Below, piece after piece: positions 1-53,057 of a stretch of DNA of 53,057 nt. The translations under genes were made by a program, and so were the position numbers. Numbering within the stretch: position 1 is the stretch's first letter; every line of letters starts with the position of its first letter. A model generated the notes under the pieces. That model saw only the letters and a list, made by a program, of their open reading frames with translations. It searched no databases and was not told the origin of the DNA. The DNA lies in assembly GCA_947482115.1 (NCBI GenBank), contig CANKII010000008.1:49182-102238 (forward strand), written 5' to 3'. The stretch is from Fibrobacterota bacterium (GTDB lineage: Bacteria > Fibrobacterota > Fibrobacteria > UBA11236).

Positions 1-846
1 GTCGATGTCGTCGAAGGCGTTCCGCAGGGAAAGAGCCTGGACATTTTGCATGGCGGACCCATCATTCCGACCTCCAGCCAGATGAGCGGATCGAATGATT
101 ATGCCGCGCTGAAGGATTCCAACGTCATCATCGTCACTGCAGGTTTGCCACGCAAACCCGGCATGAGCCGCGACGATTTGCTGGACGTGAATTTCGGCAT
201 CATCAAAACGGTGGGTGAACACATCAAGAAAAGCGCGCCCAACGCCTTCGTCATTGTCGTGACCAACCCGTTGGACGCGATGGTGTATGCCATGCATCGC
301 GTCACCGGATTCCCGACCAACCGCGTGGTGGGTATGGCGGGCGTACTCGACTCGGGCCGTTTCGCAGCGCTGGTTGCCGAAGAATTGAATGTTTCCGCCG
401 AGGATGTGACTGCACTCGTTATGGGCGGCCACGGAGATACCATGGTTCCGTTAATCCGCTATTGCTCAGTGGGCGGCATTCCGGTCACCCAACTGCTTTC
501 GAAAGAAAAACTGGATGCCATTTCCAAGCGCACGGCCAATGCCGGTGGTGAAGTCGTTGCCCTGTTGAAAACCGGTTCTGCGTTTTACAGCCCGGCCCTT
601 TCCGCCATTCACATGGCCGAAGCCTATCTCAAGGACAAACGCAGCGTCATCACCGCAGCAGCGATGTTGAACGGGGAATATGGTTACAAAGGCATGTACG
701 CCGGCGTGCCGGTGATTCTCGGTGGAAACGGTCTGGAAAAGGTGATCGAGGTGGAGTTGGACGCCGACGAGAAGAAGTCGTTCGAGACCTCGATGGAAGC
801 TGTAAAGTCTCTGGTGGAATGGGTCGATAAGAAGATGGCGGGATAA
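1..846 (+). CDS. mdh: malate dehydrogenase, 5' end cut by window
   Basis: NAD-dependent malate dehydrogenase of the LDH-like class, converting malate and oxaloacetate in the TCA cycle in the cytoplasm. The reading frame is open from base 1, so the N-terminal Rossmann glycine motif and start codon lie outside the window. Visible are the substrate-binding loop [13 protein letters not shown], the NTPLDAM segment, the catalytic histidine motif GGHGDTMVP and the C-terminal helix of the family. The arginine after LP in the mobile loop favours malate over lactate dehydrogenase. The gene converges on pit, and a 15-bp palindrome (866-880) lies at the junction. The identity is firm; only the missing N-terminus limits it. 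Confidence 0.95.
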
Positions 847-865
847 AACCCGTGGTCTTCAAGGC

Positions 866-880
866 TGAGGCTAAGCCTCA
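866..880. repeat. palindrome at mdh/pit convergence
   Basis: TGAGGCT-A-AGCCTCA is a perfect 7-bp inverted repeat sitting on the stop codon of pit (878-880), 20 bases after the mdh stop. It could slow polymerases from both sides, but no run of T follows, so it is not a classical intrinsic terminator. Confidence 0.4.
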
Positions 881-1870
881 ACCTAATGCGTGAAAGATTC
901 GACCGATTATAAAAGCGACCAAGGCCGAAGCCGGGATGGTCAATATCCACGCCATCAGCATATTCCCCGCAACGCCCCAGCGTACCGCACTGGCACGTTT
1001 GGCTGTTCCCACGCCCATGATGGAACCGGAAATGACGTGGGTGGTGGAAACCGGAGTGCCGAAATGCGTGGCCCCGAGGATTACAATTGATGCCGCAGTT
1101 TCCGCCGCAAATCCGTTCACGGGTTGCAGCTTGATCATCTTGACACCCACCGTCTTGATGATGCGCCATCCGCCCATTGCAGTACCCATAGCCATTGCAG
1201 TGGCACAAGCAAAAATCACCCACAAGGGAACCTGAAAATCATGGATATAACCCATGCCGAAAAGGGTCATGGTGATCACGCCCATGACTTTTTGCGCATC
1301 ATTGGAACCATGACTTAGCGCCATAAAGGAGGCGGAAACAATCTGAAGCATTTTGAACAGCCGATTCACCAATCCTGCACTTGAATTACGGAAGATCCAC
1401 ATGATAAGGACCATGATGAGGAAACCGCCCATCAATCCAAACAGGGGAGAAATTAAAAGGGCCGTTAAAATCGACTTGAGACCCGTCCAGTTCAGCGCCC
1501 CGAAACCATGAAAAGAGGCTGCAGCCCCCATGACCCCTCCAATCAGGGCATGGGATGATGAACTTGGGATTCCGAAATACCACGTGAGCAGATTCCAGGT
1601 AATGGCGCCCAACATGGCGGCGGCCACAATCCCGTTCGTCACGATGGTCGGGTCCACAATTCCCTTGCCGATGGTTTTGGCTACTGTCGTGGACAGGAAA
1701 GCTCCGGCGAAATTCAAACCGGCCGCCATTAGAATGGCATTTCGAGGAGAGAGAACGCGGGTGGATACCACCGTGGCGATGGCATTGGCAGCATCGTGCA
1801 TGCCGTTGATGTAATCGAACACAAGGGCGATTAGAATAACCGCCGCCAATATCAAAATGACGCTAGCCAT
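878..1870 (-). CDS. pit: PiT family inorganic phosphate transporter
   Basis: Low-affinity inorganic phosphate permease of the inner membrane. The 330-residue protein is almost wholly hydrophobic. It carries the duplicated family signatures: GMHDAANAIATVV near residue 25 and GSNDAQKVMG near residue 190, plus the PSSSSHALIGG and GTPVSTTHVISG stretches of the two repeats. The length fits the short bacterial PiT proteins. The ATG (1868-1870) lies inside the 3' end of the upstream DUF47 gene (8-bp overlap), so the two are translationally coupled. The DUF47-PiT pair is a common arrangement in which the PhoU-like protein is thought to control the transporter. Confidence 0.95.
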   Translation of the reverse strand: MASVILILAAVILIALVFDYINGMHDAANAIATVVSTRVLSPRNAILMAAGLNFAGAFLSTTVAKTIGKGIVDPTIVTNGIVAAAMLGAITWNLLTWYFGIPSSSSHALIGGVMGAAASFHGFGALNWTGLKSILTALLISPLFGLMGGFLIMVLIMWIFRNSSAGLVNRLFKMLQIVSASFMALSHGSNDAQKVMGVITMTLFGMGYIHDFQVPLWVIFACATAMAMGTAMGGWRIIKTVGVKMIKLQPVNGFAAETAASIVILGATHFGTPVSTTHVISGSIMGVGTAKRASAVRWGVAGNMLMAWILTIPASALVAFIIGRIFHALG

Positions 1871-2486
1871 GCTTTAAAACAATCCGCTCCACAATACCGG
1901 CCACGTCTTCGCATTTGTCCGTGGCCATTTCGAGATATTCGTAAATGTCCTTCCACTTCATGACCTGAATGGGATCCGTGGCACCCAGAAACAGCTCACC
2001 GAGCGCGTCCCGGGCCACCTTGTCCGCCACGTTCTCCAGCCGGTTGATCTCCTTGCAATAGGGAATGACCCTTTCATACTTGAAACCGGGAATCAGCGGA
2101 AGCATGACGTGGATCTGAATCGTCTGTTGGCGAATCAGACTGGCCAACTGCTTCATGGGTTCCGTGGGAACTGAAAGCCTGTACAACTGCATGCGTTCCG
2201 TAACAGACTCGATGGCGTCCAGGCAATCATCCAGCGCCTGAACCAATTCATAGATGTCTTCCCGGTCAATGGGCGTGATAAAACTTTTATCCAGCAGGAT
2301 GAGAATTTCATGCGTCAGGGAATCCCCGTCGTGTTCCAACCTCTCAAGTTTGAGTGCGTATTCGTGGAAACGATCCGGATTTCCCACGGCTTGAACCAGC
2401 GTTTCAGCGCCCTGCTCCAACAAAGCCGAGCTTTTTTCGAACAACTCGAAGAATTGTTTGTTGGTGGGAATCAATTTGTTGAACAT
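1863..2486 (-). CDS. DUF47 / PhoU-like phosphate transport regulator
   Basis: Cytoplasmic all-helical protein of about 207 residues of the DUF47 (PhoU-like) family, which accompanies PiT transporters. The sequence from MFNKLIPTNKQFFELFEK shows the expected features: a helix-rich body, an EHDGDSLTHEIL metal-binding-like segment near residue 55, and DREDIYELVQALDDCLDAIE near residue 75. I start it at the ATG at 2484-2486, because residues from earlier starts are proline/serine rich and unlike the family. It overlaps pit by 8 bp, which fits an operon. The role in phosphate uptake control is inferred from context. Confidence 0.88.
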   Translation of the reverse strand: MFNKLIPTNKQFFELFEKSSALLEQGAETLVQAVGNPDRFHEYALKLERLEHDGDSLTHEILILLDKSFITPIDREDIYELVQALDDCLDAIESVTERMQLYRLSVPTEPMKQLASLIRQQTIQIHVMLPLIPGFKYERVIPYCKEINRLENVADKVARDALGELFLGATDPIQVMKWKDIYEYLEMATDKCEDVAGIVERIVLKHG

Positions 2487-2582
2487 GGTATACCCGCTGA
2501 TAACGGTTTTTGGGGACCCTGAATTCGGAGTGGAAGATAAGAAATCCATCCATGGAAATGGGAATGGCATTATATTCCTTTC

Positions 2583-4085
2583 ATGCGAATGCTCCCGGGA
2601 ATCCTTGTATTAACGGCCGCGGCCTTCGGCCAAAGCCTCACGTGCATCACCCAAACAACCACCGAATCGCAGGTGAACACCTATACCCTGCCCAATTCCC
2701 TGCTCATGCAAAATGGAACACCGGTGACCACCACGGATCAGTGGAACACTTTGCGCCGTCCCGAACTGATGGAAATGTTTGCGAACACCGAATACGGACG
2801 TTCTCCCGGCCGTCCCGCGAACATGACTTTTCAAGTGCATGACAACAATCCTTTGGCCTTGAATGGTAAGGCGACTCGCAAACAGGTGACGATTTATTTT
2901 ACCGGACAAACGAGCGGACCAAAATTGGACCTGTTAATCTATTTGCCGAACAAGGCCCTATATCCCAAAGCCGTTTCACCTGTGCCTGTTTTCCTCGGAA
3001 TCAATTTCTGGGGCAACGAGATGATCAACGCGGACACCGGAATTACGTTGAACACGAACTGGGTTGCGTCCAGTGATAATTACAATCCCACGCTCGCCTC
3101 CTGCGTCTTGAATCATGTGGCCAGAACCACATGCCGGGGCAGCAACTCGAGTCAATATCCGTTGGACTCGCTTTTCGCTCACGGGTACGGACTCGCAACC
3201 TTCGCACGCAACGACATCGATCCCGATACGACTACCACGGCAGCCGGAGCAGCCAACGCTTTCAAAGGCGGAGTCTATGCGCTGTATCCCGAACTGGAAG
3301 GTGGACGCGGGGATAACTTCACCACCATCGGTGCATGGGCCTGGGGATTGAGCCGAGCGATGGACTATTTGCAAACCGATACTTCGGTGGACTCGAAACG
3401 CGTGATGGTTTTCGGCTGGTCGCGCATGGGTAAAACCGCCGTATGGGCCGGAGCGCAGGATCCACGCTTTGCCATGGTGATCAGCGATGAATCCGGCGCA
3501 GGTGGAGTGGCTTTGACCAAACGATTATTTGGCGAAGACGTCTGCCGACTGGTCACGCATTTCCCGCATTGGTTTGCAAAGAATTTTAATGCCTACAGCA
3601 ACAACGAAACCGGACTTCCCTTTGATCAACATGAACTGGTGGCTGCAATTGCTCCGAGGCCGTTGTATGCGTCCAGCGCGCAGACTGATTTGAATTCCGA
3701 TCCCAAGGGAGAATTTCTCGGAGTCAAGGCAGCTGATCCGGTTTATCGGCTTTTCGGTCAGGATACATTGGCTGCCGCCGCGTGGCCTGCGTATAACCAG
3801 CCGGTATTTGGAGGGCAGACCGGATATCATGTTCGCACCGGAGCGCATGATTTAACAGCCTATGATTGGAGTCAATATCTCCATTTTGCAGATCTGCGGC
3901 TAAAACCAGTTTCGACAGCAATTACGCCGGTTGTGAAAAGAAAAAATCCTACGGGACCGGTTGGAATATTCTCGCTGGATGGGAAACGGTTGAATCGGGC
4001 AGGAAATACGTCGGGATTAAATATCGGTGTCGTAGTGAAAAAAGAAGACGGACGGGTTTTCCTGTCCGCCTTCCCCCACCCCTGA
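2583..4085 (+). CDS. secreted glucuronoyl esterase-like protein, CE15 family
   Basis: Serine esterase of carbohydrate esterase family 15, which cleaves ester bonds between lignin alcohols and 4-O-methyl-glucuronic acid on xylan. Residues 1-18 form a signal peptide. The alpha/beta-hydrolase nucleophile motif is GWSRMGK (Ser about 280), followed by SDESGAGG (Glu about 303, a likely acid) and AHDLTAYDW (His about 422), all in family order. The last 40 residues (IFSLDGKRL onwards) look like a degenerate surface-sorting tail. The Ig lipoprotein follows 13 bases later, probably in the same transcript. CE15 is common in plant-cell-wall degraders. The exact substrate cannot be read from sequence. Confidence 0.85.
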   Translation: MRMLPGILVLTAAAFGQSLTCITQTTTESQVNTYTLPNSLLMQNGTPVTTTDQWNTLRRPELMEMFANTEYGRSPGRPANMTFQVHDNNPLALNGKATRKQVTIYFTGQTSGPKLDLLIYLPNKALYPKAVSPVPVFLGINFWGNEMINADTGITLNTNWVASSDNYNPTLASCVLNHVARTTCRGSNSSQYPLDSLFAHGYGLATFARNDIDPDTTTTAAGAANAFKGGVYALYPELEGGRGDNFTTIGAWAWGLSRAMDYLQTDTSVDSKRVMVFGWSRMGKTAVWAGAQDPRFAMVISDESGAGGVALTKRLFGEDVCRLVTHFPHWFAKNFNAYSNNETGLPFDQHELVAAIAPRPLYASSAQTDLNSDPKGEFLGVKAADPVYRLFGQDTLAAAAWPAYNQPVFGGQTGYHVRTGAHDLTAYDWSQYLHFADLRLKPVSTAITPVVKRKNPTGPVGIFSLDGKRLNRAGNTSGLNIGVVVKKEDGRVFLSAFPHP

Positions 4086-4098
4086 CTTTGGAGTGAAT

Positions 4099-4530
4099 AT
4101 GCCACGAAAATCTGTTGCTTCATTCATTTTATCGTGGAAGTGGATCGCATTCCTCTCCGCCCTCATCGCAGTGAGCTGCCTGGATCAATCCGAAAAATTA
4201 GAGGTAAGCGGACCTTACCCAAGCGACACCACAGTTGCCGTTGGCGGGTCCGTGACGTTCAAAGTTTACGGATATTGCGGAGAACCTTGCGGTACCTTTA
4301 ACTTTCAATGGAAAAAGAATGGCGCCGATCTGTCCGATACAAACGGTTCCGGAATTACGGGGATCTCCGGATCGAATACAACAGAATCAGGCTCCACGCC
4401 GGCCCTGTTGACATTGACCAATATTCAGTTGGCGGATTCGGGTTCTTACACTTGTCTGGTGGATTATCCGGAAATTCCAGATACCAAACTCAGTTCGGTG
4501 GCACATTTGAGAGTCGTAAAAGCTCCCTGA
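4099..4530 (+). CDS. Ig-like domain lipoprotein
   Basis: Small envelope lipoprotein. The ATG at 4099 has GGAG (4090-4093) five bases upstream; an in-frame GTG at 4093 is an alternative. The N-terminus has a basic start, a hydrophobic stretch and the lipobox AVSC (Cys about 25), so signal peptidase II processing is expected. Residues about 37-140 form one immunoglobulin-like domain, with GGSVTFKV, QWKKNGADL and the C-terminal DSGSYTC signature giving the intradomain cysteine. There is no enzymatic motif. The position right behind the CE15 esterase suggests a surface binding or scaffolding role, which is inferred only. Confidence 0.75.
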   Translation: MPRKSVASFILSWKWIAFLSALIAVSCLDQSEKLEVSGPYPSDTTVAVGGSVTFKVYGYCGEPCGTFNFQWKKNGADLSDTNGSGITGISGSNTTESGSTPALLTLTNIQLADSGSYTCLVDYPEIPDTKLSSVAHLRVVKAP

Positions 4531-4533
4531 AGT

Positions 4534-5136
4534 CTAGGGCACCACACCCGCCCCTTCCCTGATCACCTCCGGCTCACCGGACACCAGACTGATCACCGTG
4601 GTAGGATTCACCGCCACCGGCCCCATGTCGATCAACAAATCCACCTCGTGTCCAAATACAGCATCGATGGCGTCCGGGTCGCTGAAGCTTTCATCCTCAT
4701 GAATCTTCGCCGCCGTCGTGAGGAGAATCAGATCCGGTTTGAGTTTGAATAAGGCATTGCCGAACGGACAATCCGGCATGCGGATTCCGATCTCCGCTCG
4801 GTTGACATCGAGGATTTTTTTTCCGCGAATGGTGGCCGGAAGAATGAAGGTATAAGGGCCCGGCACCAGTTTCTTCATATACCTGTAGGATGCATTCTCC
4901 ACTTTTGCAAAATCAGTCAGCACACTAAAATCGTGCATCATCAATGCCATCAAATATTTCTTCATGGCCCGCTTGAGATGATAGAGTTTGTTGACGGCGG
5001 ATTTGTTCAGTGCATCGCAGCCCAGCGAATAACCCGAATCCGTCGGATACACCACGACCCCACCCTTCCCGAATGCTTCGAGAACCTTGGGAATCAACCG
5101 GGATTCCGGTGTGATGGGATGTAGGGCAAGACGCAT
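4534..5136 (-). CDS. TsaC/YciO/Sua5-family protein
   Basis: Member of the YrdC-fold family, whose TsaC/Sua5 branch makes threonylcarbamoyl-adenylate for t6A37 modification of tRNA. The 200-residue protein has GGVVVYPTDSGYSLGCDA near residue 30, LKRAMKKYLMALM near residue 55, the LVPGPYTFILPAT segment near residue 95, and IRMPDCP near residue 125. The KRxxKK region differs from classical KRxxxKPL, and the spacing resembles the YciO subgroup, whose role is less certain. The start lies 1 bp after the stop of the upstream barrel gene, so the two are co-transcribed. Confidence 0.85.
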   Translation of the reverse strand: MRLALHPITPESRLIPKVLEAFGKGGVVVYPTDSGYSLGCDALNKSAVNKLYHLKRAMKKYLMALMMHDFSVLTDFAKVENASYRYMKKLVPGPYTFILPATIRGKKILDVNRAEIGIRMPDCPFGNALFKLKPDLILLTTAAKIHEDESFSDPDAIDAVFGHEVDLLIDMGPVAVNPTTVISLVSGEPEVIREGAGVVP

Positions 5137-5137
5137 G

Positions 5138-5713
5138 TTAAAACTCCACGAAAGATCTAACCATAATCATTAATCCGCCGTTTGATTCCGTCTTCAACCA
5201 TTTTTCACCCCATGCATTGTGAGAGTCAATAATTTCATAACCGCCCCCATAAAGGGGCTGCGCCCAACCCGCATTTACTTCATACCCCCATCTCCAAAAA
5301 ACCCTGTATTGAACTCCTATTCCAATATTTCCATACAACCCGGGATAGGTCCTGAAAGTAATGGACGAATCCGAATCATAGGGTACGGTATTCCGGTCCT
5401 CTCCGCTCTGATAGGATAGGCCCGCTCTCAGCAGGGGTCTGAACCTTTTATTTTCGTTCCAAACGGAAATCAGGCCGACGGACAGGTGAAGGCCTCCGAC
5501 CTCGTCAAGCCCCCCGCATCCACCTTCGGCAATCCATTTATCTCCGATAGCGCGTTGATAGACCAATCCAAGAGCGCCGTCAGGACTGCGCATCTCGAAT
5601 GGAAGACCAAGGATAATCCTATTGTTGCTGATCTTATTCGTGGCCGAAAAATAGCCCGCATACGCATTGTCGAGTAACAGAATTGCGCCAATAACCAGCG
5701 TCAAATTTTTCAA
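5138..5713 (-). CDS. outer-membrane beta-barrel-like protein, unknown function
   Basis: Unrecognised envelope protein of about 191 residues. The preferred start is TTG at 5713-5711, with GGAAGG ten bases upstream, giving a signal peptide starting MKNLTLVIGAILLLDNAYAG. A longer version from TTG 5731 is possible but has no ribosome site. The mature part alternates aromatic and polar residues with glycines (GLVYQRAIGDKW, GIGVQYRVFWRWGYEVNAGW) and ends in an aromatic residue (MVRSFVEF), as small outer-membrane barrels do. It precedes the TsaC-type gene by 1 bp. No enzymatic motif is seen. Confidence 0.65.
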   Translation of the reverse strand: MKNLTLVIGAILLLDNAYAGYFSATNKISNNRIILGLPFEMRSPDGALGLVYQRAIGDKWIAEGGCGGLDEVGGLHLSVGLISVWNENKRFRPLLRAGLSYQSGEDRNTVPYDSDSSITFRTYPGLYGNIGIGVQYRVFWRWGYEVNAGWAQPLYGGGYEIIDSHNAWGEKWLKTESNGGLMIMVRSFVEF

Positions 5714-5788
5714 GACTCGCCGCCTTCCCAAGACTTTGATTCTGTGTGCTTAGACGCAGCGCGCTATTTTATGTAACCGACCTTCGAT

Positions 5789-6184
5789 CTACCGGTAATA
5801 TCCACCCATGTCGGGTAAAAAGGCGTTGGGGATATGGCGTACGTTCGCCTCACCCGAAAGGCCGGGGATCAGATCCACCGTGACGACATCGAATCGCATG
5901 GAACGCTCCGTTTCCCCATGCGTCACGCAATAATCCCGCGCTACTTTTTGAATCTGTCGTTGCTTGGCCGGTGTCACCCACCCTGCCGGATCTCCCGCCA
6001 CATCCTGACGCGAAGATTTCACCTCCACGAAAACCAAATCTCCATCGGGCGCTTCCATCACCAAATCGAGTTCGCCTTTGCGAAAACGGAAGTTGCGATG
6101 ACGCAAACGAAAGCCAAGTCTCAGGAGATAATCGAGAGCCAGCGATTCACCACGGCGGCCGGCGTCGATATGATTTTCCATCAT
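5789..6184 (-). CDS. yraN: YraN family (UPF0102) endonuclease-like protein
   Basis: Small protein (about 131 residues) of the UPF0102/YraN family with a restriction-endonuclease-like fold; its role is not well settled. Family signatures are GRRGESLALDYL near the N-terminus, then RKGELDLVM and VFVEVKSS, which hold the acidic and lysine residues of the PD-(D/E)XK-like core. The start is the ATG at 6184-6182, which shares one base with the stop of the upstream aminotransferase (TGATG), so translation is coupled. Longer in-frame starts would lie inside the aminotransferase gene and are rejected. Confidence 0.85.
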   Translation of the reverse strand: MMENHIDAGRRGESLALDYLLRLGFRLRHRNFRFRKGELDLVMEAPDGDLVFVEVKSSRQDVAGDPAGWVTPAKQRQIQKVARDYCVTHGETERSMRFDVVTVDLIPGLSGEANVRHIPNAFLPDMGGYYR

Positions 6185-7401
6185 CAACTTCCGAAAGACA
6201 ATGCCTTCAGTCCCTGTTCGAGTTGATCGAAAGCCTTTTCCAGATACGCGACTGGTTGCGCGAAGGAAAGACGCAAATACCCTTCGCAGCCAAACCCCAC
6301 TCCGGGAACGGTGGCGAGATGCCATTCTTCCAACAGGTATTCTGCTAGGTCCAATGAGTTTTCAATCTTGTGCGAATCCGTTTTCGATCGGACGATGGTG
6401 GGCAATAAAGATTGCACGGAGAGGAACACGTAAAACGCGCCTTGTGGATCATTCCACGAAACACCGGGAATCTTTTTCAAACGGGACAAGGCATATTCCC
6501 GCGCTTCCAAATAATGCTTCTTCGCTTCCGGCAAAACCTGCGCTGAGACTTGAAGACAGGCGAGTCCAGCGTATTGACTCAAGGTGGAAGGATGATGCGC
6601 CGCATGACTCTGAATCGCAATCATCGCTTTCGTCCACGCTGCAGGAGCACCCACGTAACCAAGGCGCAGGCCTTGCATGGCATAGGCTTTGGAAAAACCA
6701 TTCACCGTTGCCGTGCGGGCACGCATCTCCGCGTTCAATGCAGCCGGGCTGGTGCAATGCAATCCGTCAAAGACAATGTGTTCGTAAATCTCATCGGAGA
6801 GCACATACAGATTGTATTCCACAATCACAGCGGCCAAGGCTTCCAATTCGGCACGGCTGTACACAGCGCCGGTGGGATTACACGGCGAATTGAGAATCAG
6901 CAATTTGGATTTGGATGTGATGACCTTGCGAAGATCTTCGGGCTTCAACTTGAATCCGTCCTCAAAGCGGGTATCCACCACCACCGGTTTGCCACCGACA
7001 AGTCGCACCGCTTCGGGATAGGTCACCCAATACGGAGACGGGATAATGACTTCATCGCCCGGATCGAGTAATGCGAGCAATGCAGTGAACACCGCCTGTT
7101 TGGCTCCGGAGGTGATGAGAATTTCTTCCGGGGAATACGCGATGCCATTTTCTTCGGAAAATTTTTTGCTTAACGCAGCGCGTAACTCCGGCAATCCGGC
7201 CATGAAAGAATATCGAGTCTTGCCTTCACTCAATGCCTTCGTTGCCGCTTCAATTCCCGCCTGCGGCATCGGCAAATCGGGTTCACCCGCGCCGAGACTG
7301 AGCACGGGAAGCCCGCGCGCCAGCAATTCCTTGTAGCGCGCATCCATGGCCACGGTGGGCGATGGCGAAACGCCGAGGGCGCGGGAGGAAAGCGGTTTCA
7401 T
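6184..7401 (-). CDS. pyridoxal-phosphate aminotransferase, aspartate aminotransferase type
   Basis: Class I/II aminotransferase of fold type I, most like aspartate/prephenate aminotransferases of the AspC-Ib group. The core holds GAGEPDLPMP near residue 40, SGAKQAVFTALLALLDPGDEV near residue 100, NSPCNPTGAVYS near residue 170, SDEIYEHIVFDG near residue 200, the Schiff-base lysine motif SKAYAMQGLRLGY near residue 235, and a C-terminal LRLSFAQP arginine for the substrate carboxylate. The length (about 405 residues) is normal. I choose ATG 7401 (MKPLSSRALG), since the family starts here; two ATGs lie 12 and 21 bases further upstream. It is coupled to yraN by a one-base overlap. Confidence 0.88.
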   Translation of the reverse strand: MKPLSSRALGVSPSPTVAMDARYKELLARGLPVLSLGAGEPDLPMPQAGIEAATKALSEGKTRYSFMAGLPELRAALSKKFSEENGIAYSPEEILITSGAKQAVFTALLALLDPGDEVIIPSPYWVTYPEAVRLVGGKPVVVDTRFEDGFKLKPEDLRKVITSKSKLLILNSPCNPTGAVYSRAELEALAAVIVEYNLYVLSDEIYEHIVFDGLHCTSPAALNAEMRARTATVNGFSKAYAMQGLRLGYVGAPAAWTKAMIAIQSHAAHHPSTLSQYAGLACLQVSAQVLPEAKKHYLEAREYALSRLKKIPGVSWNDPQGAFYVFLSVQSLLPTIVRSKTDSHKIENSLDLAEYLLEEWHLATVPGVGFGCEGYLRLSFAQPVAYLEKAFDQLEQGLKALSFGS

Positions 7402-7507
7402 GGATAAAACCATAGAAAACATGGGGCGGGAATATGCCGGACTTTACGGCCCTTGTCACGGAATATTATACTGAAACTCCATATCCACATACTGCTCAGA
7501 GGCAAAG

Positions 7508-7894
7508 ATGAAACGAGTCACAGGCATCGGCGGCATCTTCTTCAATGCGCAAGACCCCGTGTCACTGCGCGCCTGGTACAAAGAACATCTCGGCATCGAT
7601 GTTCAGGTATGGGGAGGCGCGGCCTTCAAGTGGACGGACGCCGAAGGCAAACCGACCGCCGGAACAACTGCCTGGTTGATTGGCGACGCCAACGGCACCC
7701 ACTTTGCCCCGAGCAAGTCAACCTTCATGGTCAACTATCGCGTCGAAAACCTTCACGCCCTTGTTGCAACCCTGAAGACAGAAGGCTGCAATGTTCTTGA
7801 GAAGATCGATGAATCGGAATACGGAAAGTTCGCTTGGGTCATTGACCCCGAAGGAAACAAGGTTGAGTTGTGGGAACCTCCGGCGGGCCAATAG
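7508..7894 (+). CDS. VOC-fold (glyoxalase/bleomycin-resistance type) protein
   Basis: Vicinal-oxygen-chelate fold protein of 128 residues, a single-domain glyoxalase-like member. It shows the two beta-alpha-beta-beta-beta units: GIGGIFFNAQDPVSLRAWY at the start and a C-terminal IDPEGNKVELWEPP, where the E is a usual metal ligand. The substrate is unknown; such proteins include small-molecule lyases and drug-binding resistance proteins. The ribosome site is GAGG seven bases before ATG 7508. It stands alone, is opposite in strand to the preceding gene, and is followed by an attC-like end (7924-7951). VOC proteins are frequent integron cassette cargo. Confidence 0.82.
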   Translation: MKRVTGIGGIFFNAQDPVSLRAWYKEHLGIDVQVWGGAAFKWTDAEGKPTAGTTAWLIGDANGTHFAPSKSTFMVNYRVENLHALVATLKTEGCNVLEKIDESEYGKFAWVIDPEGNKVELWEPPAGQ

Positions 7895-7923
7895 AGAACT
7901 CCGTTTTATCGAAAAGTAATCGA

Positions 7924-7951
7924 ACGGATCTGTTCAATAATATTGTTAGGC
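7924..7951 (+). repeat. attC-like 3' end, copy 1
   Basis: This 28-bp segment ends in GTTAGGC, a perfect fit to the integron R' consensus GTTRRRY. It is identical at 22 of 28 positions to the segment at 9054-9081. The region 7901-7929 also folds as TCCGTT...AACGGA. A clear matching R'' box on the left is not visible, so the site is degenerate or atypical. Confidence 0.45.
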
Positions 7952-7960
7952 AAACTTTGA

Positions 7961-8560
7961 ATGACCGAATTTCGCTACCTCCGCGGCGCCGTTTACATCT
8001 TCGAAAACCCCGAAGCTAACCGCGTAAAAGTTGGCATGACCATTAACAACGTTGTCGATCGGCTTGGAGATGTTAATGACAAATGGCTTGAGCGAAAGGT
8101 TACTTGCCAGATTTGCGGAGTACGCTTGGTTGTCAACAGAGGGCTTGTTCCTCAACACGTTCTTTCCGGTAGAAATTGTCGCGGGGGCAATGAGTTACCC
8201 CTTGAGAAAGATGTGGCACTTGCTGAGTTACGCCTAGAGAATATGAAAAACCTTCTCAGCGAACTTTCCGGTAGCGAAAAGGGATCAGCCACTAGACAAA
8301 TTAAAACTCTTGCAAAGCGGATAGGATTGTATCGGCATTGGGAGCAGACAGTAGGAGTGTGGCAATTAAATACCGCTTTCTACACGGAGTGTGCTGAGCA
8401 AGTTGAATTACTCTCACATGAAATCCTAGCAGAGCGTCTTGATAAAAACGCTCCATTTGGAGAAGTCTTTTGTTGCTCAGTATCAGAGGCCACGGAAGCG
8501 GTTGAAACAGTGCTGAGTCAGCTGGGACTATTACATTCAGCTAAGAAAGAAACTCAATAG
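7961..8560 (+). CDS. T5orf172/GIY-YIG-like protein with cysteine-rich insert
   Basis: Unnamed 199-residue protein. The N-terminus (GAVYIFENPEANRVKVGMT) matches the opening strand pair of the T5orf172 branch of GIY-YIG nucleases, and residues about 150-180 (VELLSHEILAERL, then GEVFCCSVSEA) match the end of that domain. Between them is an insert with CQIC (about residue 50) and a later NCRGG plus His, which could bind zinc, and a helical stretch of about 60 residues. Nuclease activity is inferred, not shown. Base composition is visibly more AT-rich than the neighbours, which supports transfer. The VOC gene at 8569 follows 8 bases later, so the two form one unit between attC-like ends. Confidence 0.6.
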   Translation: MTEFRYLRGAVYIFENPEANRVKVGMTINNVVDRLGDVNDKWLERKVTCQICGVRLVVNRGLVPQHVLSGRNCRGGNELPLEKDVALAELRLENMKNLLSELSGSEKGSATRQIKTLAKRIGLYRHWEQTVGVWQLNTAFYTECAEQVELLSHEILAERLDKNAPFGEVFCCSVSEATEAVETVLSQLGLLHSAKKETQ

Positions 8561-8568
8561 GAGACGAA

Positions 8569-9054
8569 ATGACAACACCAACAAAAAACAAGATTTGCCT
8601 TTGGTACAAAGACGGTGCCGAAGACGCCGCACGGTTTTACGCCGATACCTTTCCCGACTCGTCCGTCGGCGCGGTGCACTACGCGCCGGGGGATTTTCCG
8701 TCAGGGAAGAAAGGGAATGTATTGACTGTCGAGTTCACCGTAATGGGCATTCCGTGCCTCGGGCTCAATGGCGGACCTGCGTTCACACACAGCGAGGCGT
8801 TTTCGTTTCAGGTGTCCACCGCTGACCAAGCCGAAACGGATCGCTATTGGAATGCGATCGTCGACAATGGCGGTCAGGAGAGCATGTGCGGATGGTGTAA
8901 GGACAAGTGGGGCTTGTCCTGGCAGATCACGCCGACCGCCCTGATAAAGGCAATCAGCGACCCGGATCCCGCCGCCTCCAAGCGAGCGTTCGATGCGATG
9001 ATGGAGATGGGAAAAATCGACATCGCTGCGATCGAGGCTGCGCGGCGCGGTTGA
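8569..9054 (+). CDS. PhnB-like VOC superfamily protein
   Basis: Protein of 161 residues of the PhnB/3-demethylubiquinone methyltransferase-like VOC group (small cytoplasmic proteins of unknown substrate). Characteristic pieces are NKICLWYKDGAEDAARFY with TFPDSSV, then GIPCLGLNGGPAFTHSEAFSF near residue 65, and GWCKDKWGLSWQITP near residue 110, followed by the family's alpha-helical end (AAIEAARRG). AGGAG lies five bases upstream of the ATG. It is paired with the T5orf172-like gene and followed directly by the second attC-like end. It is not closely related in sequence to the VOC protein at 20123-20602, although both have PhnB-like layouts. Confidence 0.82.
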   Translation: MTTPTKNKICLWYKDGAEDAARFYADTFPDSSVGAVHYAPGDFPSGKKGNVLTVEFTVMGIPCLGLNGGPAFTHSEAFSFQVSTADQAETDRYWNAIVDNGGQESMCGWCKDKWGLSWQITPTALIKAISDPDPAASKRAFDAMMEMGKIDIAAIEAARRG

Positions 9055-9081
9055 GAGATCCATTCGATAATATTTTTAGGC
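9054..9081 (+). repeat. attC-like 3' end, copy 2
   Basis: Second copy of the 28-bp segment, 22 of 28 identical to 7924-7951, beginning at the stop codon of the PhnB-like gene. It ends TTTAGGC, one base off the integron R' consensus GTTRRRY. The last 20 bases (ATTCGATAATATTTTTAGGC) differ from copy 1 at three positions. Confidence 0.45.
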
Positions 9082-9109
9082 ATTCCCCAAACCCGAGAAG
9101 CCCTGGCTA

Positions 9110-9559
9110 ATGGCAAACCAACTTTTTTTCTCGTGTCTCATGATTGCCACGGGCATTGGTATCCCTGTTATGGCGGCGCTAAGCGGAACTTTGGGCGCCA
9201 GGTACGGAAGCCCCGCATTCGCCGCCTCCGTCTTGTTTCTGGTAGCGCTGCTTATTTCGGTTGCTTTCCTTTTCGCTGTAGAGGGGGGCCTGAAGCCATT
9301 CCCGAAAACACCGCTGCCGTTCTATTTCTATTTGGCAGGTGTGTTCGTAGCCTTCTACGTCCTCAGTGTCACCTGGGTGGCCCCACAATTCGGCATCGGC
9401 AATGCGGTGGCGTTTGTACTTCTAGGCCAGCTCATATCCATGGTTGCCATAGATCAATTTGGCCTGTTGGGTGCTCCAATGCATGCCATCACTTTGCAGA
9501 GGCTTATCGGCCTCATTTTGATGTCGGTCGGTGTGTTTTTGGCCGTACGCCGCGGTTAA
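9110..9559 (+). CDS. YdcZ/DUF606-type DMT superfamily membrane protein
   Basis: Small inner-membrane protein of 149 residues with five hydrophobic segments, of the DUF606 (YdcZ) branch of the drug/metabolite transporter superfamily. Signatures are GIGIPVMAALSGTLGARYGSP near the N-terminus, GVFVAFYVLSVTWVAPQFG near residue 75, and GQLISMVAIDQFGLLGAP near residue 105. Such half-size transporters work as dimers, and the substrate is unknown. No strong ribosome site precedes the ATG. The gene lies between the second attC-like end and a half attC site, so it is the third cassette-like unit. Confidence 0.78.
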   Translation: MANQLFFSCLMIATGIGIPVMAALSGTLGARYGSPAFAASVLFLVALLISVAFLFAVEGGLKPFPKTPLPFYFYLAGVFVAFYVLSVTWVAPQFGIGNAVAFVLLGQLISMVAIDQFGLLGAPMHAITLQRLIGLILMSVGVFLAVRRG

Positions 9560-9571
9560 GATGCGCTGGGC

Positions 9572-9601
9572 GCATAACAAGTCGTTCAAGCCGACGCGCT
9601 T
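9572..9601 (+). other. half of an integron attC site
   Basis: Starting at GCATAAC (an R''-like box), the stretch TAACAAGTCGTTCAAGCCGA continued by CGC is nearly the same as the left half of the attC sites of aadA-type cassettes known from mobile integrons. The matching right half (complementary arm ending GTTRRRY) is absent: the sequence runs straight into the stop codon of the next gene at about the place where the hairpin loop should be. A small inverted repeat ATGCGC-TGG-GCGCAT (9561-9575) overlaps the left end. Confidence 0.6.
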
Positions 9602-10190
9602 AGTAGCAGTAAAAAACGGCGGCCTCGGCGCTTGGCCGAAATTCCAATGACTTCTCCCAGTTCGATAGTGTGCTGAAGTCACGGGCGTAATTTCCTGCGT
9701 AACCCACCATTACATTCAGGCTCAAGTTCCCGGCATGTAATTCCAGACCCAATCCACCACCGGCATACAGTTTGTGCGAAATGTTCAACCTCTCGTAGTT
9801 GTAGGTCGGAACATATTGATAATTCTGGTCGTAATTGCTTTGATAGACGTCTTTCTCATAAGTGTAATTGTACTGGGCTCCATAATAGGCGAAGAAATTC
9901 ACCGCCTGGCCCGCATTCAAAGAACGCAGTCCGATGGCGCCAATACTGGCATTGAAAAAGCTGTGGGTTTCTGTCAATTTTCCCACGGGGATCAGGGTGA
10001 GTTGATAGCCGTTGTCGGATTTTCCCCAATGCCGATAGGTGAGCCCGTATCCGGAAATATATCCGGCTGCAAGACCGAAATTATGGGTTTTGATCGAGTT
10101 GGAAGCAAGGCTGTCCGAATTTCCCCAAGCGGGACATAAACCTCCCAAGACAAACAGCACGGCCAGGAGTGGGGTATGGATTTTTCGCAT
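9600..10190 (-). CDS. outer-membrane beta-barrel-like protein, unknown function
   Basis: Unrecognised secreted protein of about 196 residues. The ATG at 10190 is chosen because GGGAGGT lies 11 bases upstream; an earlier in-frame GTG (10217) adds nine residues and has no site. A signal peptide (MRKIHTPLLAVLFVLGGLCPAWG) is followed by a Tyr/Asn-rich region with alternating hydrophobic residues (NFFAYYGAQYNYTYEK, GLELHAGNLSLNVMVGYAG) and an aromatic C-terminus (AAVFYCY), as in small outer-membrane barrels. It ends exactly where the half attC site stops, so the cassette block abuts its stop codon. The function is unknown. Confidence 0.65.
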   Translation of the reverse strand: MRKIHTPLLAVLFVLGGLCPAWGNSDSLASNSIKTHNFGLAAGYISGYGLTYRHWGKSDNGYQLTLIPVGKLTETHSFFNASIGAIGLRSLNAGQAVNFFAYYGAQYNYTYEKDVYQSNYDQNYQYVPTYNYERLNISHKLYAGGGLGLELHAGNLSLNVMVGYAGNYARDFSTLSNWEKSLEFRPSAEAAVFYCY

Positions 10191-10317
10191 TTCCACAGGA
10201 ACCTCCCTTAAATTCACCGGTCGCTTGCCGGGCTATTGAAAGCCCAGAGCATAGGTTAATCGAAGCCCTATTCCAATTCACAACTCCCGCCACCCCATAA
10301 TGCGAGGAAAATCACAC

Positions 10318-11994
10318 TTACTCGTCCGTAACGCAACCCTCGGACGCTGTGCTCACCGTCTTGATGTATTTATACAACGTTCCCTGCGTCACCTTGTAGG
10401 CCGGAGCTTTCCAGCCCTTGAACCGCGAAGCGATTTCCGCTTCGGTGAGATCCGCATCCAACGTATTCTTCTCCGCATCGATGGTGATGACGTCGCCGTT
10501 CTTCAGCACGGCCAGCAAACCGCCGTCTTGTGCTTCGGGAGTCACGTGACCCACCACGAAACCATGCGTGCCGCCGGAGAATCGTCCGTCTGTAATAAGC
10601 GCAACGCTCTTGCCGAGCCCAGCGCCCATGATGGCCGAAGTCACCGTGAGCATTTCGCTCATGCCGGGTCCGCCTTTGGGACCTTCATAGCGAATCACAA
10701 CCACATCGCCCGCCACAATTTCCTTGCGCTCCAACGCGTGCAGCGTTTCCTCTTCGGAGTCATACACTTTCGCCGGGCCGGTGAAGGACAGCCCTTCCTT
10801 GCCGGTGATTTTCGCTACTGCGCCGCCCTTCGACAAATTGCCGTAGAGAATGCGGATGTGTCCGCTTTTCTTGAGTGGTTCGGAAACGGGGAAAATGATT
10901 TTCTGCCCTTCCTTAAGACCGGGTAAATCTGCAACGTTCTCAGCCAAGGTCTTTCCGGTGACGGTGATACAATCTCCGTGAAGAAAGCCCTCTTTGATCA
11001 ACAACTTTTGCACGGCAGGCACACCGCCGATGGAATGCAAATCTTCCATCACGAACTTGCCGCTCGGTTTGAGATCGGCGAGATAAGGCGTCTTGTCGCT
11101 GATCTTCTGGAAATCGTCGATGGTGAGTTTCAAGCCTGCGGCCTTGGCCATGGCGATGAGATGCAATACGGCATTGGTGGAACCACCGAGTGCGATGACC
11201 ATGGTGATGGCGTTCTCGAACGAGCGGGAAGTCATGATGTCGCGCGGCTTGATGTCCAGCTCCAGCAGGTTGAGCATGGCCTTGCCGATGTTGCGGCATT
11301 CGCGGAACTTCTCGTCGCTCACGGCGGGCGAGGAGGAATCGTACGGCAGCGCCATTCCCAAAGTCTCAATCGCGGAGGCCATGGTGTTGGCCGTGTACAT
11401 GCCGCCGCAGGCGCCCTGACCCGGACACGCGTGTTCGATCACATCGTTCATCTGCGCTTCGGTGATTTTCCCGTTCACATATTCGCCATAAGCTTCGAAG
11501 GAGGAAACCACGTCGAGTTTTTTGCCGTTGTGATATCCCGGCAGAATCGTTCCGCCATAAACCATGATGCTGGGGCGGTTGAACCGCGCCATCGCCATCA
11601 CGGCACCAGGCATGTTCTTGTCGCAGCCGACCACGGAGATGTTGCCATCGTACCACATGGCCTTGGTGACCGTCTCAATGGAGTCGGCGATGATGTCGCG
11701 CGATTGCAGGCTGTAATTCATCCCCTCGGTGCCCATGGAAATGCCATCGCTGACGCCGATGGTGTGGAACATCAGTCCGACCATGCCTTCCGCGATCAGG
11801 CTTTGCTTGATATGCCCGGCGAGGTCGTTGAGGTGCATGTTGCACGGATTACCGTCGTATCCGGTGCTGGCGACGCCAACCTGCGGCTTGTGCATGTCTG
11901 CTTCGGTCATGCCGATGGCGTGGAGCATGGCCTTGGAGGCAGGCTGGGAAATCGTCTCGGTTAAACGGGAGCTGAATTTGTTGAGCTTGGTCAT
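10318..11994 (-). CDS. ilvD: dihydroxy-acid dehydratase
   Basis: Dihydroxy-acid dehydratase, the third step of branched-chain amino acid synthesis, converting 2,3-dihydroxy-isovalerate and -3-methylvalerate to the 2-keto acids with an iron-sulfur cluster. At 558 residues it has the usual length. Cluster and active-site segments are in order: NPCNMH near residue 50, [13 protein letters not shown] near residue 125, [16 protein letters not shown] near residue 195, and [19 protein letters not shown] near residue 475. I start at [11 protein letters not shown] (ATG 11994), because the longer frame runs into a palindromic repeat with no family match. No other ilv or leu gene is adjacent. Confidence 0.95.
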
Positions 11995-12044
11995 GGCAGT
12001 GATTCCGGGGTTGTGAGAGGGAGGGAAGGTAGAAAATCGCTGGT

Positions 12045-12102
12045 TTCGACTCCGCTCAACCAGCGGGAAAATTTCACCCGCCGGTCGCTGAGCGGAGTCG
12101 AA
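12045..12102. repeat. palindromic repeat (TTCGACTCCGCTCA arms)
   Basis: TTCGACTCCGCTCA (12045-12058) and TGAGCGGAGTCGAA (12089-12102) form a perfect 14-bp inverted repeat with a 30-base loop, between ilvD and the small ORF. The loop itself is C/G rich. It has the look of a dispersed intergenic palindrome rather than a terminator, as no T-run follows on either strand. Confidence 0.6.
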
Positions 12103-12190
12103 GTGACCGACGGGCACTCGGCCATCGCTACTTCGTACACCCTCATTATTTGTCTTCAAAGCAAAATCAAAGAGTGAATCGCTTGACGTT

Positions 12191-12219
12191 TTGACAATGA
12201 AAAAGGCAACCTTTAGCAT
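12191..12219 (+). promoter_or_regulatory. possible sigma70 promoter before small ORF
   Basis: TTGACA (12191-12196), a 17-base spacer, then TAGCAT (12214-12219) is a good -35 and a fair -10. Transcription would begin only a few bases before the ATG at 12232, leaving almost no leader, so the match could be chance. Confidence 0.3.
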
Positions 12220-12231
12220 GAGGTTATAAAA

Positions 12232-12384
12232 ATGGGAAAGATTTCAATTCGTCTTAATGCCCACAAGGAAAAGGCCCTTGACTTTCTCTGGGATCTCAAG
12301 TTCATTGAGAAATTCGAGGCGCGTGAGAAAAAAGGGAAGGTTCGCTTTCTTAGCGCGGAACAAATATTAGGGAAATTGAAATAG
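12232..12384 (+). CDS. hypothetical 50-residue basic protein
   Basis: A 50-codon frame from ATG 12232 to TAG 12384, with GAGG eight bases upstream. The product starts [20 protein letters not shown] and ends with [10 protein letters not shown]; it is rich in lysine and helix-forming residues and has an opening strand-like segment (KISIRL). The pattern recalls the N-terminal part of antitoxin-like ribbon-helix proteins, but no partner toxin is present. It lies alone between two palindromic repeats. It could be an orphan antitoxin remnant or a chance frame. Confidence 0.4.
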
Positions 12385-12411
12385 GCCAATTCACCCGCTT
12401 GGCCTCGATGG

Positions 12412-12491
12412 TTCGACAAGCTCACCACAAGTACATTCGCCGGTCGTTGAGCCTGCCTGCGCTGAGCTTATCGAAGCGTCGAAACGACCGG
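12412..12491. repeat. palindromic repeat (TTCGACAAGCTCA / CCGGTCGTT arms)
   Basis: Two interleaved inverted repeats: TTCGACAAGCTCA (12412-12424) with TGAGCTTATCGAA (12463-12475, one mismatch), and CCGGTCGTT (12440-12448) with AACGACCGG (12483-12491, perfect). It lies between the small ORF and htpG. Its sequence resembles the repeat at 12045-12102 only in design (TTCGA core), so this is a second repeat type. Confidence 0.6.
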
Positions 12492-12609
12492 AAACCGTCC
12501 CAAAATGCACCAATCCAATCCCATTGGCTTCAGCGCAAACACTAGGTAAATTTCCCTTCCTCACAAAACCAATTTGATGCGTCCCTTCGATGCAAACACA
12601 GGAGTCTAC

Positions 12610-14487
12610 ATGACGACGCAAACCCCGCAGAAAATGGAATTCCAGGCCGAAGTCAAGCAACTACTCAACCTCGTCATCCATTCCCTGTATTCCCACAAGG
12701 AAATTTTTCTCCGCGAATTGATTTCCAACTCCTCCGACGCCATCGACAAGGCGCGATTCGAATCGCTCACCAGCATCGAATTGCTCGGTGACGACGCGAC
12801 GTTCAAGATCCGCATCAGCGCCGACAAGGACGCTGGGATTCTGCGCATCTCCGACAACGGCATCGGCATGACCCGCGAAGAGCTGATCCAGAACATCGGC
12901 ACCATCGCGAGTTCGGGAACCAAGAAATTCCTCGAACAACTTTCCGGCGATCAGAAAAAAGACATGAGCCTCATCGGCCAATTCGGCGTCGGCTTTTATT
13001 CCGTGTTCATGGTGGCCGACAAAGTTGTGCTCACCACCAAGCGATTGGGCGCAGATGCACCTGCCATGCGCTGGGAATCCTCCGGCGACGGTTCCTACAC
13101 GCTGGAAGAAGCAGACAAGCTAGGTCGCGGAACGGAACTCGAAATCCATCTCAAGGAAGATGAAAAGGAATTTCTCGACGACTGGAAAATCCAGTCCATC
13201 GTCCGCAAGTACAGCGAATACATCGCCTACCCCATTGCATTAACGGACAAAGACGGCAAAGAGGAAGTGCTCAACGCAAAACCGCCGCTGTGGCGTCGAT
13301 CCAAATCCGACATTACCAAGGAACAGTACCACGAGTTTTACAAGCACATTGCGCATGACGAGGAAGATCCTCTGGCTTATTCGCACAATCAGGTCGAAGG
13401 CGCGGTGGAATACACTTCGCTTCTGTACATTCCGGCCAAGGCACCGTTTGATCTCTATCAACCCGAACGCAAGCATGGGCTCTCGTTGTATGTGAAGCGT
13501 GTCTTCATCATGAACGACTGCAAGGAACTGCTGCCCACCTATCTGCGTTTTGTGCGCGGCATTGTGGACTCCGAAGATTTGCCGCTCAACGTTTCCCGCG
13601 AACTGTTACAGAAGAATGCCGTGATCCAAAAAATCCATCAGGCCACCACCAAGAAAGTGCTGAACCTGCTGGAAACATTGGCCAGGGAAGATGCCGAAAA
13701 ATACGCCGCCTTCTGGAAGGAATTCGGCACCGTGATTAAAGAGGGCTTCCACATGAATTGGGAGAACCTCGACGAACTCAAGCGACTGGTGCGTTTCGAG
13801 TCCAGCAAACTTGCCGCCGATCATTATCAAAGCCTTCAGGATTATGTCGTAGGCATGAAAGACGGCCAAAAGGACATCTATTACATCACCGCCGAAAGCC
13901 GCAAATCGGCAGAAGGCAGTCCGCATCTCGAAGTGTTCCGCAAGAAGGACATCGAAGTGTTGTATCTCGTCGATCCCATCGATGAATGGATGATTCAAAG
14001 CCTTTCCGACTTCGACGGAAAAAAACTGGTGAATGCGGCCAAGGGTGATTTGGATCTCGGCGATCTTTCCAAGGACGAAAAGAAACACCAGAAGGAAGCA
14101 CAGAGCGAATACAAAAAGTTCATGAAGGACTTCGAAGAGAAAATGTCCGACACGTTGAAGGAAGTTCGTGTCACCACGCGCCTCGCGGAAAGCCCCTGCT
14201 GCCTCGTCTCCGGGGAAGAAGAACTCGGCGCCAATCTCGAACGCATTCTCAAGATGACGAATCAAAAGGTGAAGGAAAGCAAACGCACACTGGAGCTCAA
14301 TCCCGATCACCCGATCATCAAAAAGCTGCACGACATCTACGAAGCCGAACCGGCAAATCCGAAATTGCCGGACTGGTATCGCGTGCTGGTGGATCAAGCA
14401 TTACTCGCGGAAGGCTCCCCCATTCCCGAACCCGCGTCCTATGTGTCCAAGGTGAATGGCTTCCTCGCCGAAATGCTTGGGAAATAA
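12610..14487 (+). CDS. htpG: chaperone protein HtpG (Hsp90)
   Basis: Bacterial Hsp90, an ATP-dependent cytoplasmic chaperone. At 625 residues it has the normal length and lacks the eukaryotic linker and MEEVD end. The N-terminal ATPase site shows LISNSSDAIDKARFESL near residue 40, DNGIGMT near residue 95 and GQFGVGFYSVFMV near residue 130. The middle domain shows GLSLYVKRVFIMNDCKELLP and LPLNVSRELLQ (the catalytic arginine region) near residue 340. The ATG at 12610 has AGGAG five bases upstream; the frame stays open a further 12 codons upstream, but those do not match the family. Confidence 0.97.
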   Translation: MTTQTPQKMEFQAEVKQLLNLVIHSLYSHKEIFLRELISNSSDAIDKARFESLTSIELLGDDATFKIRISADKDAGILRISDNGIGMTREELIQNIGTIASSGTKKFLEQLSGDQKKDMSLIGQFGVGFYSVFMVADKVVLTTKRLGADAPAMRWESSGDGSYTLEEADKLGRGTELEIHLKEDEKEFLDDWKIQSIVRKYSEYIAYPIALTDKDGKEEVLNAKPPLWRRSKSDITKEQYHEFYKHIAHDEEDPLAYSHNQVEGAVEYTSLLYIPAKAPFDLYQPERKHGLSLYVKRVFIMNDCKELLPTYLRFVRGIVDSEDLPLNVSRELLQKNAVIQKIHQATTKKVLNLLETLAREDAEKYAAFWKEFGTVIKEGFHMNWENLDELKRLVRFESSKLAADHYQSLQDYVVGMKDGQKDIYYITAESRKSAEGSPHLEVFRKKDIEVLYLVDPIDEWMIQSLSDFDGKKLVNAAKGDLDLGDLSKDEKKHQKEAQSEYKKFMKDFEEKMSDTLKEVRVTTRLAESPCCLVSGEEELGANLERILKMTNQKVKESKRTLELNPDHPIIKKLHDIYEAEPANPKLPDWYRVLVDQALLAEGSPIPEPASYVSKVNGFLAEMLGK

Positions 14488-14528
14488 TCCCCTCGCCCAT
14501 CCCCAAGAAGTCAGTATGTTTGGTCAAT

Positions 14529-14594
14529 CCCCCCTTCCCTCTCCATTACCCCGTGCCCCCAATGGGGGTTAGGGGGATGGAGAGGGAAGGGGTT
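14529..14594. repeat. long G/C-run palindrome between htpG and EamA gene
   Basis: CCCCTTCCCTCTCCAT (14531-14546) and its perfect complement ATGGAGAGGGAAGGGG (14577-14592) enclose an inner hairpin, CCCCC-AAT-GGGGG (14556-14568). A transcript would fold into one long stem 41 bases after htpG. Similar run-rich nested palindromes occur at 25554-25701, so this appears to be a dispersed intergenic element. Confidence 0.65.
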
Positions 14595-14611
14595 GGGGGT
14601 TAGGTGAGGCG

Positions 14612-15535
14612 ATGAGCAATCACAGTCTTGGCATTCTCCTGGCATTGATGACATGGATCTTCTGGTCCATGACGCCTTTTTTCTTCGCCGCCACGGGCCG
14701 GAGCATCGGCCCGTTCGCCACAAATCTTACCCGTCTGCTTCTCGCATCCGTGATTCTGTTCGTGTTGTGCGGATTGCAATTGATTTTGTTTCCCGCCATC
14801 CCGCATCCCACCACCGGCGCATGGATGCTGTTCATCGGTTCCGGAACCGTGGGTCTCGCCGTGGGGGATTATTTCCTCTACAGCTCCCTCACGCATGTGG
14901 GACCGCAGCGCACTTCTTTGCTTATGACATTGTCCCCCGCGCTCACCGCAACGATGTCATGGGGTTTGATGCGGGAAACATTGTCTCCCGCTCAACTGAC
15001 CGGAATGGCGCTGGTATTGGGAGGGGTTGCCGGAGCCACCTGGCCTAAAAAAGAATCTGCGGAAAATTCCGAAAAGAAAACCCACCACGGAATGTGGCAT
15101 GGAGCATGGAGGGGACTTCTCTCCGCCTTCTTCACATCCATCAGTACCGTCTTGGCGCGCCAGGCTTTTTTGCGAAGCCATGACCTCTCCCCTCTTTTCG
15201 CAACCACCATTCGCATCGGATCGGGAGGCTTGACGTTATTGATCTTTGCTTTCGTAACCGGCAAACTGGTTTCCACGGTTCAAAAGGCGACCGAACCTGC
15301 AGTAGCGAAACGCATCTTCGCCGGAACGCTCACCGGACCGATCATCGGAACTTTGTGCTATGTGGCCGCGTTGAAATACCAGTCGGCGGGCGTGGTCACC
15401 ACCATCACCTTCATGACACCCCTGCTCGTCATTCCCGTGGCGACGTGGCGGTACAAAGCCCGTTTAAGCGGCCGAGTGCTGCTCGGTGGCGCATCCGCGT
15501 TGTTCGGAGTGGCCTTGCTGGGATGGAATCCATGA
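14612..15535 (+). CDS. EamA/DMT family transporter
   Basis: Inner-membrane permease of the drug/metabolite transporter superfamily with two EamA repeats and about ten hydrophobic segments in 307 residues. The first repeat spans residues 1-145, with the usual ending in GLMRETLSPAQLTGMALVLGGV. The second spans about 165-305, with CYVAALKYQSAGVVTTITFMTPL. A polar, lysine-rich loop joins them (WPKKESAENSEKK). The substrate is unknown; exporters of amino acids and metabolites share this layout. The ATG at 14612 follows GGTGAGG closely. The gene is preceded by the large palindrome. Confidence 0.82.
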   Translation: MSNHSLGILLALMTWIFWSMTPFFFAATGRSIGPFATNLTRLLLASVILFVLCGLQLILFPAIPHPTTGAWMLFIGSGTVGLAVGDYFLYSSLTHVGPQRTSLLMTLSPALTATMSWGLMRETLSPAQLTGMALVLGGVAGATWPKKESAENSEKKTHHGMWHGAWRGLLSAFFTSISTVLARQAFLRSHDLSPLFATTIRIGSGGLTLLIFAFVTGKLVSTVQKATEPAVAKRIFAGTLTGPIIGTLCYVAALKYQSAGVVTTITFMTPLLVIPVATWRYKARLSGRVLLGGASALFGVALLGWNP

Positions 15536-15593
15536 AAATCCACTTTCCTTTTCTGTTTTCAACCGGCCTTTTTCAATGCATTTTTAATGCACT

Positions 15594-16820
15594 ATGAAAA
15601 AGGGATTTACCACTTCACTGCTTCACAACGATCGACTCGGAAAACCCGAGCATGGATCGCTGCACAAGCCCATTCACACGTCCATTGCCTATGGCTATGA
15701 CAAGGCCGAGGATTTGGCTGCCGTGTTTCAAAGCCGGAAAAAAGGCTATGCCTATTCCCGTCAAGCGAACCCGACCGTGGGAGCTTTGGAAGACAAGGTC
15801 ACGTTAATTGAGCAGGGCGTGGGAACGGTTTGTTTCGGAACCGGCATGGCCGCTTTGGCCGCAGTGTTTTTGGCCTTCCTACGCCAAGGTGATCACGTCA
15901 TATCCAGTCGTTTTCTTTTCGGCAATACTGCGAGTCAATTAAACACGTTGGCGCAAACCGGTGTGACGGTCACCTTTGTGGATGCCACTTCGGTTGCAAA
16001 TGTCGAAGCGGCGATTCGTCCGGAAACAAAACTGGTGCTGGTGGAAACCATTGCCAATCCCGCAACTCAAATTGCGGATCTCAAACGCATTGGCGAACTG
16101 TGCCACAAACGCGGCCTGATCTATGTGGTGGACAATACACTGACGTCGCCGTATTTGTTTTTAACCACTACGGTCCAAGCGACTTTCTCTGTGAACTCCC
16201 TGTCGAAATATTTCGGCGGACATGGAGATGCATTAGGCGGCAGTGTTACGGACACGGGTTTATTCGACTGGTCGAAATTCCCGAACATGTATGACATATA
16301 CAAGAGTACGGATCCAAAACAATGGGCCTTGTTGCAATTGAGGAAAAAAGGGTTGCGGGATTTTGGTGGCACTTTGGCTCCCGAAGCGGCGCATGTGCTT
16401 TCAGTGGGCTCCGAGACTTTAGCCTTGCGGATGGATCGCGCCTGCCACAATGCGCAGAAACTCGCGGAACTTCTGGCTGCGAATCCCAAGATCAGCAAGG
16501 TGCATTATCCGGGCCTGCCTTCGCATCCACAACATGCGCTTGCAAAGGAATTGTTCACCAAGCCCGGCGCGTTGCTGAGTTTTGAATTGAAAAACGCCGA
16601 CGATACTTTCGCCGTGTTGAATCGCTTGCAATTGGGAATTCTGTCCAGCAATCTCGGAGACTCGCGCACCTTGCTCATTCCCGTGGCTCAAACCATATTC
16701 TGGGAAATGGGTGAACAACGCCGTGCTGAAATGGGCATTGCGGAATCGCTCGTTCGCGTTTCCGTGGGCATTGAAGACACCGAGGATTTGCTTGGGGATT
16801 TCAAACAGGCGCTGGCCTAA
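15594..16820 (+). CDS. Cys/Met metabolism PLP-dependent enzyme (cystathionine gamma-synthase family)
   Basis: PLP enzyme of the trans-sulfuration family, which includes cystathionine gamma-synthase, gamma- and beta-lyases and O-acetylhomoserine sulfhydrylases. At 408 residues the length fits. Motifs are YAYSRQANPTVGALEDKV near residue 55, CFGTGMAALAAVF near residue 85, VVDNTLTSPYLF near residue 180, the cofactor lysine in SVNSLSKYFGGHGDALGG near residue 205, and VRVSVGIEDTEDLLGDF at the C-terminus. The branch (synthase or lyase) cannot be settled from sequence alone. No methionine gene is adjacent. Confidence 0.85.
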   Translation: MKKGFTTSLLHNDRLGKPEHGSLHKPIHTSIAYGYDKAEDLAAVFQSRKKGYAYSRQANPTVGALEDKVTLIEQGVGTVCFGTGMAALAAVFLAFLRQGDHVISSRFLFGNTASQLNTLAQTGVTVTFVDATSVANVEAAIRPETKLVLVETIANPATQIADLKRIGELCHKRGLIYVVDNTLTSPYLFLTTTVQATFSVNSLSKYFGGHGDALGGSVTDTGLFDWSKFPNMYDIYKSTDPKQWALLQLRKKGLRDFGGTLAPEAAHVLSVGSETLALRMDRACHNAQKLAELLAANPKISKVHYPGLPSHPQHALAKELFTKPGALLSFELKNADDTFAVLNRLQLGILSSNLGDSRTLLIPVAQTIFWEMGEQRRAEMGIAESLVRVSVGIEDTEDLLGDFKQALA

Positions 16821-16850
16821 AACCCTCAAAATCACCTCCAAGAGCCTACC

Positions 16851-16882
16851 CCCGCTCTGTCATTTTTTTAGGACAGGACGGG
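16851..16882 (+). terminator. possible hairpin terminator
   Basis: CCCGCTCTGTC (16851-16861) pairs imperfectly with GACAGGACGGG (16872-16882) around a T-rich loop, and ATCATTTT follows. It lies 30 bases after the PLP enzyme gene. The T-run after the stem is short, so termination strength is uncertain. Confidence 0.4.
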
Positions 16883-16996
16883 ATCATTTTGCCAACAAGA
16901 CAATTCCTGCCCTTTTTGAGTAGAGCCCATTGTCCACAAAAGATCGTCACACGATTTTTTTGATCTTATTTCGCCGCTTTTAATCCATCGTTTGCA

Positions 16997-17013
16997 TTGG
17001 CACGACTCTTGTT
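16997..17013 (+). promoter_or_regulatory. sigma54-like promoter upstream of ECF sigma gene
   Basis: TTGGCACGACTCTTGTT matches the sigma54 consensus YTGGCACGRNNNTTGCW at all fixed positions but one (TTGT instead of TTGC). The GG (16999-17000) and the -12 G (17011) have the required ten-base separation. It lies 33 bases before the ATG of the sigma factor gene, a sensible distance for a promoter. Confidence 0.5.
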
Positions 17014-17046
17014 ATAGGAAGTCTGATCCAAAGGAAGGTCAGCCTT

Positions 17047-17712
17047 ATGACGGTGTTGGTGAGGGAAGTCTTGGAAACACTCGATCCGGTATGGGATGAA
17101 AATCCAGATCGTGCCATTTCCGGGCCTTCCTGTGAAAAAAACGATTTGAGCGTGCTTTTCCGGAAATATTCGGGAATGGTATTCCGAATCTGTATGCGTT
17201 ACACCAAAAACCGCGAAGATGCTGAAGACATGGTTTCCGAGGTATTTCTGAAAGTCAACGCCAGTCTTCACAAATACCGCGGGGAATCCAAGCCCATGGT
17301 GTGGATCTACCGGATTGCCGTCAACCAGTGCCTCGACCTTCTCAGATCCAAAAGATCGAGAAAAGAATTTGATGTGGACGATCTGGATTTTTTACGCGGT
17401 GCGCCGGTGCATGGAGCGCATGGCGATCAATGCCTTGCCAGAATCACTTTGGACCGGATCCTGGGAAAGATCAATCCTACCACCCGCAAAAGCCTCTTTT
17501 TGCATTATGTGGAAGGCCTTCCCCACCATGAAGTCGCCCAAGTCCTTGGCATTACACGCGAAGCGGTGACCAAAAGATTGAATCGCTTCGCGGAAGAGCT
17601 CCAGCGCCAGCAAAAGGAGAACGAAGCCATTGCCGCCTCCCGTGTCCCCCGGAAGGAAACATGGGATCTCCGTGGCGCAATGCTTCCATTATTTCTCAAG
17701 CAAACTGCGTAG
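17047..17712 (+). CDS. ECF-type RNA polymerase sigma factor
   Basis: Sigma-70 family factor of the extracytoplasmic-function type, 221 residues. Region 2 covers about residues 38-110 ([19 protein letters not shown], then [13 protein letters not shown] and the [21 protein letters not shown]-binding helix). Region 4 covers about 140-195 ([20 protein letters not shown] helix-turn-helix). There is a 37-residue N-terminal extension rich in acidic residues. AAGGAAGG lies upstream of ATG 17047. No anti-sigma gene follows; instead the gene converges on dps with a 24-bp overlap of coding ends. A sigma54-like promoter precedes it. Confidence 0.88.
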
Positions 17713-18159
17713 CATCCACGCTGTTTTTTCATGCACCTGCATGCGCTGGGTCAGCATGTCCAGCGTGGATTGATCCGACGCTTTTTCCGCAAAGGCGAAA
17801 ACTTCGCGGGCCGTGCGCGCGGCTGATTCGTGGCCTTTGACAAGGGAGCGGATCATGTCCTCTGCTTTGGGTACGCCCTTCTCCTCGGAAATTACGGTGA
17901 GCTTGGCCAATTCCGTATAAGTGCCGGGGGCAAAATATCCCAAAGCGCGGATGCGCTCAGCGATAAGATCCACCGCCAGCCACAACTCGTTGTATTGCAC
18001 TTCAAACATTAAATGCAAAGTCTGGAACATCGGCCCGGTGACATTCCAATGAAAGTGATGTGTCTTGTGGTAAAGCGTGTAAGTATCTGCCAGCATGCGT
18101 GACAATCCATCCGCAACTATCTTGCGATCCTTTTCAGAAATGCCGATTTCAATTTTCAT
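17689..18159 (-). CDS. dps: Dps family DNA-protecting ferritin-like protein
   Basis: Dps/miniferritin of 156 residues that forms dodecamers, oxidises ferrous iron with peroxide and protects DNA. The intersubunit ferroxidase motif is clear: [17 protein letters not shown] near residue 35 and [20 protein letters not shown] near residue 55, with [13 protein letters not shown] following. The C-terminal four-helix-bundle ends in [17 protein letters not shown]. Its last 24 coding bases overlap the last 24 of the sigma factor gene on the other strand, so transcription of the two may interfere. Confidence 0.93.
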
Positions 18160-18215
18160 GTTTTGCCGCCTTGTTTGGGTGAATCTCTAATCCCTCAAAC
18201 TACTCCATTTTTAAA

Positions 18216-19730
18216 CTACCGGGTAGCAGGAGACACCCTTATTGCATTGGCCAATTTTTCATAATCCACGATGTTTCCCGGTGAAACATCCAGCACCAAG
18301 GTACTGCTGGAAAGATCCGGCCTGTTGTCCAATCCGACCAGATATTCCATCAGGGGATTAAAGGATTCGCTGTTAAGGATCCCCTCGCCCAATATGCTGC
18401 GAACCGTATCTATCCGTTCTTTTTTCGCCGTCCATACAACAAAGGGAATACGATACTCCTCCCTGAATGCCGGAACAAAACCATGGCCGTAGAATTGTTC
18501 ACTCACCACTTCCCCATGATCCGAAGCATAAGCGAACAATAATCCATCGCTTTCAAATTGATGGAAGATGCCGGATAAAACCCGATCGGTGTAAAAAATG
18601 GAATTGTCGTACTCGGAGGAGATGCTGCCACCGGGTTTCATCGCCGATTCGACGGGATACCGTTCCCGATAATCAAAATGCGAACCGCGGAGATGGATGA
18701 AAAAGGCCTGCTTTCTGCCGCGAGCTGTTCCCATCTTCGCCAATGTGTCGATCAATTTTCCATCATACTCCGTTTTCACATAATCCAGACTTTGCAGAAA
18801 AGACCGGTGATCCGCTTCTGATGCAATGGAGGTGATATAGGTTTCATTCACCCCCAGGCCGCCCTGATTGGAAATCCAATAGGTTTCATATCCGCATTCC
18901 TTCAATTCCGAAACCAGACTTTGGGAATGGAAAAAAGCGTTGAAATTGCGAACAGTGGCGCGGGTCAACAACTGGGGAACAGCATAGCGAGTCTGATTCG
19001 CGGCCGCAATCCCGTTGAAATGCCACGGGTTCAGCGAATCCAAAAAAGGCGTGGTCTTTTCCGGATAGCCGTAAAGACTCATGCGATCACGAACCGCCGA
19101 TTCTCCAATCACGATCACAATTTTTTCATAGCCTTCAGAACAGCTCCGCGCTTCGCTCTGCGTGTTGTGAATGAAAGACTCTCTCGCCGCAATCTGCCCG
19201 AGGTGGGCCTCTGCTTCCAGCATATCCGATACCACCGACATCGGAGGGAAACGGGCCATGGATTCCCGGGCGAGAAAAAGTACGACTGCCAAGGGAATCA
19301 TCATCGCAAAAGACCAGAGACGCCATGCAGGTGGAAAAGAGGGCGATCTGAAAACCCGGTAAATCAAAAATAGAGCGGCCACACTATGGAGAAGCACGGC
19401 AAGTTCCGGTGAGCCGAAATAAATTTTTGCGTATTCGAAGGTTTCAGAAGTGGGGCCGGCCATTGCCGCCTCGAACCGCGATTCTGCCAAATCCATTCCC
19501 CAATGGTATTTGATGTGGACATACATGAAGTTCACCGCCAGCAAACCAAGAGACGAAACCGAATACAGTTTTCGACTCAGGATGCCGAGGAGGAGAAGCA
19601 CCAGCAGGCACAAAGGCGTAAATCGATCCGCATCCCAAAAAAAATGATGCGTCCCCGCTGCCATGGTGATGACATAAGGGATGAAATTCCATCCCAAAGA
19701 AAGAAATAGCGGAACGAGACGTGGTTTCAC
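18216..19730 (-). CDS. phosphoethanolamine transferase (EptA/CptA-like sulfatase-fold)
   Basis: Inner-membrane enzyme with a periplasmic alkaline-phosphatase-fold domain, of the group that moves phosphoethanolamine from phosphatidylethanolamine to lipid A or LPS core. Five hydrophobic segments fill residues 1-165. The catalytic domain begins with VIVIGESAVRDRMSLYGYPEKTTP near residue 205, where the Ser after GE replaces the Thr nucleophile of EptA, as in CptA-like members. HLRGSHFDY, EYDNSIFYTDRVL and YASDHGE supply further metal and substrate residues. The start is GTG 19730, sharing GTGA with the stop of the upstream gene, so it is translationally coupled. Confidence 0.82.
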   Translation of the reverse strand: MKPRLVPLFLSLGWNFIPYVITMAAGTHHFFWDADRFTPLCLLVLLLLGILSRKLYSVSSLGLLAVNFMYVHIKYHWGMDLAESRFEAAMAGPTSETFEYAKIYFGSPELAVLLHSVAALFLIYRVFRSPSFPPAWRLWSFAMMIPLAVVLFLARESMARFPPMSVVSDMLEAEAHLGQIAARESFIHNTQSEARSCSEGYEKIVIVIGESAVRDRMSLYGYPEKTTPFLDSLNPWHFNGIAAANQTRYAVPQLLTRATVRNFNAFFHSQSLVSELKECGYETYWISNQGGLGVNETYITSIASEADHRSFLQSLDYVKTEYDGKLIDTLAKMGTARGRKQAFFIHLRGSHFDYRERYPVESAMKPGGSISSEYDNSIFYTDRVLSGIFHQFESDGLLFAYASDHGEVVSEQFYGHGFVPAFREEYRIPFVVWTAKKERIDTVRSILGEGILNSESFNPLMEYLVGLDNRPDLSSSTLVLDVSPGNIVDYEKLANAIRVSPATR

Positions 19731-20101
19731 AGCGGGAGGAAGTTTCCCTTGTTTTGAAGCTCCTCATAAATCCAGTGGAACCATTCTTCGGCATCACGCT
19801 TCAACACGTGAAAGTTAACCGTGGTTTTGGTGAACACCATGCCATTGGTTTTGCATTCATGCACGGTGAAATGCTGCGCCATATATTCCCCGTGATGCTG
19901 CGTGAGCCTTCTTTGCGCGTCGGCCCGCCATTTCATCTTGATCGCCTCGAGGTCAAACCCGATGTAAGCCTCTTTCCGGTTCGCCTCGCACCGGCATTGG
20001 ACAAAAATCCCGTTCAAGGGCACCGTGACATCATTGCCGCTTTGGGCGCAGCTTACCTGGATTTCCTTGAAGGAAGGATCTTCGATATGGATCAAAATCA
20101 T
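19727..20101 (-). CDS. hypothetical protein in transferase operon
   Basis: Unrecognised 124-residue protein, MILIHIEDPSFKEI onwards. It has no signal peptide or membrane segment, several Cys and His residues (CRCEA, HHGEY, FTVHECK) and a mixed strand pattern ending in a helix (RDAEEWFHWIYEELQNKG). It sits 21 bases after the VOC gene and overlaps the start of the transferase by four bases (GTGA), which argues that it is translated. A longer frame on the other strand (19721-20194) is judged a shadow. Confidence 0.6.
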   Translation of the reverse strand: MILIHIEDPSFKEIQVSCAQSGNDVTVPLNGIFVQCRCEANRKEAYIGFDLEAIKMKWRADAQRRLTQHHGEYMAQHFTVHECKTNGMVFTKTTVNFHVLKRDAEEWFHWIYEELQNKGNFLPL

Positions 20102-20122
20102 TTGAAGTTCTCAATGCGATTT

Positions 20123-20602
20123 TTATTCATGTCCCATCATCTCGGCCATGCGCTTTTTCATCTCTTCAGGGGTCACATCTTCAATATGTGTTGAGATCGT
20201 CCAGATGTGGCCGGATGGATCTTCCAGCGTTGCGCTGCGATCCCCATAGAACTGGTTCGTCAAAGGTCTTTTGACCACTGCACCCGCATCCACCGCACGC
20301 GTGAACAGCGCGTCCACGTCCTCCACATAAAGGCAAATGCCGCCTGAGGAGGCGCCCAAAGTCCGGGGACTTTTCAAAATCAGATCCGGCATTTCCGGAA
20401 ATTCATCCGCCAGCATGATGTGTGAATCGCCGATTTGGATTTCCGCATGTCCAATTTTTCCACCGGGTGCGTCCATGCGAACACGTTCAATCGCGCCAAA
20501 AGCGTTCTTATAGAACTCCAGCGCTTCCGTGGCTCCCTGAATGCACAAATAGGGGGTGACGGTGTGATATCCGGTGGGAACAGGCTTCACCTTGGCAGCC
20601 AT
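20123..20602 (-). CDS. VOC family protein, PhnB/YdfO-like
   Basis: Glyoxalase-fold protein of 159 residues of the PhnB-like class. The order is YHTVTPYLCIQGATEALEFYK at the N-terminus, GHAEIQIGDSHIMLADE near residue 55, GGICLYVEDVDALF near residue 90, and YGDRSATLEDPSGHIWTIST near residue 120. These give the expected two beta-alpha-beta-beta-beta modules. It is first in a three-gene unit with the hypothetical protein and the phosphoethanolamine transferase. The substrate is unknown. This protein, unlike the two in the 7.5-9.5 kb block, has no repeat next to it. Confidence 0.85.
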   Translation of the reverse strand: MAAKVKPVPTGYHTVTPYLCIQGATEALEFYKNAFGAIERVRMDAPGGKIGHAEIQIGDSHIMLADEFPEMPDLILKSPRTLGASSGGICLYVEDVDALFTRAVDAGAVVKRPLTNQFYGDRSATLEDPSGHIWTISTHIEDVTPEEMKKRMAEMMGHE

Positions 20603-20682
20603 GATTTATTCCTTTGAAAACAGGGTTGTATCGGCACCCAATATAAAATGCCTGCCCGGAAAGTTGATAAACTATTGGAGCC

Positions 20683-21210
20683 ATGAAGCTACGCCGACTC
20701 CTCACCCGCAATCTCCCCGGCCTTCACTATGCCGTCCGGATTTGCATCGGCGCCACCTTGCTTTGGATCCTCCTTCGCAAAGTCGGCGACACCCATGCCA
20801 TCTGGGCCATCATCTCACTCATCATCGTCACCGAGCCGAACGTGAAAACGGCGCTCACCACTTTCAAGTCCCGCATTTACAATACGCTCATTGGCTGCGG
20901 CGTCGGATTGATCTTTCTCCTGATCGCCGGCCCCAAGGATTGGGTGCTTCCCGTGGCGTTGACGGCGACGGTCATCATCTCCACTTATTTGACCCGTTTG
21001 GAGATAAGCTGGAGAATAGCCCCGATTGCGGCGGTGATCGTCATGTCATCCGGTCTCATGGGGCATTCCCGGTTGAGTGGATTCGAGGCCACCCTTCTGA
21101 GAACCGGCGAGGTATTTCTGGGAGGCGCAATGGCCTTGCTGGTGGCATGGCTTCTGTCGCGAATCTGGATGCCTGCTGACCCGGCACAGGAAAATTCATC
21201 TTCGCATTAA
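20683..21210 (+). CDS. FUSC-like inner-membrane protein
   Basis: Half-size FUSC family membrane protein of 175 residues. It has five to six hydrophobic segments (AVRICIGATLLWILLRKVG, AIWAIISLIIVTEP, LIGCGVGLIFLLIAGP, VALTATVIISTYLT, APIAAVIVMSS, VFLGGAMALLVAWLLS). The motif WAIISLIIVTEPN...TFKSRIYNTLIGCGVG is typical of FUSC/aromatic-acid exporter proteins. The large soluble half seen in AaeB is absent. GGAG lies three bases before ATG 20683. The substrate is unknown; weak-acid export is the family theme. Confidence 0.75.
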   Translation: MKLRRLLTRNLPGLHYAVRICIGATLLWILLRKVGDTHAIWAIISLIIVTEPNVKTALTTFKSRIYNTLIGCGVGLIFLLIAGPKDWVLPVALTATVIISTYLTRLEISWRIAPIAAVIVMSSGLMGHSRLSGFEATLLRTGEVFLGGAMALLVAWLLSRIWMPADPAQENSSSH

Positions 21211-21264
21211 AATATCCGGCAACTTCATCGGATTGAAATTCACGGGACTTGTATCTTTTACCGC

Positions 21265-21801
21265 ATGAAACACAAAATCATTCTTCCGCTTCTCATGGCC
21301 ACACTCGGCGTGAATCTCGTCGTCTCTCAATCCATTTCGTCCGAAGCTCCACCGACAGCTGCGGCTGTCCCGGCAGTCGCCGCAACGGTGGACTCCGTGA
21401 CCCTCGCCCGAACCAAAATCGACTCGCTGCGAACCTTACTGGAAGGTTCCCTCTACACGGAAAAACAGCAGAAGGCGTGGAAAGAATGCGGAGATCGGAA
21501 ATTGGACATCTTTGCAAAGAACCGCATAACCGATCGGCCCTTCCACAAAGCCGATAGTTTACTGCATCTCACGAAAGCTCAGAATCTTCCCCCCAGCGAT
21601 CCCAAGGTTCAGGAACTCATGCAGAAGAAGTTCACCCTCCAACAAAAGTGGGAGCAGAAATATCGTCTCTCGCCCGAAGGGAAACGCTGTCTCACCGTTG
21701 AGAATCGCCGCAAACACCTGCTCGACTCCGCTTTGGGGGCCAACCCCGATTATCCGGTCTGGAAACACCTGACGGACCCCGCATCCAAGCCCTCCCGGTA
21801 A
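21265..21801 (+). CDS. hypothetical secreted protein
   Basis: Unrecognised protein of 178 residues. The N-terminus is a signal peptide (MKHKIILPLLMATLGVNLVVS), followed by an Ala/Pro/Val-rich linker (about residues 28-45) and a charged, helix-forming domain with EKQQKAWKECGDRK and later LSPEGKRCLTVENRRKHLL. Two cysteines could form a disulfide in the periplasm. It has no known domain. It lies between the FUSC gene and RNase P RNA. Confidence 0.6.
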   Translation: MKHKIILPLLMATLGVNLVVSQSISSEAPPTAAAVPAVAATVDSVTLARTKIDSLRTLLEGSLYTEKQQKAWKECGDRKLDIFAKNRITDRPFHKADSLLHLTKAQNLPPSDPKVQELMQKKFTLQQKWEQKYRLSPEGKRCLTVENRRKHLLDSALGANPDYPVWKHLTDPASKPSR

Positions 21802-21838
21802 ATTCATGGTATCTTTGCCCCGGTAATCGCTTCAAGGA

Positions 21839-22275
21839 AAAGCGGGCTGGATGGCCGCTGGTCCCCCTCTTTATAGGGGGGACTGGAGGAAAGTCCGGGC
21901 ACCACAGGACAGGATGCTGGCTAACGGCCAGGCCCGGTGACGGGACGGAAAGTGCCACAGAAAATAAACCGCCGCCCTCGACAGGCTCGGGCGCCGAAAG
22001 GCTCCCACGCCACGAGACGGTAAGGGTGAAACGGCGAGGTAAGAGCTCACCGCATCCGTTGTGAAACGGGTGGCAGGGCAAACCCCATCCGGTGCAAGAC
22101 CAAATAGGGCAGCCGCAAGGACGGTCCGTCCGGTTTTTCCGCCTCGGCGGAAAACAGGTTGCCGGGTAGGTTGCTTGAGGTGCGTCGTAAGGCGTATCCC
22201 AGAGGGATGGTCATCCCGTCCATGACCGCGCAAGCGGTCAAGACGAGACAGAACCCGGCTTACAGGCCCGCTTTT
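21839..22275 (+). ncRNA. rnpB: RNase P RNA component, type A
   Basis: RNA subunit of RNase P, which trims tRNA 5' ends. The ends pair as P1 (AAGCGGGC near 21840 with GCCCGCTT near 22270). Universal segments are in order: GAGGAAAGTCCGGGC (P4 5' strand region), GACGGGACGGAAAGTGCCAC with ACAGAAA, GGTAAGGGTGAAACGGCGAG, TAAGAGCTCACCGC, GGTGCAAGACCAAATAGG, and near the 3' end GACAGAACCCGGCTTACAGG (P4 3' strand). About 437 nt is normal for type A. The 5' and 3' ends are set by P1 pairing and may be off by a few bases. Confidence 0.93.
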
Positions 22276-22299
22276 TCCTTGGAACGATTGCAACACGCG

Positions 22300-24075
22300 A
22301 TGAAAACCTTACTAACTCCCCCAAAACTCTTTCGCCTGACACTGGCGGTTCTTCTGTTGTGCATGTGCTCCACACATGCAGATGAAACCGCACGCTTTTT
22401 TCAACCCCAACCCGGCTTCACACGGGCAAAGGATCTCCCCGACGGCTTTCACGGAAAAGTGGGGGCCATTGTATTCGCCATTAAGGACGCCTTCGAAGGC
22501 GCAACCACCCATAGCGAAGCGGAAAAGGTGTTGTACGATGTGGGCAACAAACTTCACATCAACACCCGCCAATCCACCATAAGACGCCGGTTGCTTTTTC
22601 GCGAGGGCGACACGATCACGGCCGATATGCTGCGCGAAACGGAAAAGAATCTCCGTGCAGAGGCTTTTCTGGCGGACGCCATTCTCGAAGTTGGAACACA
22701 ATCCGATTCGAGTTTAATCATCAAGGTCAGCACCTATGATCAATGGACCACCAGCCCCGCCTTCGCCGTGGGCCGAAAAGGTGGAAAATGGGTGTGGTGG
22801 GTCGGACCCGTGGAGAGCAATCTTTTTGGAACGGGACAGCGCCTTGGGTTTTTCATCGGACACGATGGCACCACAAACCGTGACAGCCGCCTGATTGATT
22901 TCGAAAACACGGCTTTCACTTCAGCAAAGCTGCACCTCGCCGCCCAATACGCCTGGCTTTCCGACGGTTATTTCTATTCCTTTGGATTAAGCAGGGCTTT
23001 ACTCTCACGCACAGATCGATGGGGCTTTTCCACCTCCGCCAACGGAGGGGAATCGGCGCAGGACTTCTATTTGTCCGGCAATGATCTCGACAAGCTCAAG
23101 CGTGAAGGGAAACTCGATTCCTCGGAACAGAATCGTTTGGGGAAAACCAATTTGCTGGGCCAATGGGAAAAGATCTCGACACAAAACGTCTATGCCGGTG
23201 TCACACGCTCCTTCGGCTATTCCACAAAAATTTCGGTGACCCCTTTCTTTGAACATGAAAGAAATTTTCTTAAAAGCCCGATTTTTTTTCTCTCCGATCC
23301 CGCGCTTTGGGACAGTCTCGGCTTGCCGCATGTCGCCCCAGTTTTCAATGAACGTCGCGACGAGTTGCTCGGCGCAAGCCTGACGCTTTACCAGTACAGC
23401 TACAAGACGGTTCACAATTTCCGGAATCTCAAGTGGAGCGAAACCATTGCAACCGGCTGGAGCCTTTCGGGAGGCGTGGCGCAAAACCAGGACTGGCTGG
23501 GGGCGCGAAACGCCGACCTGCGCTATTCCTATTCTGGCGCTTATAACGATACATGGAAGGATCAACTATTCCTGAACACCAGCGCGGCTCTGCGCTATTT
23601 CCAGGCTGCGGACGGCGGATTGGACAACGGGTCCACTTCGGCCCGCGCCGAAGCCCAGTGGAAACCCCTGTATTATCTCGCCACGGTGATGACGGTCGAA
23701 TACGACAATCTGTTCGCGGCCAAATCCGGACAGCAACTGGAACTCGGTGAAGAAAGCGGATTGATCGGGTTTCCGAATTTCTACTACACCGGAAAGGCCC
23801 GGGCCTTGTTCGCCGCCGAGCAACGTTTTTTTCCCCCCTTTGAATTTGGCACCTTCGTTCCCGCCTTCGCCGTTTTCATCAACGGGGGAAACACCTATTC
23901 CACCTACGACGCCGTGAACCTGAAGGACATGCACTATGCCGTGGGCGTGGGGCTGCGGCTCGGCGCCACTCGCTCCGTACAAAAAGTGGTGAATCACATC
24001 AATGTGGTCTGGCCCCTCGGTGAGAAAAATTTGAGCGCGTGGTCGTGGGGGATTCGGGCTTCAAAGAGTCTGTAA
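22300..24075 (+). CDS. Omp85/BamA-like outer-membrane barrel protein
   Basis: Outer-membrane protein of 591 residues with a signal peptide (MKTLLTPPKLFRLTLAVLLL onward, cleavage after THA). A POTRA-like region follows at about residues 60-130 (STIRRRLLFREGDTITADML, then ETEKNLRAEAFLADAILEV). The rest is beta-barrel-like with many aromatic strands. This layout fits the Omp85 superfamily, though only one POTRA is obvious, so it is not a canonical BamA (five POTRAs) and may be a TamA-like or solo member. I start it at ATG 22300, since the longer frame runs through RNase P RNA. Its role is probably in envelope assembly. Confidence 0.7.
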   Translation: MKTLLTPPKLFRLTLAVLLLCMCSTHADETARFFQPQPGFTRAKDLPDGFHGKVGAIVFAIKDAFEGATTHSEAEKVLYDVGNKLHINTRQSTIRRRLLFREGDTITADMLRETEKNLRAEAFLADAILEVGTQSDSSLIIKVSTYDQWTTSPAFAVGRKGGKWVWWVGPVESNLFGTGQRLGFFIGHDGTTNRDSRLIDFENTAFTSAKLHLAAQYAWLSDGYFYSFGLSRALLSRTDRWGFSTSANGGESAQDFYLSGNDLDKLKREGKLDSSEQNRLGKTNLLGQWEKISTQNVYAGVTRSFGYSTKISVTPFFEHERNFLKSPIFFLSDPALWDSLGLPHVAPVFNERRDELLGASLTLYQYSYKTVHNFRNLKWSETIATGWSLSGGVAQNQDWLGARNADLRYSYSGAYNDTWKDQLFLNTSAALRYFQAADGGLDNGSTSARAEAQWKPLYYLATVMTVEYDNLFAAKSGQQLELGEESGLIGFPNFYYTGKARALFAAEQRFFPPFEFGTFVPAFAVFINGGNTYSTYDAVNLKDMHYAVGVGLRLGATRSVQKVVNHINVVWPLGEKNLSAWSWGIRASKSL

Positions 24076-24107
24076 AAGAGCCTGTAACAGTGTAAATTTG
24101 GTTTCGC

Positions 24108-25550
24108 ATGTCCACTAAAAAGTTCGGGAAATACCTCGTTTTTCTGGCCGACCTCGTGGCCATGAATCTGGCGCTGGCCTTTATTTTCTGGCTCCGTTAT
24201 CGCAGCGGTTTTTCACGTGAAACCTTTGAACCGGGCCGTAATTTTCTGCATTACGCCCAACTGGCTTTGATCCTCAGCGTGGCCGGCACCGCCTATTTTT
24301 ATCTCAAGGGTCTTTACCGGGACTGGTCTTTGCATTCACGGGCCGTGCAGGTCGCCGTGGTCACACGGGACGCCACTTTGTTCAGCCTTTTGGTTTTTGC
24401 CGTCACCAGCGGCTCCTACCTTCTCGACGCGCTAAGACACCATCAACTGCATCGCGTGATCACCTTTAACGGGGTATTCATCGTACTGTCCTACTGGATC
24501 ATCGTGCTGATCTTCGTGAACGGTTGCCGGTTGCTGGCACAAATGTTCGTGCGTTCGATGCTTACGCAGGGACAGGGACAGGATCGGCTGTTCATTCTTG
24601 GGGCCACCGAAGCCGGAGAACACATTCTCAATGAACTGGTTTCCGCCCCCGAACTCGGCTGGAAAGCCGTGGGCTTCGTGGATGAAAATCCCGCCATGCG
24701 CGGCCAGAATTTTACCGGATTGCCCGTGCTCGGTAAGTATGCCGAACTTCCTGATCTCATCCGGACGTATAAGCCCGGGGGGATTATCATCAGCCATGAG
24801 TCCTCCTCTCACAATGAAATTTTAAGGGTTCTCTCTTATGTGGTCGAATTTCCTCTGACGATTTTCATTGTGCCCGATTTGTATGATGCCGCCTCCGGCC
24901 ATTTCAAAACCAACGCCGTGCACGGCATCGCGCTCAAGGAACTCTTCCCGGAACACATGCCGGGATGGGAAGCGGATCTCAAACGTCTCATCGACATCAC
25001 CGCTTCGATTTTTGGAATGATCCTGACAGGCCCTATCATGCTCGTCCTGATTTTCATCATCCGCTGGGATTCCGTTGGCCCTGCCTTTTATTCGCAGGAA
25101 CGCGTGGGACAATATGGCCGCCGCTTCCGGCTCTATAAATTCCGGACCATGCGCACGGATGCGGAAGCCGCCGGTCCCCAATGGGCGTCGAAAAAAGATC
25201 CACGCATTACCCGTCTCGGCCGCATTCTGCGTCGCTCACGATTGGATGAACTGCCCCAGTTCTGGAACGTGCTTCGCGGCGACATGAGCCTTGTGGGGCC
25301 GCGTCCCGAACGCGAGCATTTCATCAACCAGCTCCGGCATGAAGTGCCATTATATCTGCGCCGCCTCAAGATGAAGCCGGGTCTCACCGGCTGGGCGCAA
25401 ATCAAGCATCAATACGATTCCAGCATTGAGGATGTGAAAACCAAGGTGCTGTTCGATCTCTGGTATTTTGAAAATATGTCCGTGCCGCTGGACATCATGA
25501 TTCTATTGCGCACGATTTGGGTCGTGTTGACGGGTAAAGGGGCACACTAG
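24108..25550 (+). CDS. undecaprenyl-phosphate sugar phosphotransferase (WbaP/WcaJ-like)
   Basis: Inner-membrane enzyme that starts exopolysaccharide or O-antigen units by moving a sugar-1-phosphate to undecaprenyl phosphate. The 480-residue protein has four to five N-terminal membrane segments (residues 10-155), a Rossmann-like domain (LFILGATEAGEHILNELV near residue 165, a CoA-binding-3 type) and the catalytic C-terminal domain from about residue 290. The latter has a membrane hairpin, SQERVGQYGRRFRLYKFRTM, DPRITRLGRILRRSRLDELP and LRGDMSLVGPRPEREHF. The fold and motif order are typical of the full-length polyprenyl glycosylphosphotransferases. No other polysaccharide gene is adjacent. Confidence 0.9.
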   Translation: MSTKKFGKYLVFLADLVAMNLALAFIFWLRYRSGFSRETFEPGRNFLHYAQLALILSVAGTAYFYLKGLYRDWSLHSRAVQVAVVTRDATLFSLLVFAVTSGSYLLDALRHHQLHRVITFNGVFIVLSYWIIVLIFVNGCRLLAQMFVRSMLTQGQGQDRLFILGATEAGEHILNELVSAPELGWKAVGFVDENPAMRGQNFTGLPVLGKYAELPDLIRTYKPGGIIISHESSSHNEILRVLSYVVEFPLTIFIVPDLYDAASGHFKTNAVHGIALKELFPEHMPGWEADLKRLIDITASIFGMILTGPIMLVLIFIIRWDSVGPAFYSQERVGQYGRRFRLYKFRTMRTDAEAAGPQWASKKDPRITRLGRILRRSRLDELPQFWNVLRGDMSLVGPRPEREHFINQLRHEVPLYLRRLKMKPGLTGWAQIKHQYDSSIEDVKTKVLFDLWYFENMSVPLDIMILLRTIWVVLTGKGAH

Positions 25551-25553
25551 TAC

Positions 25554-25701
25554 CACCCCCTCTATTTGCATCTCCCCCTTTTGGAGGGGGAGATGTTTCA
25601 CGTGGGTTTCCTTCGTAGGCAAACACATTCAGAAGAACTCACAGGAAACTAATGTGAAACCCCCTCCCCTCAATAAGGGGAGGGGGCAAATGGGTGGGGT
25701 G
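25554..25701. repeat. composite palindromic element
   Basis: Outer arms 25554-25569 and 25686-25701 pair at 13 of 16 positions. Inside are two perfect 10-bp hairpins: CATCTCCCCC with GGGGGAGATG (25569-25595) and CCCCCTCCCC with GGGGAGGGGG (25660-25686). Between these, GTTTCAC (25595-25601) pairs with GTGAAAC (25654-25660). The whole fills the gap between two convergent genes and can form a branched cruciform. It matches the style of the palindrome at 14529-14594. Confidence 0.65.
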
Positions 25702-25721
25702 ACTACTTCGCCCCTACAAGG

Positions 25722-26378
25722 TCACATTTCCCATATAGGCCATCCCTGTTCGTTGGCCAGTTTTCGCAAACGCTGGGTCGGGCCCACGCATACGGGATGA
25801 TCCGCAAAACGCAATAGCGGAATATCGTGGTGATGATCCGAATAAGCGTATCCACCCGCACCGGCAGCGCCCAAACCCATTTCTTTTAGACGGTGAATCT
25901 TGTTTTCCCCGCGCAGATTTCCATCGCGATATACCGGCAGGCCCAGAAATCCCCTTCCCCATTCCAACTCGGTCCCCAGAAAAAGACAATTCGATGGCAG
26001 CAGATCGCGAAGATATTTGAGATAAAATATTCCACTGGCGGAAATCACCACAACCTTATGCCCTTGCGCCACATGTTCCCGCAATTTTCCCATCACGGAC
26101 GGACGAAGACGCGGTTTCAGTTCCTCGCGGACAAAGGCCTCCGACAACGCATCCAGCTCTGCGGGTTTCTCGAAAGACATGGGCCACAGGAAAATCCGTT
26201 TCAGCGTATGACTGCTGATAAGGCCGAGCCCGCGCAGCAGAAAGCCCGGTACAATGGGAATTAAAAAAAACAACCGACCCGGACGATGGCGGTAATAAAA
26301 GCGCAGCCAGTAGAGGATGCTGTCGCCCGAAATCAGCGTCCCGTCAAAATCAAAAAAGGCGTAAATGGGTTCAAGCAT
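25722..26378 (-). CDS. HAD superfamily phosphatase, subclass IB
   Basis: Cytoplasmic HAD hydrolase of 218 residues in the SerB-like IB subclass. Motif I is FFDFDGTLISGDS (Asp nucleophile) near residue 10, motif II VVISASG near residue 115, and motif IV YSDHHHDIPLL near residue 175, in the SDxxxDxP form. The cap region (residues 20-80) has hydrophobic stretches as in HAD-IB proteins acting on lipid-like phosphates. The start is ATG 26378, where the domain begins; the longer frame reaches into the divergent DUF4954-like gene. The true substrate is unknown. Confidence 0.8.
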   Translation of the reverse strand: MLEPIYAFFDFDGTLISGDSILYWLRFYYRHRPGRLFFLIPIVPGFLLRGLGLISSHTLKRIFLWPMSFEKPAELDALSEAFVREELKPRLRPSVMGKLREHVAQGHKVVVISASGIFYLKYLRDLLPSNCLFLGTELEWGRGFLGLPVYRDGNLRGENKIHRLKEMGLGAAGAGGYAYSDHHHDIPLLRFADHPVCVGPTQRLRKLANEQGWPIWEM

Positions 26379-26395
26379 GCCGGGATAAGGTAACC

Positions 26396-28297
26396 ATGCT
26401 ACTTTACTCGCAGATGACTTCCCTTGAATCCGCCCGGACGAATTTGCACCGGGCTTTCGAATCCTCCCCGGCGATGGCTTTTTTGCGCCATTCCAAAGCG
26501 CTTTGGTCCGATGCATGGACTCGTTCCCGTTCATTGAATGCCCTGAATGTCAGCGGGCTCGAAAGGCGCGGGAACACGTGTTCCGATTGGACCGAGGTCC
26601 GACTACTGGGTGAAGGATCGTTGGATGCCATTCATCATTGCCGTTTTGAAGGACAAGTGATCTTGAGACTGGAAAAAGGGGCGCCGCAACTTTGGCGCAG
26701 CCGTTTCCGCAACGCATTAATCGGCGCTGCAACCGTGGAGAATGTGAATCTTGCGGAACGGGTCATCATCGAAGACGGCGCAACTTTACGCAGTGTGCAG
26801 GAAATTTCCGGACGAAAAAATTCCCGCTTCTGTCTGGGATTGCCCATTCATCCCGGCAGCGAAATGAAAACCCGCCGCGTTTTTCTCTGCGACGGCCTTT
26901 TGCTTTCAGATTGCGACCGCATGACAGGACTTGTGGCGGCAGAACAGGAAATGCTGACACGCGATGTGGCTTCATGGCTTCAAGGAGTCGAATCGGATTA
27001 CGCTTTTGTGGGAACCGGTGCGCATATCGAACGAACATCGCTGGTTGAAAATTGTTTCATCGGTCGGGGTGCAATGATTCGTGGCGCAGCCTCTTTGCGT
27101 CGCTGCATGCTGGCATCGAATTCCGAAAATCCGATTCACATTGGTGAGGCCGTCATAGTTGATGACGCAGTACTGGAACCAGGATCGAAAATGGATTCGG
27201 CGGGACAAGCGCATCGCTCCATCCTGCTGGAAAGCTCCTCGGTGGAACGCGCCGGACAGGTGGACAACACCGTTTTGGGACCGAACACCCATGTGGCCAA
27301 AGGGGAAATCACGGGATCGCTAGTGGGTCCTTTCGTTGGCTTCCACCATCAGGCTTTGCTTATCGGCGCTTTGTGGCCCGAGGGACACGGCAATGTGGCC
27401 TATGGTGCCAATGTGGGAAGCAATCACACCGGACGCAAACCCGATCAGGAAATCAAACCCGGCGAGGGATCGTTCTTCGGTTTGGGATGTTCGATCAAAT
27501 TTCCCGCCGACTTTTCCGCAGCACCTTTTTCGCTCTTCGCCACCGGAATTACAACGCTTCCGCAGCGCGTGGTTTTCCCCATGTCGCTGATGATTGCATC
27601 TTTGAGCCCCGCACCGGAAAGCGCCTTTGGGCTGAATGAAATCATCCCGGGCTGGATGTGGGGTGAGAACGCCTACGCACTGATTCGCAATGCCTATAAA
27701 TATCTGGATCGCGATCAATCGCAGCGACACGTTTTACCCGATCCTTCCGCTCCGGAAAATTCTCCGCTTCATGGATCCTTTTTATCCTCGGGGCTTTTCG
27801 CGCCGCGCAATGTGAGTCACGTCATTCACGCCTTGCTGGAACTACGCCGCATTTCGAAATCGAAGGATGTTTATTTCGAAAAAGATTTGCCGGGTCTGGG
27901 TAAAAACTTTCTGCGTGAAAATCACAGGACTTCCGCCATCGCGGCTTATGAGAATTATCTCCGCTTTGCCCTGTGCCGCGAGTTGTTGTGGAATGCCGTG
28001 GCCACACCGCTTCTGCCAGAGGCCTCGCCTATTGTAGCCACATTGGGTCTTTCGGCAACGAAAAAACCCGACTTTGAACCTGCAACACTATTTCAAAATC
28101 TCATCCAGTCGGTGGAATCTTCACTTGCCAAGGATGACAAACGCGGACGGGAAATCTTTCACGACTACGGTTCCTTTCATGAGGAGTCCTCCACGGAGCC
28201 GGTTTGTTTGCGTTTACACCACGATCTGGATTGTTTGCACGGAATTCTGCAAAAACGATGGGGTAATATGATTGCCAATGCCCCGGCCCAGAGCTAA
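26396..28297 (+). CDS. DUF4954-like protein with left-handed beta-helix
   Basis: Large cytoplasmic protein of 633 residues (615 or so if started at a later ATG, such as MTSLESARTNL at residue 7), with no signal peptide. Residues about 60-330 form isoleucine-rich hexapeptide-type repeats (VIIEDGATLRSVQEI, TSLVENCFIGRGAMIRGAA, VDNTVLGPNTHVAKGEI), indicating a left-handed beta-helix as in sugar-nucleotide acyl/uridyl-transferases. The conserved segment NVGSNHTGRKPDQE near residue 345 fits my memory of the DUF4954 family. The C-terminal third is helical. The biochemical role is unknown. It diverges from the HAD gene and precedes tRNA-Met. Confidence 0.72.
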   Translation: MLLYSQMTSLESARTNLHRAFESSPAMAFLRHSKALWSDAWTRSRSLNALNVSGLERRGNTCSDWTEVRLLGEGSLDAIHHCRFEGQVILRLEKGAPQLWRSRFRNALIGAATVENVNLAERVIIEDGATLRSVQEISGRKNSRFCLGLPIHPGSEMKTRRVFLCDGLLLSDCDRMTGLVAAEQEMLTRDVASWLQGVESDYAFVGTGAHIERTSLVENCFIGRGAMIRGAASLRRCMLASNSENPIHIGEAVIVDDAVLEPGSKMDSAGQAHRSILLESSSVERAGQVDNTVLGPNTHVAKGEITGSLVGPFVGFHHQALLIGALWPEGHGNVAYGANVGSNHTGRKPDQEIKPGEGSFFGLGCSIKFPADFSAAPFSLFATGITTLPQRVVFPMSLMIASLSPAPESAFGLNEIIPGWMWGENAYALIRNAYKYLDRDQSQRHVLPDPSAPENSPLHGSFLSSGLFAPRNVSHVIHALLELRRISKSKDVYFEKDLPGLGKNFLRENHRTSAIAAYENYLRFALCRELLWNAVATPLLPEASPIVATLGLSATKKPDFEPATLFQNLIQSVESSLAKDDKRGREIFHDYGSFHEESSTEPVCLRLHHDLDCLHGILQKRWGNMIANAPAQS

Positions 28298-28313
28298 TAT
28301 TTGCCCCTCTTGG

Positions 28314-28390
28314 GGCGGGTTAGCTCAGTTGGTTAGAGCAGCGGAATCATAATCCGTTTGTCCGGGGTTCAAATCCCTGACCCGCTACCA
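28314..28390 (+). tRNA. tRNA-Met (anticodon CAT), CCA encoded
   Basis: The cloverleaf folds fully: acceptor GGCGGGT with ACCCGCT (G1-T72 wobble), D-arm GCTC/GAGC, anticodon stem GCGGA/TCCGT with loop ATCATAA (CAT), T-arm CGGGG/CCCTG around TTCAAAT, discriminator A and encoded CCA. The anticodon stem lacks the three G-C pairs of the initiator, so it is an elongator Met or a CAT-anticodon Ile2 tRNA modified by TilS. A hairpin GCCCC-TCTT-GGGGC (28303-28316) overlaps its 5' end. Confidence 0.9.
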
Positions 28391-28472
28391 TAAAAATTTC
28401 CTCAATACGCATTATATTTCCCGATCAGCAGCGGGGAGTCCTTCCCTTCTTTCTTTTGGTGAAGGAGAGCGC

Positions 28473-30221
28473 ATGTCGCCCAAGATCATGAAAACCGGAT
28501 TAGTGGCGGGAATGACAGCTCTGTTGAGCTTCTCATTGACCTTTTCCCAAACCTGCCAGGATCCACCTGCCACGGGCTATGCCCGTCAAACCCTGATTGC
28601 TGCGGGCGTGGCAAAGCAGCCCGTCGAAATGGCGGTGGTCAAGGATGGCCGCGTGTTCGTTGCGGAACGGGCTGGCATCATTCGCGTTTACACACCGTCC
28701 AACAGCCAGAATGCGGTAGCCGCCACCTTCAGTGTCTACCTGTATGTCACCACGGGCTCGCAGAACGACGTGGGTGGGATATTGGGTCTTGCCGTGAGCC
28801 CGAACTTCGCCACGGACAACTGGCTGTACGTCTATTATGCACCGCTTTCACTTTGGAATGGCGGGCCCGCAGATCACACGAGCGGGCGCCTCACTTACCG
28901 TCTTTCACGTTTCAAAGTGTTGACGGACAATACCCTGAACATGTCCAGCGAACAAATACTGTTGTCGGTGCCTTCCATCTGGGAAACCCACAATGGCGGC
29001 TCCATGCATTTCGGCAAGAACGGCGACCTTTACCTGTCCATAGGCGACAACGATTGCGCGGGCTGCAGCAACCAATATTCCCCCATGGATGAGCGCCCCG
29101 GTTACGAATTCTCCGACGATCAACGCAGCACCGCCAACACGAACAGTTTGCTCGGCAAAGTGCTGCGCATTCATCCCGTGCAGGATTCGATCAACGGACG
29201 TCTTTACACCATTCCTGCCGGCAATCTTTTTGCGGAAGGTAGGGACTCGACACGGCCTGAGATTTATACCATGGGACATCGCAACCCTTACCGTATCTTT
29301 CCCGATCCGATTACAGGCCGATTGTATATCGGTGAATTTGGCCCGGCGGCCACCGCCAGCACAACCCGCGGACCCGTGGGCGCAGACCAACTCAAGATCA
29401 CGGATTCCGCTGCATTTCTGGGATATCCTTATTTCCTGAAGGACAACCGCGCGTATTGCCATTGGGATTACGGAACGGGAGCTTGCAAGGCCATTCAAGG
29501 CCAGACCAGCATGAACTTCGATCCGGCCCGACCCGTCAACACCTCACCCAACAACACGGGCCTCCGCATCCTGCCTCCCGCCAAACCCGCAGTGGCGTGG
29601 GACAACGAAGCCACCGACAACACTTCTCCGAATCCCGTCAATACCGATCTGAGCGGCTGCGGCATGGGCGGCGGACCGGTTTATCATTATGATCCGCTGC
29701 TCAACTCATCCGTGAAATTCCCGCCTTACTTTGAAAACAAGTGGATTATTTATGCCATCTTCGGGAGCTGGCAACCCAAATTACTCACCATCCCTTCCGG
29801 ACCCGTCGCGCGTCTATCGCAAAGCGTGGCAATGCCGTGGACCACGACTCAAGTACCCAATTTTTCCAGTGGCGGCATTCAGGACATGGAATTTGGCGAC
29901 GGCGATGGAGCCCTTTATGTCCTCGATTATGGGGCGACTCAATACGCCAACAACAGCACCGCCGCGTTATATCGCGTGACCTATAGCGGCTGTCTTCCCA
30001 CCGCTTTGGTCGATGCATCGGGTAAAAAACTTTTCCCCACTGCTCCGGCATGGAGAATGCCCGGTCAATCTGTGATCATACCGAGTGGATCGAAACGCGT
30101 TGCAGCCTTCAATCTTTCCGGAACGAAGATTTGGGAGGAGACCGTACAGCCTCAAATCAAATCCGCAATCTTGCTGCCGACTTCGCTGGGTTCGGGTCCC
30201 CTACTGCTTCGCTTTTACTAA
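28473..30221 (+). CDS. secreted PQQ-type sugar dehydrogenase (six-bladed propeller)
   Basis: Soluble aldose dehydrogenase-like protein that oxidises sugars outside the cytoplasm with PQQ. A signal peptide spans residues 1-26. The propeller shows family segments: DGRVFVAERAGIIRVY near residue 55, GGILGLAVSPNF near residue 100, WETHNGGSMHFGKNGDLYLS near residue 170 (catalytic His), and MGHRNPYRIFPDP near residue 265. The last 75 residues (from CLPTALVDASGKK) look like a surface-sorting tail. AAGGAG precedes ATG 28473. The 3' end overlaps the convergent permease gene by 21 bases. It may feed electrons to the multiheme lipoprotein encoded at 33897-35207. Confidence 0.82.
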   Translation: MSPKIMKTGLVAGMTALLSFSLTFSQTCQDPPATGYARQTLIAAGVAKQPVEMAVVKDGRVFVAERAGIIRVYTPSNSQNAVAATFSVYLYVTTGSQNDVGGILGLAVSPNFATDNWLYVYYAPLSLWNGGPADHTSGRLTYRLSRFKVLTDNTLNMSSEQILLSVPSIWETHNGGSMHFGKNGDLYLSIGDNDCAGCSNQYSPMDERPGYEFSDDQRSTANTNSLLGKVLRIHPVQDSINGRLYTIPAGNLFAEGRDSTRPEIYTMGHRNPYRIFPDPITGRLYIGEFGPAATASTTRGPVGADQLKITDSAAFLGYPYFLKDNRAYCHWDYGTGACKAIQGQTSMNFDPARPVNTSPNNTGLRILPPAKPAVAWDNEATDNTSPNPVNTDLSGCGMGGGPVYHYDPLLNSSVKFPPYFENKWIIYAIFGSWQPKLLTIPSGPVARLSQSVAMPWTTTQVPNFSSGGIQDMEFGDGDGALYVLDYGATQYANNSTAALYRVTYSGCLPTALVDASGKKLFPTAPAWRMPGQSVIIPSGSKRVAAFNLSGTKIWEETVQPQIKSAILLPTSLGSGPLLLRFY

Positions 30222-31520
30222 GTCGTCCCTGAAGAAAAGGGCGAACAGGATGGCAACCACGCCCGCCATCAAGGCCGATGTGATCCAGAATGATTTCCAG
30301 GCCGACATCGCGGCCGACACCACCGCCGGATCCGCCGTCAGGCGTTCCACCGAGAACATCCGTCCGAGGGACTGGACAAAGGTGAGGCTTTCCTCCGAAC
30401 GCGCCGCCTTGAGGGTCGCATCGAGAGTCGAGTATTCCTTGCCCACTGCGCCGAACCTGCTAAAGGCCACTTGATAACCGATGTACATGCCGATGCCCTG
30501 GGTAAAAAACACCAGCATGCTCTGCGACTGGCCCTTGATATCCTTGGTCGAAACGCGATCGGTGTACATGAATCCGGTGACGAAGAAAAAGTCGTAGCAG
30601 ATGCCGTGTAGCAGGATGCCGAGGAACAACATCCAGACGACCTGATCCGGAGCACCCAAGGCAAACAGCACGTAGCGCAGAACCCAAGCCAGCATGCCAC
30701 CGAGGATCATGTATTTCACCCCCAGTTTACGCAGGAAAAAAGGTATCAGCAGCATGAATATGATTTCGGACATCTGGCCCAGCGACATTGTTGAGGCTGG
30801 GGCCAAAAAACCCGTGTTGCTGAGGAAGTTGGAGGTGAAGGCGTAGTAATAGGCCAATGGAATGCAGATCAGCGTGGAAGAGACAATGAAAACCAGGAAG
30901 GCAGGCTTCTTCAGCAGCGACAGAGCATCGACCATGAGCAGGGCCCGCACATTCACGGGTTTGTCGCGCGCAGGCGGAGGCGTATTCGGCAGGAAGAAAC
31001 AATAGACACCGAGCAGCAACGAGCAGATTCCCGCCAGCCAGAAGATGTGGAACTTCGCGCTCCAGCCGAGGAATCCGATGGCGAGTCCAGCGGCTATCCA
31101 GCCAATGGTTCCCCAGACCCGGATTTTCGGAAACTGATTCTGATCGGTGAGATTGGCGAAGGCGATGTTGTTTCCTAACGCCAACGTGGGCATATAACAG
31201 AGCATGTGACCTGTGAACAACCACACCAAGGTCTTGCCATCGTGCGCGGCCGCGAAGCCCGGAGCGAGACACATGAGGATGCCGCCTAACAACAGCAAGA
31301 CTCCCATCACCTTTTCCGAGGCGAAGAAGCGATCCGCCACGATACCCAGGAACAGCGGAGCGAAAATCGCAGCGATGGGAGCGGTTCCGTATGCTCCGCC
31401 GATAGCATCCACCAAGCCATTGGTACCCAGACATTGGCCCAAGGTGACAAACCAAGCGCCCCAGATGAAAAACTGGAGGAACATCATGACCGAAAGCTGT
31501 GTGCGGATTTTGGTGTTCAT
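30201..31520 (-). CDS. NupG-type MFS permease (nucleoside:H+ symporter family)
   Basis: Major facilitator of 439 residues with twelve hydrophobic segments, of the nucleoside:H+ symporter branch. The opening MNTKIRTQLSVMMFLQFFIWGAWF fits that branch; GYGTAPIAA-like and VADRFFASEKVMG cytosolic loop segments follow. In Bacteroidota and Verrucomicrobiota these permeases often sit beside DUF1080 and Gfo/Idh/MocA genes and probably carry sugars rather than nucleosides. Start ATG 31520 has GGAGG 11 bases upstream. It is last of a five-gene operon (37 bases after the NagB fusion) and overlaps the convergent dehydrogenase gene by 21 bases. Confidence 0.82.
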   Translation of the reverse strand: MNTKIRTQLSVMMFLQFFIWGAWFVTLGQCLGTNGLVDAIGGAYGTAPIAAIFAPLFLGIVADRFFASEKVMGVLLLLGGILMCLAPGFAAAHDGKTLVWLFTGHMLCYMPTLALGNNIAFANLTDQNQFPKIRVWGTIGWIAAGLAIGFLGWSAKFHIFWLAGICSLLLGVYCFFLPNTPPPARDKPVNVRALLMVDALSLLKKPAFLVFIVSSTLICIPLAYYYAFTSNFLSNTGFLAPASTMSLGQMSEIIFMLLIPFFLRKLGVKYMILGGMLAWVLRYVLFALGAPDQVVWMLFLGILLHGICYDFFFVTGFMYTDRVSTKDIKGQSQSMLVFFTQGIGMYIGYQVAFSRFGAVGKEYSTLDATLKAARSEESLTFVQSLGRMFSVERLTADPAVVSAAMSAWKSFWITSALMAGVVAILFALFFRDDLVKAKQ

Positions 31521-31557
31521 GTTCTGTGGATCCTCCGAGTGTTGGGTTAAAACTACT

Positions 31558-33873
31558 TCAGGACAATTCCCTTTTCGATTCGAGAAATCGCTTGAGCGGC
31601 GCGACCTCTTCTTCAAACTCCGCATAACTCATGTCTTTGAGATAAAGCGCTCCGTAAGCCCGGCGCATTTGGGGATGGGGGCTTTCATAAAAATAGGAGC
31701 GACCCAGAAGATCGATGAGTTGCTGTTGCTGTTCGACCCAGATTTTCTGTGCAAGACGGCTGAAAGTGCCGTCCAGTTCCGGACTGGGAAATGCCGCCGT
31801 GCGTTGACTGGCAAAGCAGGTGTCGAACATGTTGTGTAAAACGGCAAAGGAATTCAGGGACACCAGAATGACACTGTCCGCCTCTGCAAGATGAAACCGG
31901 GACCAGATGTTGCGATAACCGTAGATGCGCAAATCCTCCGCCCCGTGGATTTTCACATATTCCTCCAGTGCCCGGGCCACGGCGATCAGGCATTTAAAAT
32001 GCGTATCGGGACCGCTGCCTTCGGGATCCATCGCCAAGGTCACCACAGTGGGCCGAATGCGTTCCATTAAATTCAGAATGGGCCGCACATCGCGTTCAAA
32101 ATCCGGATCTTCCGGAAAAATGGCGCTGGTGTAGAACTGAAGTCGCAAATGATGCACATGATCCCGACCCAGTCCAAAATGCGCCCATGCAAGCTCGGCT
32201 TCCCATTCCCGCAGCCAGCCTTTTAACCGCTCCACAACTTCGGATTCCTTCCGACCCGGAGTCCATTTCTTCAGCAACTTCAGAATTTCTTCCAGAAAAA
32301 CTCCCACGGATTTTCCGGAGCCATCATTTGAGGCTTTGAGATAAGCCACAAGATGACGGTAGAGCCGGAAGGCCACGAAAAAAGCCTCGGCTTCCCGGTT
32401 CTGTGCTGCGATGGCGTTGAGGTATCCGTGGATTTCCCATTGAAAGGGTTCCCCCTCCCAATCCGGCGAAGACAAGAGTCCGGGATGGATTCTTCCCTCA
32501 TGCAAAAAGCCATCCAGTTCCAACAACCGCTGGAGCAAATAGGCATGCGTTACCGCCGTGAAACCACTGGTCATGTAACAGAAATGATTTTCGTTCCGTT
32601 CCGAACGCACCAGATGATGGATAAGCGGAAAGTAGGCCAGTTCAATGTCATCGTGGTGAGGCGCGGTATGCAAAAAACGCTGCCCATCCTTCAATGCCAG
32701 CCCTCTTTGGATCTTGGCGCGGACCGATTCCGTAGCCTCGCTCAAGAGTTCGGAGGAAGGTCGGCCGGACATTTTCTCCGCCCAATCCAACGCGCCATCC
32801 AGCACCGCCCGCTCCAAATCGCGTTTCGGTAAATCCAATCCGGCACGCACAGGCGGGAAACGCCGTGCTTCCAGACGGGAAGCCGCTCCCGCCGTCAAAT
32901 AAAAACGTCCATTGGAAAGGCCTTGCAATAAACTCGCGGGAGAATCGACGGCAGGGGGATTTTCGATGGCGGCAGCCACGATGGGAGCCTTGGTTTCACC
33001 CGCAGCCATGATGATCGCCGTAACCTCCGGATTACAAGCGATGGTTCCGAGACCGATGGTAATTACTGCCTTGCGACGCACCGCATCAATGCCTCCCAGA
33101 TCCACCGATGCTGCGGCCATGCTTTCATAATTGAGTTTGTCGAGCCGGGTCGTGGAGCGATGGCTGGAGCCCCGCATATTGAAGGCAACGTGGCCATCGG
33201 GGCCAATGCCTCCCAGGAAAAATCCAATCCCACCCCAGCCTCGAATGGTATCCTCATACTCTTCACAAAACCCGTCAAAGTGGCGGATGACTTTTTGCTG
33301 CGCCAACTCAAGCTCGTTTTCAGGCTGGCGCACTCTCAATCCGAGATCAATCACTCCCCCGGGAAAAATCGCTTCGACATCCTTGCGATGCGACAGGGCT
33401 TTCAATTTTTCCGGCAATTCAAAGGTATTGATGCACAACGCTTTCTTCGGATCGAGCCCCAAACCGTCGAAATAAAATTTGCGGATGAAATGCCCGAAGG
33501 AACGTTCATGGGATGGATCGATGGGGAAAAATTCATCCAGTTGCACAAACCGCAGATGTTGCATTTCGGGCTTGCGATGCATGTGCGGCAGATGCGCCAG
33601 AAGCCCGGACTTCGCCTCCCGTTCCCAGTTTTTCAAATAGTACCGGGCCCATTTGATGAAGTACTCCGGAGTCCGTCCGGTGGGCAGGGCTATCACACCG
33701 TCGGGATGTGCGGACACCCATTCGAAAAATCGCAAAGCCACCAATTGCCCCAGCACCACGTAGTTTGGAACCACCATGGTTTTCGGAAACACCGTGGCGA
33801 CTTCCGCCAAACCCTTGGCGGCAAAAAGCTTTTCGACCCCACCGTCTTCCACGACTTTGTTCAACAATTCCAT
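31558..33873 (-). CDS. NagB-LmbE fusion protein (glucosamine-6-phosphate deaminase-like plus PIG-L-like)
   Basis: Two-domain cytoplasmic protein of 771 residues. Residues about 40-340 form a NagB-like sugar-phosphate deaminase/isomerase domain, with ALPTGRTPE near residue 62, LDEFFPID near residue 112 and LGGIGPDGHVAFN near residue 220. Residues about 400-680 resemble LmbE/PIG-L zinc deacetylases, with HTAPHHDDIELAYFP near residue 402. Fused NagB-LmbE proteins are known in Bacteroidota. The combination suggests N-acetylated amino sugars (deacetylation, then deamination) but could act on other keto or amino sugars in this operon. It lies 23 bases after the cytochrome gene. Confidence 0.82.
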   Translation of the reverse strand: MELLNKVVEDGGVEKLFAAKGLAEVATVFPKTMVVPNYVVLGQLVALRFFEWVSAHPDGVIALPTGRTPEYFIKWARYYLKNWEREAKSGLLAHLPHMHRKPEMQHLRFVQLDEFFPIDPSHERSFGHFIRKFYFDGLGLDPKKALCINTFELPEKLKALSHRKDVEAIFPGGVIDLGLRVRQPENELELAQQKVIRHFDGFCEEYEDTIRGWGGIGFFLGGIGPDGHVAFNMRGSSHRSTTRLDKLNYESMAAASVDLGGIDAVRRKAVITIGLGTIACNPEVTAIIMAAGETKAPIVAAAIENPPAVDSPASLLQGLSNGRFYLTAGAASRLEARRFPPVRAGLDLPKRDLERAVLDGALDWAEKMSGRPSSELLSEATESVRAKIQRGLALKDGQRFLHTAPHHDDIELAYFPLIHHLVRSERNENHFCYMTSGFTAVTHAYLLQRLLELDGFLHEGRIHPGLLSSPDWEGEPFQWEIHGYLNAIAAQNREAEAFFVAFRLYRHLVAYLKASNDGSGKSVGVFLEEILKLLKKWTPGRKESEVVERLKGWLREWEAELAWAHFGLGRDHVHHLRLQFYTSAIFPEDPDFERDVRPILNLMERIRPTVVTLAMDPEGSGPDTHFKCLIAVARALEEYVKIHGAEDLRIYGYRNIWSRFHLAEADSVILVSLNSFAVLHNMFDTCFASQRTAAFPSPELDGTFSRLAQKIWVEQQQQLIDLLGRSYFYESPHPQMRRAYGALYLKDMSYAEFEEEVAPLKRFLESKRELS

Positions 33874-33896
33874 GATTTAAACATAACACGTTGCAT

Positions 33897-35207
33897 TTAT
33901 TGTCGTTTCCCCTTTTGTGAAGAATTATTCAGCGGAAAATTTTGTTCCCACAACACATATCGGGAGGAAAGTGACGCTTCATGGGCCTGTAGAATTTTCT
34001 TCTCTCCAGCTGGAACTGTTGGCTTTAATCCCGGTGTATCCATCATGCGGCGAAAATATCTGCGGTATCCCTCATCCGGCCAAACCTCCACTCTTGCCGT
34101 TACTTTGACGGCCATGGGATTAATCGAGCGGTGATAAGGAAGATCAAAGGATTGCCCGGGGAGAAGACGGGTGTCAAAAAATTCATGATCGACTTCCTCC
34201 GTGACCCAGCGGGCGATGGTCCCTTCCACCCGTGTACCGGACAGAACAGAATCCTTCGCATCCCTTTGTTCCCAAATCAAAACAATGTGGGGGATATTAT
34301 AAGTCGGCAGACGATGTCCCGCACCCACATTGGTCAACTTAAGAGTAGCCTGTGCGAAATCCCCTGATGCTGTCAATGCAAATCCTGCTTCAATGGACAC
34401 GGCAGAGCGAACCATTTCCGGATCGTGAATGCCTTTCCAAAGATGACGCCCTTCCGGCATGTGGCAACTTTGACAGGTTTTTCCCTCGGCGGCAAAATCC
34501 GTGCGCCTCCATTCCTCCGCCGTTTCCAGCAGCATTTTTCCATGCACACCACCACCGGGTTTGAAGTCATGGCACTCCGCACAAAAAGCCGGGTTCAAAT
34601 ATTCCGGTTTAGTGATGAAACCACCATGAGGCCCCTTGGGATTGGACTTGATGCCGAGATCGGGTCCATACCGAACGTGATTGCGTACATGACACGCGGC
34701 ACAAACCAATCCTTCCTCCCGCAATCCTTCATGATAATCCGGATTGGGTTTTCCCTTTTGCAAATAGGGAATTTGTTCGGCCAGCGGAGCATGGCATCTT
34801 TGACAGCTTATGGAGAGCACGGGAGCGTCCAGCTCCATGTCCAGCAATTGCCCGAGCACTCCGGGTCCCATGGCCTTGTGATGAAAGCTTTTTTTCCAGT
34901 CCTGATACTGTTGTATATGACATGTTCCGCAGGCTTCAGGACGAATGTCCTTTTCAATTTCAGGCCAATTCTTGGGGGCTGGACCTTGAGCCGGGATATA
35001 CCATGCAAAATGCCGGTGTAACCACTCCGATTTTTCCAGCGGAGGAACCTTGGGAGCTATCGAATCCAGTGGAGTGGCATGAAAAGTTTCCGTCGTATCC
35101 GGAACGGAAACCTTGCGGATCGTCTGAGGATCGTGTTTGCATCCCGCTGCTAGAATCCACAGCGCGAAAAACCCGGTATATTTACGGAACTGCGATCTTG
35201 CGGACAA
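33897..35207 (-). CDS. five-heme c-type cytochrome lipoprotein
   Basis: Electron-carrying lipoprotein of 436 residues. The lipobox LAAGC puts Cys23 at the membrane surface. CxxCH heme sites are CGTCH (93), CQRCH (135), CAACH (169), CAECH (209) and CQSCH (245), a cytochrome c554-like layout. Free His residues such as HHKAMG may supply distal ligands. Residues 280-436 form a beta-rich domain with TLKLTNVGAGHRLPTYN, as in other multiheme proteins. The likely start is TTG 35207, giving a 26-bp overlap with the upstream DUF1080 gene, so translation is coupled. It probably accepts electrons from a sugar or glycoside dehydrogenase; the partner is not proven. Confidence 0.85.
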   Translation of the reverse strand: MSARSQFRKYTGFFALWILAAGCKHDPQTIRKVSVPDTTETFHATPLDSIAPKVPPLEKSEWLHRHFAWYIPAQGPAPKNWPEIEKDIRPEACGTCHIQQYQDWKKSFHHKAMGPGVLGQLLDMELDAPVLSISCQRCHAPLAEQIPYLQKGKPNPDYHEGLREEGLVCAACHVRNHVRYGPDLGIKSNPKGPHGGFITKPEYLNPAFCAECHDFKPGGGVHGKMLLETAEEWRRTDFAAEGKTCQSCHMPEGRHLWKGIHDPEMVRSAVSIEAGFALTASGDFAQATLKLTNVGAGHRLPTYNIPHIVLIWEQRDAKDSVLSGTRVEGTIARWVTEEVDHEFFDTRLLPGQSFDLPYHRSINPMAVKVTARVEVWPDEGYRRYFRRMMDTPGLKPTVPAGEKKILQAHEASLSSRYVLWEQNFPLNNSSQKGKRQ

Positions 35208-36237
35208 GCGAGGCAGAATTGGTTTGGAGCTTTATCAAATAAATGGCCGGAGCGGCCGACACGGGTATGCGGTATTCCTTCACCGTCGGATTCAAAACGG
35301 AATAGAGCACCTGACCACGCAAGGAAACCAGTTCCAGTTGTCGCACACCGGTCTGTAATATCGGTAAAATCAATTCAGAGCCAACTCTCTTCTCTGCTCC
35401 AACATAATGCGAAGCATCGGCCGAATGATCTGGAGCAATGGAAGTGCCGCCAGCGCAAGAGCCGTTGTCTTGGTATACCGCGGGCTGCTTTGTTAAACCC
35501 GGCGAAAACTTTCCATCGTACTTGGCGGAAGTGGAATCGCCACAACCCTCAAGAATAGCGATGTTCTTGAAGCGCACATCCATGGGAAGCTGGCCCGCAT
35601 GGATTTGCAGGCCCAACCTTCCGGGGTTCACGATAATCGGGGAATTGTCGTAACGCCAGGCAGCCTTGGCTCCCAAGGAGATTTCGCCCGCGTCGATTTC
35701 GCCCACAGCTTGGTATCCGTTCACGTTCACGTAAACGTAGGGCTTTTTCACCGTCAATACCACGTCCTGGTACGTGGAGCTGGGAACCCTGGCAATACGG
35801 TCGCTATAGGACTGGGAGTGCTGGACTACCCAACCCGGAGAGGGATGATCATACAGAGAGCCCACTTCAGATTGCTTGCCACTGCTGAGAAATTTGGCTT
35901 CGACCTGCACTCCGGCAACCAGCTCGGCGGTGGTGTTCTCCACGGCGCGGAAGAAAAAACCGCTGCAGCCCGCGCGCAGGCGGTACGAATACTTGATGGT
36001 AAACTGGTCGAAATCGGTCTTGTCTGAGAACACCATGGTATAGGGAGTCGCCACGGTTGTCGACGCACCCACGATGGCGCTATCCACCTGATCGATGGTC
36101 CAGTAAGTGCTGGCGCCCGCCACATGCCAACCGGCAAAGGTGGTGCCGTTGAAAAGAGGCTTCCAATTCGTCGTCGCCAGCACCAAGGCTACGGACAGGC
36201 CGAGCAACAGCAAGGATTTCGTGAGCAGGTTTCGCAT
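35182..36237 (-). CDS. secreted DUF1080 (3-keto-disaccharide hydrolase family) protein with sorting tail
   Basis: Concanavalin-like fold protein of 351 residues of the DUF1080 family, whose studied members cleave 3-keto-glycosides. A signal peptide is followed by the family opening NWKPLFNGTTFAGWHV (residues 23-40). Core strands are YSYRLRAGCSGFFFRAVEN near residue 85 and GRLGLQIHAGQLPMDVRFKNIAI near residue 215. The final 65 residues (QLELVSLRGQVLYS...IYLIKLQTNSASLVRKIAV) look like a T9SS type A sorting domain. GAGGAG lies between the porin stop and ATG 36237. It is second in the leftward operon; the cytochrome start overlaps its end. Confidence 0.85.
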   Translation of the reverse strand: MRNLLTKSLLLLGLSVALVLATTNWKPLFNGTTFAGWHVAGASTYWTIDQVDSAIVGASTTVATPYTMVFSDKTDFDQFTIKYSYRLRAGCSGFFFRAVENTTAELVAGVQVEAKFLSSGKQSEVGSLYDHPSPGWVVQHSQSYSDRIARVPSSTYQDVVLTVKKPYVYVNVNGYQAVGEIDAGEISLGAKAAWRYDNSPIIVNPGRLGLQIHAGQLPMDVRFKNIAILEGCGDSTSAKYDGKFSPGLTKQPAVYQDNGSCAGGTSIAPDHSADASHYVGAEKRVGSELILPILQTGVRQLELVSLRGQVLYSVLNPTVKEYRIPVSAAPAIYLIKLQTNSASLVRKIAVP

Positions 36238-36248
36238 GAAGACTCCTC

Positions 36249-37805
36249 TTAAATGTTGACCATGAGGCGCAGCATGTAATACCACGCGTCTTTTGTGGTG
36301 GCGGCCTCGGTGAATGAAGGACGGAAGGATCCGGTCAGGGGACGGTAGTGATCCGTTCCCGCCTGGAAAGCCAGATTCCAAATCCCGAAGGATTTTTGCG
36401 CCGTCACCGTCCATTTGAGATCATCCTCGTGGTGGTGGGCACCGTACTGATCGGAGCCGCCGGGATAGGCCGGATCCTCAAGCAGGGGAATCTCGGGCGC
36501 CGCCGCATTGGGGGATTTCGGCTGCGGGATTCTGTAAAACGCCATCATGTAATCAGAATTGATGTGGGGATTCTTGAAATATTCCATCTCGACGGTGAGA
36601 TAGTCGAGCTGTTTGAAGGTGGGCAAATAAAAGCCCGCCATCATGGGAGTCCTCTCGGAAATCTTGGTGTAATAGATTGGATAATTCTTCGTGCCCAGCA
36701 CCGCCATTTCGCCGTAAAGAACCAAGTCGGACTGACCGAGAATGTCGGCCCAACCCATCAAGGGTTTGGGATCAAACGAAGCGCGGGCCACAAGCATAAC
36801 TGCCTTGGTGTCGACGTATTGGATGCTGGAGTGCTTGTTCACGCCCGTCGCGACGGCGATAGAGTCTTTGACAATCGGGTTCGCCACCAACGCCACCAGA
36901 TCGCGATCCGAACCCGCCCAATAAATTCCAGGCGCCAAAGCCGTGTCCACCACGCTTCCCCCGCTCACGAGGTTGCGCGAATATTCCGTGAAGTTGGAAT
37001 CCGCGACTCTGCTGCGCCGAAGGTATTCGGAAAGTCTTGCCTGATCGGCCGCCGTCCAATGAAACCATCCCGTGGCCTGTGATTCAGGGCGGCTCTTCTT
37101 GGGATCGATTTGCAAAAACCGGCTGAGCATCACGCCTCCTCCGATTTGAAACATGTTTCCAAATTGCAGGCTGGTGATGTTTGAAAAAGAGACGTCGTGC
37201 AAGGGAGTGCGCTCATTGGCCATGGTGATTAAAAAATCATTCTTCACCATTCCATCGAGAAAGTTTCCTTTGAACGCCACACCCCATATTCCGGATCCGG
37301 CATTGTCGATGGCGCCCCAGTCTCCTGTTCTAACCGTGGTGGGATAAGCCTCAGATCGGAACAGGTATTCACCGAAGTTCTTTGCGTAAGGATTGTATTT
37401 GTAACCCTGCTGACCCACGCTGATTTGCATCCACGGTTTTTTCAGATCGCCCACGGAATAAGTACCCACTGCCTGCGAAATAGCCACACCGCCGGTGCGA
37501 TAACTGGTCCAACCCTGTCCCGCGACATTGCTTTCGGGAAATGGATACCAGAACGTGCCCGCAATTCCCAAACTGAAATGGAGGCGGTCCCCGGACGTGG
37601 CTTCCTGAACCATCCAAAGGCTGGTGGTGGGCAAGGTCACGGTAGGATTAAAGCTGTCACCCTGTTGCAACGAATCATCGATGTTGAACATCTGGCCGAA
37701 ATACAATGAAGCGCCCGACTTCAATGGAAGGAGGGTGAGATGGGTGTCATCCGCCCGGACGAACACCCCTAAAAACACAAGTCCGCAGATGAAAAAAAAC
37801 TTCAT
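36249..37805 (-). CDS. porin-like outer-membrane protein, family member A
   Basis: Unnamed beta-barrel protein of 518 residues with signal peptide (MKFFFICGLVFLGVFVRA). It is a clear relative of the three tandem proteins at 44238-48767. Shared landmarks are YKYNPYAKNFGEYLFRSEAYP near residue 130, KNYPIYYTKISERTPMMAGF near residue 375, LDYLTVEMEYFKNPHIN, and a C-terminal strand ending WYYMLRLMVNI (outer-membrane beta-signal type). First gene of the leftward operon, with only 11 bases to the DUF1080 gene. Role inferred as a passage for oxidised sugars. AAGGAA precedes ATG 37805. Confidence 0.75.
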   Translation of the reverse strand: MKFFFICGLVFLGVFVRADDTHLTLLPLKSGASLYFGQMFNIDDSLQQGDSFNPTVTLPTTSLWMVQEATSGDRLHFSLGIAGTFWYPFPESNVAGQGWTSYRTGGVAISQAVGTYSVGDLKKPWMQISVGQQGYKYNPYAKNFGEYLFRSEAYPTTVRTGDWGAIDNAGSGIWGVAFKGNFLDGMVKNDFLITMANERTPLHDVSFSNITSLQFGNMFQIGGGVMLSRFLQIDPKKSRPESQATGWFHWTAADQARLSEYLRRSRVADSNFTEYSRNLVSGGSVVDTALAPGIYWAGSDRDLVALVANPIVKDSIAVATGVNKHSSIQYVDTKAVMLVARASFDPKPLMGWADILGQSDLVLYGEMAVLGTKNYPIYYTKISERTPMMAGFYLPTFKQLDYLTVEMEYFKNPHINSDYMMAFYRIPQPKSPNAAAPEIPLLEDPAYPGGSDQYGAHHHEDDLKWTVTAQKSFGIWNLAFQAGTDHYRPLTGSFRPSFTEAATTKDAWYYMLRLMVNI

Positions 37806-37832
37806 GCTTTCCTTCAATTTATAGCGCCTCAC

Positions 37833-37864
37833 GGTTTTAACCCGACAAAAATCCGGTTTAAACC
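37833..37864. promoter_or_regulatory. paired palindromic boxes between divergent promoters
   Basis: GGTTTTAACC (37833-37842, one-base asymmetry) and GGTTTAAACC (37855-37864, perfect palindrome) lie 22 bp apart centre to centre, about two helical turns, in the 115-bp gap between the leftward porin operon and the Gfo/Idh/MocA gene. This spacing suits a regulator that binds both. TATAAA (nearer to the porin start) may be a -10 box of the leftward operon. Confidence 0.4.
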
Positions 37865-37920
37865 TAATTTCTTCCCGTGCCATATATCATGGGAACACAT
37901 TCCAAATCAAGAAATAACCG

Positions 37921-38994
37921 ATGAAACCAATCAAAGTGCTGGTGGTGGGCTGCGGCCACATGGGAAAATCCCATGCAAGGGCCTATCACAAAAATCCGGA
38001 ATTTCAAATCGCGGGACTGGTCAGCCGAAATGATGGCAGCCGGGAAGATTTAAACCGGGAATTTGGCGGCGGCATTTCCCTGTTCAATAATTTTTCCCAA
38101 GCTCTGGAAGAAACGCGACCGGATGCCGTCTCCATCAACACCTACCCTGATACCCATGCCGAATTCGCCATCCGTGCCATGGATGCCGGGGCCCATGTGT
38201 TCGTGGAAAAACCACTGGCGGAAACGGTGGAAGCGGCGGAGCGTGTCGTCGCCAAAGCCCGGGAAACGAGCCGGAAACTGGTGGCGGGATACATTCTGCA
38301 CCATCATCCCTCCGTCTCAAAATTTTTGGAGATCGGCAAAACCCTCGGCAAACCGCTGGTCATGCGCATGAATCTGAACCAGCAAAGCGCGGGACCGGAA
38401 TGGGAAACCCACAAACGCCTGATGGATTCCTGTTCCCCCATCGTGGATTGTGGCGTGCATTACGTCGATCTCATGTGCCAGGTGACCGGAGCCAATCCCG
38501 TGCACATCCACGCCATCGGCGCGCGCCTCTCGGATGAAATCGGATCCGACATGTACAACTATGGCCACCTGCACGTGACATTTGACGACGGCTCCGTGGG
38601 CTGGTATGAAGCAGGTTGGGGCCCCATGATGAGCGAGGATGCTCACTTCATCAAGGATCTCATCGGACCGCGCGGCAGTGTCAGCATGGTGCAGGACACG
38701 AGAAAAAAAGACGGCGCGTCCTCAGACATCGACAGCCACACACGCACATCCACTTTGCTCGTGCATCATTCCGAACGCGATGAAAAGGGACTTTTCAAAC
38801 GCAAAGACGAATGGATCGACATGTCCGGCGAACCTTCGCATCAGGATCTCTGCGATCGCGAACAGGCTTTTTTTCTCCGATCGATCCGTGAGGATCTCGA
38901 TCTATCGAATCATCACGCCAGCGCAGTCAACAGCCTGCGCATCGTCCTTGCAGCAGATCAATCGTGGCGAACAGGAACGGTGATATCGGTCTGA
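37921..38994 (+). CDS. Gfo/Idh/MocA family oxidoreductase
   Basis: NAD(P)-dependent sugar oxidoreductase of 357 residues, cytoplasmic, no signal peptide. The Rossmann motif VLVVGCGHMGKSHARAYHK opens the protein, EKPLAETVEAAERVV is near residue 95 and the family's catalytic region WETHKRLMDSCSPIVDCGVHYVDLM is near residue 155 (EKP lysine and the downstream His are typical). Members oxidise or reduce keto-sugars, including 3-position chemistry. It stands between the two DUF1080 operons, divergent from the leftward one. Its last 37 coding bases overlap the 3' end of the DUF2341 gene on the other strand. Confidence 0.88.
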   Translation: MKPIKVLVVGCGHMGKSHARAYHKNPEFQIAGLVSRNDGSREDLNREFGGGISLFNNFSQALEETRPDAVSINTYPDTHAEFAIRAMDAGAHVFVEKPLAETVEAAERVVAKARETSRKLVAGYILHHHPSVSKFLEIGKTLGKPLVMRMNLNQQSAGPEWETHKRLMDSCSPIVDCGVHYVDLMCQVTGANPVHIHAIGARLSDEIGSDMYNYGHLHVTFDDGSVGWYEAGWGPMMSEDAHFIKDLIGPRGSVSMVQDTRKKDGASSDIDSHTRTSTLLVHHSERDEKGLFKRKDEWIDMSGEPSHQDLCDREQAFFLRSIREDLDLSNHHASAVNSLRIVLAADQSWRTGTVISV

Positions 38995-40991
38995 ATGGAA
39001 TGCTTGATTCCATGAGGAGTAGCCGATTCCTTTCGATTACGTCCCCGAACATCCACTACGGAATGCGGAGCGAACTTTCCTCCCTGCAAAACCGGTTTCC
39101 GGATGCCTACCGGAACATATACGGTGATCGTCACGGTTGCCGTCGTTGAACCGGCCGGGTTGGATGCGGTGATGATGTAATCCACGGCAAACTGGAACGT
39201 AGTGGGCGTTCCCGTAATGACTCCTGTCGCTGGATTCAGTGTCAGTCCAATGCTGGAGAGTGACGGATTCGCGGAATAATTTGTCGCCACTCCCGTTAAG
39301 GTGGGGGTATTCGCTGTGACCGGTGTCCCCACAAAATAGACGGCGTTTGGAGTGGAATAGGCAAGGTTGGACGGAGCGACCGTCACCGTAATGTTCAGCT
39401 GCACGGTGGTTGAACCCGCAGGGTTGGATGCAGTCACCGTGTAAACGGTCGCCGCAAATCCGGAAGTTGGAGTTCCGGAAATAACTCCCGTCGCCGTATT
39501 CAAACTCAAACCTGTCGGAAGTGCCGGACTCACTGCGTATCCTGTTACCGTTCCTGTTACTGCGGGACTGTTGTTCGCAATGGCTGCTCCCGAGAAATAA
39601 ACAACGGGATTCACTCGATAAGATAAACCGGAAGGCGCCACCAAAGTCGCATTCACGGTAATGTTCAATTGCCCGGTGGTCGAACCCACGGCGTTGCTGG
39701 CCGTCACCGTGTAATTCGCAGCAGCGGCAGCGGCCGTCGGTGTTCCCGAAACCTCTCCCGTATTGGTGTCCAACTTCAACCCCGCCGGGAGCGCGGGACT
39801 CACCGAATATTTCGTTGCAGCACCTCCCAGCAAAATGGGCAAGTTCGGACCTGCGACATAATTTACTGTGTATGTGGCCGGATTCTGCAAATATGTGAGA
39901 CTTGAAGGAGCCTGAAGCGTCACCGCTCCAAAACTCAATCCAACGGCTGTTGCTTTCTGGTTTTGAAATTCCATTTTGATCCAGTCGGCAGAGCGGGCCC
40001 TGTTGCTCACTCGGGGCTCGTCCATGGCCAGATTACTGTAATCCGCGTCCACTTGAGCCAACGGTTTGGCACCGAACTGCAGTTCCCCCGAAGCCGCGGA
40101 AATATTGCCCGTGATTGCAGCAGTAGCGCCCTGTGCTCCATCCACGTAGAGTTTGACACTGGTACCATCGTAAGTGGCATGAATCAAATGCCAACCGCCA
40201 ACGGAAGGAGCCGTTACGGTCGGCGTCGTACCACTGGTGCCGGCCAAAGTCAGACGAATGGCCGTGGCGCTGCTGGCGTAGAAGCGGTATTGATCATCTC
40301 CCCCACCCGTGCCGTTCTTTTGCATGATACGGTTGTTGGTGGCCCAGGAAGACGGCTTGATCCATGCCGACAAGGTGAGGCTATTGGTGACATTCAACGA
40401 GGCGTTATCTCCCACGGCGACATATTGCGGACTTGCGTTGGTACCGTGAAAAACCTTGCCACCCGCAATGATCCCCGTAGTGTCCTTGGAGTTGTGATCC
40501 GTTCCGTTGTTGTGGTTTAGGGTGGCGTCACCAAAATTATTCCCGTTGAAATGCCAGGCTCCCGCAAATCCAGCCGCAGTGTCAAATACAGCAGAGCCAT
40601 TGGAACTGTCCGCAGCGGCATTGCTGCCCCAATACATTTTGAATGAGTGAGCGCTGTCATTTCCATAAACCGTATCGATTAAAACCCAAACTTCGCCCCG
40701 CTTGTTCGCGGCGTCCCAACGTTCGATTTGATGTTTCATCGGCGCTCCATTCGATTTCGAAAAACGAATGTCCGCGCCGTTGGATTGAGTGGAATTGAAA
40801 AGCGCCGTGTCCGCCGCATCGAAACGGACGAGGAGCGGAAATTTCACAAGATTACTTGTAATGTTCGCACCGGAAGCGGTGGTATTCAGGGAAACCACAC
40901 GATTGTACTTCCACTGCCCTAGATTTTCCTGGGCAAACAATGCCGCAGCAAAAACCAGCCCCACTAAAAGACTCATATGTGTGATTCTCAT
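38958..40991 (-). CDS. secreted DUF2341-LamG-Ig repeat protein without sorting tail
   Basis: Secreted protein of 677 residues. Start ATG 40991 has GGAGG before it; a longer frame adds four residues. After a signal peptide come a DUF2341 domain (residues about 30-135, FPLLVRFDAADTALFNS, DIRFSKSNG), a LamG-like sugar-binding domain (about 145-330, SLTLSAWIKPSSW), and three He_PIG Ig-like repeats of about 85 residues each (PALPAGLKLDTNTGEVSGTP and two more). The end differs from its relatives: instead of a sorting tail it has 45 basic residues and overlaps the Gfo/Idh/MocA gene by 37 bases. Ligand unknown, probably polysaccharide. Confidence 0.8.
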   Translation of the reverse strand: MRITHMSLLVGLVFAAALFAQENLGQWKYNRVVSLNTTASGANITSNLVKFPLLVRFDAADTALFNSTQSNGADIRFSKSNGAPMKHQIERWDAANKRGEVWVLIDTVYGNDSAHSFKMYWGSNAAADSSNGSAVFDTAAGFAGAWHFNGNNFGDATLNHNNGTDHNSKDTTGIIAGGKVFHGTNASPQYVAVGDNASLNVTNSLTLSAWIKPSSWATNNRIMQKNGTGGGDDQYRFYASSATAIRLTLAGTSGTTPTVTAPSVGGWHLIHATYDGTSVKLYVDGAQGATAAITGNISAASGELQFGAKPLAQVDADYSNLAMDEPRVSNRARSADWIKMEFQNQKATAVGLSFGAVTLQAPSSLTYLQNPATYTVNYVAGPNLPILLGGAATKYSVSPALPAGLKLDTNTGEVSGTPTAAAAAANYTVTASNAVGSTTGQLNITVNATLVAPSGLSYRVNPVVYFSGAAIANNSPAVTGTVTGYAVSPALPTGLSLNTATGVISGTPTSGFAATVYTVTASNPAGSTTVQLNITVTVAPSNLAYSTPNAVYFVGTPVTANTPTLTGVATNYSANPSLSSIGLTLNPATGVITGTPTTFQFAVDYIITASNPAGSTTATVTITVYVPVGIRKPVLQGGKFAPHSVVDVRGRNRKESATPHGIKHSIQTDITVPVRHD

Positions 40992-41178
40992 GAAAACCTC
41001 CATCCCTCATTTACCGCCATTTCGTGGAATTCTCCACTGAAATGTGACTTATGCAAAAAATCCGAAAAAGAACTTCCAAGTCATAAAAGGGTAAAATACT
41101 CTGTGACTATTCTTTTCACATTCGGAAATAAACTTCAAGCGATACATTAAACGCACCTCAACGAAAAAGGATGGCACT

Positions 41179-43095
41179 GTGAAAAATTCCCTGATTTGGA
41201 ATGTTTTCTTGATTTCAATGGCCGTCAGCACGCTTTATGCGTCAAAACCGACTGTTACAAATCCGCTGTTCACACAGGCAGCAATCACCTTGCCCTCTCT
41301 CGGCGTGGGTACCTGTTCTGGAAATGGAGCCGGATGCAACGGAGTCATGGGAATTGACTGGCTTTCGGACGGACGCATGGTGGTTGTGAGCACGGACTTT
41401 GAAGGTGGTGGTGAAATCCCCACTGCACCTCGACCAGGCAGCAAAGTGATGCTGGTTTCCGGCCTGCTGAACGGCGGCCCCATCACAACCAAGGAAATCG
41501 CCACCAATTTCAAGATGCCTACCGGCGTCAGCGTGGTGAATGACCGAATTTATGTGGCGGACAAGGATTCCTTTTACGTGATTCCCGACAACACAGGTGC
41601 GAATCCCGGAACCAACCGCCAGCGCATGTTTCAAGCACCCACGCCGTTAACCACTGGCAGCAACCCGCTGAACTTCAAGTTTAATACAGGTAACGCAAAC
41701 ACTTCCTTCTGGCACCATTGGGTTTTTACACCGACCTACTATCACGGAAAATTCTACTCGAACTATTCCGGCGATATCCAGAATGGCGGCCCTTCGGATG
41801 TGCCGCCCGCCAGTTATTTTGGCGGGGCTGTCCTGGCTTTTGATACCAATACCACGGTACTGGACACCAATGTGAACCGCGCAGCCGGTGGCCTCCGTTC
41901 TCCCAATGGAAACAATCTCGGTCTCAACGGGGAAATCTGGTCTGCGGATAACCAGGGCTCCCAACTGCCCATGTGCTATCTCGCCTTGGTGAAACCTTTT
42001 ACCAACCAATACTTTGGCCACCGTCAAGGTAACGGCCAAACTCCGAGTTGGGGTCAGGCATGGTATGCCGCCGGAAGACTTCAATACGATCCGCCCGTGG
42101 CTATCATGGATTTCGCCGCCAACGGCTGGCGTTCCCTGGCGCAACCCCTGTACCTCACAAGTGGACCTTACGCTGGCGATGTGATTGTAGGAGATGTGAA
42201 TTCAACCGGTATCGCCCGTGTCGCTATTGACTCGGTAGCCGACACCACCGGTGCTCCCAAAATCCAATGCGCTGCTTTCTGGTTCAGCAATAACACGGGA
42301 AATGACGCCATCAACCGCCTGTCCATGGGACCGGACGGCAGCATTTACGCCGGCGTTTTCCGCAGCATCGGCAACTGGCCTTCGGGAGCTTCGACGAACA
42401 TCATGTACAAGTACACGCCAAGAACAAACACCAGCCTGTTCGAAATCAGAAAGATTCGTTCGCTGGCGGATGGCTTCGAACTTTACCTGTCCCAGCCCGC
42501 CAATCCGGCAACAGTCATCCCTGCGAATTTCACCGTCCAACAGAAAAACTGGGTGCGTCAGGCGACTTATGGCACGGGCGCGGGCAGCTACGCCAACCGG
42601 ACGGTGAACTCTGCGACGCTGTCGAACGACAGCATGCGCATTCACTTGACAGTGCCCGGAATCCAGCGCATCAACCAGTCGAGGCGCGGAGATAGTGTGA
42701 CCCACTGGGTCACACATTTCCTTGTCAACAATCTGGCATCTTCCACCAGCGCAGCCAACTTCACCAACGAAGCATGGTATGCACAAAACTGGGTTTCTGC
42801 ACGCACCTGGAATGCGGCAGCGCCAACCCCCATCGTTTCAATGCGGCACAAAATCTCCACTCTGGACAGCCACATTTGGTATACGGTTGCAGGTCCAGGC
42901 TTGCTGCGGGTAAATATGGATATCACGGGATCCCATGAGGCTACTTTACGTGATCTTCAGGGCCGCATTCTCTCGAGACAAACGGCAACGGGAGCGGGTC
43001 ATGTTGAATTTTCCTCGCCGACCCGCACGCAATCCATTTATCTGCTGGAAGTGAAAAGCGGATCCGACTCGTACGCCCAAGTCGTGACTTTCTAA
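41179..43095 (+). CDS. secreted beta-propeller protein with sorting tail
   Basis: Secreted protein of 638 residues with a signal peptide (MKNSLIWNVFLISMAVSTLYAS). The first 420 residues repeat propeller-type strands (GIDWLSDGRMVVVSTDF, GVSVVNDRIYVADKDSFYVI, RLSMGPDGSIYAGVFR), weakly like sorbosone/glucose dehydrogenase propellers, although a clear PQQ site was not identified. Residues 430-540 form a beta domain (FELYLSQPANPATVIPANFT). The last 75 residues (ATLRDLQGRILSRQ...IYLLEVKSG) are a T9SS type A-like tail. First gene of the rightward five-gene operon; DUF1080 follows after 38 bases. Enzymatic activity is not certain. Confidence 0.72.
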   Translation: MKNSLIWNVFLISMAVSTLYASKPTVTNPLFTQAAITLPSLGVGTCSGNGAGCNGVMGIDWLSDGRMVVVSTDFEGGGEIPTAPRPGSKVMLVSGLLNGGPITTKEIATNFKMPTGVSVVNDRIYVADKDSFYVIPDNTGANPGTNRQRMFQAPTPLTTGSNPLNFKFNTGNANTSFWHHWVFTPTYYHGKFYSNYSGDIQNGGPSDVPPASYFGGAVLAFDTNTTVLDTNVNRAAGGLRSPNGNNLGLNGEIWSADNQGSQLPMCYLALVKPFTNQYFGHRQGNGQTPSWGQAWYAAGRLQYDPPVAIMDFAANGWRSLAQPLYLTSGPYAGDVIVGDVNSTGIARVAIDSVADTTGAPKIQCAAFWFSNNTGNDAINRLSMGPDGSIYAGVFRSIGNWPSGASTNIMYKYTPRTNTSLFEIRKIRSLADGFELYLSQPANPATVIPANFTVQQKNWVRQATYGTGAGSYANRTVNSATLSNDSMRIHLTVPGIQRINQSRRGDSVTHWVTHFLVNNLASSTSAANFTNEAWYAQNWVSARTWNAAAPTPIVSMRHKISTLDSHIWYTVAGPGLLRVNMDITGSHEATLRDLQGRILSRQTATGAGHVEFSSPTRTQSIYLLEVKSGSDSYAQVVTF

Positions 43096-43133
43096 CTAAC
43101 ATTGTCGTGAATAAAGACCCAAAGGAGAATGTG

Positions 43134-44225
43134 ATGAAAATTGGATTCCATAAATCGACCCTTCTCGCATTGGTAGTGGCGAGTGCTGCCTGTGCAGCTC
43201 TCAAGGACTCCATCAACACATTAACCCGCTACGAACAAGCACAAGGATTCAAGTTGCTGTTCGATTCGACAGCAAACAGCTACCGGAACAATTTTGTGAA
43301 TTACGCGCAAAACGGCACCACCACCACGACTTTGAACGCCGGGTGGACGATGGATACCACCTTCACGGATCCAGACCGCCCCGGTGTTTTCTTCCGTTCC
43401 ATCAAGACAACGGCGGCTATCACGGACAACCGAACCAAAAGCATGTTCAAGGACATCGATTTGCGCATGGAGTACCGCAACAACGGCAACGAGGGTATCG
43501 TTTACCGCTTCGACTTGTCTCAGGGTAACAACTGGGGTACCGGCATTGAATTCGGCATCGACGACAATCTCAATCAAAGAGGCTGGATTACGGCCGGTGC
43601 CGCCTATGAAGTGTACGCACCGATTCCCCAGCCCTATCAGGCTTTCAATACCGGCAAATGGAACACCTTACGTCTCGTGATTAAGGCGGACAGTGTGGAA
43701 CACTGGTTAAACGGTATCCGGGTCGTAGCCTTCAAATATTGGTCGCAAAGCTTTCGTGATTCAGTTGCCAAATCGAAATGGGCCACTTCTGCGAGATTCT
43801 GCCAGACGGCCAACAACAACAAGACCTACATTCCCCTCGGATACTGGGGTTTTCAGGCGGACCATGGCGGAGCTTGGCAAATCCGTAAGCTCCGCATTCT
43901 TCACGATTCCGATGGAACCCCGAGTCGGGTAAAATTCGGTCCGGTCGACACCACAACGGGCATATCGGGTATCTTGAATGAAAAACGCCGCCAGACCGGG
44001 TACAACATTGAACGGGTATCCCATGGATTGCGTGTTTCTGCAAGTGAAGGATTTCTGCGCTCCGTGGACATGCTCGACTTGGGTGGAAGACTGATGAAAC
44101 ATGTCAGACCTGCCGCCGGAATCCCTCAGTGGATCCTCGAAACAAATGGCATGCGCAAAGGGATGTATATCCTGCGAATAGAAACGTCGTCCGGAATATA
44201 TCAGGGAAAAGCACTGGTTCAATAA
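43134..44225 (+). CDS. secreted DUF1080-like protein with sorting tail, second copy
   Basis: Second DUF1080 family protein, 363 residues. ATG 43134 has AAGGAG six bases upstream; an upstream in-frame start adds nine residues. A signal peptide ends near ASAACA. The family core is GFKLLFDSTANSYRNNFVNY near residue 35, KDIDLRMEYRNNGNEGIVYRF near residue 105 and YWGFQADHGGAWQIRKLRIL near residue 245. The sorting tail is VDMLDLGGRLMKHVRPAAG to the end (IETSSGIYQGKALVQ). It is not a close duplicate of the 35182-36237 protein: shared layout, low visible identity, so the two probably act on different keto-sugars. Confidence 0.8.
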   Translation: MKIGFHKSTLLALVVASAACAALKDSINTLTRYEQAQGFKLLFDSTANSYRNNFVNYAQNGTTTTTLNAGWTMDTTFTDPDRPGVFFRSIKTTAAITDNRTKSMFKDIDLRMEYRNNGNEGIVYRFDLSQGNNWGTGIEFGIDDNLNQRGWITAGAAYEVYAPIPQPYQAFNTGKWNTLRLVIKADSVEHWLNGIRVVAFKYWSQSFRDSVAKSKWATSARFCQTANNNKTYIPLGYWGFQADHGGAWQIRKLRILHDSDGTPSRVKFGPVDTTTGISGILNEKRRQTGYNIERVSHGLRVSASEGFLRSVDMLDLGGRLMKHVRPAAGIPQWILETNGMRKGMYILRIETSSGIYQGKALVQ

Positions 44226-44237
44226 CTCCTGTATACA

Positions 44238-45749
44238 GTGAGTAATCGATACACCCATCAAGTCTTTGCGGCCATCTTTATGATGGCCGCAGCAGCATCC
44301 TCCGTTCACGCGGAGGATGCCGTGGAATACAAGCCCCTTTCCATAGGCGCCATGTCTGAATTCGGCGTCATTCAGGGAGGGCGTTTCGGCGAGAATTCCA
44401 AGCCGTTTTACGATGAATGGGTGGATCATTTCGGTGCCTCCCTCACCCAGAGCGTTTCTGTAAATGGAAAATGGTTTCTCAACGTGGGTATTGGTGGAAT
44501 TTTCGAATTCCAAAAACAGGAAAAGATTGGCGCGCTCTGGGGCGGAACACAATATCGAAGTTTCTTCATCGGTCCGACCACCGCGGATGTCGAGTACGAG
44601 GCATTCAACGACAACGCCAAAAGCTTGTACGTCGGGATGGGGATATTTCCGTATAAATACAACCCCGATGCCTCCAATCTGGGGGAATATCTTTTTCGCA
44701 CCGGCCCCTACCCCACCTACATCATGACGGGAGGGTATTCCTTCGTCAACAACTCCGGCGCGTCATTGCAAGGATTGAAATCGCGCTTCACCCTGGGGAA
44801 ATTTTCAGCAGACGTTTTCCTGACCACGGAAACCGTGATGCCGCCTCTGTATGACCTGTCGCTCGCGGGAGTGATTAAATACTCTCTGGCTGACGGCCTT
44901 CTGGATCTGGGCGCGGGTGTCAATCTCAAACGACTTGTGCCGCTCCGTCCTTCCAAAACCACAGTGGAAACACCCGACAACGCCTACTTCACGGGTCCGG
45001 ACGGCGGGACATACGCCGGAAACCAATCGTACTACCGGAATCAAAAGGAGTTCTACGGAAACAAGCTTTCAACGTCCGGCGCAACGGCGGGAGACACGGC
45101 GAAATACAATCAAGCCAAAGGCCTGCTTGACTCCGTGACAGCCTGGGTAAGTCCCGGTTCCACGTTCCATCCAGTCTACAACTATTACACACAGGCGGGC
45201 ATCGTGGTCGATGCTACAATATCTCTCGATCCCAAAAAATGGCTCCCGACCTCGGTGAAAGATCGGATGGGCTCAAATGATCTTCGGATTTACGCCGAGG
45301 CAGCCCTGCTCGGAGTGAAGAATTACCCGATTTTTTATGAGAAGCAGCAGGATCGCATGCCCATCATGGTCGGGATCAATCTTCCCGGTTTCAGATTTAT
45401 TGATCTGATCTCCGTGCAATTTGAATATTACAACTCGCCAAATGTGAACTCCTTCTTTGAAAGCGTGAGCACCAACGGTGCCACGCCCCAATTCGTGAAC
45501 GGTTCGCAGAACCTGCTCTCCAAAAACGAATACGGAGACCAGCTGTCCAAGGACAACTACAGCTGGTCCGTCCTGATAAAAAAAGAATTGACCCGGGGAC
45601 TGACCTTCAGTTTTCAGGCGGCAAGGGATCACGCCCGGCTGGTCAGTGACGCGACATGGGCGGGGCCGTTCCTCGATCCCAACGAGGTGTTTTACACCAC
45701 CAACCGCAACAACTGGTACTGGATGACCCAGTTCAGCTTCGGCATTTGA
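44238..45749 (+). CDS. porin-like outer-membrane protein, family member B
   Basis: Tandem copy one of three, 503 residues, start GTG 44238, 12 bases after the DUF1080 stop. Signal peptide about residues 1-25 (ending SSVHA). Family landmarks: RYEW-type YDEWVDHFGASL near residue 58, KYNPDASNLGEYLFRTGPYP near residue 135, FLTTETVMPPLYDLSLAG, VNLKRLVPLRPSKTTVETPD near residue 230, KNYPIFYEKQQDRMPIMVGI near residue 355, and terminal WYWMTQFSFGI. A variable, polar segment at about 245-315 resembles a long outer loop and differs between copies. Function inferred as uptake pore. Confidence 0.75.
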   Translation: MSNRYTHQVFAAIFMMAAAASSVHAEDAVEYKPLSIGAMSEFGVIQGGRFGENSKPFYDEWVDHFGASLTQSVSVNGKWFLNVGIGGIFEFQKQEKIGALWGGTQYRSFFIGPTTADVEYEAFNDNAKSLYVGMGIFPYKYNPDASNLGEYLFRTGPYPTYIMTGGYSFVNNSGASLQGLKSRFTLGKFSADVFLTTETVMPPLYDLSLAGVIKYSLADGLLDLGAGVNLKRLVPLRPSKTTVETPDNAYFTGPDGGTYAGNQSYYRNQKEFYGNKLSTSGATAGDTAKYNQAKGLLDSVTAWVSPGSTFHPVYNYYTQAGIVVDATISLDPKKWLPTSVKDRMGSNDLRIYAEAALLGVKNYPIFYEKQQDRMPIMVGINLPGFRFIDLISVQFEYYNSPNVNSFFESVSTNGATPQFVNGSQNLLSKNEYGDQLSKDNYSWSVLIKKELTRGLTFSFQAARDHARLVSDATWAGPFLDPNEVFYTTNRNNWYWMTQFSFGI

Positions 45750-45756
45750 GGATGCG

Positions 45757-47271
45757 ATGAGGAATCTGAATTCCGGAAACTTTTGGAAAGCCGCAGTCCT
45801 CGCTTCGGTCTTTTTGACCGCGTCCGCTTTTGCAGCTGCCGCGAAAGAAGACCGCGATGTCGTCTACAAGCCCCTCAAATTCGGCGGGGTTCAGGAATTC
45901 GGTTCCATCGTCGAAGGGGTGGTTGCGAATGACGCGGGAATCGTGTCCAGCGCCAATCCAAGACTCCGCTACGAATGGGTGGATCACTTCGGAACATTTC
46001 TGAGCGAGGAAGTGATTGTCGATAAACGTTTAAATCTGCAGGTGGGCCTGGGAGGAGTCTTCGAGTTTCCGAAGCCGGAGCATGTGATTCCCAAATATGG
46101 CAGCAGCATGTACAAGATGTTCTTTGTCGGTCCTTCGGTGGCCAAAGCCGTATACACCTTTGGAAATCTCGAAAAGCCGGTATTCACCCTGGGTGGAGGA
46201 CTTTTCCCGTACAAATACAACACGGACGCGGTCGACCTTGGTGAATACCTGTTCCGTACCACGCCTTACCCCGCAACGATTTTCACAGGCGGTCTTCTTT
46301 TTGTGAATGACAATGCGGCTTATCTGCAGGGACTGCATGCCCGGCTTCAACTTGGCGATTTGACTGTGGACGGACTACTCGCAACAGAAACATCACTCCC
46401 ACCGCTTTACGACTGGTCCCTCGGCATAGTGGCCGACTATCAAATTGCAAATGGGCTGATGGATGTAGGTGCGGGTGTCAATTTCAAAAGGTTGATTCAA
46501 GTCAAACCCAGCAAGACCCAGCGTGAAATCCAGCAAAACGCCTATTTCATCCGCAATGGAAAAAACTATTACGGGGATGTCGGTTACTACAAGGCGCAAA
46601 AAGACTTCTATGCCGCAACCGGGGACTCTGTCCGGGCTGCGTCTTACCAATCCATCGTGGACTCCGTGAATTTCTGGATGAGCTCTTCAAATCCCACACA
46701 CATCCAGCAATCGGAATTGAACTATTATACTCCGGCCGGAGTCATTCTCATGGCTCGGGCCTCTTTGGATCTCAAGAAAATTATCAGCATTAACTTGGGT
46801 GATGCACCTTTCAAGATCTTCACCGAGGCTGCGATTCTGGGCTGGAAAGATTACCCCATTTTCTATGAGGACAAATGGAAACGAGCTCCTGTCATGATGG
46901 GAATTCATCTGCCCACGTTTGGCCTGCTGGACCAACTCACCCTGCAATTTGAATACTTCAACTCTCCATGGTCCAACAACACCTACAACCTTGGGGCTCA
47001 AAACGTTGCCGTTCCCTATCTCCCGGCCGGGGCGGAGCCCTTGTTTTCCAAAAACACCTATAATGATGTCACCCAACATGACAATAACGCATGGGTGGTG
47101 CTGCTCCGACGCCAACTTTATCCCCACCTGAACCTTAGCGCCCAATTCGCCCGCGATCACATGCGAACAGTCGGGACAAACTGGTTTTATGGCGGCCGTC
47201 TTGAACCCAGTGAAGTGCTTTACCGCAACTCCAACTGGTACTGGATGGCGCAGTTGGGATGGTCGCTATGA
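45757..47271 (+). CDS. porin-like outer-membrane protein, family member C
   Basis: Tandem copy two, 504 residues, ATG 45757 seven bases after the preceding stop. Signal peptide to about residue 28 (SAFAAAA). It shares EWVDHFGTFLSEEV, LGGGLFPYKYNTDAVDLGEY near residue 140, VNFKRLIQVKPSKTQREIQ near residue 240, KDYPIFYEDKWKRAPVMMGI near residue 365 and terminal WYWMAQLGWSL with its neighbours. The mid-protein loop (NAYFIRNGKNYYGDVGYYKA) is the same region that varies in the other copies. The stop TGA is shared as ATGA with copy D, so the two are coupled. Confidence 0.75.
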   Translation: MRNLNSGNFWKAAVLASVFLTASAFAAAAKEDRDVVYKPLKFGGVQEFGSIVEGVVANDAGIVSSANPRLRYEWVDHFGTFLSEEVIVDKRLNLQVGLGGVFEFPKPEHVIPKYGSSMYKMFFVGPSVAKAVYTFGNLEKPVFTLGGGLFPYKYNTDAVDLGEYLFRTTPYPATIFTGGLLFVNDNAAYLQGLHARLQLGDLTVDGLLATETSLPPLYDWSLGIVADYQIANGLMDVGAGVNFKRLIQVKPSKTQREIQQNAYFIRNGKNYYGDVGYYKAQKDFYAATGDSVRAASYQSIVDSVNFWMSSSNPTHIQQSELNYYTPAGVILMARASLDLKKIISINLGDAPFKIFTEAAILGWKDYPIFYEDKWKRAPVMMGIHLPTFGLLDQLTLQFEYFNSPWSNNTYNLGAQNVAVPYLPAGAEPLFSKNTYNDVTQHDNNAWVVLLRRQLYPHLNLSAQFARDHMRTVGTNWFYGGRLEPSEVLYRNSNWYWMAQLGWSL

Positions 47272-48767
47272 GATTTTTCATGAAGCAAGGGCTGCTTTTC
47301 CTGCTGGGAATAACAACGGCTGGCCTGCATGCGGAAGACACAAAAGTGACTGAGAAGCCTCTGAATGTCGGAGCTTTTCAGGAATTTGGTGCCGTATACG
47401 ATGGTCTTTATTCGGCGGGAGACGTTCCAGGTGTCATTATCGGGACGGAATGGGTGGATCATTTTGGTGCCTTTATCAGCAAGGAAGCTGTGATTAATGA
47501 CCGGCTTCACTTGAGCGGAGGCATTGGCGGGGTCTTTCAATTTCGCAAGCCGGAAACCGTGGGTGCGGGATTTGATTTCCACCAACGCAAGGCTTTTTTC
47601 ATCGGACCCACGCGGACCGAGGCTGTCTACTATTTCGGAGATCCGCAAAAACCGTGGCTGAAACTGGGTGCCGGCATGTTTCCCTACAAATACAACCCGG
47701 AGGCATCGAACCTCGGTGAATATCTGTTCCGTGCGCGGGCCTACCCCACCACCACCACCACGGGCGGCTATGTGCTGGCAAACAGTTCCGGAGCGACGCT
47801 ACAGGGAATCAAAGCCAATTTTCAAAACGGCCCCATGAAATTGGATGTGTTGTTTACCACTGAAACGGAACAGGCTCCGTTCTACGATTTTTCGCTGGCT
47901 CTCGTCGGATCTTATTCTGTTGCCAATGGCCTTCTGGATCTGGGAGCAGGTGTTAATTTCAGCCATCTCGTACCGGTAAAGCCCTCTCGTACCACCAACC
48001 CCGTTCGAGAAAACAGCTATATCACCGATCCGGCCACGGGCAAGAAATACGTCGGCAATTCCACTTATTATACCAATGCAGCAGAGTACTACGATGCCAA
48101 GGGTACGGCCCAAGACAGCGCAAAAGCGGCTCAATATAACCTTGAAGCAGCCACCGCTGATGGGCTTTATAATCTTCCAGACAGTCTTCGCCCAGCCGTT
48201 CACTACTTTACCACATCGGCAGCCCTACTTATGGCACGAGCCACTTTGGATCCAAAAAAGCTTCTTGCTTTCCCAGCTTTGGGTGCCGAGGATCTCAAGG
48301 TTTATTTCGAGGTGAACGTACTTGGTCTCAAAAATTATCCTGTGTATTACGAGAAAATCATGGAAAGAATGCCTTTTATGATGGGCGTCAATATCCCCTG
48401 TTTTCATGTGTTGGATCTTCTTGCTGTACAAGCCGAGTACTTCAATTCGCCCTGGCTCAACAACACTTTTTCCATCGCATCGGGGAACAATGAACGGGTA
48501 AATAATACCCCCTACTTCCCCATTGGCAACGACAACGTGCTCTCGCAGAAATCCTATAACGATCAAGCGGGAAAAGACAATTGGAAATGGTCGGTGTTGG
48601 CTAAGAAGACGCTTCAGAAACGCCTTACAATATCCGCACAGGTCGCCCGGGATCATCTCCGTCTGCCGAGTTCGAAATACTACTACGGCCCCCAGTTTGA
48701 ACCCAATGAAGTTACTGCTTTCAAGGATTCCTGGTACTGGGTCACCCAAATTTCCTGGGGTATCTAA
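47268..48767 (+). CDS. porin-like outer-membrane protein, family member D
   Basis: Tandem copy three, 499 residues. The ATG at 47268 overlaps the TGA of copy C (ATGA), so it is the coupled start; an upstream GTG frame is possible. Signal peptide starts MRFFMKQGLLFLLGI. Shared landmarks include EWVDHFGAFISKEAV, FPYKYNPEASNLGEYLFRAR, FTTETEQAPFYDFSLALVG, VNFSHLVPVKPSRTTNPVRE, KNYPVYYEKIMERMPFMMGV and terminal WYWVTQISWGI. The loop after residue 245 is again variable (YITDPATGKKYVGNSTYYTN). The gene is last in the rightward operon and is followed by a strong terminator. Confidence 0.75.
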   Translation: MRFFMKQGLLFLLGITTAGLHAEDTKVTEKPLNVGAFQEFGAVYDGLYSAGDVPGVIIGTEWVDHFGAFISKEAVINDRLHLSGGIGGVFQFRKPETVGAGFDFHQRKAFFIGPTRTEAVYYFGDPQKPWLKLGAGMFPYKYNPEASNLGEYLFRARAYPTTTTTGGYVLANSSGATLQGIKANFQNGPMKLDVLFTTETEQAPFYDFSLALVGSYSVANGLLDLGAGVNFSHLVPVKPSRTTNPVRENSYITDPATGKKYVGNSTYYTNAAEYYDAKGTAQDSAKAAQYNLEAATADGLYNLPDSLRPAVHYFTTSAALLMARATLDPKKLLAFPALGAEDLKVYFEVNVLGLKNYPVYYEKIMERMPFMMGVNIPCFHVLDLLAVQAEYFNSPWLNNTFSIASGNNERVNNTPYFPIGNDNVLSQKSYNDQAGKDNWKWSVLAKKTLQKRLTISAQVARDHLRLPSSKYYYGPQFEPNEVTAFKDSWYWVTQISWGI

Positions 48768-48782
48768 GTTCTAAACCAAAAA

Positions 48783-48832
48783 GATGACAACAAAAAAGGC
48801 CCCCGTTTCCGGAGGCCTTTTTTGTTGTCATC
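48783..48832. terminator. bidirectional intrinsic terminator
   Basis: Arms of 19 bases each, GATGACAACAAAAAAGGCC (48783-48801) and GGCCTTTTTTGTTGTCATC (48814-48832), are perfect reverse complements with an internal CCG-TTT-CGG. G/C core followed by T6 on both strands fits a two-way terminator for the convergent porin operon and DUF2341 gene. Confidence 0.85.
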
Positions 48833-48844
48833 CATCCAGGTTTA

Positions 48845-51373
48845 CTACTCAAGTGGTGCTAGTGTCCGGCTTTCCGTAACGGTTTTTCCATCCCGGCCCA
48901 GCATCCGCAATTGCACCATGTACACACCCGAAGTCGTTTGAGCGCCGGACTTCACATCCCAGAATAATTCCCGTTGACCGGACGAAACCTGCCGGCTCCA
49001 CAGGATGCGACCGGAAATATCCATGACAGACACTTTCGCACCATTTCCTTCCGGAAGACGGAACACATACCCGCTGCCGGAACGCAGTATCGACAATCCT
49101 GAGTTATGTGAATAAGCTGAAGCAGAATGAATCCCAACAATGACACCGTCAGTCGGCCCGAGCAATACCGCTGTGGATCCGGATTTTTGGGTTTCGTAGC
49201 TCAATTTGATCCAGTCCCCAGTTCGAGTCACGTTCGAAATCTCAACTTCGTCGAGCGCCGCCAGAATAGGGGGATTGCCATCACCAGGACTTCCCATCCC
49301 AAGCCGACCCACGACGCGGGGAGCCGCTATGAGGGATAGTCCAAGGGTTCCACTGATCGGCACACCGTCCATATAAATGTTCACACCCGTGGTACCATTA
49401 AAGGCCATGGCAAAATGATGATAAGCTCCCGTTGCCCAATAATTTGGGGCTAGTGGCGTGTTACCGGTATAGGTGCCTGCATTGCGCAGCTCGGCACCCA
49501 TATTAGCGGTTTGATTTTCCCGACGCAGACAGAGTTCATTTGCTTGACCGGAGATTGGGCCAATATCCACAAGGCGGGAATATGCAAGGTTGCCAGCCGC
49601 AATGTTGGCCCACAACGAATAAGTCAATCCGCCTGTGAAGGCGGTTTGATAGCCTGCCGGAAGAACGCCCAAATCGAGAAAGGTTCCGTTGGTGGTACCG
49701 CTAGGAAGGGAATCGGCCATGCCGATGATGCCTTTTACAGGAGCCAAGGATACGGCAGGAGGCACAGCAAGTACGCCATTGGACGGAGTGGCGGAATTAG
49801 CCCCCGGGGTCACGGAGTTTGGCCGTCCGGCAGTTCCCGTAGCATCTCCCAAATGCCAAACACCCAAGTATCCATTTGAGGGAATGAATACGGCAGGACC
49901 GTTGGAACTGTCATTCGCCCCGTTCTTGCCCCAGTACATGCGCAACCGGTTGTCCGCATTCCCTGCCACGGAATCCATCAACACCCAGAACTCCGCCACC
50001 TTGTTGGCCGTGTCAAAACGCTCCCGTTGATGAGGAAGACGCGTGATTCCATTGCTCTTGGTAAACCGGATGTCATATCCATTTCCCCCACTCTGTGTAA
50101 AGACATCAGACTGGGCTGAAGTCAGACGGACCAAAAGCGGAAAGCGGCCCACGCCACCGGTCACATTGGCGACAGAGGGTGTCGTGTTGACGCTGATGTC
50201 CCGATGATGCGCCCATGTGGAGTAATCCTCTTGTCCTGGAACCAGAGTTATTCCTTTGACCACGCTGGTGGCACCCGGCTTCTGGGTTTCAAAACTCAAC
50301 TTGATCCAGTCCGCAGAGCGGGCAACGTTTGAAATCGTCACTTCATCGATGCCGCCCGTGAAATAATACGATGCAGCGCCTCCGGCCTGGCTTGGATCCC
50401 GTCCTATGTTCACATCAAAGGTGCTGTTGGTCGCCTGATTATTGCTCACGCCTGAAGTGGTGGCCACCACGGCATCCACATATTCCTTGCCACCAGCAAC
50501 GCCTGCACCGCCCGTACGGACACCTACGATGTATTTCCACGTATTGGCCACGGAATTCACACGCCACCAGTTCTGCCCCGTACCCGTCTGGTTCTCGGCA
50601 AACTCAAAGCTCTGTCCACTATTGCGCTTGGCCAGATAATATTTCCGATCACCTTTGGATACGATTTTCCCCGAATTGACGATGTCATAAGGCCGGACCC
50701 ATGCAGAGATGGTGTATACCGCCTGTTCGGCAAAATTCAATTTGCTGCTGGCAGTTCCCGTCATCGCGTAGTAAGCACCCGCCGTTCCCGCAGCGCTGGT
50801 GATGGTGGTGACCCGGAAACTTTTGGCTTTGCCGATGACACCTGCGGTATCGAAAGGATTACCCGCCGTGCCTGTGGTTGCGGCTGTTCCTGAAAACTTG
50901 TTGACCGTGGCATCCCGCGCAGTATCATTGGTGGCCTCACCCAGATGCCATACCGCTTGAAATCCGTTCGCGGTATCAAACACCGCCGAAGCATTGGAGC
51001 TGTCGGCAACGCCAGACTTGCCCCAGTACATGCGAATGGATTGGGTGCTGTTGTTTCCATAAACCGTATCCACAAGGACCCAGGCTTCAGCGACCTGAAG
51101 TGCCGTATCAAAACGTTCGAGCTGGTGTTTGAGACGTGTGACGCCATCCGCCTTGGTAAAACGGATGTTCGCTGCATTAATCCCATTCAGGCTGTCGGCA
51201 ACGCCCAGTCGCACCAACACCGGAAATTTCGTGACGTTCCCCGTGACATTGGAACCCGAACTGGAGGTATTCAAGGTGATGTTCTTGTAGTACGGCCATG
51301 TTCCGTAGTTCTCCTGCGAAAACGCCGTCAACATCCCCATTAAAATCCCAAAAAGCATTGTTTGAATCTTCAT
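48845..51373 (-). CDS. secreted double DUF2341-LamG protein with sorting tail
   Basis: Secreted protein of 842 residues. ATG 51373 has AGGAG before it. A signal peptide (MKIQTMLFGILMGMLTAFSQ) is followed by a first DUF2341 domain (FPVLVRLGVADSLNGIN, about residues 50-130), a first LamG-like domain (about 150-370), a second DUF2341 domain (FPLLVRLTSAQSDVFTQ, about 415-500), a second LamG-like domain (about 520-730) and a T9SS type A-like tail (VSVMDISGRILWSRQVSSG to TVTESRTLAPLE). The tail and second DUF2341 module are nearly identical in DNA to those of the neighbour at 51772. Probably a surface adhesin or polysaccharide binder. Confidence 0.82.
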   Translation of the reverse strand: MKIQTMLFGILMGMLTAFSQENYGTWPYYKNITLNTSSSGSNVTGNVTKFPVLVRLGVADSLNGINAANIRFTKADGVTRLKHQLERFDTALQVAEAWVLVDTVYGNNSTQSIRMYWGKSGVADSSNASAVFDTANGFQAVWHLGEATNDTARDATVNKFSGTAATTGTAGNPFDTAGVIGKAKSFRVTTITSAAGTAGAYYAMTGTASSKLNFAEQAVYTISAWVRPYDIVNSGKIVSKGDRKYYLAKRNSGQSFEFAENQTGTGQNWWRVNSVANTWKYIVGVRTGGAGVAGGKEYVDAVVATTSGVSNNQATNSTFDVNIGRDPSQAGGAASYYFTGGIDEVTISNVARSADWIKLSFETQKPGATSVVKGITLVPGQEDYSTWAHHRDISVNTTPSVANVTGGVGRFPLLVRLTSAQSDVFTQSGGNGYDIRFTKSNGITRLPHQRERFDTANKVAEFWVLMDSVAGNADNRLRMYWGKNGANDSSNGPAVFIPSNGYLGVWHLGDATGTAGRPNSVTPGANSATPSNGVLAVPPAVSLAPVKGIIGMADSLPSGTTNGTFLDLGVLPAGYQTAFTGGLTYSLWANIAAGNLAYSRLVDIGPISGQANELCLRRENQTANMGAELRNAGTYTGNTPLAPNYWATGAYHHFAMAFNGTTGVNIYMDGVPISGTLGLSLIAAPRVVGRLGMGSPGDGNPPILAALDEVEISNVTRTGDWIKLSYETQKSGSTAVLLGPTDGVIVGIHSASAYSHNSGLSILRSGSGYVFRLPEGNGAKVSVMDISGRILWSRQVSSGQRELFWDVKSGAQTTSGVYMVQLRMLGRDGKTVTESRTLAPLE

Positions 51374-51516
51374 TACTCGCTCCTGTTAAAAAAGATTTGC
51401 AGCCAGAAGATGGCCCGGAATTTCCCTTTGAAATATATCGATCTCTTTATCCTCCTGACGAGGAAAAATGGACTATTGATGTATCCGTTTTGGTTCAGAA
51501 ATGTTACAAATGTAAA

Positions 51517-51529
51517 GTGGTAGTACCAC
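51517..51529. promoter_or_regulatory. palindrome GTGGTAGTACCAC, possible operator
   Basis: Six-base arms around a single central base, located about 145 bases upstream of the DUF2341 gene start. No copy was noticed elsewhere. The evidence is symmetry alone. Confidence 0.25.
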
Positions 51530-51718
51530 CGCAATAAGATTCGTTCCAAAACAAAGGCCGCCCGGTAGGGGCGCATCCTCTTTTGGCAATACCATCAAAT
51601 ATTATCGCATGGCTGCGAAGGAAGCGCCCGGAACACAACTGGCGGATTTCGCATTAAGCCGTGCTGAGGAGTTTTCCTCATGGATGGATGCTTCAAATGA
51701 AAAACGTCCCTGATTAGC

Positions 51719-51756
51719 CAATAAAAAAGCCCCCGTTTCCAGGGGCCTTTTTATTG
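51719..51756 (-). terminator. intrinsic terminator after second DUF2341 gene
   Basis: CAAT-A6-GCCCC (51719-51733) pairs with GGGG-CC-TTTTT-ATTG (51742-51756) around a CGTTTCCA loop with one mismatch. On the minus strand the A-run reads as a U-run, ending the gene that stops at 51772. Its core (CCCCCGTTTCC, then GGGGCC plus T-run) closely resembles that of the terminator at 48783. Confidence 0.75.
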
Positions 51757-51771
51757 TATCAATTTTCCAGA

Positions 51772-53057
51772 CTATTCGAGCGGGGCCAGCGTCCGGCTTT
51801 CCGTGACGGTTTTTCCATCCCGGCCCAGCATCCGCAATTGCACCATGTACACACCCGAAGTTGTTTGAGCACTGGATTTCACATCCCAGAATAATTCCCG
51901 TTGACCGGATGAAACCTGTCGGCTCCACAGGATGCGACCGGAAATATCCATGACAGACACTGTCGCGCCATTCCCTTCCGGAAGACGGAACAAATATCCA
52001 CCACCGGAACGCAGTATCGACAATCCTGAGTTATGTGAATAAGCCGACGCGGAATGAATCCCGACAATAACGCCATCGGTGGGTCCGAGCAATACCGCCG
52101 AAGCCGCGGGTTTCTGTGTTTCGTAGCTCAACTTAATCCAATCCAGGCTACGGGATTGTTTTCCGATCACCAACTCATCGAACATGCCCTTGAAATAGGG
52201 ATTGGCATCGGTGGTTCTTCCGAGGAACACGAAGTTGTGTGCGACACTGCCGGAATTATTGTAACCCGTGGTAGCCGTGGTGCCATACAATGCGCCATCG
52301 AGGTACACATCGATGGCGCTCGTTGTGGTGGTGCCCGCTTTGGTCACGAAAACATGATGCCACGCATTCGGAGTAAAGGTGTTTGCCCCGTCAAATGCCG
52401 TGGCCGCAGTCGTACCCGTTGTATACCGGATGGAAAGATTCGTGGTGTTGCCAAAGTCCAAGCCGGCTTTATTCCCCATGATCACAAGTCTGTCAGAGGC
52501 TGTGGGCACCGGCCCGGCGCCATTGGAATCAATGGCCATGTTGAACAACCGTTCCACATTTACCGGTCCAGCGTCATAAACCCACAGCGAAACCGCCAAA
52601 CCTGTACCTGGACTGCCCGTGTTCAAGTTGAAATAATTGTTGTTGTTAAAATTGGCGTCACGTCCCAATTCTATATAGTCATCTCCCCCGACAACATTGC
52701 CAAAAGTTCCGGAGTTAAATGTTCCACCACTCTGCTTCCGCAAAGTGTCGGCCAAACCAATGGCCCCTCGAGGAGCGACATATCCGGAGGTTGGGAAATT
52801 CCTGAGCTGCGCCATGGGAGCGCCGACCACGGCATTGGGACGCGGAGAGATTCCCGCAGCATCGCCCAGATGTGAGACGCTGACAAAGCCATTTGCGGTA
52901 TCGAACACTTTAGCGCCGTTGGAACTGTCATTCGCCCCGTTCTTGCCCCAGTACATGCGCAACCGGTTGTCCGCATTCCCTGCCACGGAATCCATCAACA
53001 CCCAGAACTCCGCCACCTTGTTGGCCGTGTCAAAACGCTCCCGTTGATGAGGAAGAC
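51772..53057 (-). CDS. secreted DUF2341-LamG protein with sorting tail, 5' end cut by window
   Basis: Partial gene, open to the window edge at 53057; at least 428 codons are visible. From the edge inward: the end of a DUF2341 domain (LPHQRERFDTANKVAEFWVL), the linker RMYWGKNGANDSSNG, a LamG-like domain (about 250 residues; LAVSLWVYDAGPVNVERLF, WHHVFVTKAGTTTTSAIDVY) and the same type A-like tail (VSVMDISGRILWSRQVSSG) as the gene at 48845. The start given by a GTG at 53016 is internal and not real. The terminal modules are almost identical in DNA to 48845-51373, while the LamG part is not. Confidence 0.8.
   Translation of the reverse strand, partial: LPHQRERFDTANKVAEFWVLMDSVAGNADNRLRMYWGKNGANDSSNGAKVFDTANGFVSVSHLGDAAGISPRPNAVVGAPMAQLRNFPTSGYVAPRGAIGLADTLRKQSGGTFNSGTFGNVVGGDDYIELGRDANFNNNNYFNLNTGSPGTGLAVSLWVYDAGPVNVERLFNMAIDSNGAGPVPTASDRLVIMGNKAGLDFGNTTNLSIRYTTGTTAATAFDGANTFTPNAWHHVFVTKAGTTTTSAIDVYLDGALYGTTATTGYNNSGSVAHNFVFLGRTTDANPYFKGMFDELVIGKQSRSLDWIKLSYETQKPAASAVLLGPTDGVIVGIHSASAYSHNSGLSILRSGGGYLFRLPEGNGATVSVMDISGRILWSRQVSSGQRELFWDVKSSAQTTSGVYMVQLRMLGRDGKTVTESRTLAPLE

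Follow-up and report, generated by a model that had tools for sequence, protein, structure and literature searches.

The window, a 53,057-nucleotide stretch that forms the end of its contig (bases 49182-102238), comes from a 2.7-Mb, 99% complete genome (G000) of the Fibrobacterota that lies outside the large family f3, which we take to be Fibrobacter's own. Two operons lie in its second half (Table 1). On the minus strand, the left operon runs from a porin (PorinL) through a DUF1080 protein (DUF1080_L), a five-heme lipoprotein (CytC5) and a NagB-LmbE fusion to a NupG-type permease; its intergenic gaps measure only −26 to +37 bp, which makes it plausible that these genes form a single operon. 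On the plus strand, the right operon encodes a propeller protein, a second DUF1080 protein and then the porins R1, R2 and R3. Profile searches and a count of CxxCH motifs recovered, in place, every gene that an earlier sequence-only reading of this DNA had named. That reading had also set a Gfo/Idh/MocA oxidoreductase between the two operons. The gene does lie there, divergent from PorinL, but a DUF2341/LamG gene also intervenes between it and the right operon. Elsewhere in the window, positions 2583-4085 encode a secreted glucuronoyl-esterase-like protein (PF22244, 110 bits), a marker of lignocellulose degradation, and positions 48845-53016 hold two adjacent DUF2341/LamG genes whose C-terminal tails are nearly identical. 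The second of these reaches to 41 bases from where the contig stops, and the assembly probably broke at this repeat.

Table 1. Genes of the two operons and their neighbours, in window positions.
Feature	Positions	Strand	Evidence
Secreted GSDH-type (glucose/sorbosone dehydrogenase) propeller, candidate PQQ sugar dehydrogenase	28473-30221	+	PF07995, 105.8 bits
NupG-type MFS permease, inner membrane	30201-31520	-	PF03825, 310 bits
NagB-LmbE fusion, predicted cytoplasmic amino-sugar-type enzyme	31558-33873	-	PRK02122, 185.6 bits, 1e-54, below cut-off
Pentaheme cytochrome c lipoprotein (CytC5), c552 type	33897-35207	-	five CxxCH
Secreted DUF1080 (3keto-disac_hyd) protein with type IX-like tail (DUF1080_L)	35182-36237	-	PF06439, 69.6 bits; Por_Secre_tail, 19.2 bits, below cut-off
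Left porin (PorinL)	36249-37805	-	no Pfam match; AlphaFold2 barrel, low confidence
Gfo/Idh/MocA oxidoreductase without signal peptide, cytoplasmic	37921-38994	+	PF01408, 96.8 bits
Secreted protein with DUF2341, LamG and He_PIG domains; may bind glycans, uncertain member	38958-41003	-	PF13385, PF10102, PF05345
Secreted DUF7133/TIGR02604-type propeller, first in right module	41179-43095	+	PF23500, 21.6 bits, below cut-off
Secreted DUF1080 protein, right module	43107-44225	+	PF06439, 77.7 bits
Porin R1	44238-45749	+	same family as PorinL
Porin R2	45757-47271	+	same family as PorinL
Porin R3	47259-48767	+	same family as PorinL

What do the two operons have in common? Their four porins belong, as had been claimed, to one family of about 500 residues: R1, R2 and R3 are 44-46% identical to one another, and the left and right porins share 28% identity. 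The porins of both operons lack a significant Pfam match. An AlphaFold2 model from nine sequences is a low-confidence barrel (pLDDT 55, pTM 0.56) whose best Foldseek matches are porins of the OmpF/OmpC/OmpK type, at a TM of about 0.55 of the target for what is a weak model; because the model is too weak, we abandoned it as a guide to pore type. The window's genome carries about 22 copies of the family in 11 clusters. With 1-kb margins these clusters make up 2.1% of the genome, and of its 13 DUF1080 genes, 5 have a porin no more than 1 kb away (binomial P about 4e-6). As a descriptive count, all 11 clusters adjoin a gene for DUF1080, ThuA, a GSDH/DUF7133-type propeller or Gfo. Further porin-DUF1080 neighbours, at least 32 of them, occur in nine of the ten relatives that, together with G000, make up our comparison set of 11 genomes of the order. 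A SusD homologue (PF07980) was found in none of these 11 genomes, and the open-access literature yielded no description of a Fibrobacterota porin. It is likely that this porin family lies at the centre of about eleven paralogous, SusCD-free sugar-utilisation loci, two of them in the window, and would supply their outer-membrane entry.

Across the phylum, the porin family was found in 30 of 151 Fibrobacterota genomes, which rules out its confinement to one order; there was none among the listed members of f3. A constant association with DUF1080 is likewise ruled out, since distant families pair the porin with di-heme proteins. In the distant-family loci L169, L170, L171, L173, L174, L177, L179 and L181, the porin belongs to a cluster that recurs and that also encodes a secreted CxxCH protein of roughly 920 residues and a propeller-MauG/CCP-like di-heme protein. 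The roughly 920-residue protein of L174 carries a hydrazine-synthase-alpha domain (PF18582, 3e-18), and the same cluster encodes a RidA-like protein as well as ResB and CcmF/CcsA-type maturation proteins. In family f9 (L172:2198-12650 and L176:8263-18483), an MFS sugar-type transporter adjoins the porin, with genes for a ThuA protein and for an aldo/keto reductase bearing a Tat signal no more than about 8 kb away.

The left module (30201-38994), in which we count the Gfo oxidoreductase together with the left operon, is a real unit. PorinL, DUF1080 and CytC5 are contiguous in five genomes of two genera (G000, G002, G005, G006 and G008), and their order is constant, whereas NagB-LmbE/NupG, Gfo and GSDH vary in position or strand. 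The objection that the set might not co-occur outside this contig fails, as a search for DUF1080, the porin and a CxxCH lipoprotein found them together, with Gfo, in four further genomes of its family, from two genera. Gfo lies beside the module or within about 12 kb of it. NagB-LmbE accompanies the module in three of the four further genomes, as does NupG; both are co-directional with it in G000 and divergent in G006 and G008, and NagB-LmbE is divergent from it in G005. Of the 11 genomes, the six that have CytC5 are exactly those with a Gfo orthologue (identity of 64% or more), and five genomes have neither. Relatives of NagB-LmbE are found only in G000, G005, G006 and G008, that is, in four of the six CytC5 genomes, and are absent from G002; linked orthologues or homologues of NupG occur in G002, G006 and G008. 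Maximum-likelihood trees place the left-module porins in one clade (100/99), next to which the G010 porin branches, and the left-module DUF1080 copies in one clade (100/100) with the G010 DUF1080 close by; for the left module the two trees agree. The G010 pair lies beside a second DUF1080, a secreted two-CxxCH protein, a GSDH and the Gfo orthologue. GSDH is found in the left locus (G000, G002) or directly beside Gfo (G008, G010), and because of its linkage to the module or Gfo in G010 and G008 we consider it a likely member of the left module.

Several neighbours may bear on substrate and regulation. In G008 an ORF, GSDH and Gfo are consecutive; the ORF (L153:8300-9784), upstream of the other two, encodes 495 residues, and its start looks alginate-lyase-like by eye, a possible clue to the substrate. 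In G005 the left module comes with an AraC-type regulator, and in G008 with one recognised by sequence similarity. A second NagB-LmbE fusion lies beside genes that appear, by eye, to encode a peptide-type ABC transporter in G006 (L165:9217-12000) and G005 (L166:8851-12135), a hint of amino-sugar/peptide (muropeptide) substrates.

What is the role of the pentaheme cytochrome? Across 21 CytC5 homologues the ten heme cysteines, the five heme histidines and exactly five other histidines are invariant. As these histidines fit five bis-histidine hemes, CytC5 is probably an electron carrier and not a catalyst, and its presence implies that some redox step takes place outside the cytoplasm. The AlphaFold2 model of CytC5 (pLDDT 77, pTM 0.81) has as its best Foldseek match the pentaheme c552 5ze8 (E 1e-11), and with five c-type hemes and a matching fold the protein is assigned to the pentaheme c552 type. 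It resembles 5ze8, the c552 of Thermochromatium tepidum, in heme number, in overall fold and, weakly, in sequence; it differs in that identity over the structural alignment is 18% and in being a lipoprotein encoded in a sugar locus. A scan of 84,980 species returned 56 loci with CytC5 homologues. CytC5 was rejected as the mark of a widespread sugar cassette: outside Fibrobacterota its loci have no adjacent porin, DUF1080, GSDH, ThuA or NagB-LmbE, and only two have Gfo, at a distance. Electron transfer is not general to the porin loci either, because no multiheme protein is encoded near 10 of the 11 porin clusters of the window's genome; one of the ten has a two-CxxCH gene a few genes away.

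Both PF06439 proteins of the window score above cut-off. Phmmer matches the right DUF1080 to PDB chains that include the 3-keto-disaccharide hydrolase-like 8rr2, 8tda and 8v31, and the left one is weakly like solved DUF1080 structures. The sequence-only reading had supposed that cleavage takes place at the cell surface. The window's genome has SprA, a type IX translocon gene that scores above cut-off, and the tails of both DUF1080 proteins look like type IX sorting domains, at TIGR04183 scores of 19.2 bits (left) and 17.5 bits that fall below the cut-off of 23. Given SprA and these type IX-like tails, a surface location by way of type IX secretion is plausible. None of the open-access papers found to name DUF1080 or PF06439 appears to treat Fibrobacterota.

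Which enzyme could produce a 3-keto-glycoside here? GMC dehydrogenases, the type to which LacA belongs, were sought and gave no PF05199 match, and all six Gfo/Idh proteins in the window's genome lack a signal peptide, so that none is of the secreted kind. Since extracytoplasmic glycoside 3-dehydrogenases of these known types were not found, the propellers come into question: judged by their sequences, GSDH and the DUF7133-type proteins could be the oxidant and are the best candidates for a keto-sugar step in the locus. GSDH contains the GHRNP motif and a motif histidine, which are presumably PQQ-contact residues; it scores 65 bits against TIGR03606, below cut-off, and its best PDB match is the hedgehog-interacting protein. 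The right-module propeller is weakly recognised by Pfam. We rejected its assignment as a clear GSDH relative, since the profile comparison aligned only C-terminal tails, and kept it as DUF7133-like on the strength of TIGR02604 matches in three of six family members.

Do the two operons make up one pathway, as the sequence-only reading held from their mirror-image arrangement? In G000 and G002 they stand next to each other, which speaks for a single pathway. The right module (41179-48767) is itself well kept, with the order DUF1080-R1-R2-R3 found in G002, G005, G006, G007 and G008, but in genus g2 it lies on contigs other than those of the left module, and G007 has a right module and no CytC5. 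In G002 the two modules face each other tail to tail, on either side of GSDH, and a DUF2341/LamG gene adjoins the right module there too. The divergent layout, though present in the window, is thus not a conserved feature, and the separate occurrence of the halves largely refutes the one-pathway reading, which we regard as very improbable.

On a different account, PorinL and CytC5 would serve extracellular electron transfer as a porin-cytochrome conduit, and the sugar genes would do no more than feed it. The cytochrome lies close to the porin in five genomes, CytC5 has weak profile similarity to MtrC/MtrF domains, and in distant families members of the porin family occur together with di-heme proteins. 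Against a conduit, the five hemes reside in one protein only, the locus encodes no periplasmic MtrA-like partner, most paralogues of the porin lack a heme partner, and the fold of CytC5 matches c552 and not MtrC; we consider the idea improbable. It may instead be that DUF1080 acts as an ordinary glycosidase or binder and not on keto-sugars. One studied DUF1080 protein, THTE_1561, is a plain polysaccharide hydrolase (cited in PMC9007349), and the missing 3-dehydrogenases of known type and the scarcity of multiheme proteins beside the porin clusters point the same way. However, the porins repeatedly have ThuA and propellers of the GSDH and DUF7133 types as neighbours, and a bystander would hardly follow Gfo, PorinL and DUF1080_L as closely as CytC5 does.

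We propose that the window holds two paralogous, porin-centred, SusCD-independent loci, and that in the left one a surface DUF1080, uptake through PorinL and removal of electrons by CytC5, likely from GSDH, work together; for this proposal as a whole we see about an even chance. From gene content, conservation and co-occurrence we infer the following course. The type IX-secreted left DUF1080 would cleave or bind a glycoside at the cell surface, and PorinL would pass the released sugar or oligosaccharide across the outer membrane. The NupG-type permease would then import the sugar across the inner membrane, and the cytoplasmic Gfo/Idh and NagB-LmbE proteins would process it; NagB-LmbE hints that the substrate may be an amino sugar. 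CytC5 would carry off the electrons of a sugar oxidation outside the cytoplasm, for which the GSDH-type propeller dehydrogenase is the most likely enzyme. The right module would be a parallel locus for a different substrate. A bolder version, in which a type IX-secreted PQQ-type propeller at the surface oxidises glycosides to keto-glycosides, DUF1080 cleaves these products, CytC5 takes the electrons and the porin family replaces SusCD, seems to us rather doubtful. Were it true, a propeller dehydrogenase would be a third way to begin a 3-keto-glycoside route, besides GMC and secreted Gfo/Idh enzymes.

How does the locus compare with known systems? The Bacteroides 3-keto-glycoside pathway BT2156-BT2160, reportedly described by Nasseri and colleagues in Nature in 2024, also groups DUF1080 with Gfo/Idh/MocA. 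In contrast to that pathway, the present locus adds a dedicated porin, a pentaheme lipoprotein, NagB-LmbE and NupG, and its DUF1080 is probably at the surface via type IX secretion; moreover, its Gfo is cytoplasmic, whereas BT2158 is a periplasmic Gfo/Idh (PMC11300592). In the LacABC systems of Caulobacter and Pedobacter, lactose is oxidised outside the cytoplasm and DUF1080 is proposed to cleave the keto-sugar (PMC9007349). Our proposal shares with them extracytoplasmic oxidation, DUF1080 cleavage and a downstream transporter and reductase, but the locus has a pentaheme c552-type protein, a GSDH/DUF7133 propeller as candidate oxidant and no GMC-type LacA that we could find. In function, the SusCD loci of Bacteroidota also come close; they resemble the porin loci in being repeated, paralogous sets of an outer-membrane channel with surface glycan proteins; they differ in that SusD is missing from the 11 genomes and in that the channel here is a porin-like family of roughly 500 residues without a Pfam model. 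Because defining features of BT2156-BT2160, LacABC and SusCD were looked for and not found, we do not class the locus with any of the three. Its parts are known families, the porin excepted, and together they give the impression of a home-grown system that captures and oxidises sugars in place of SusC/SusD. In the open-access literature, SusCD-free sugar uptake in Fibrobacterota other than Fibrobacter appears to be undescribed, and the locus yields a set of genes open to testing, made up of a porin family without a name, the partners that recur with it and a rare heme carrier whose occurrence follows the left module.
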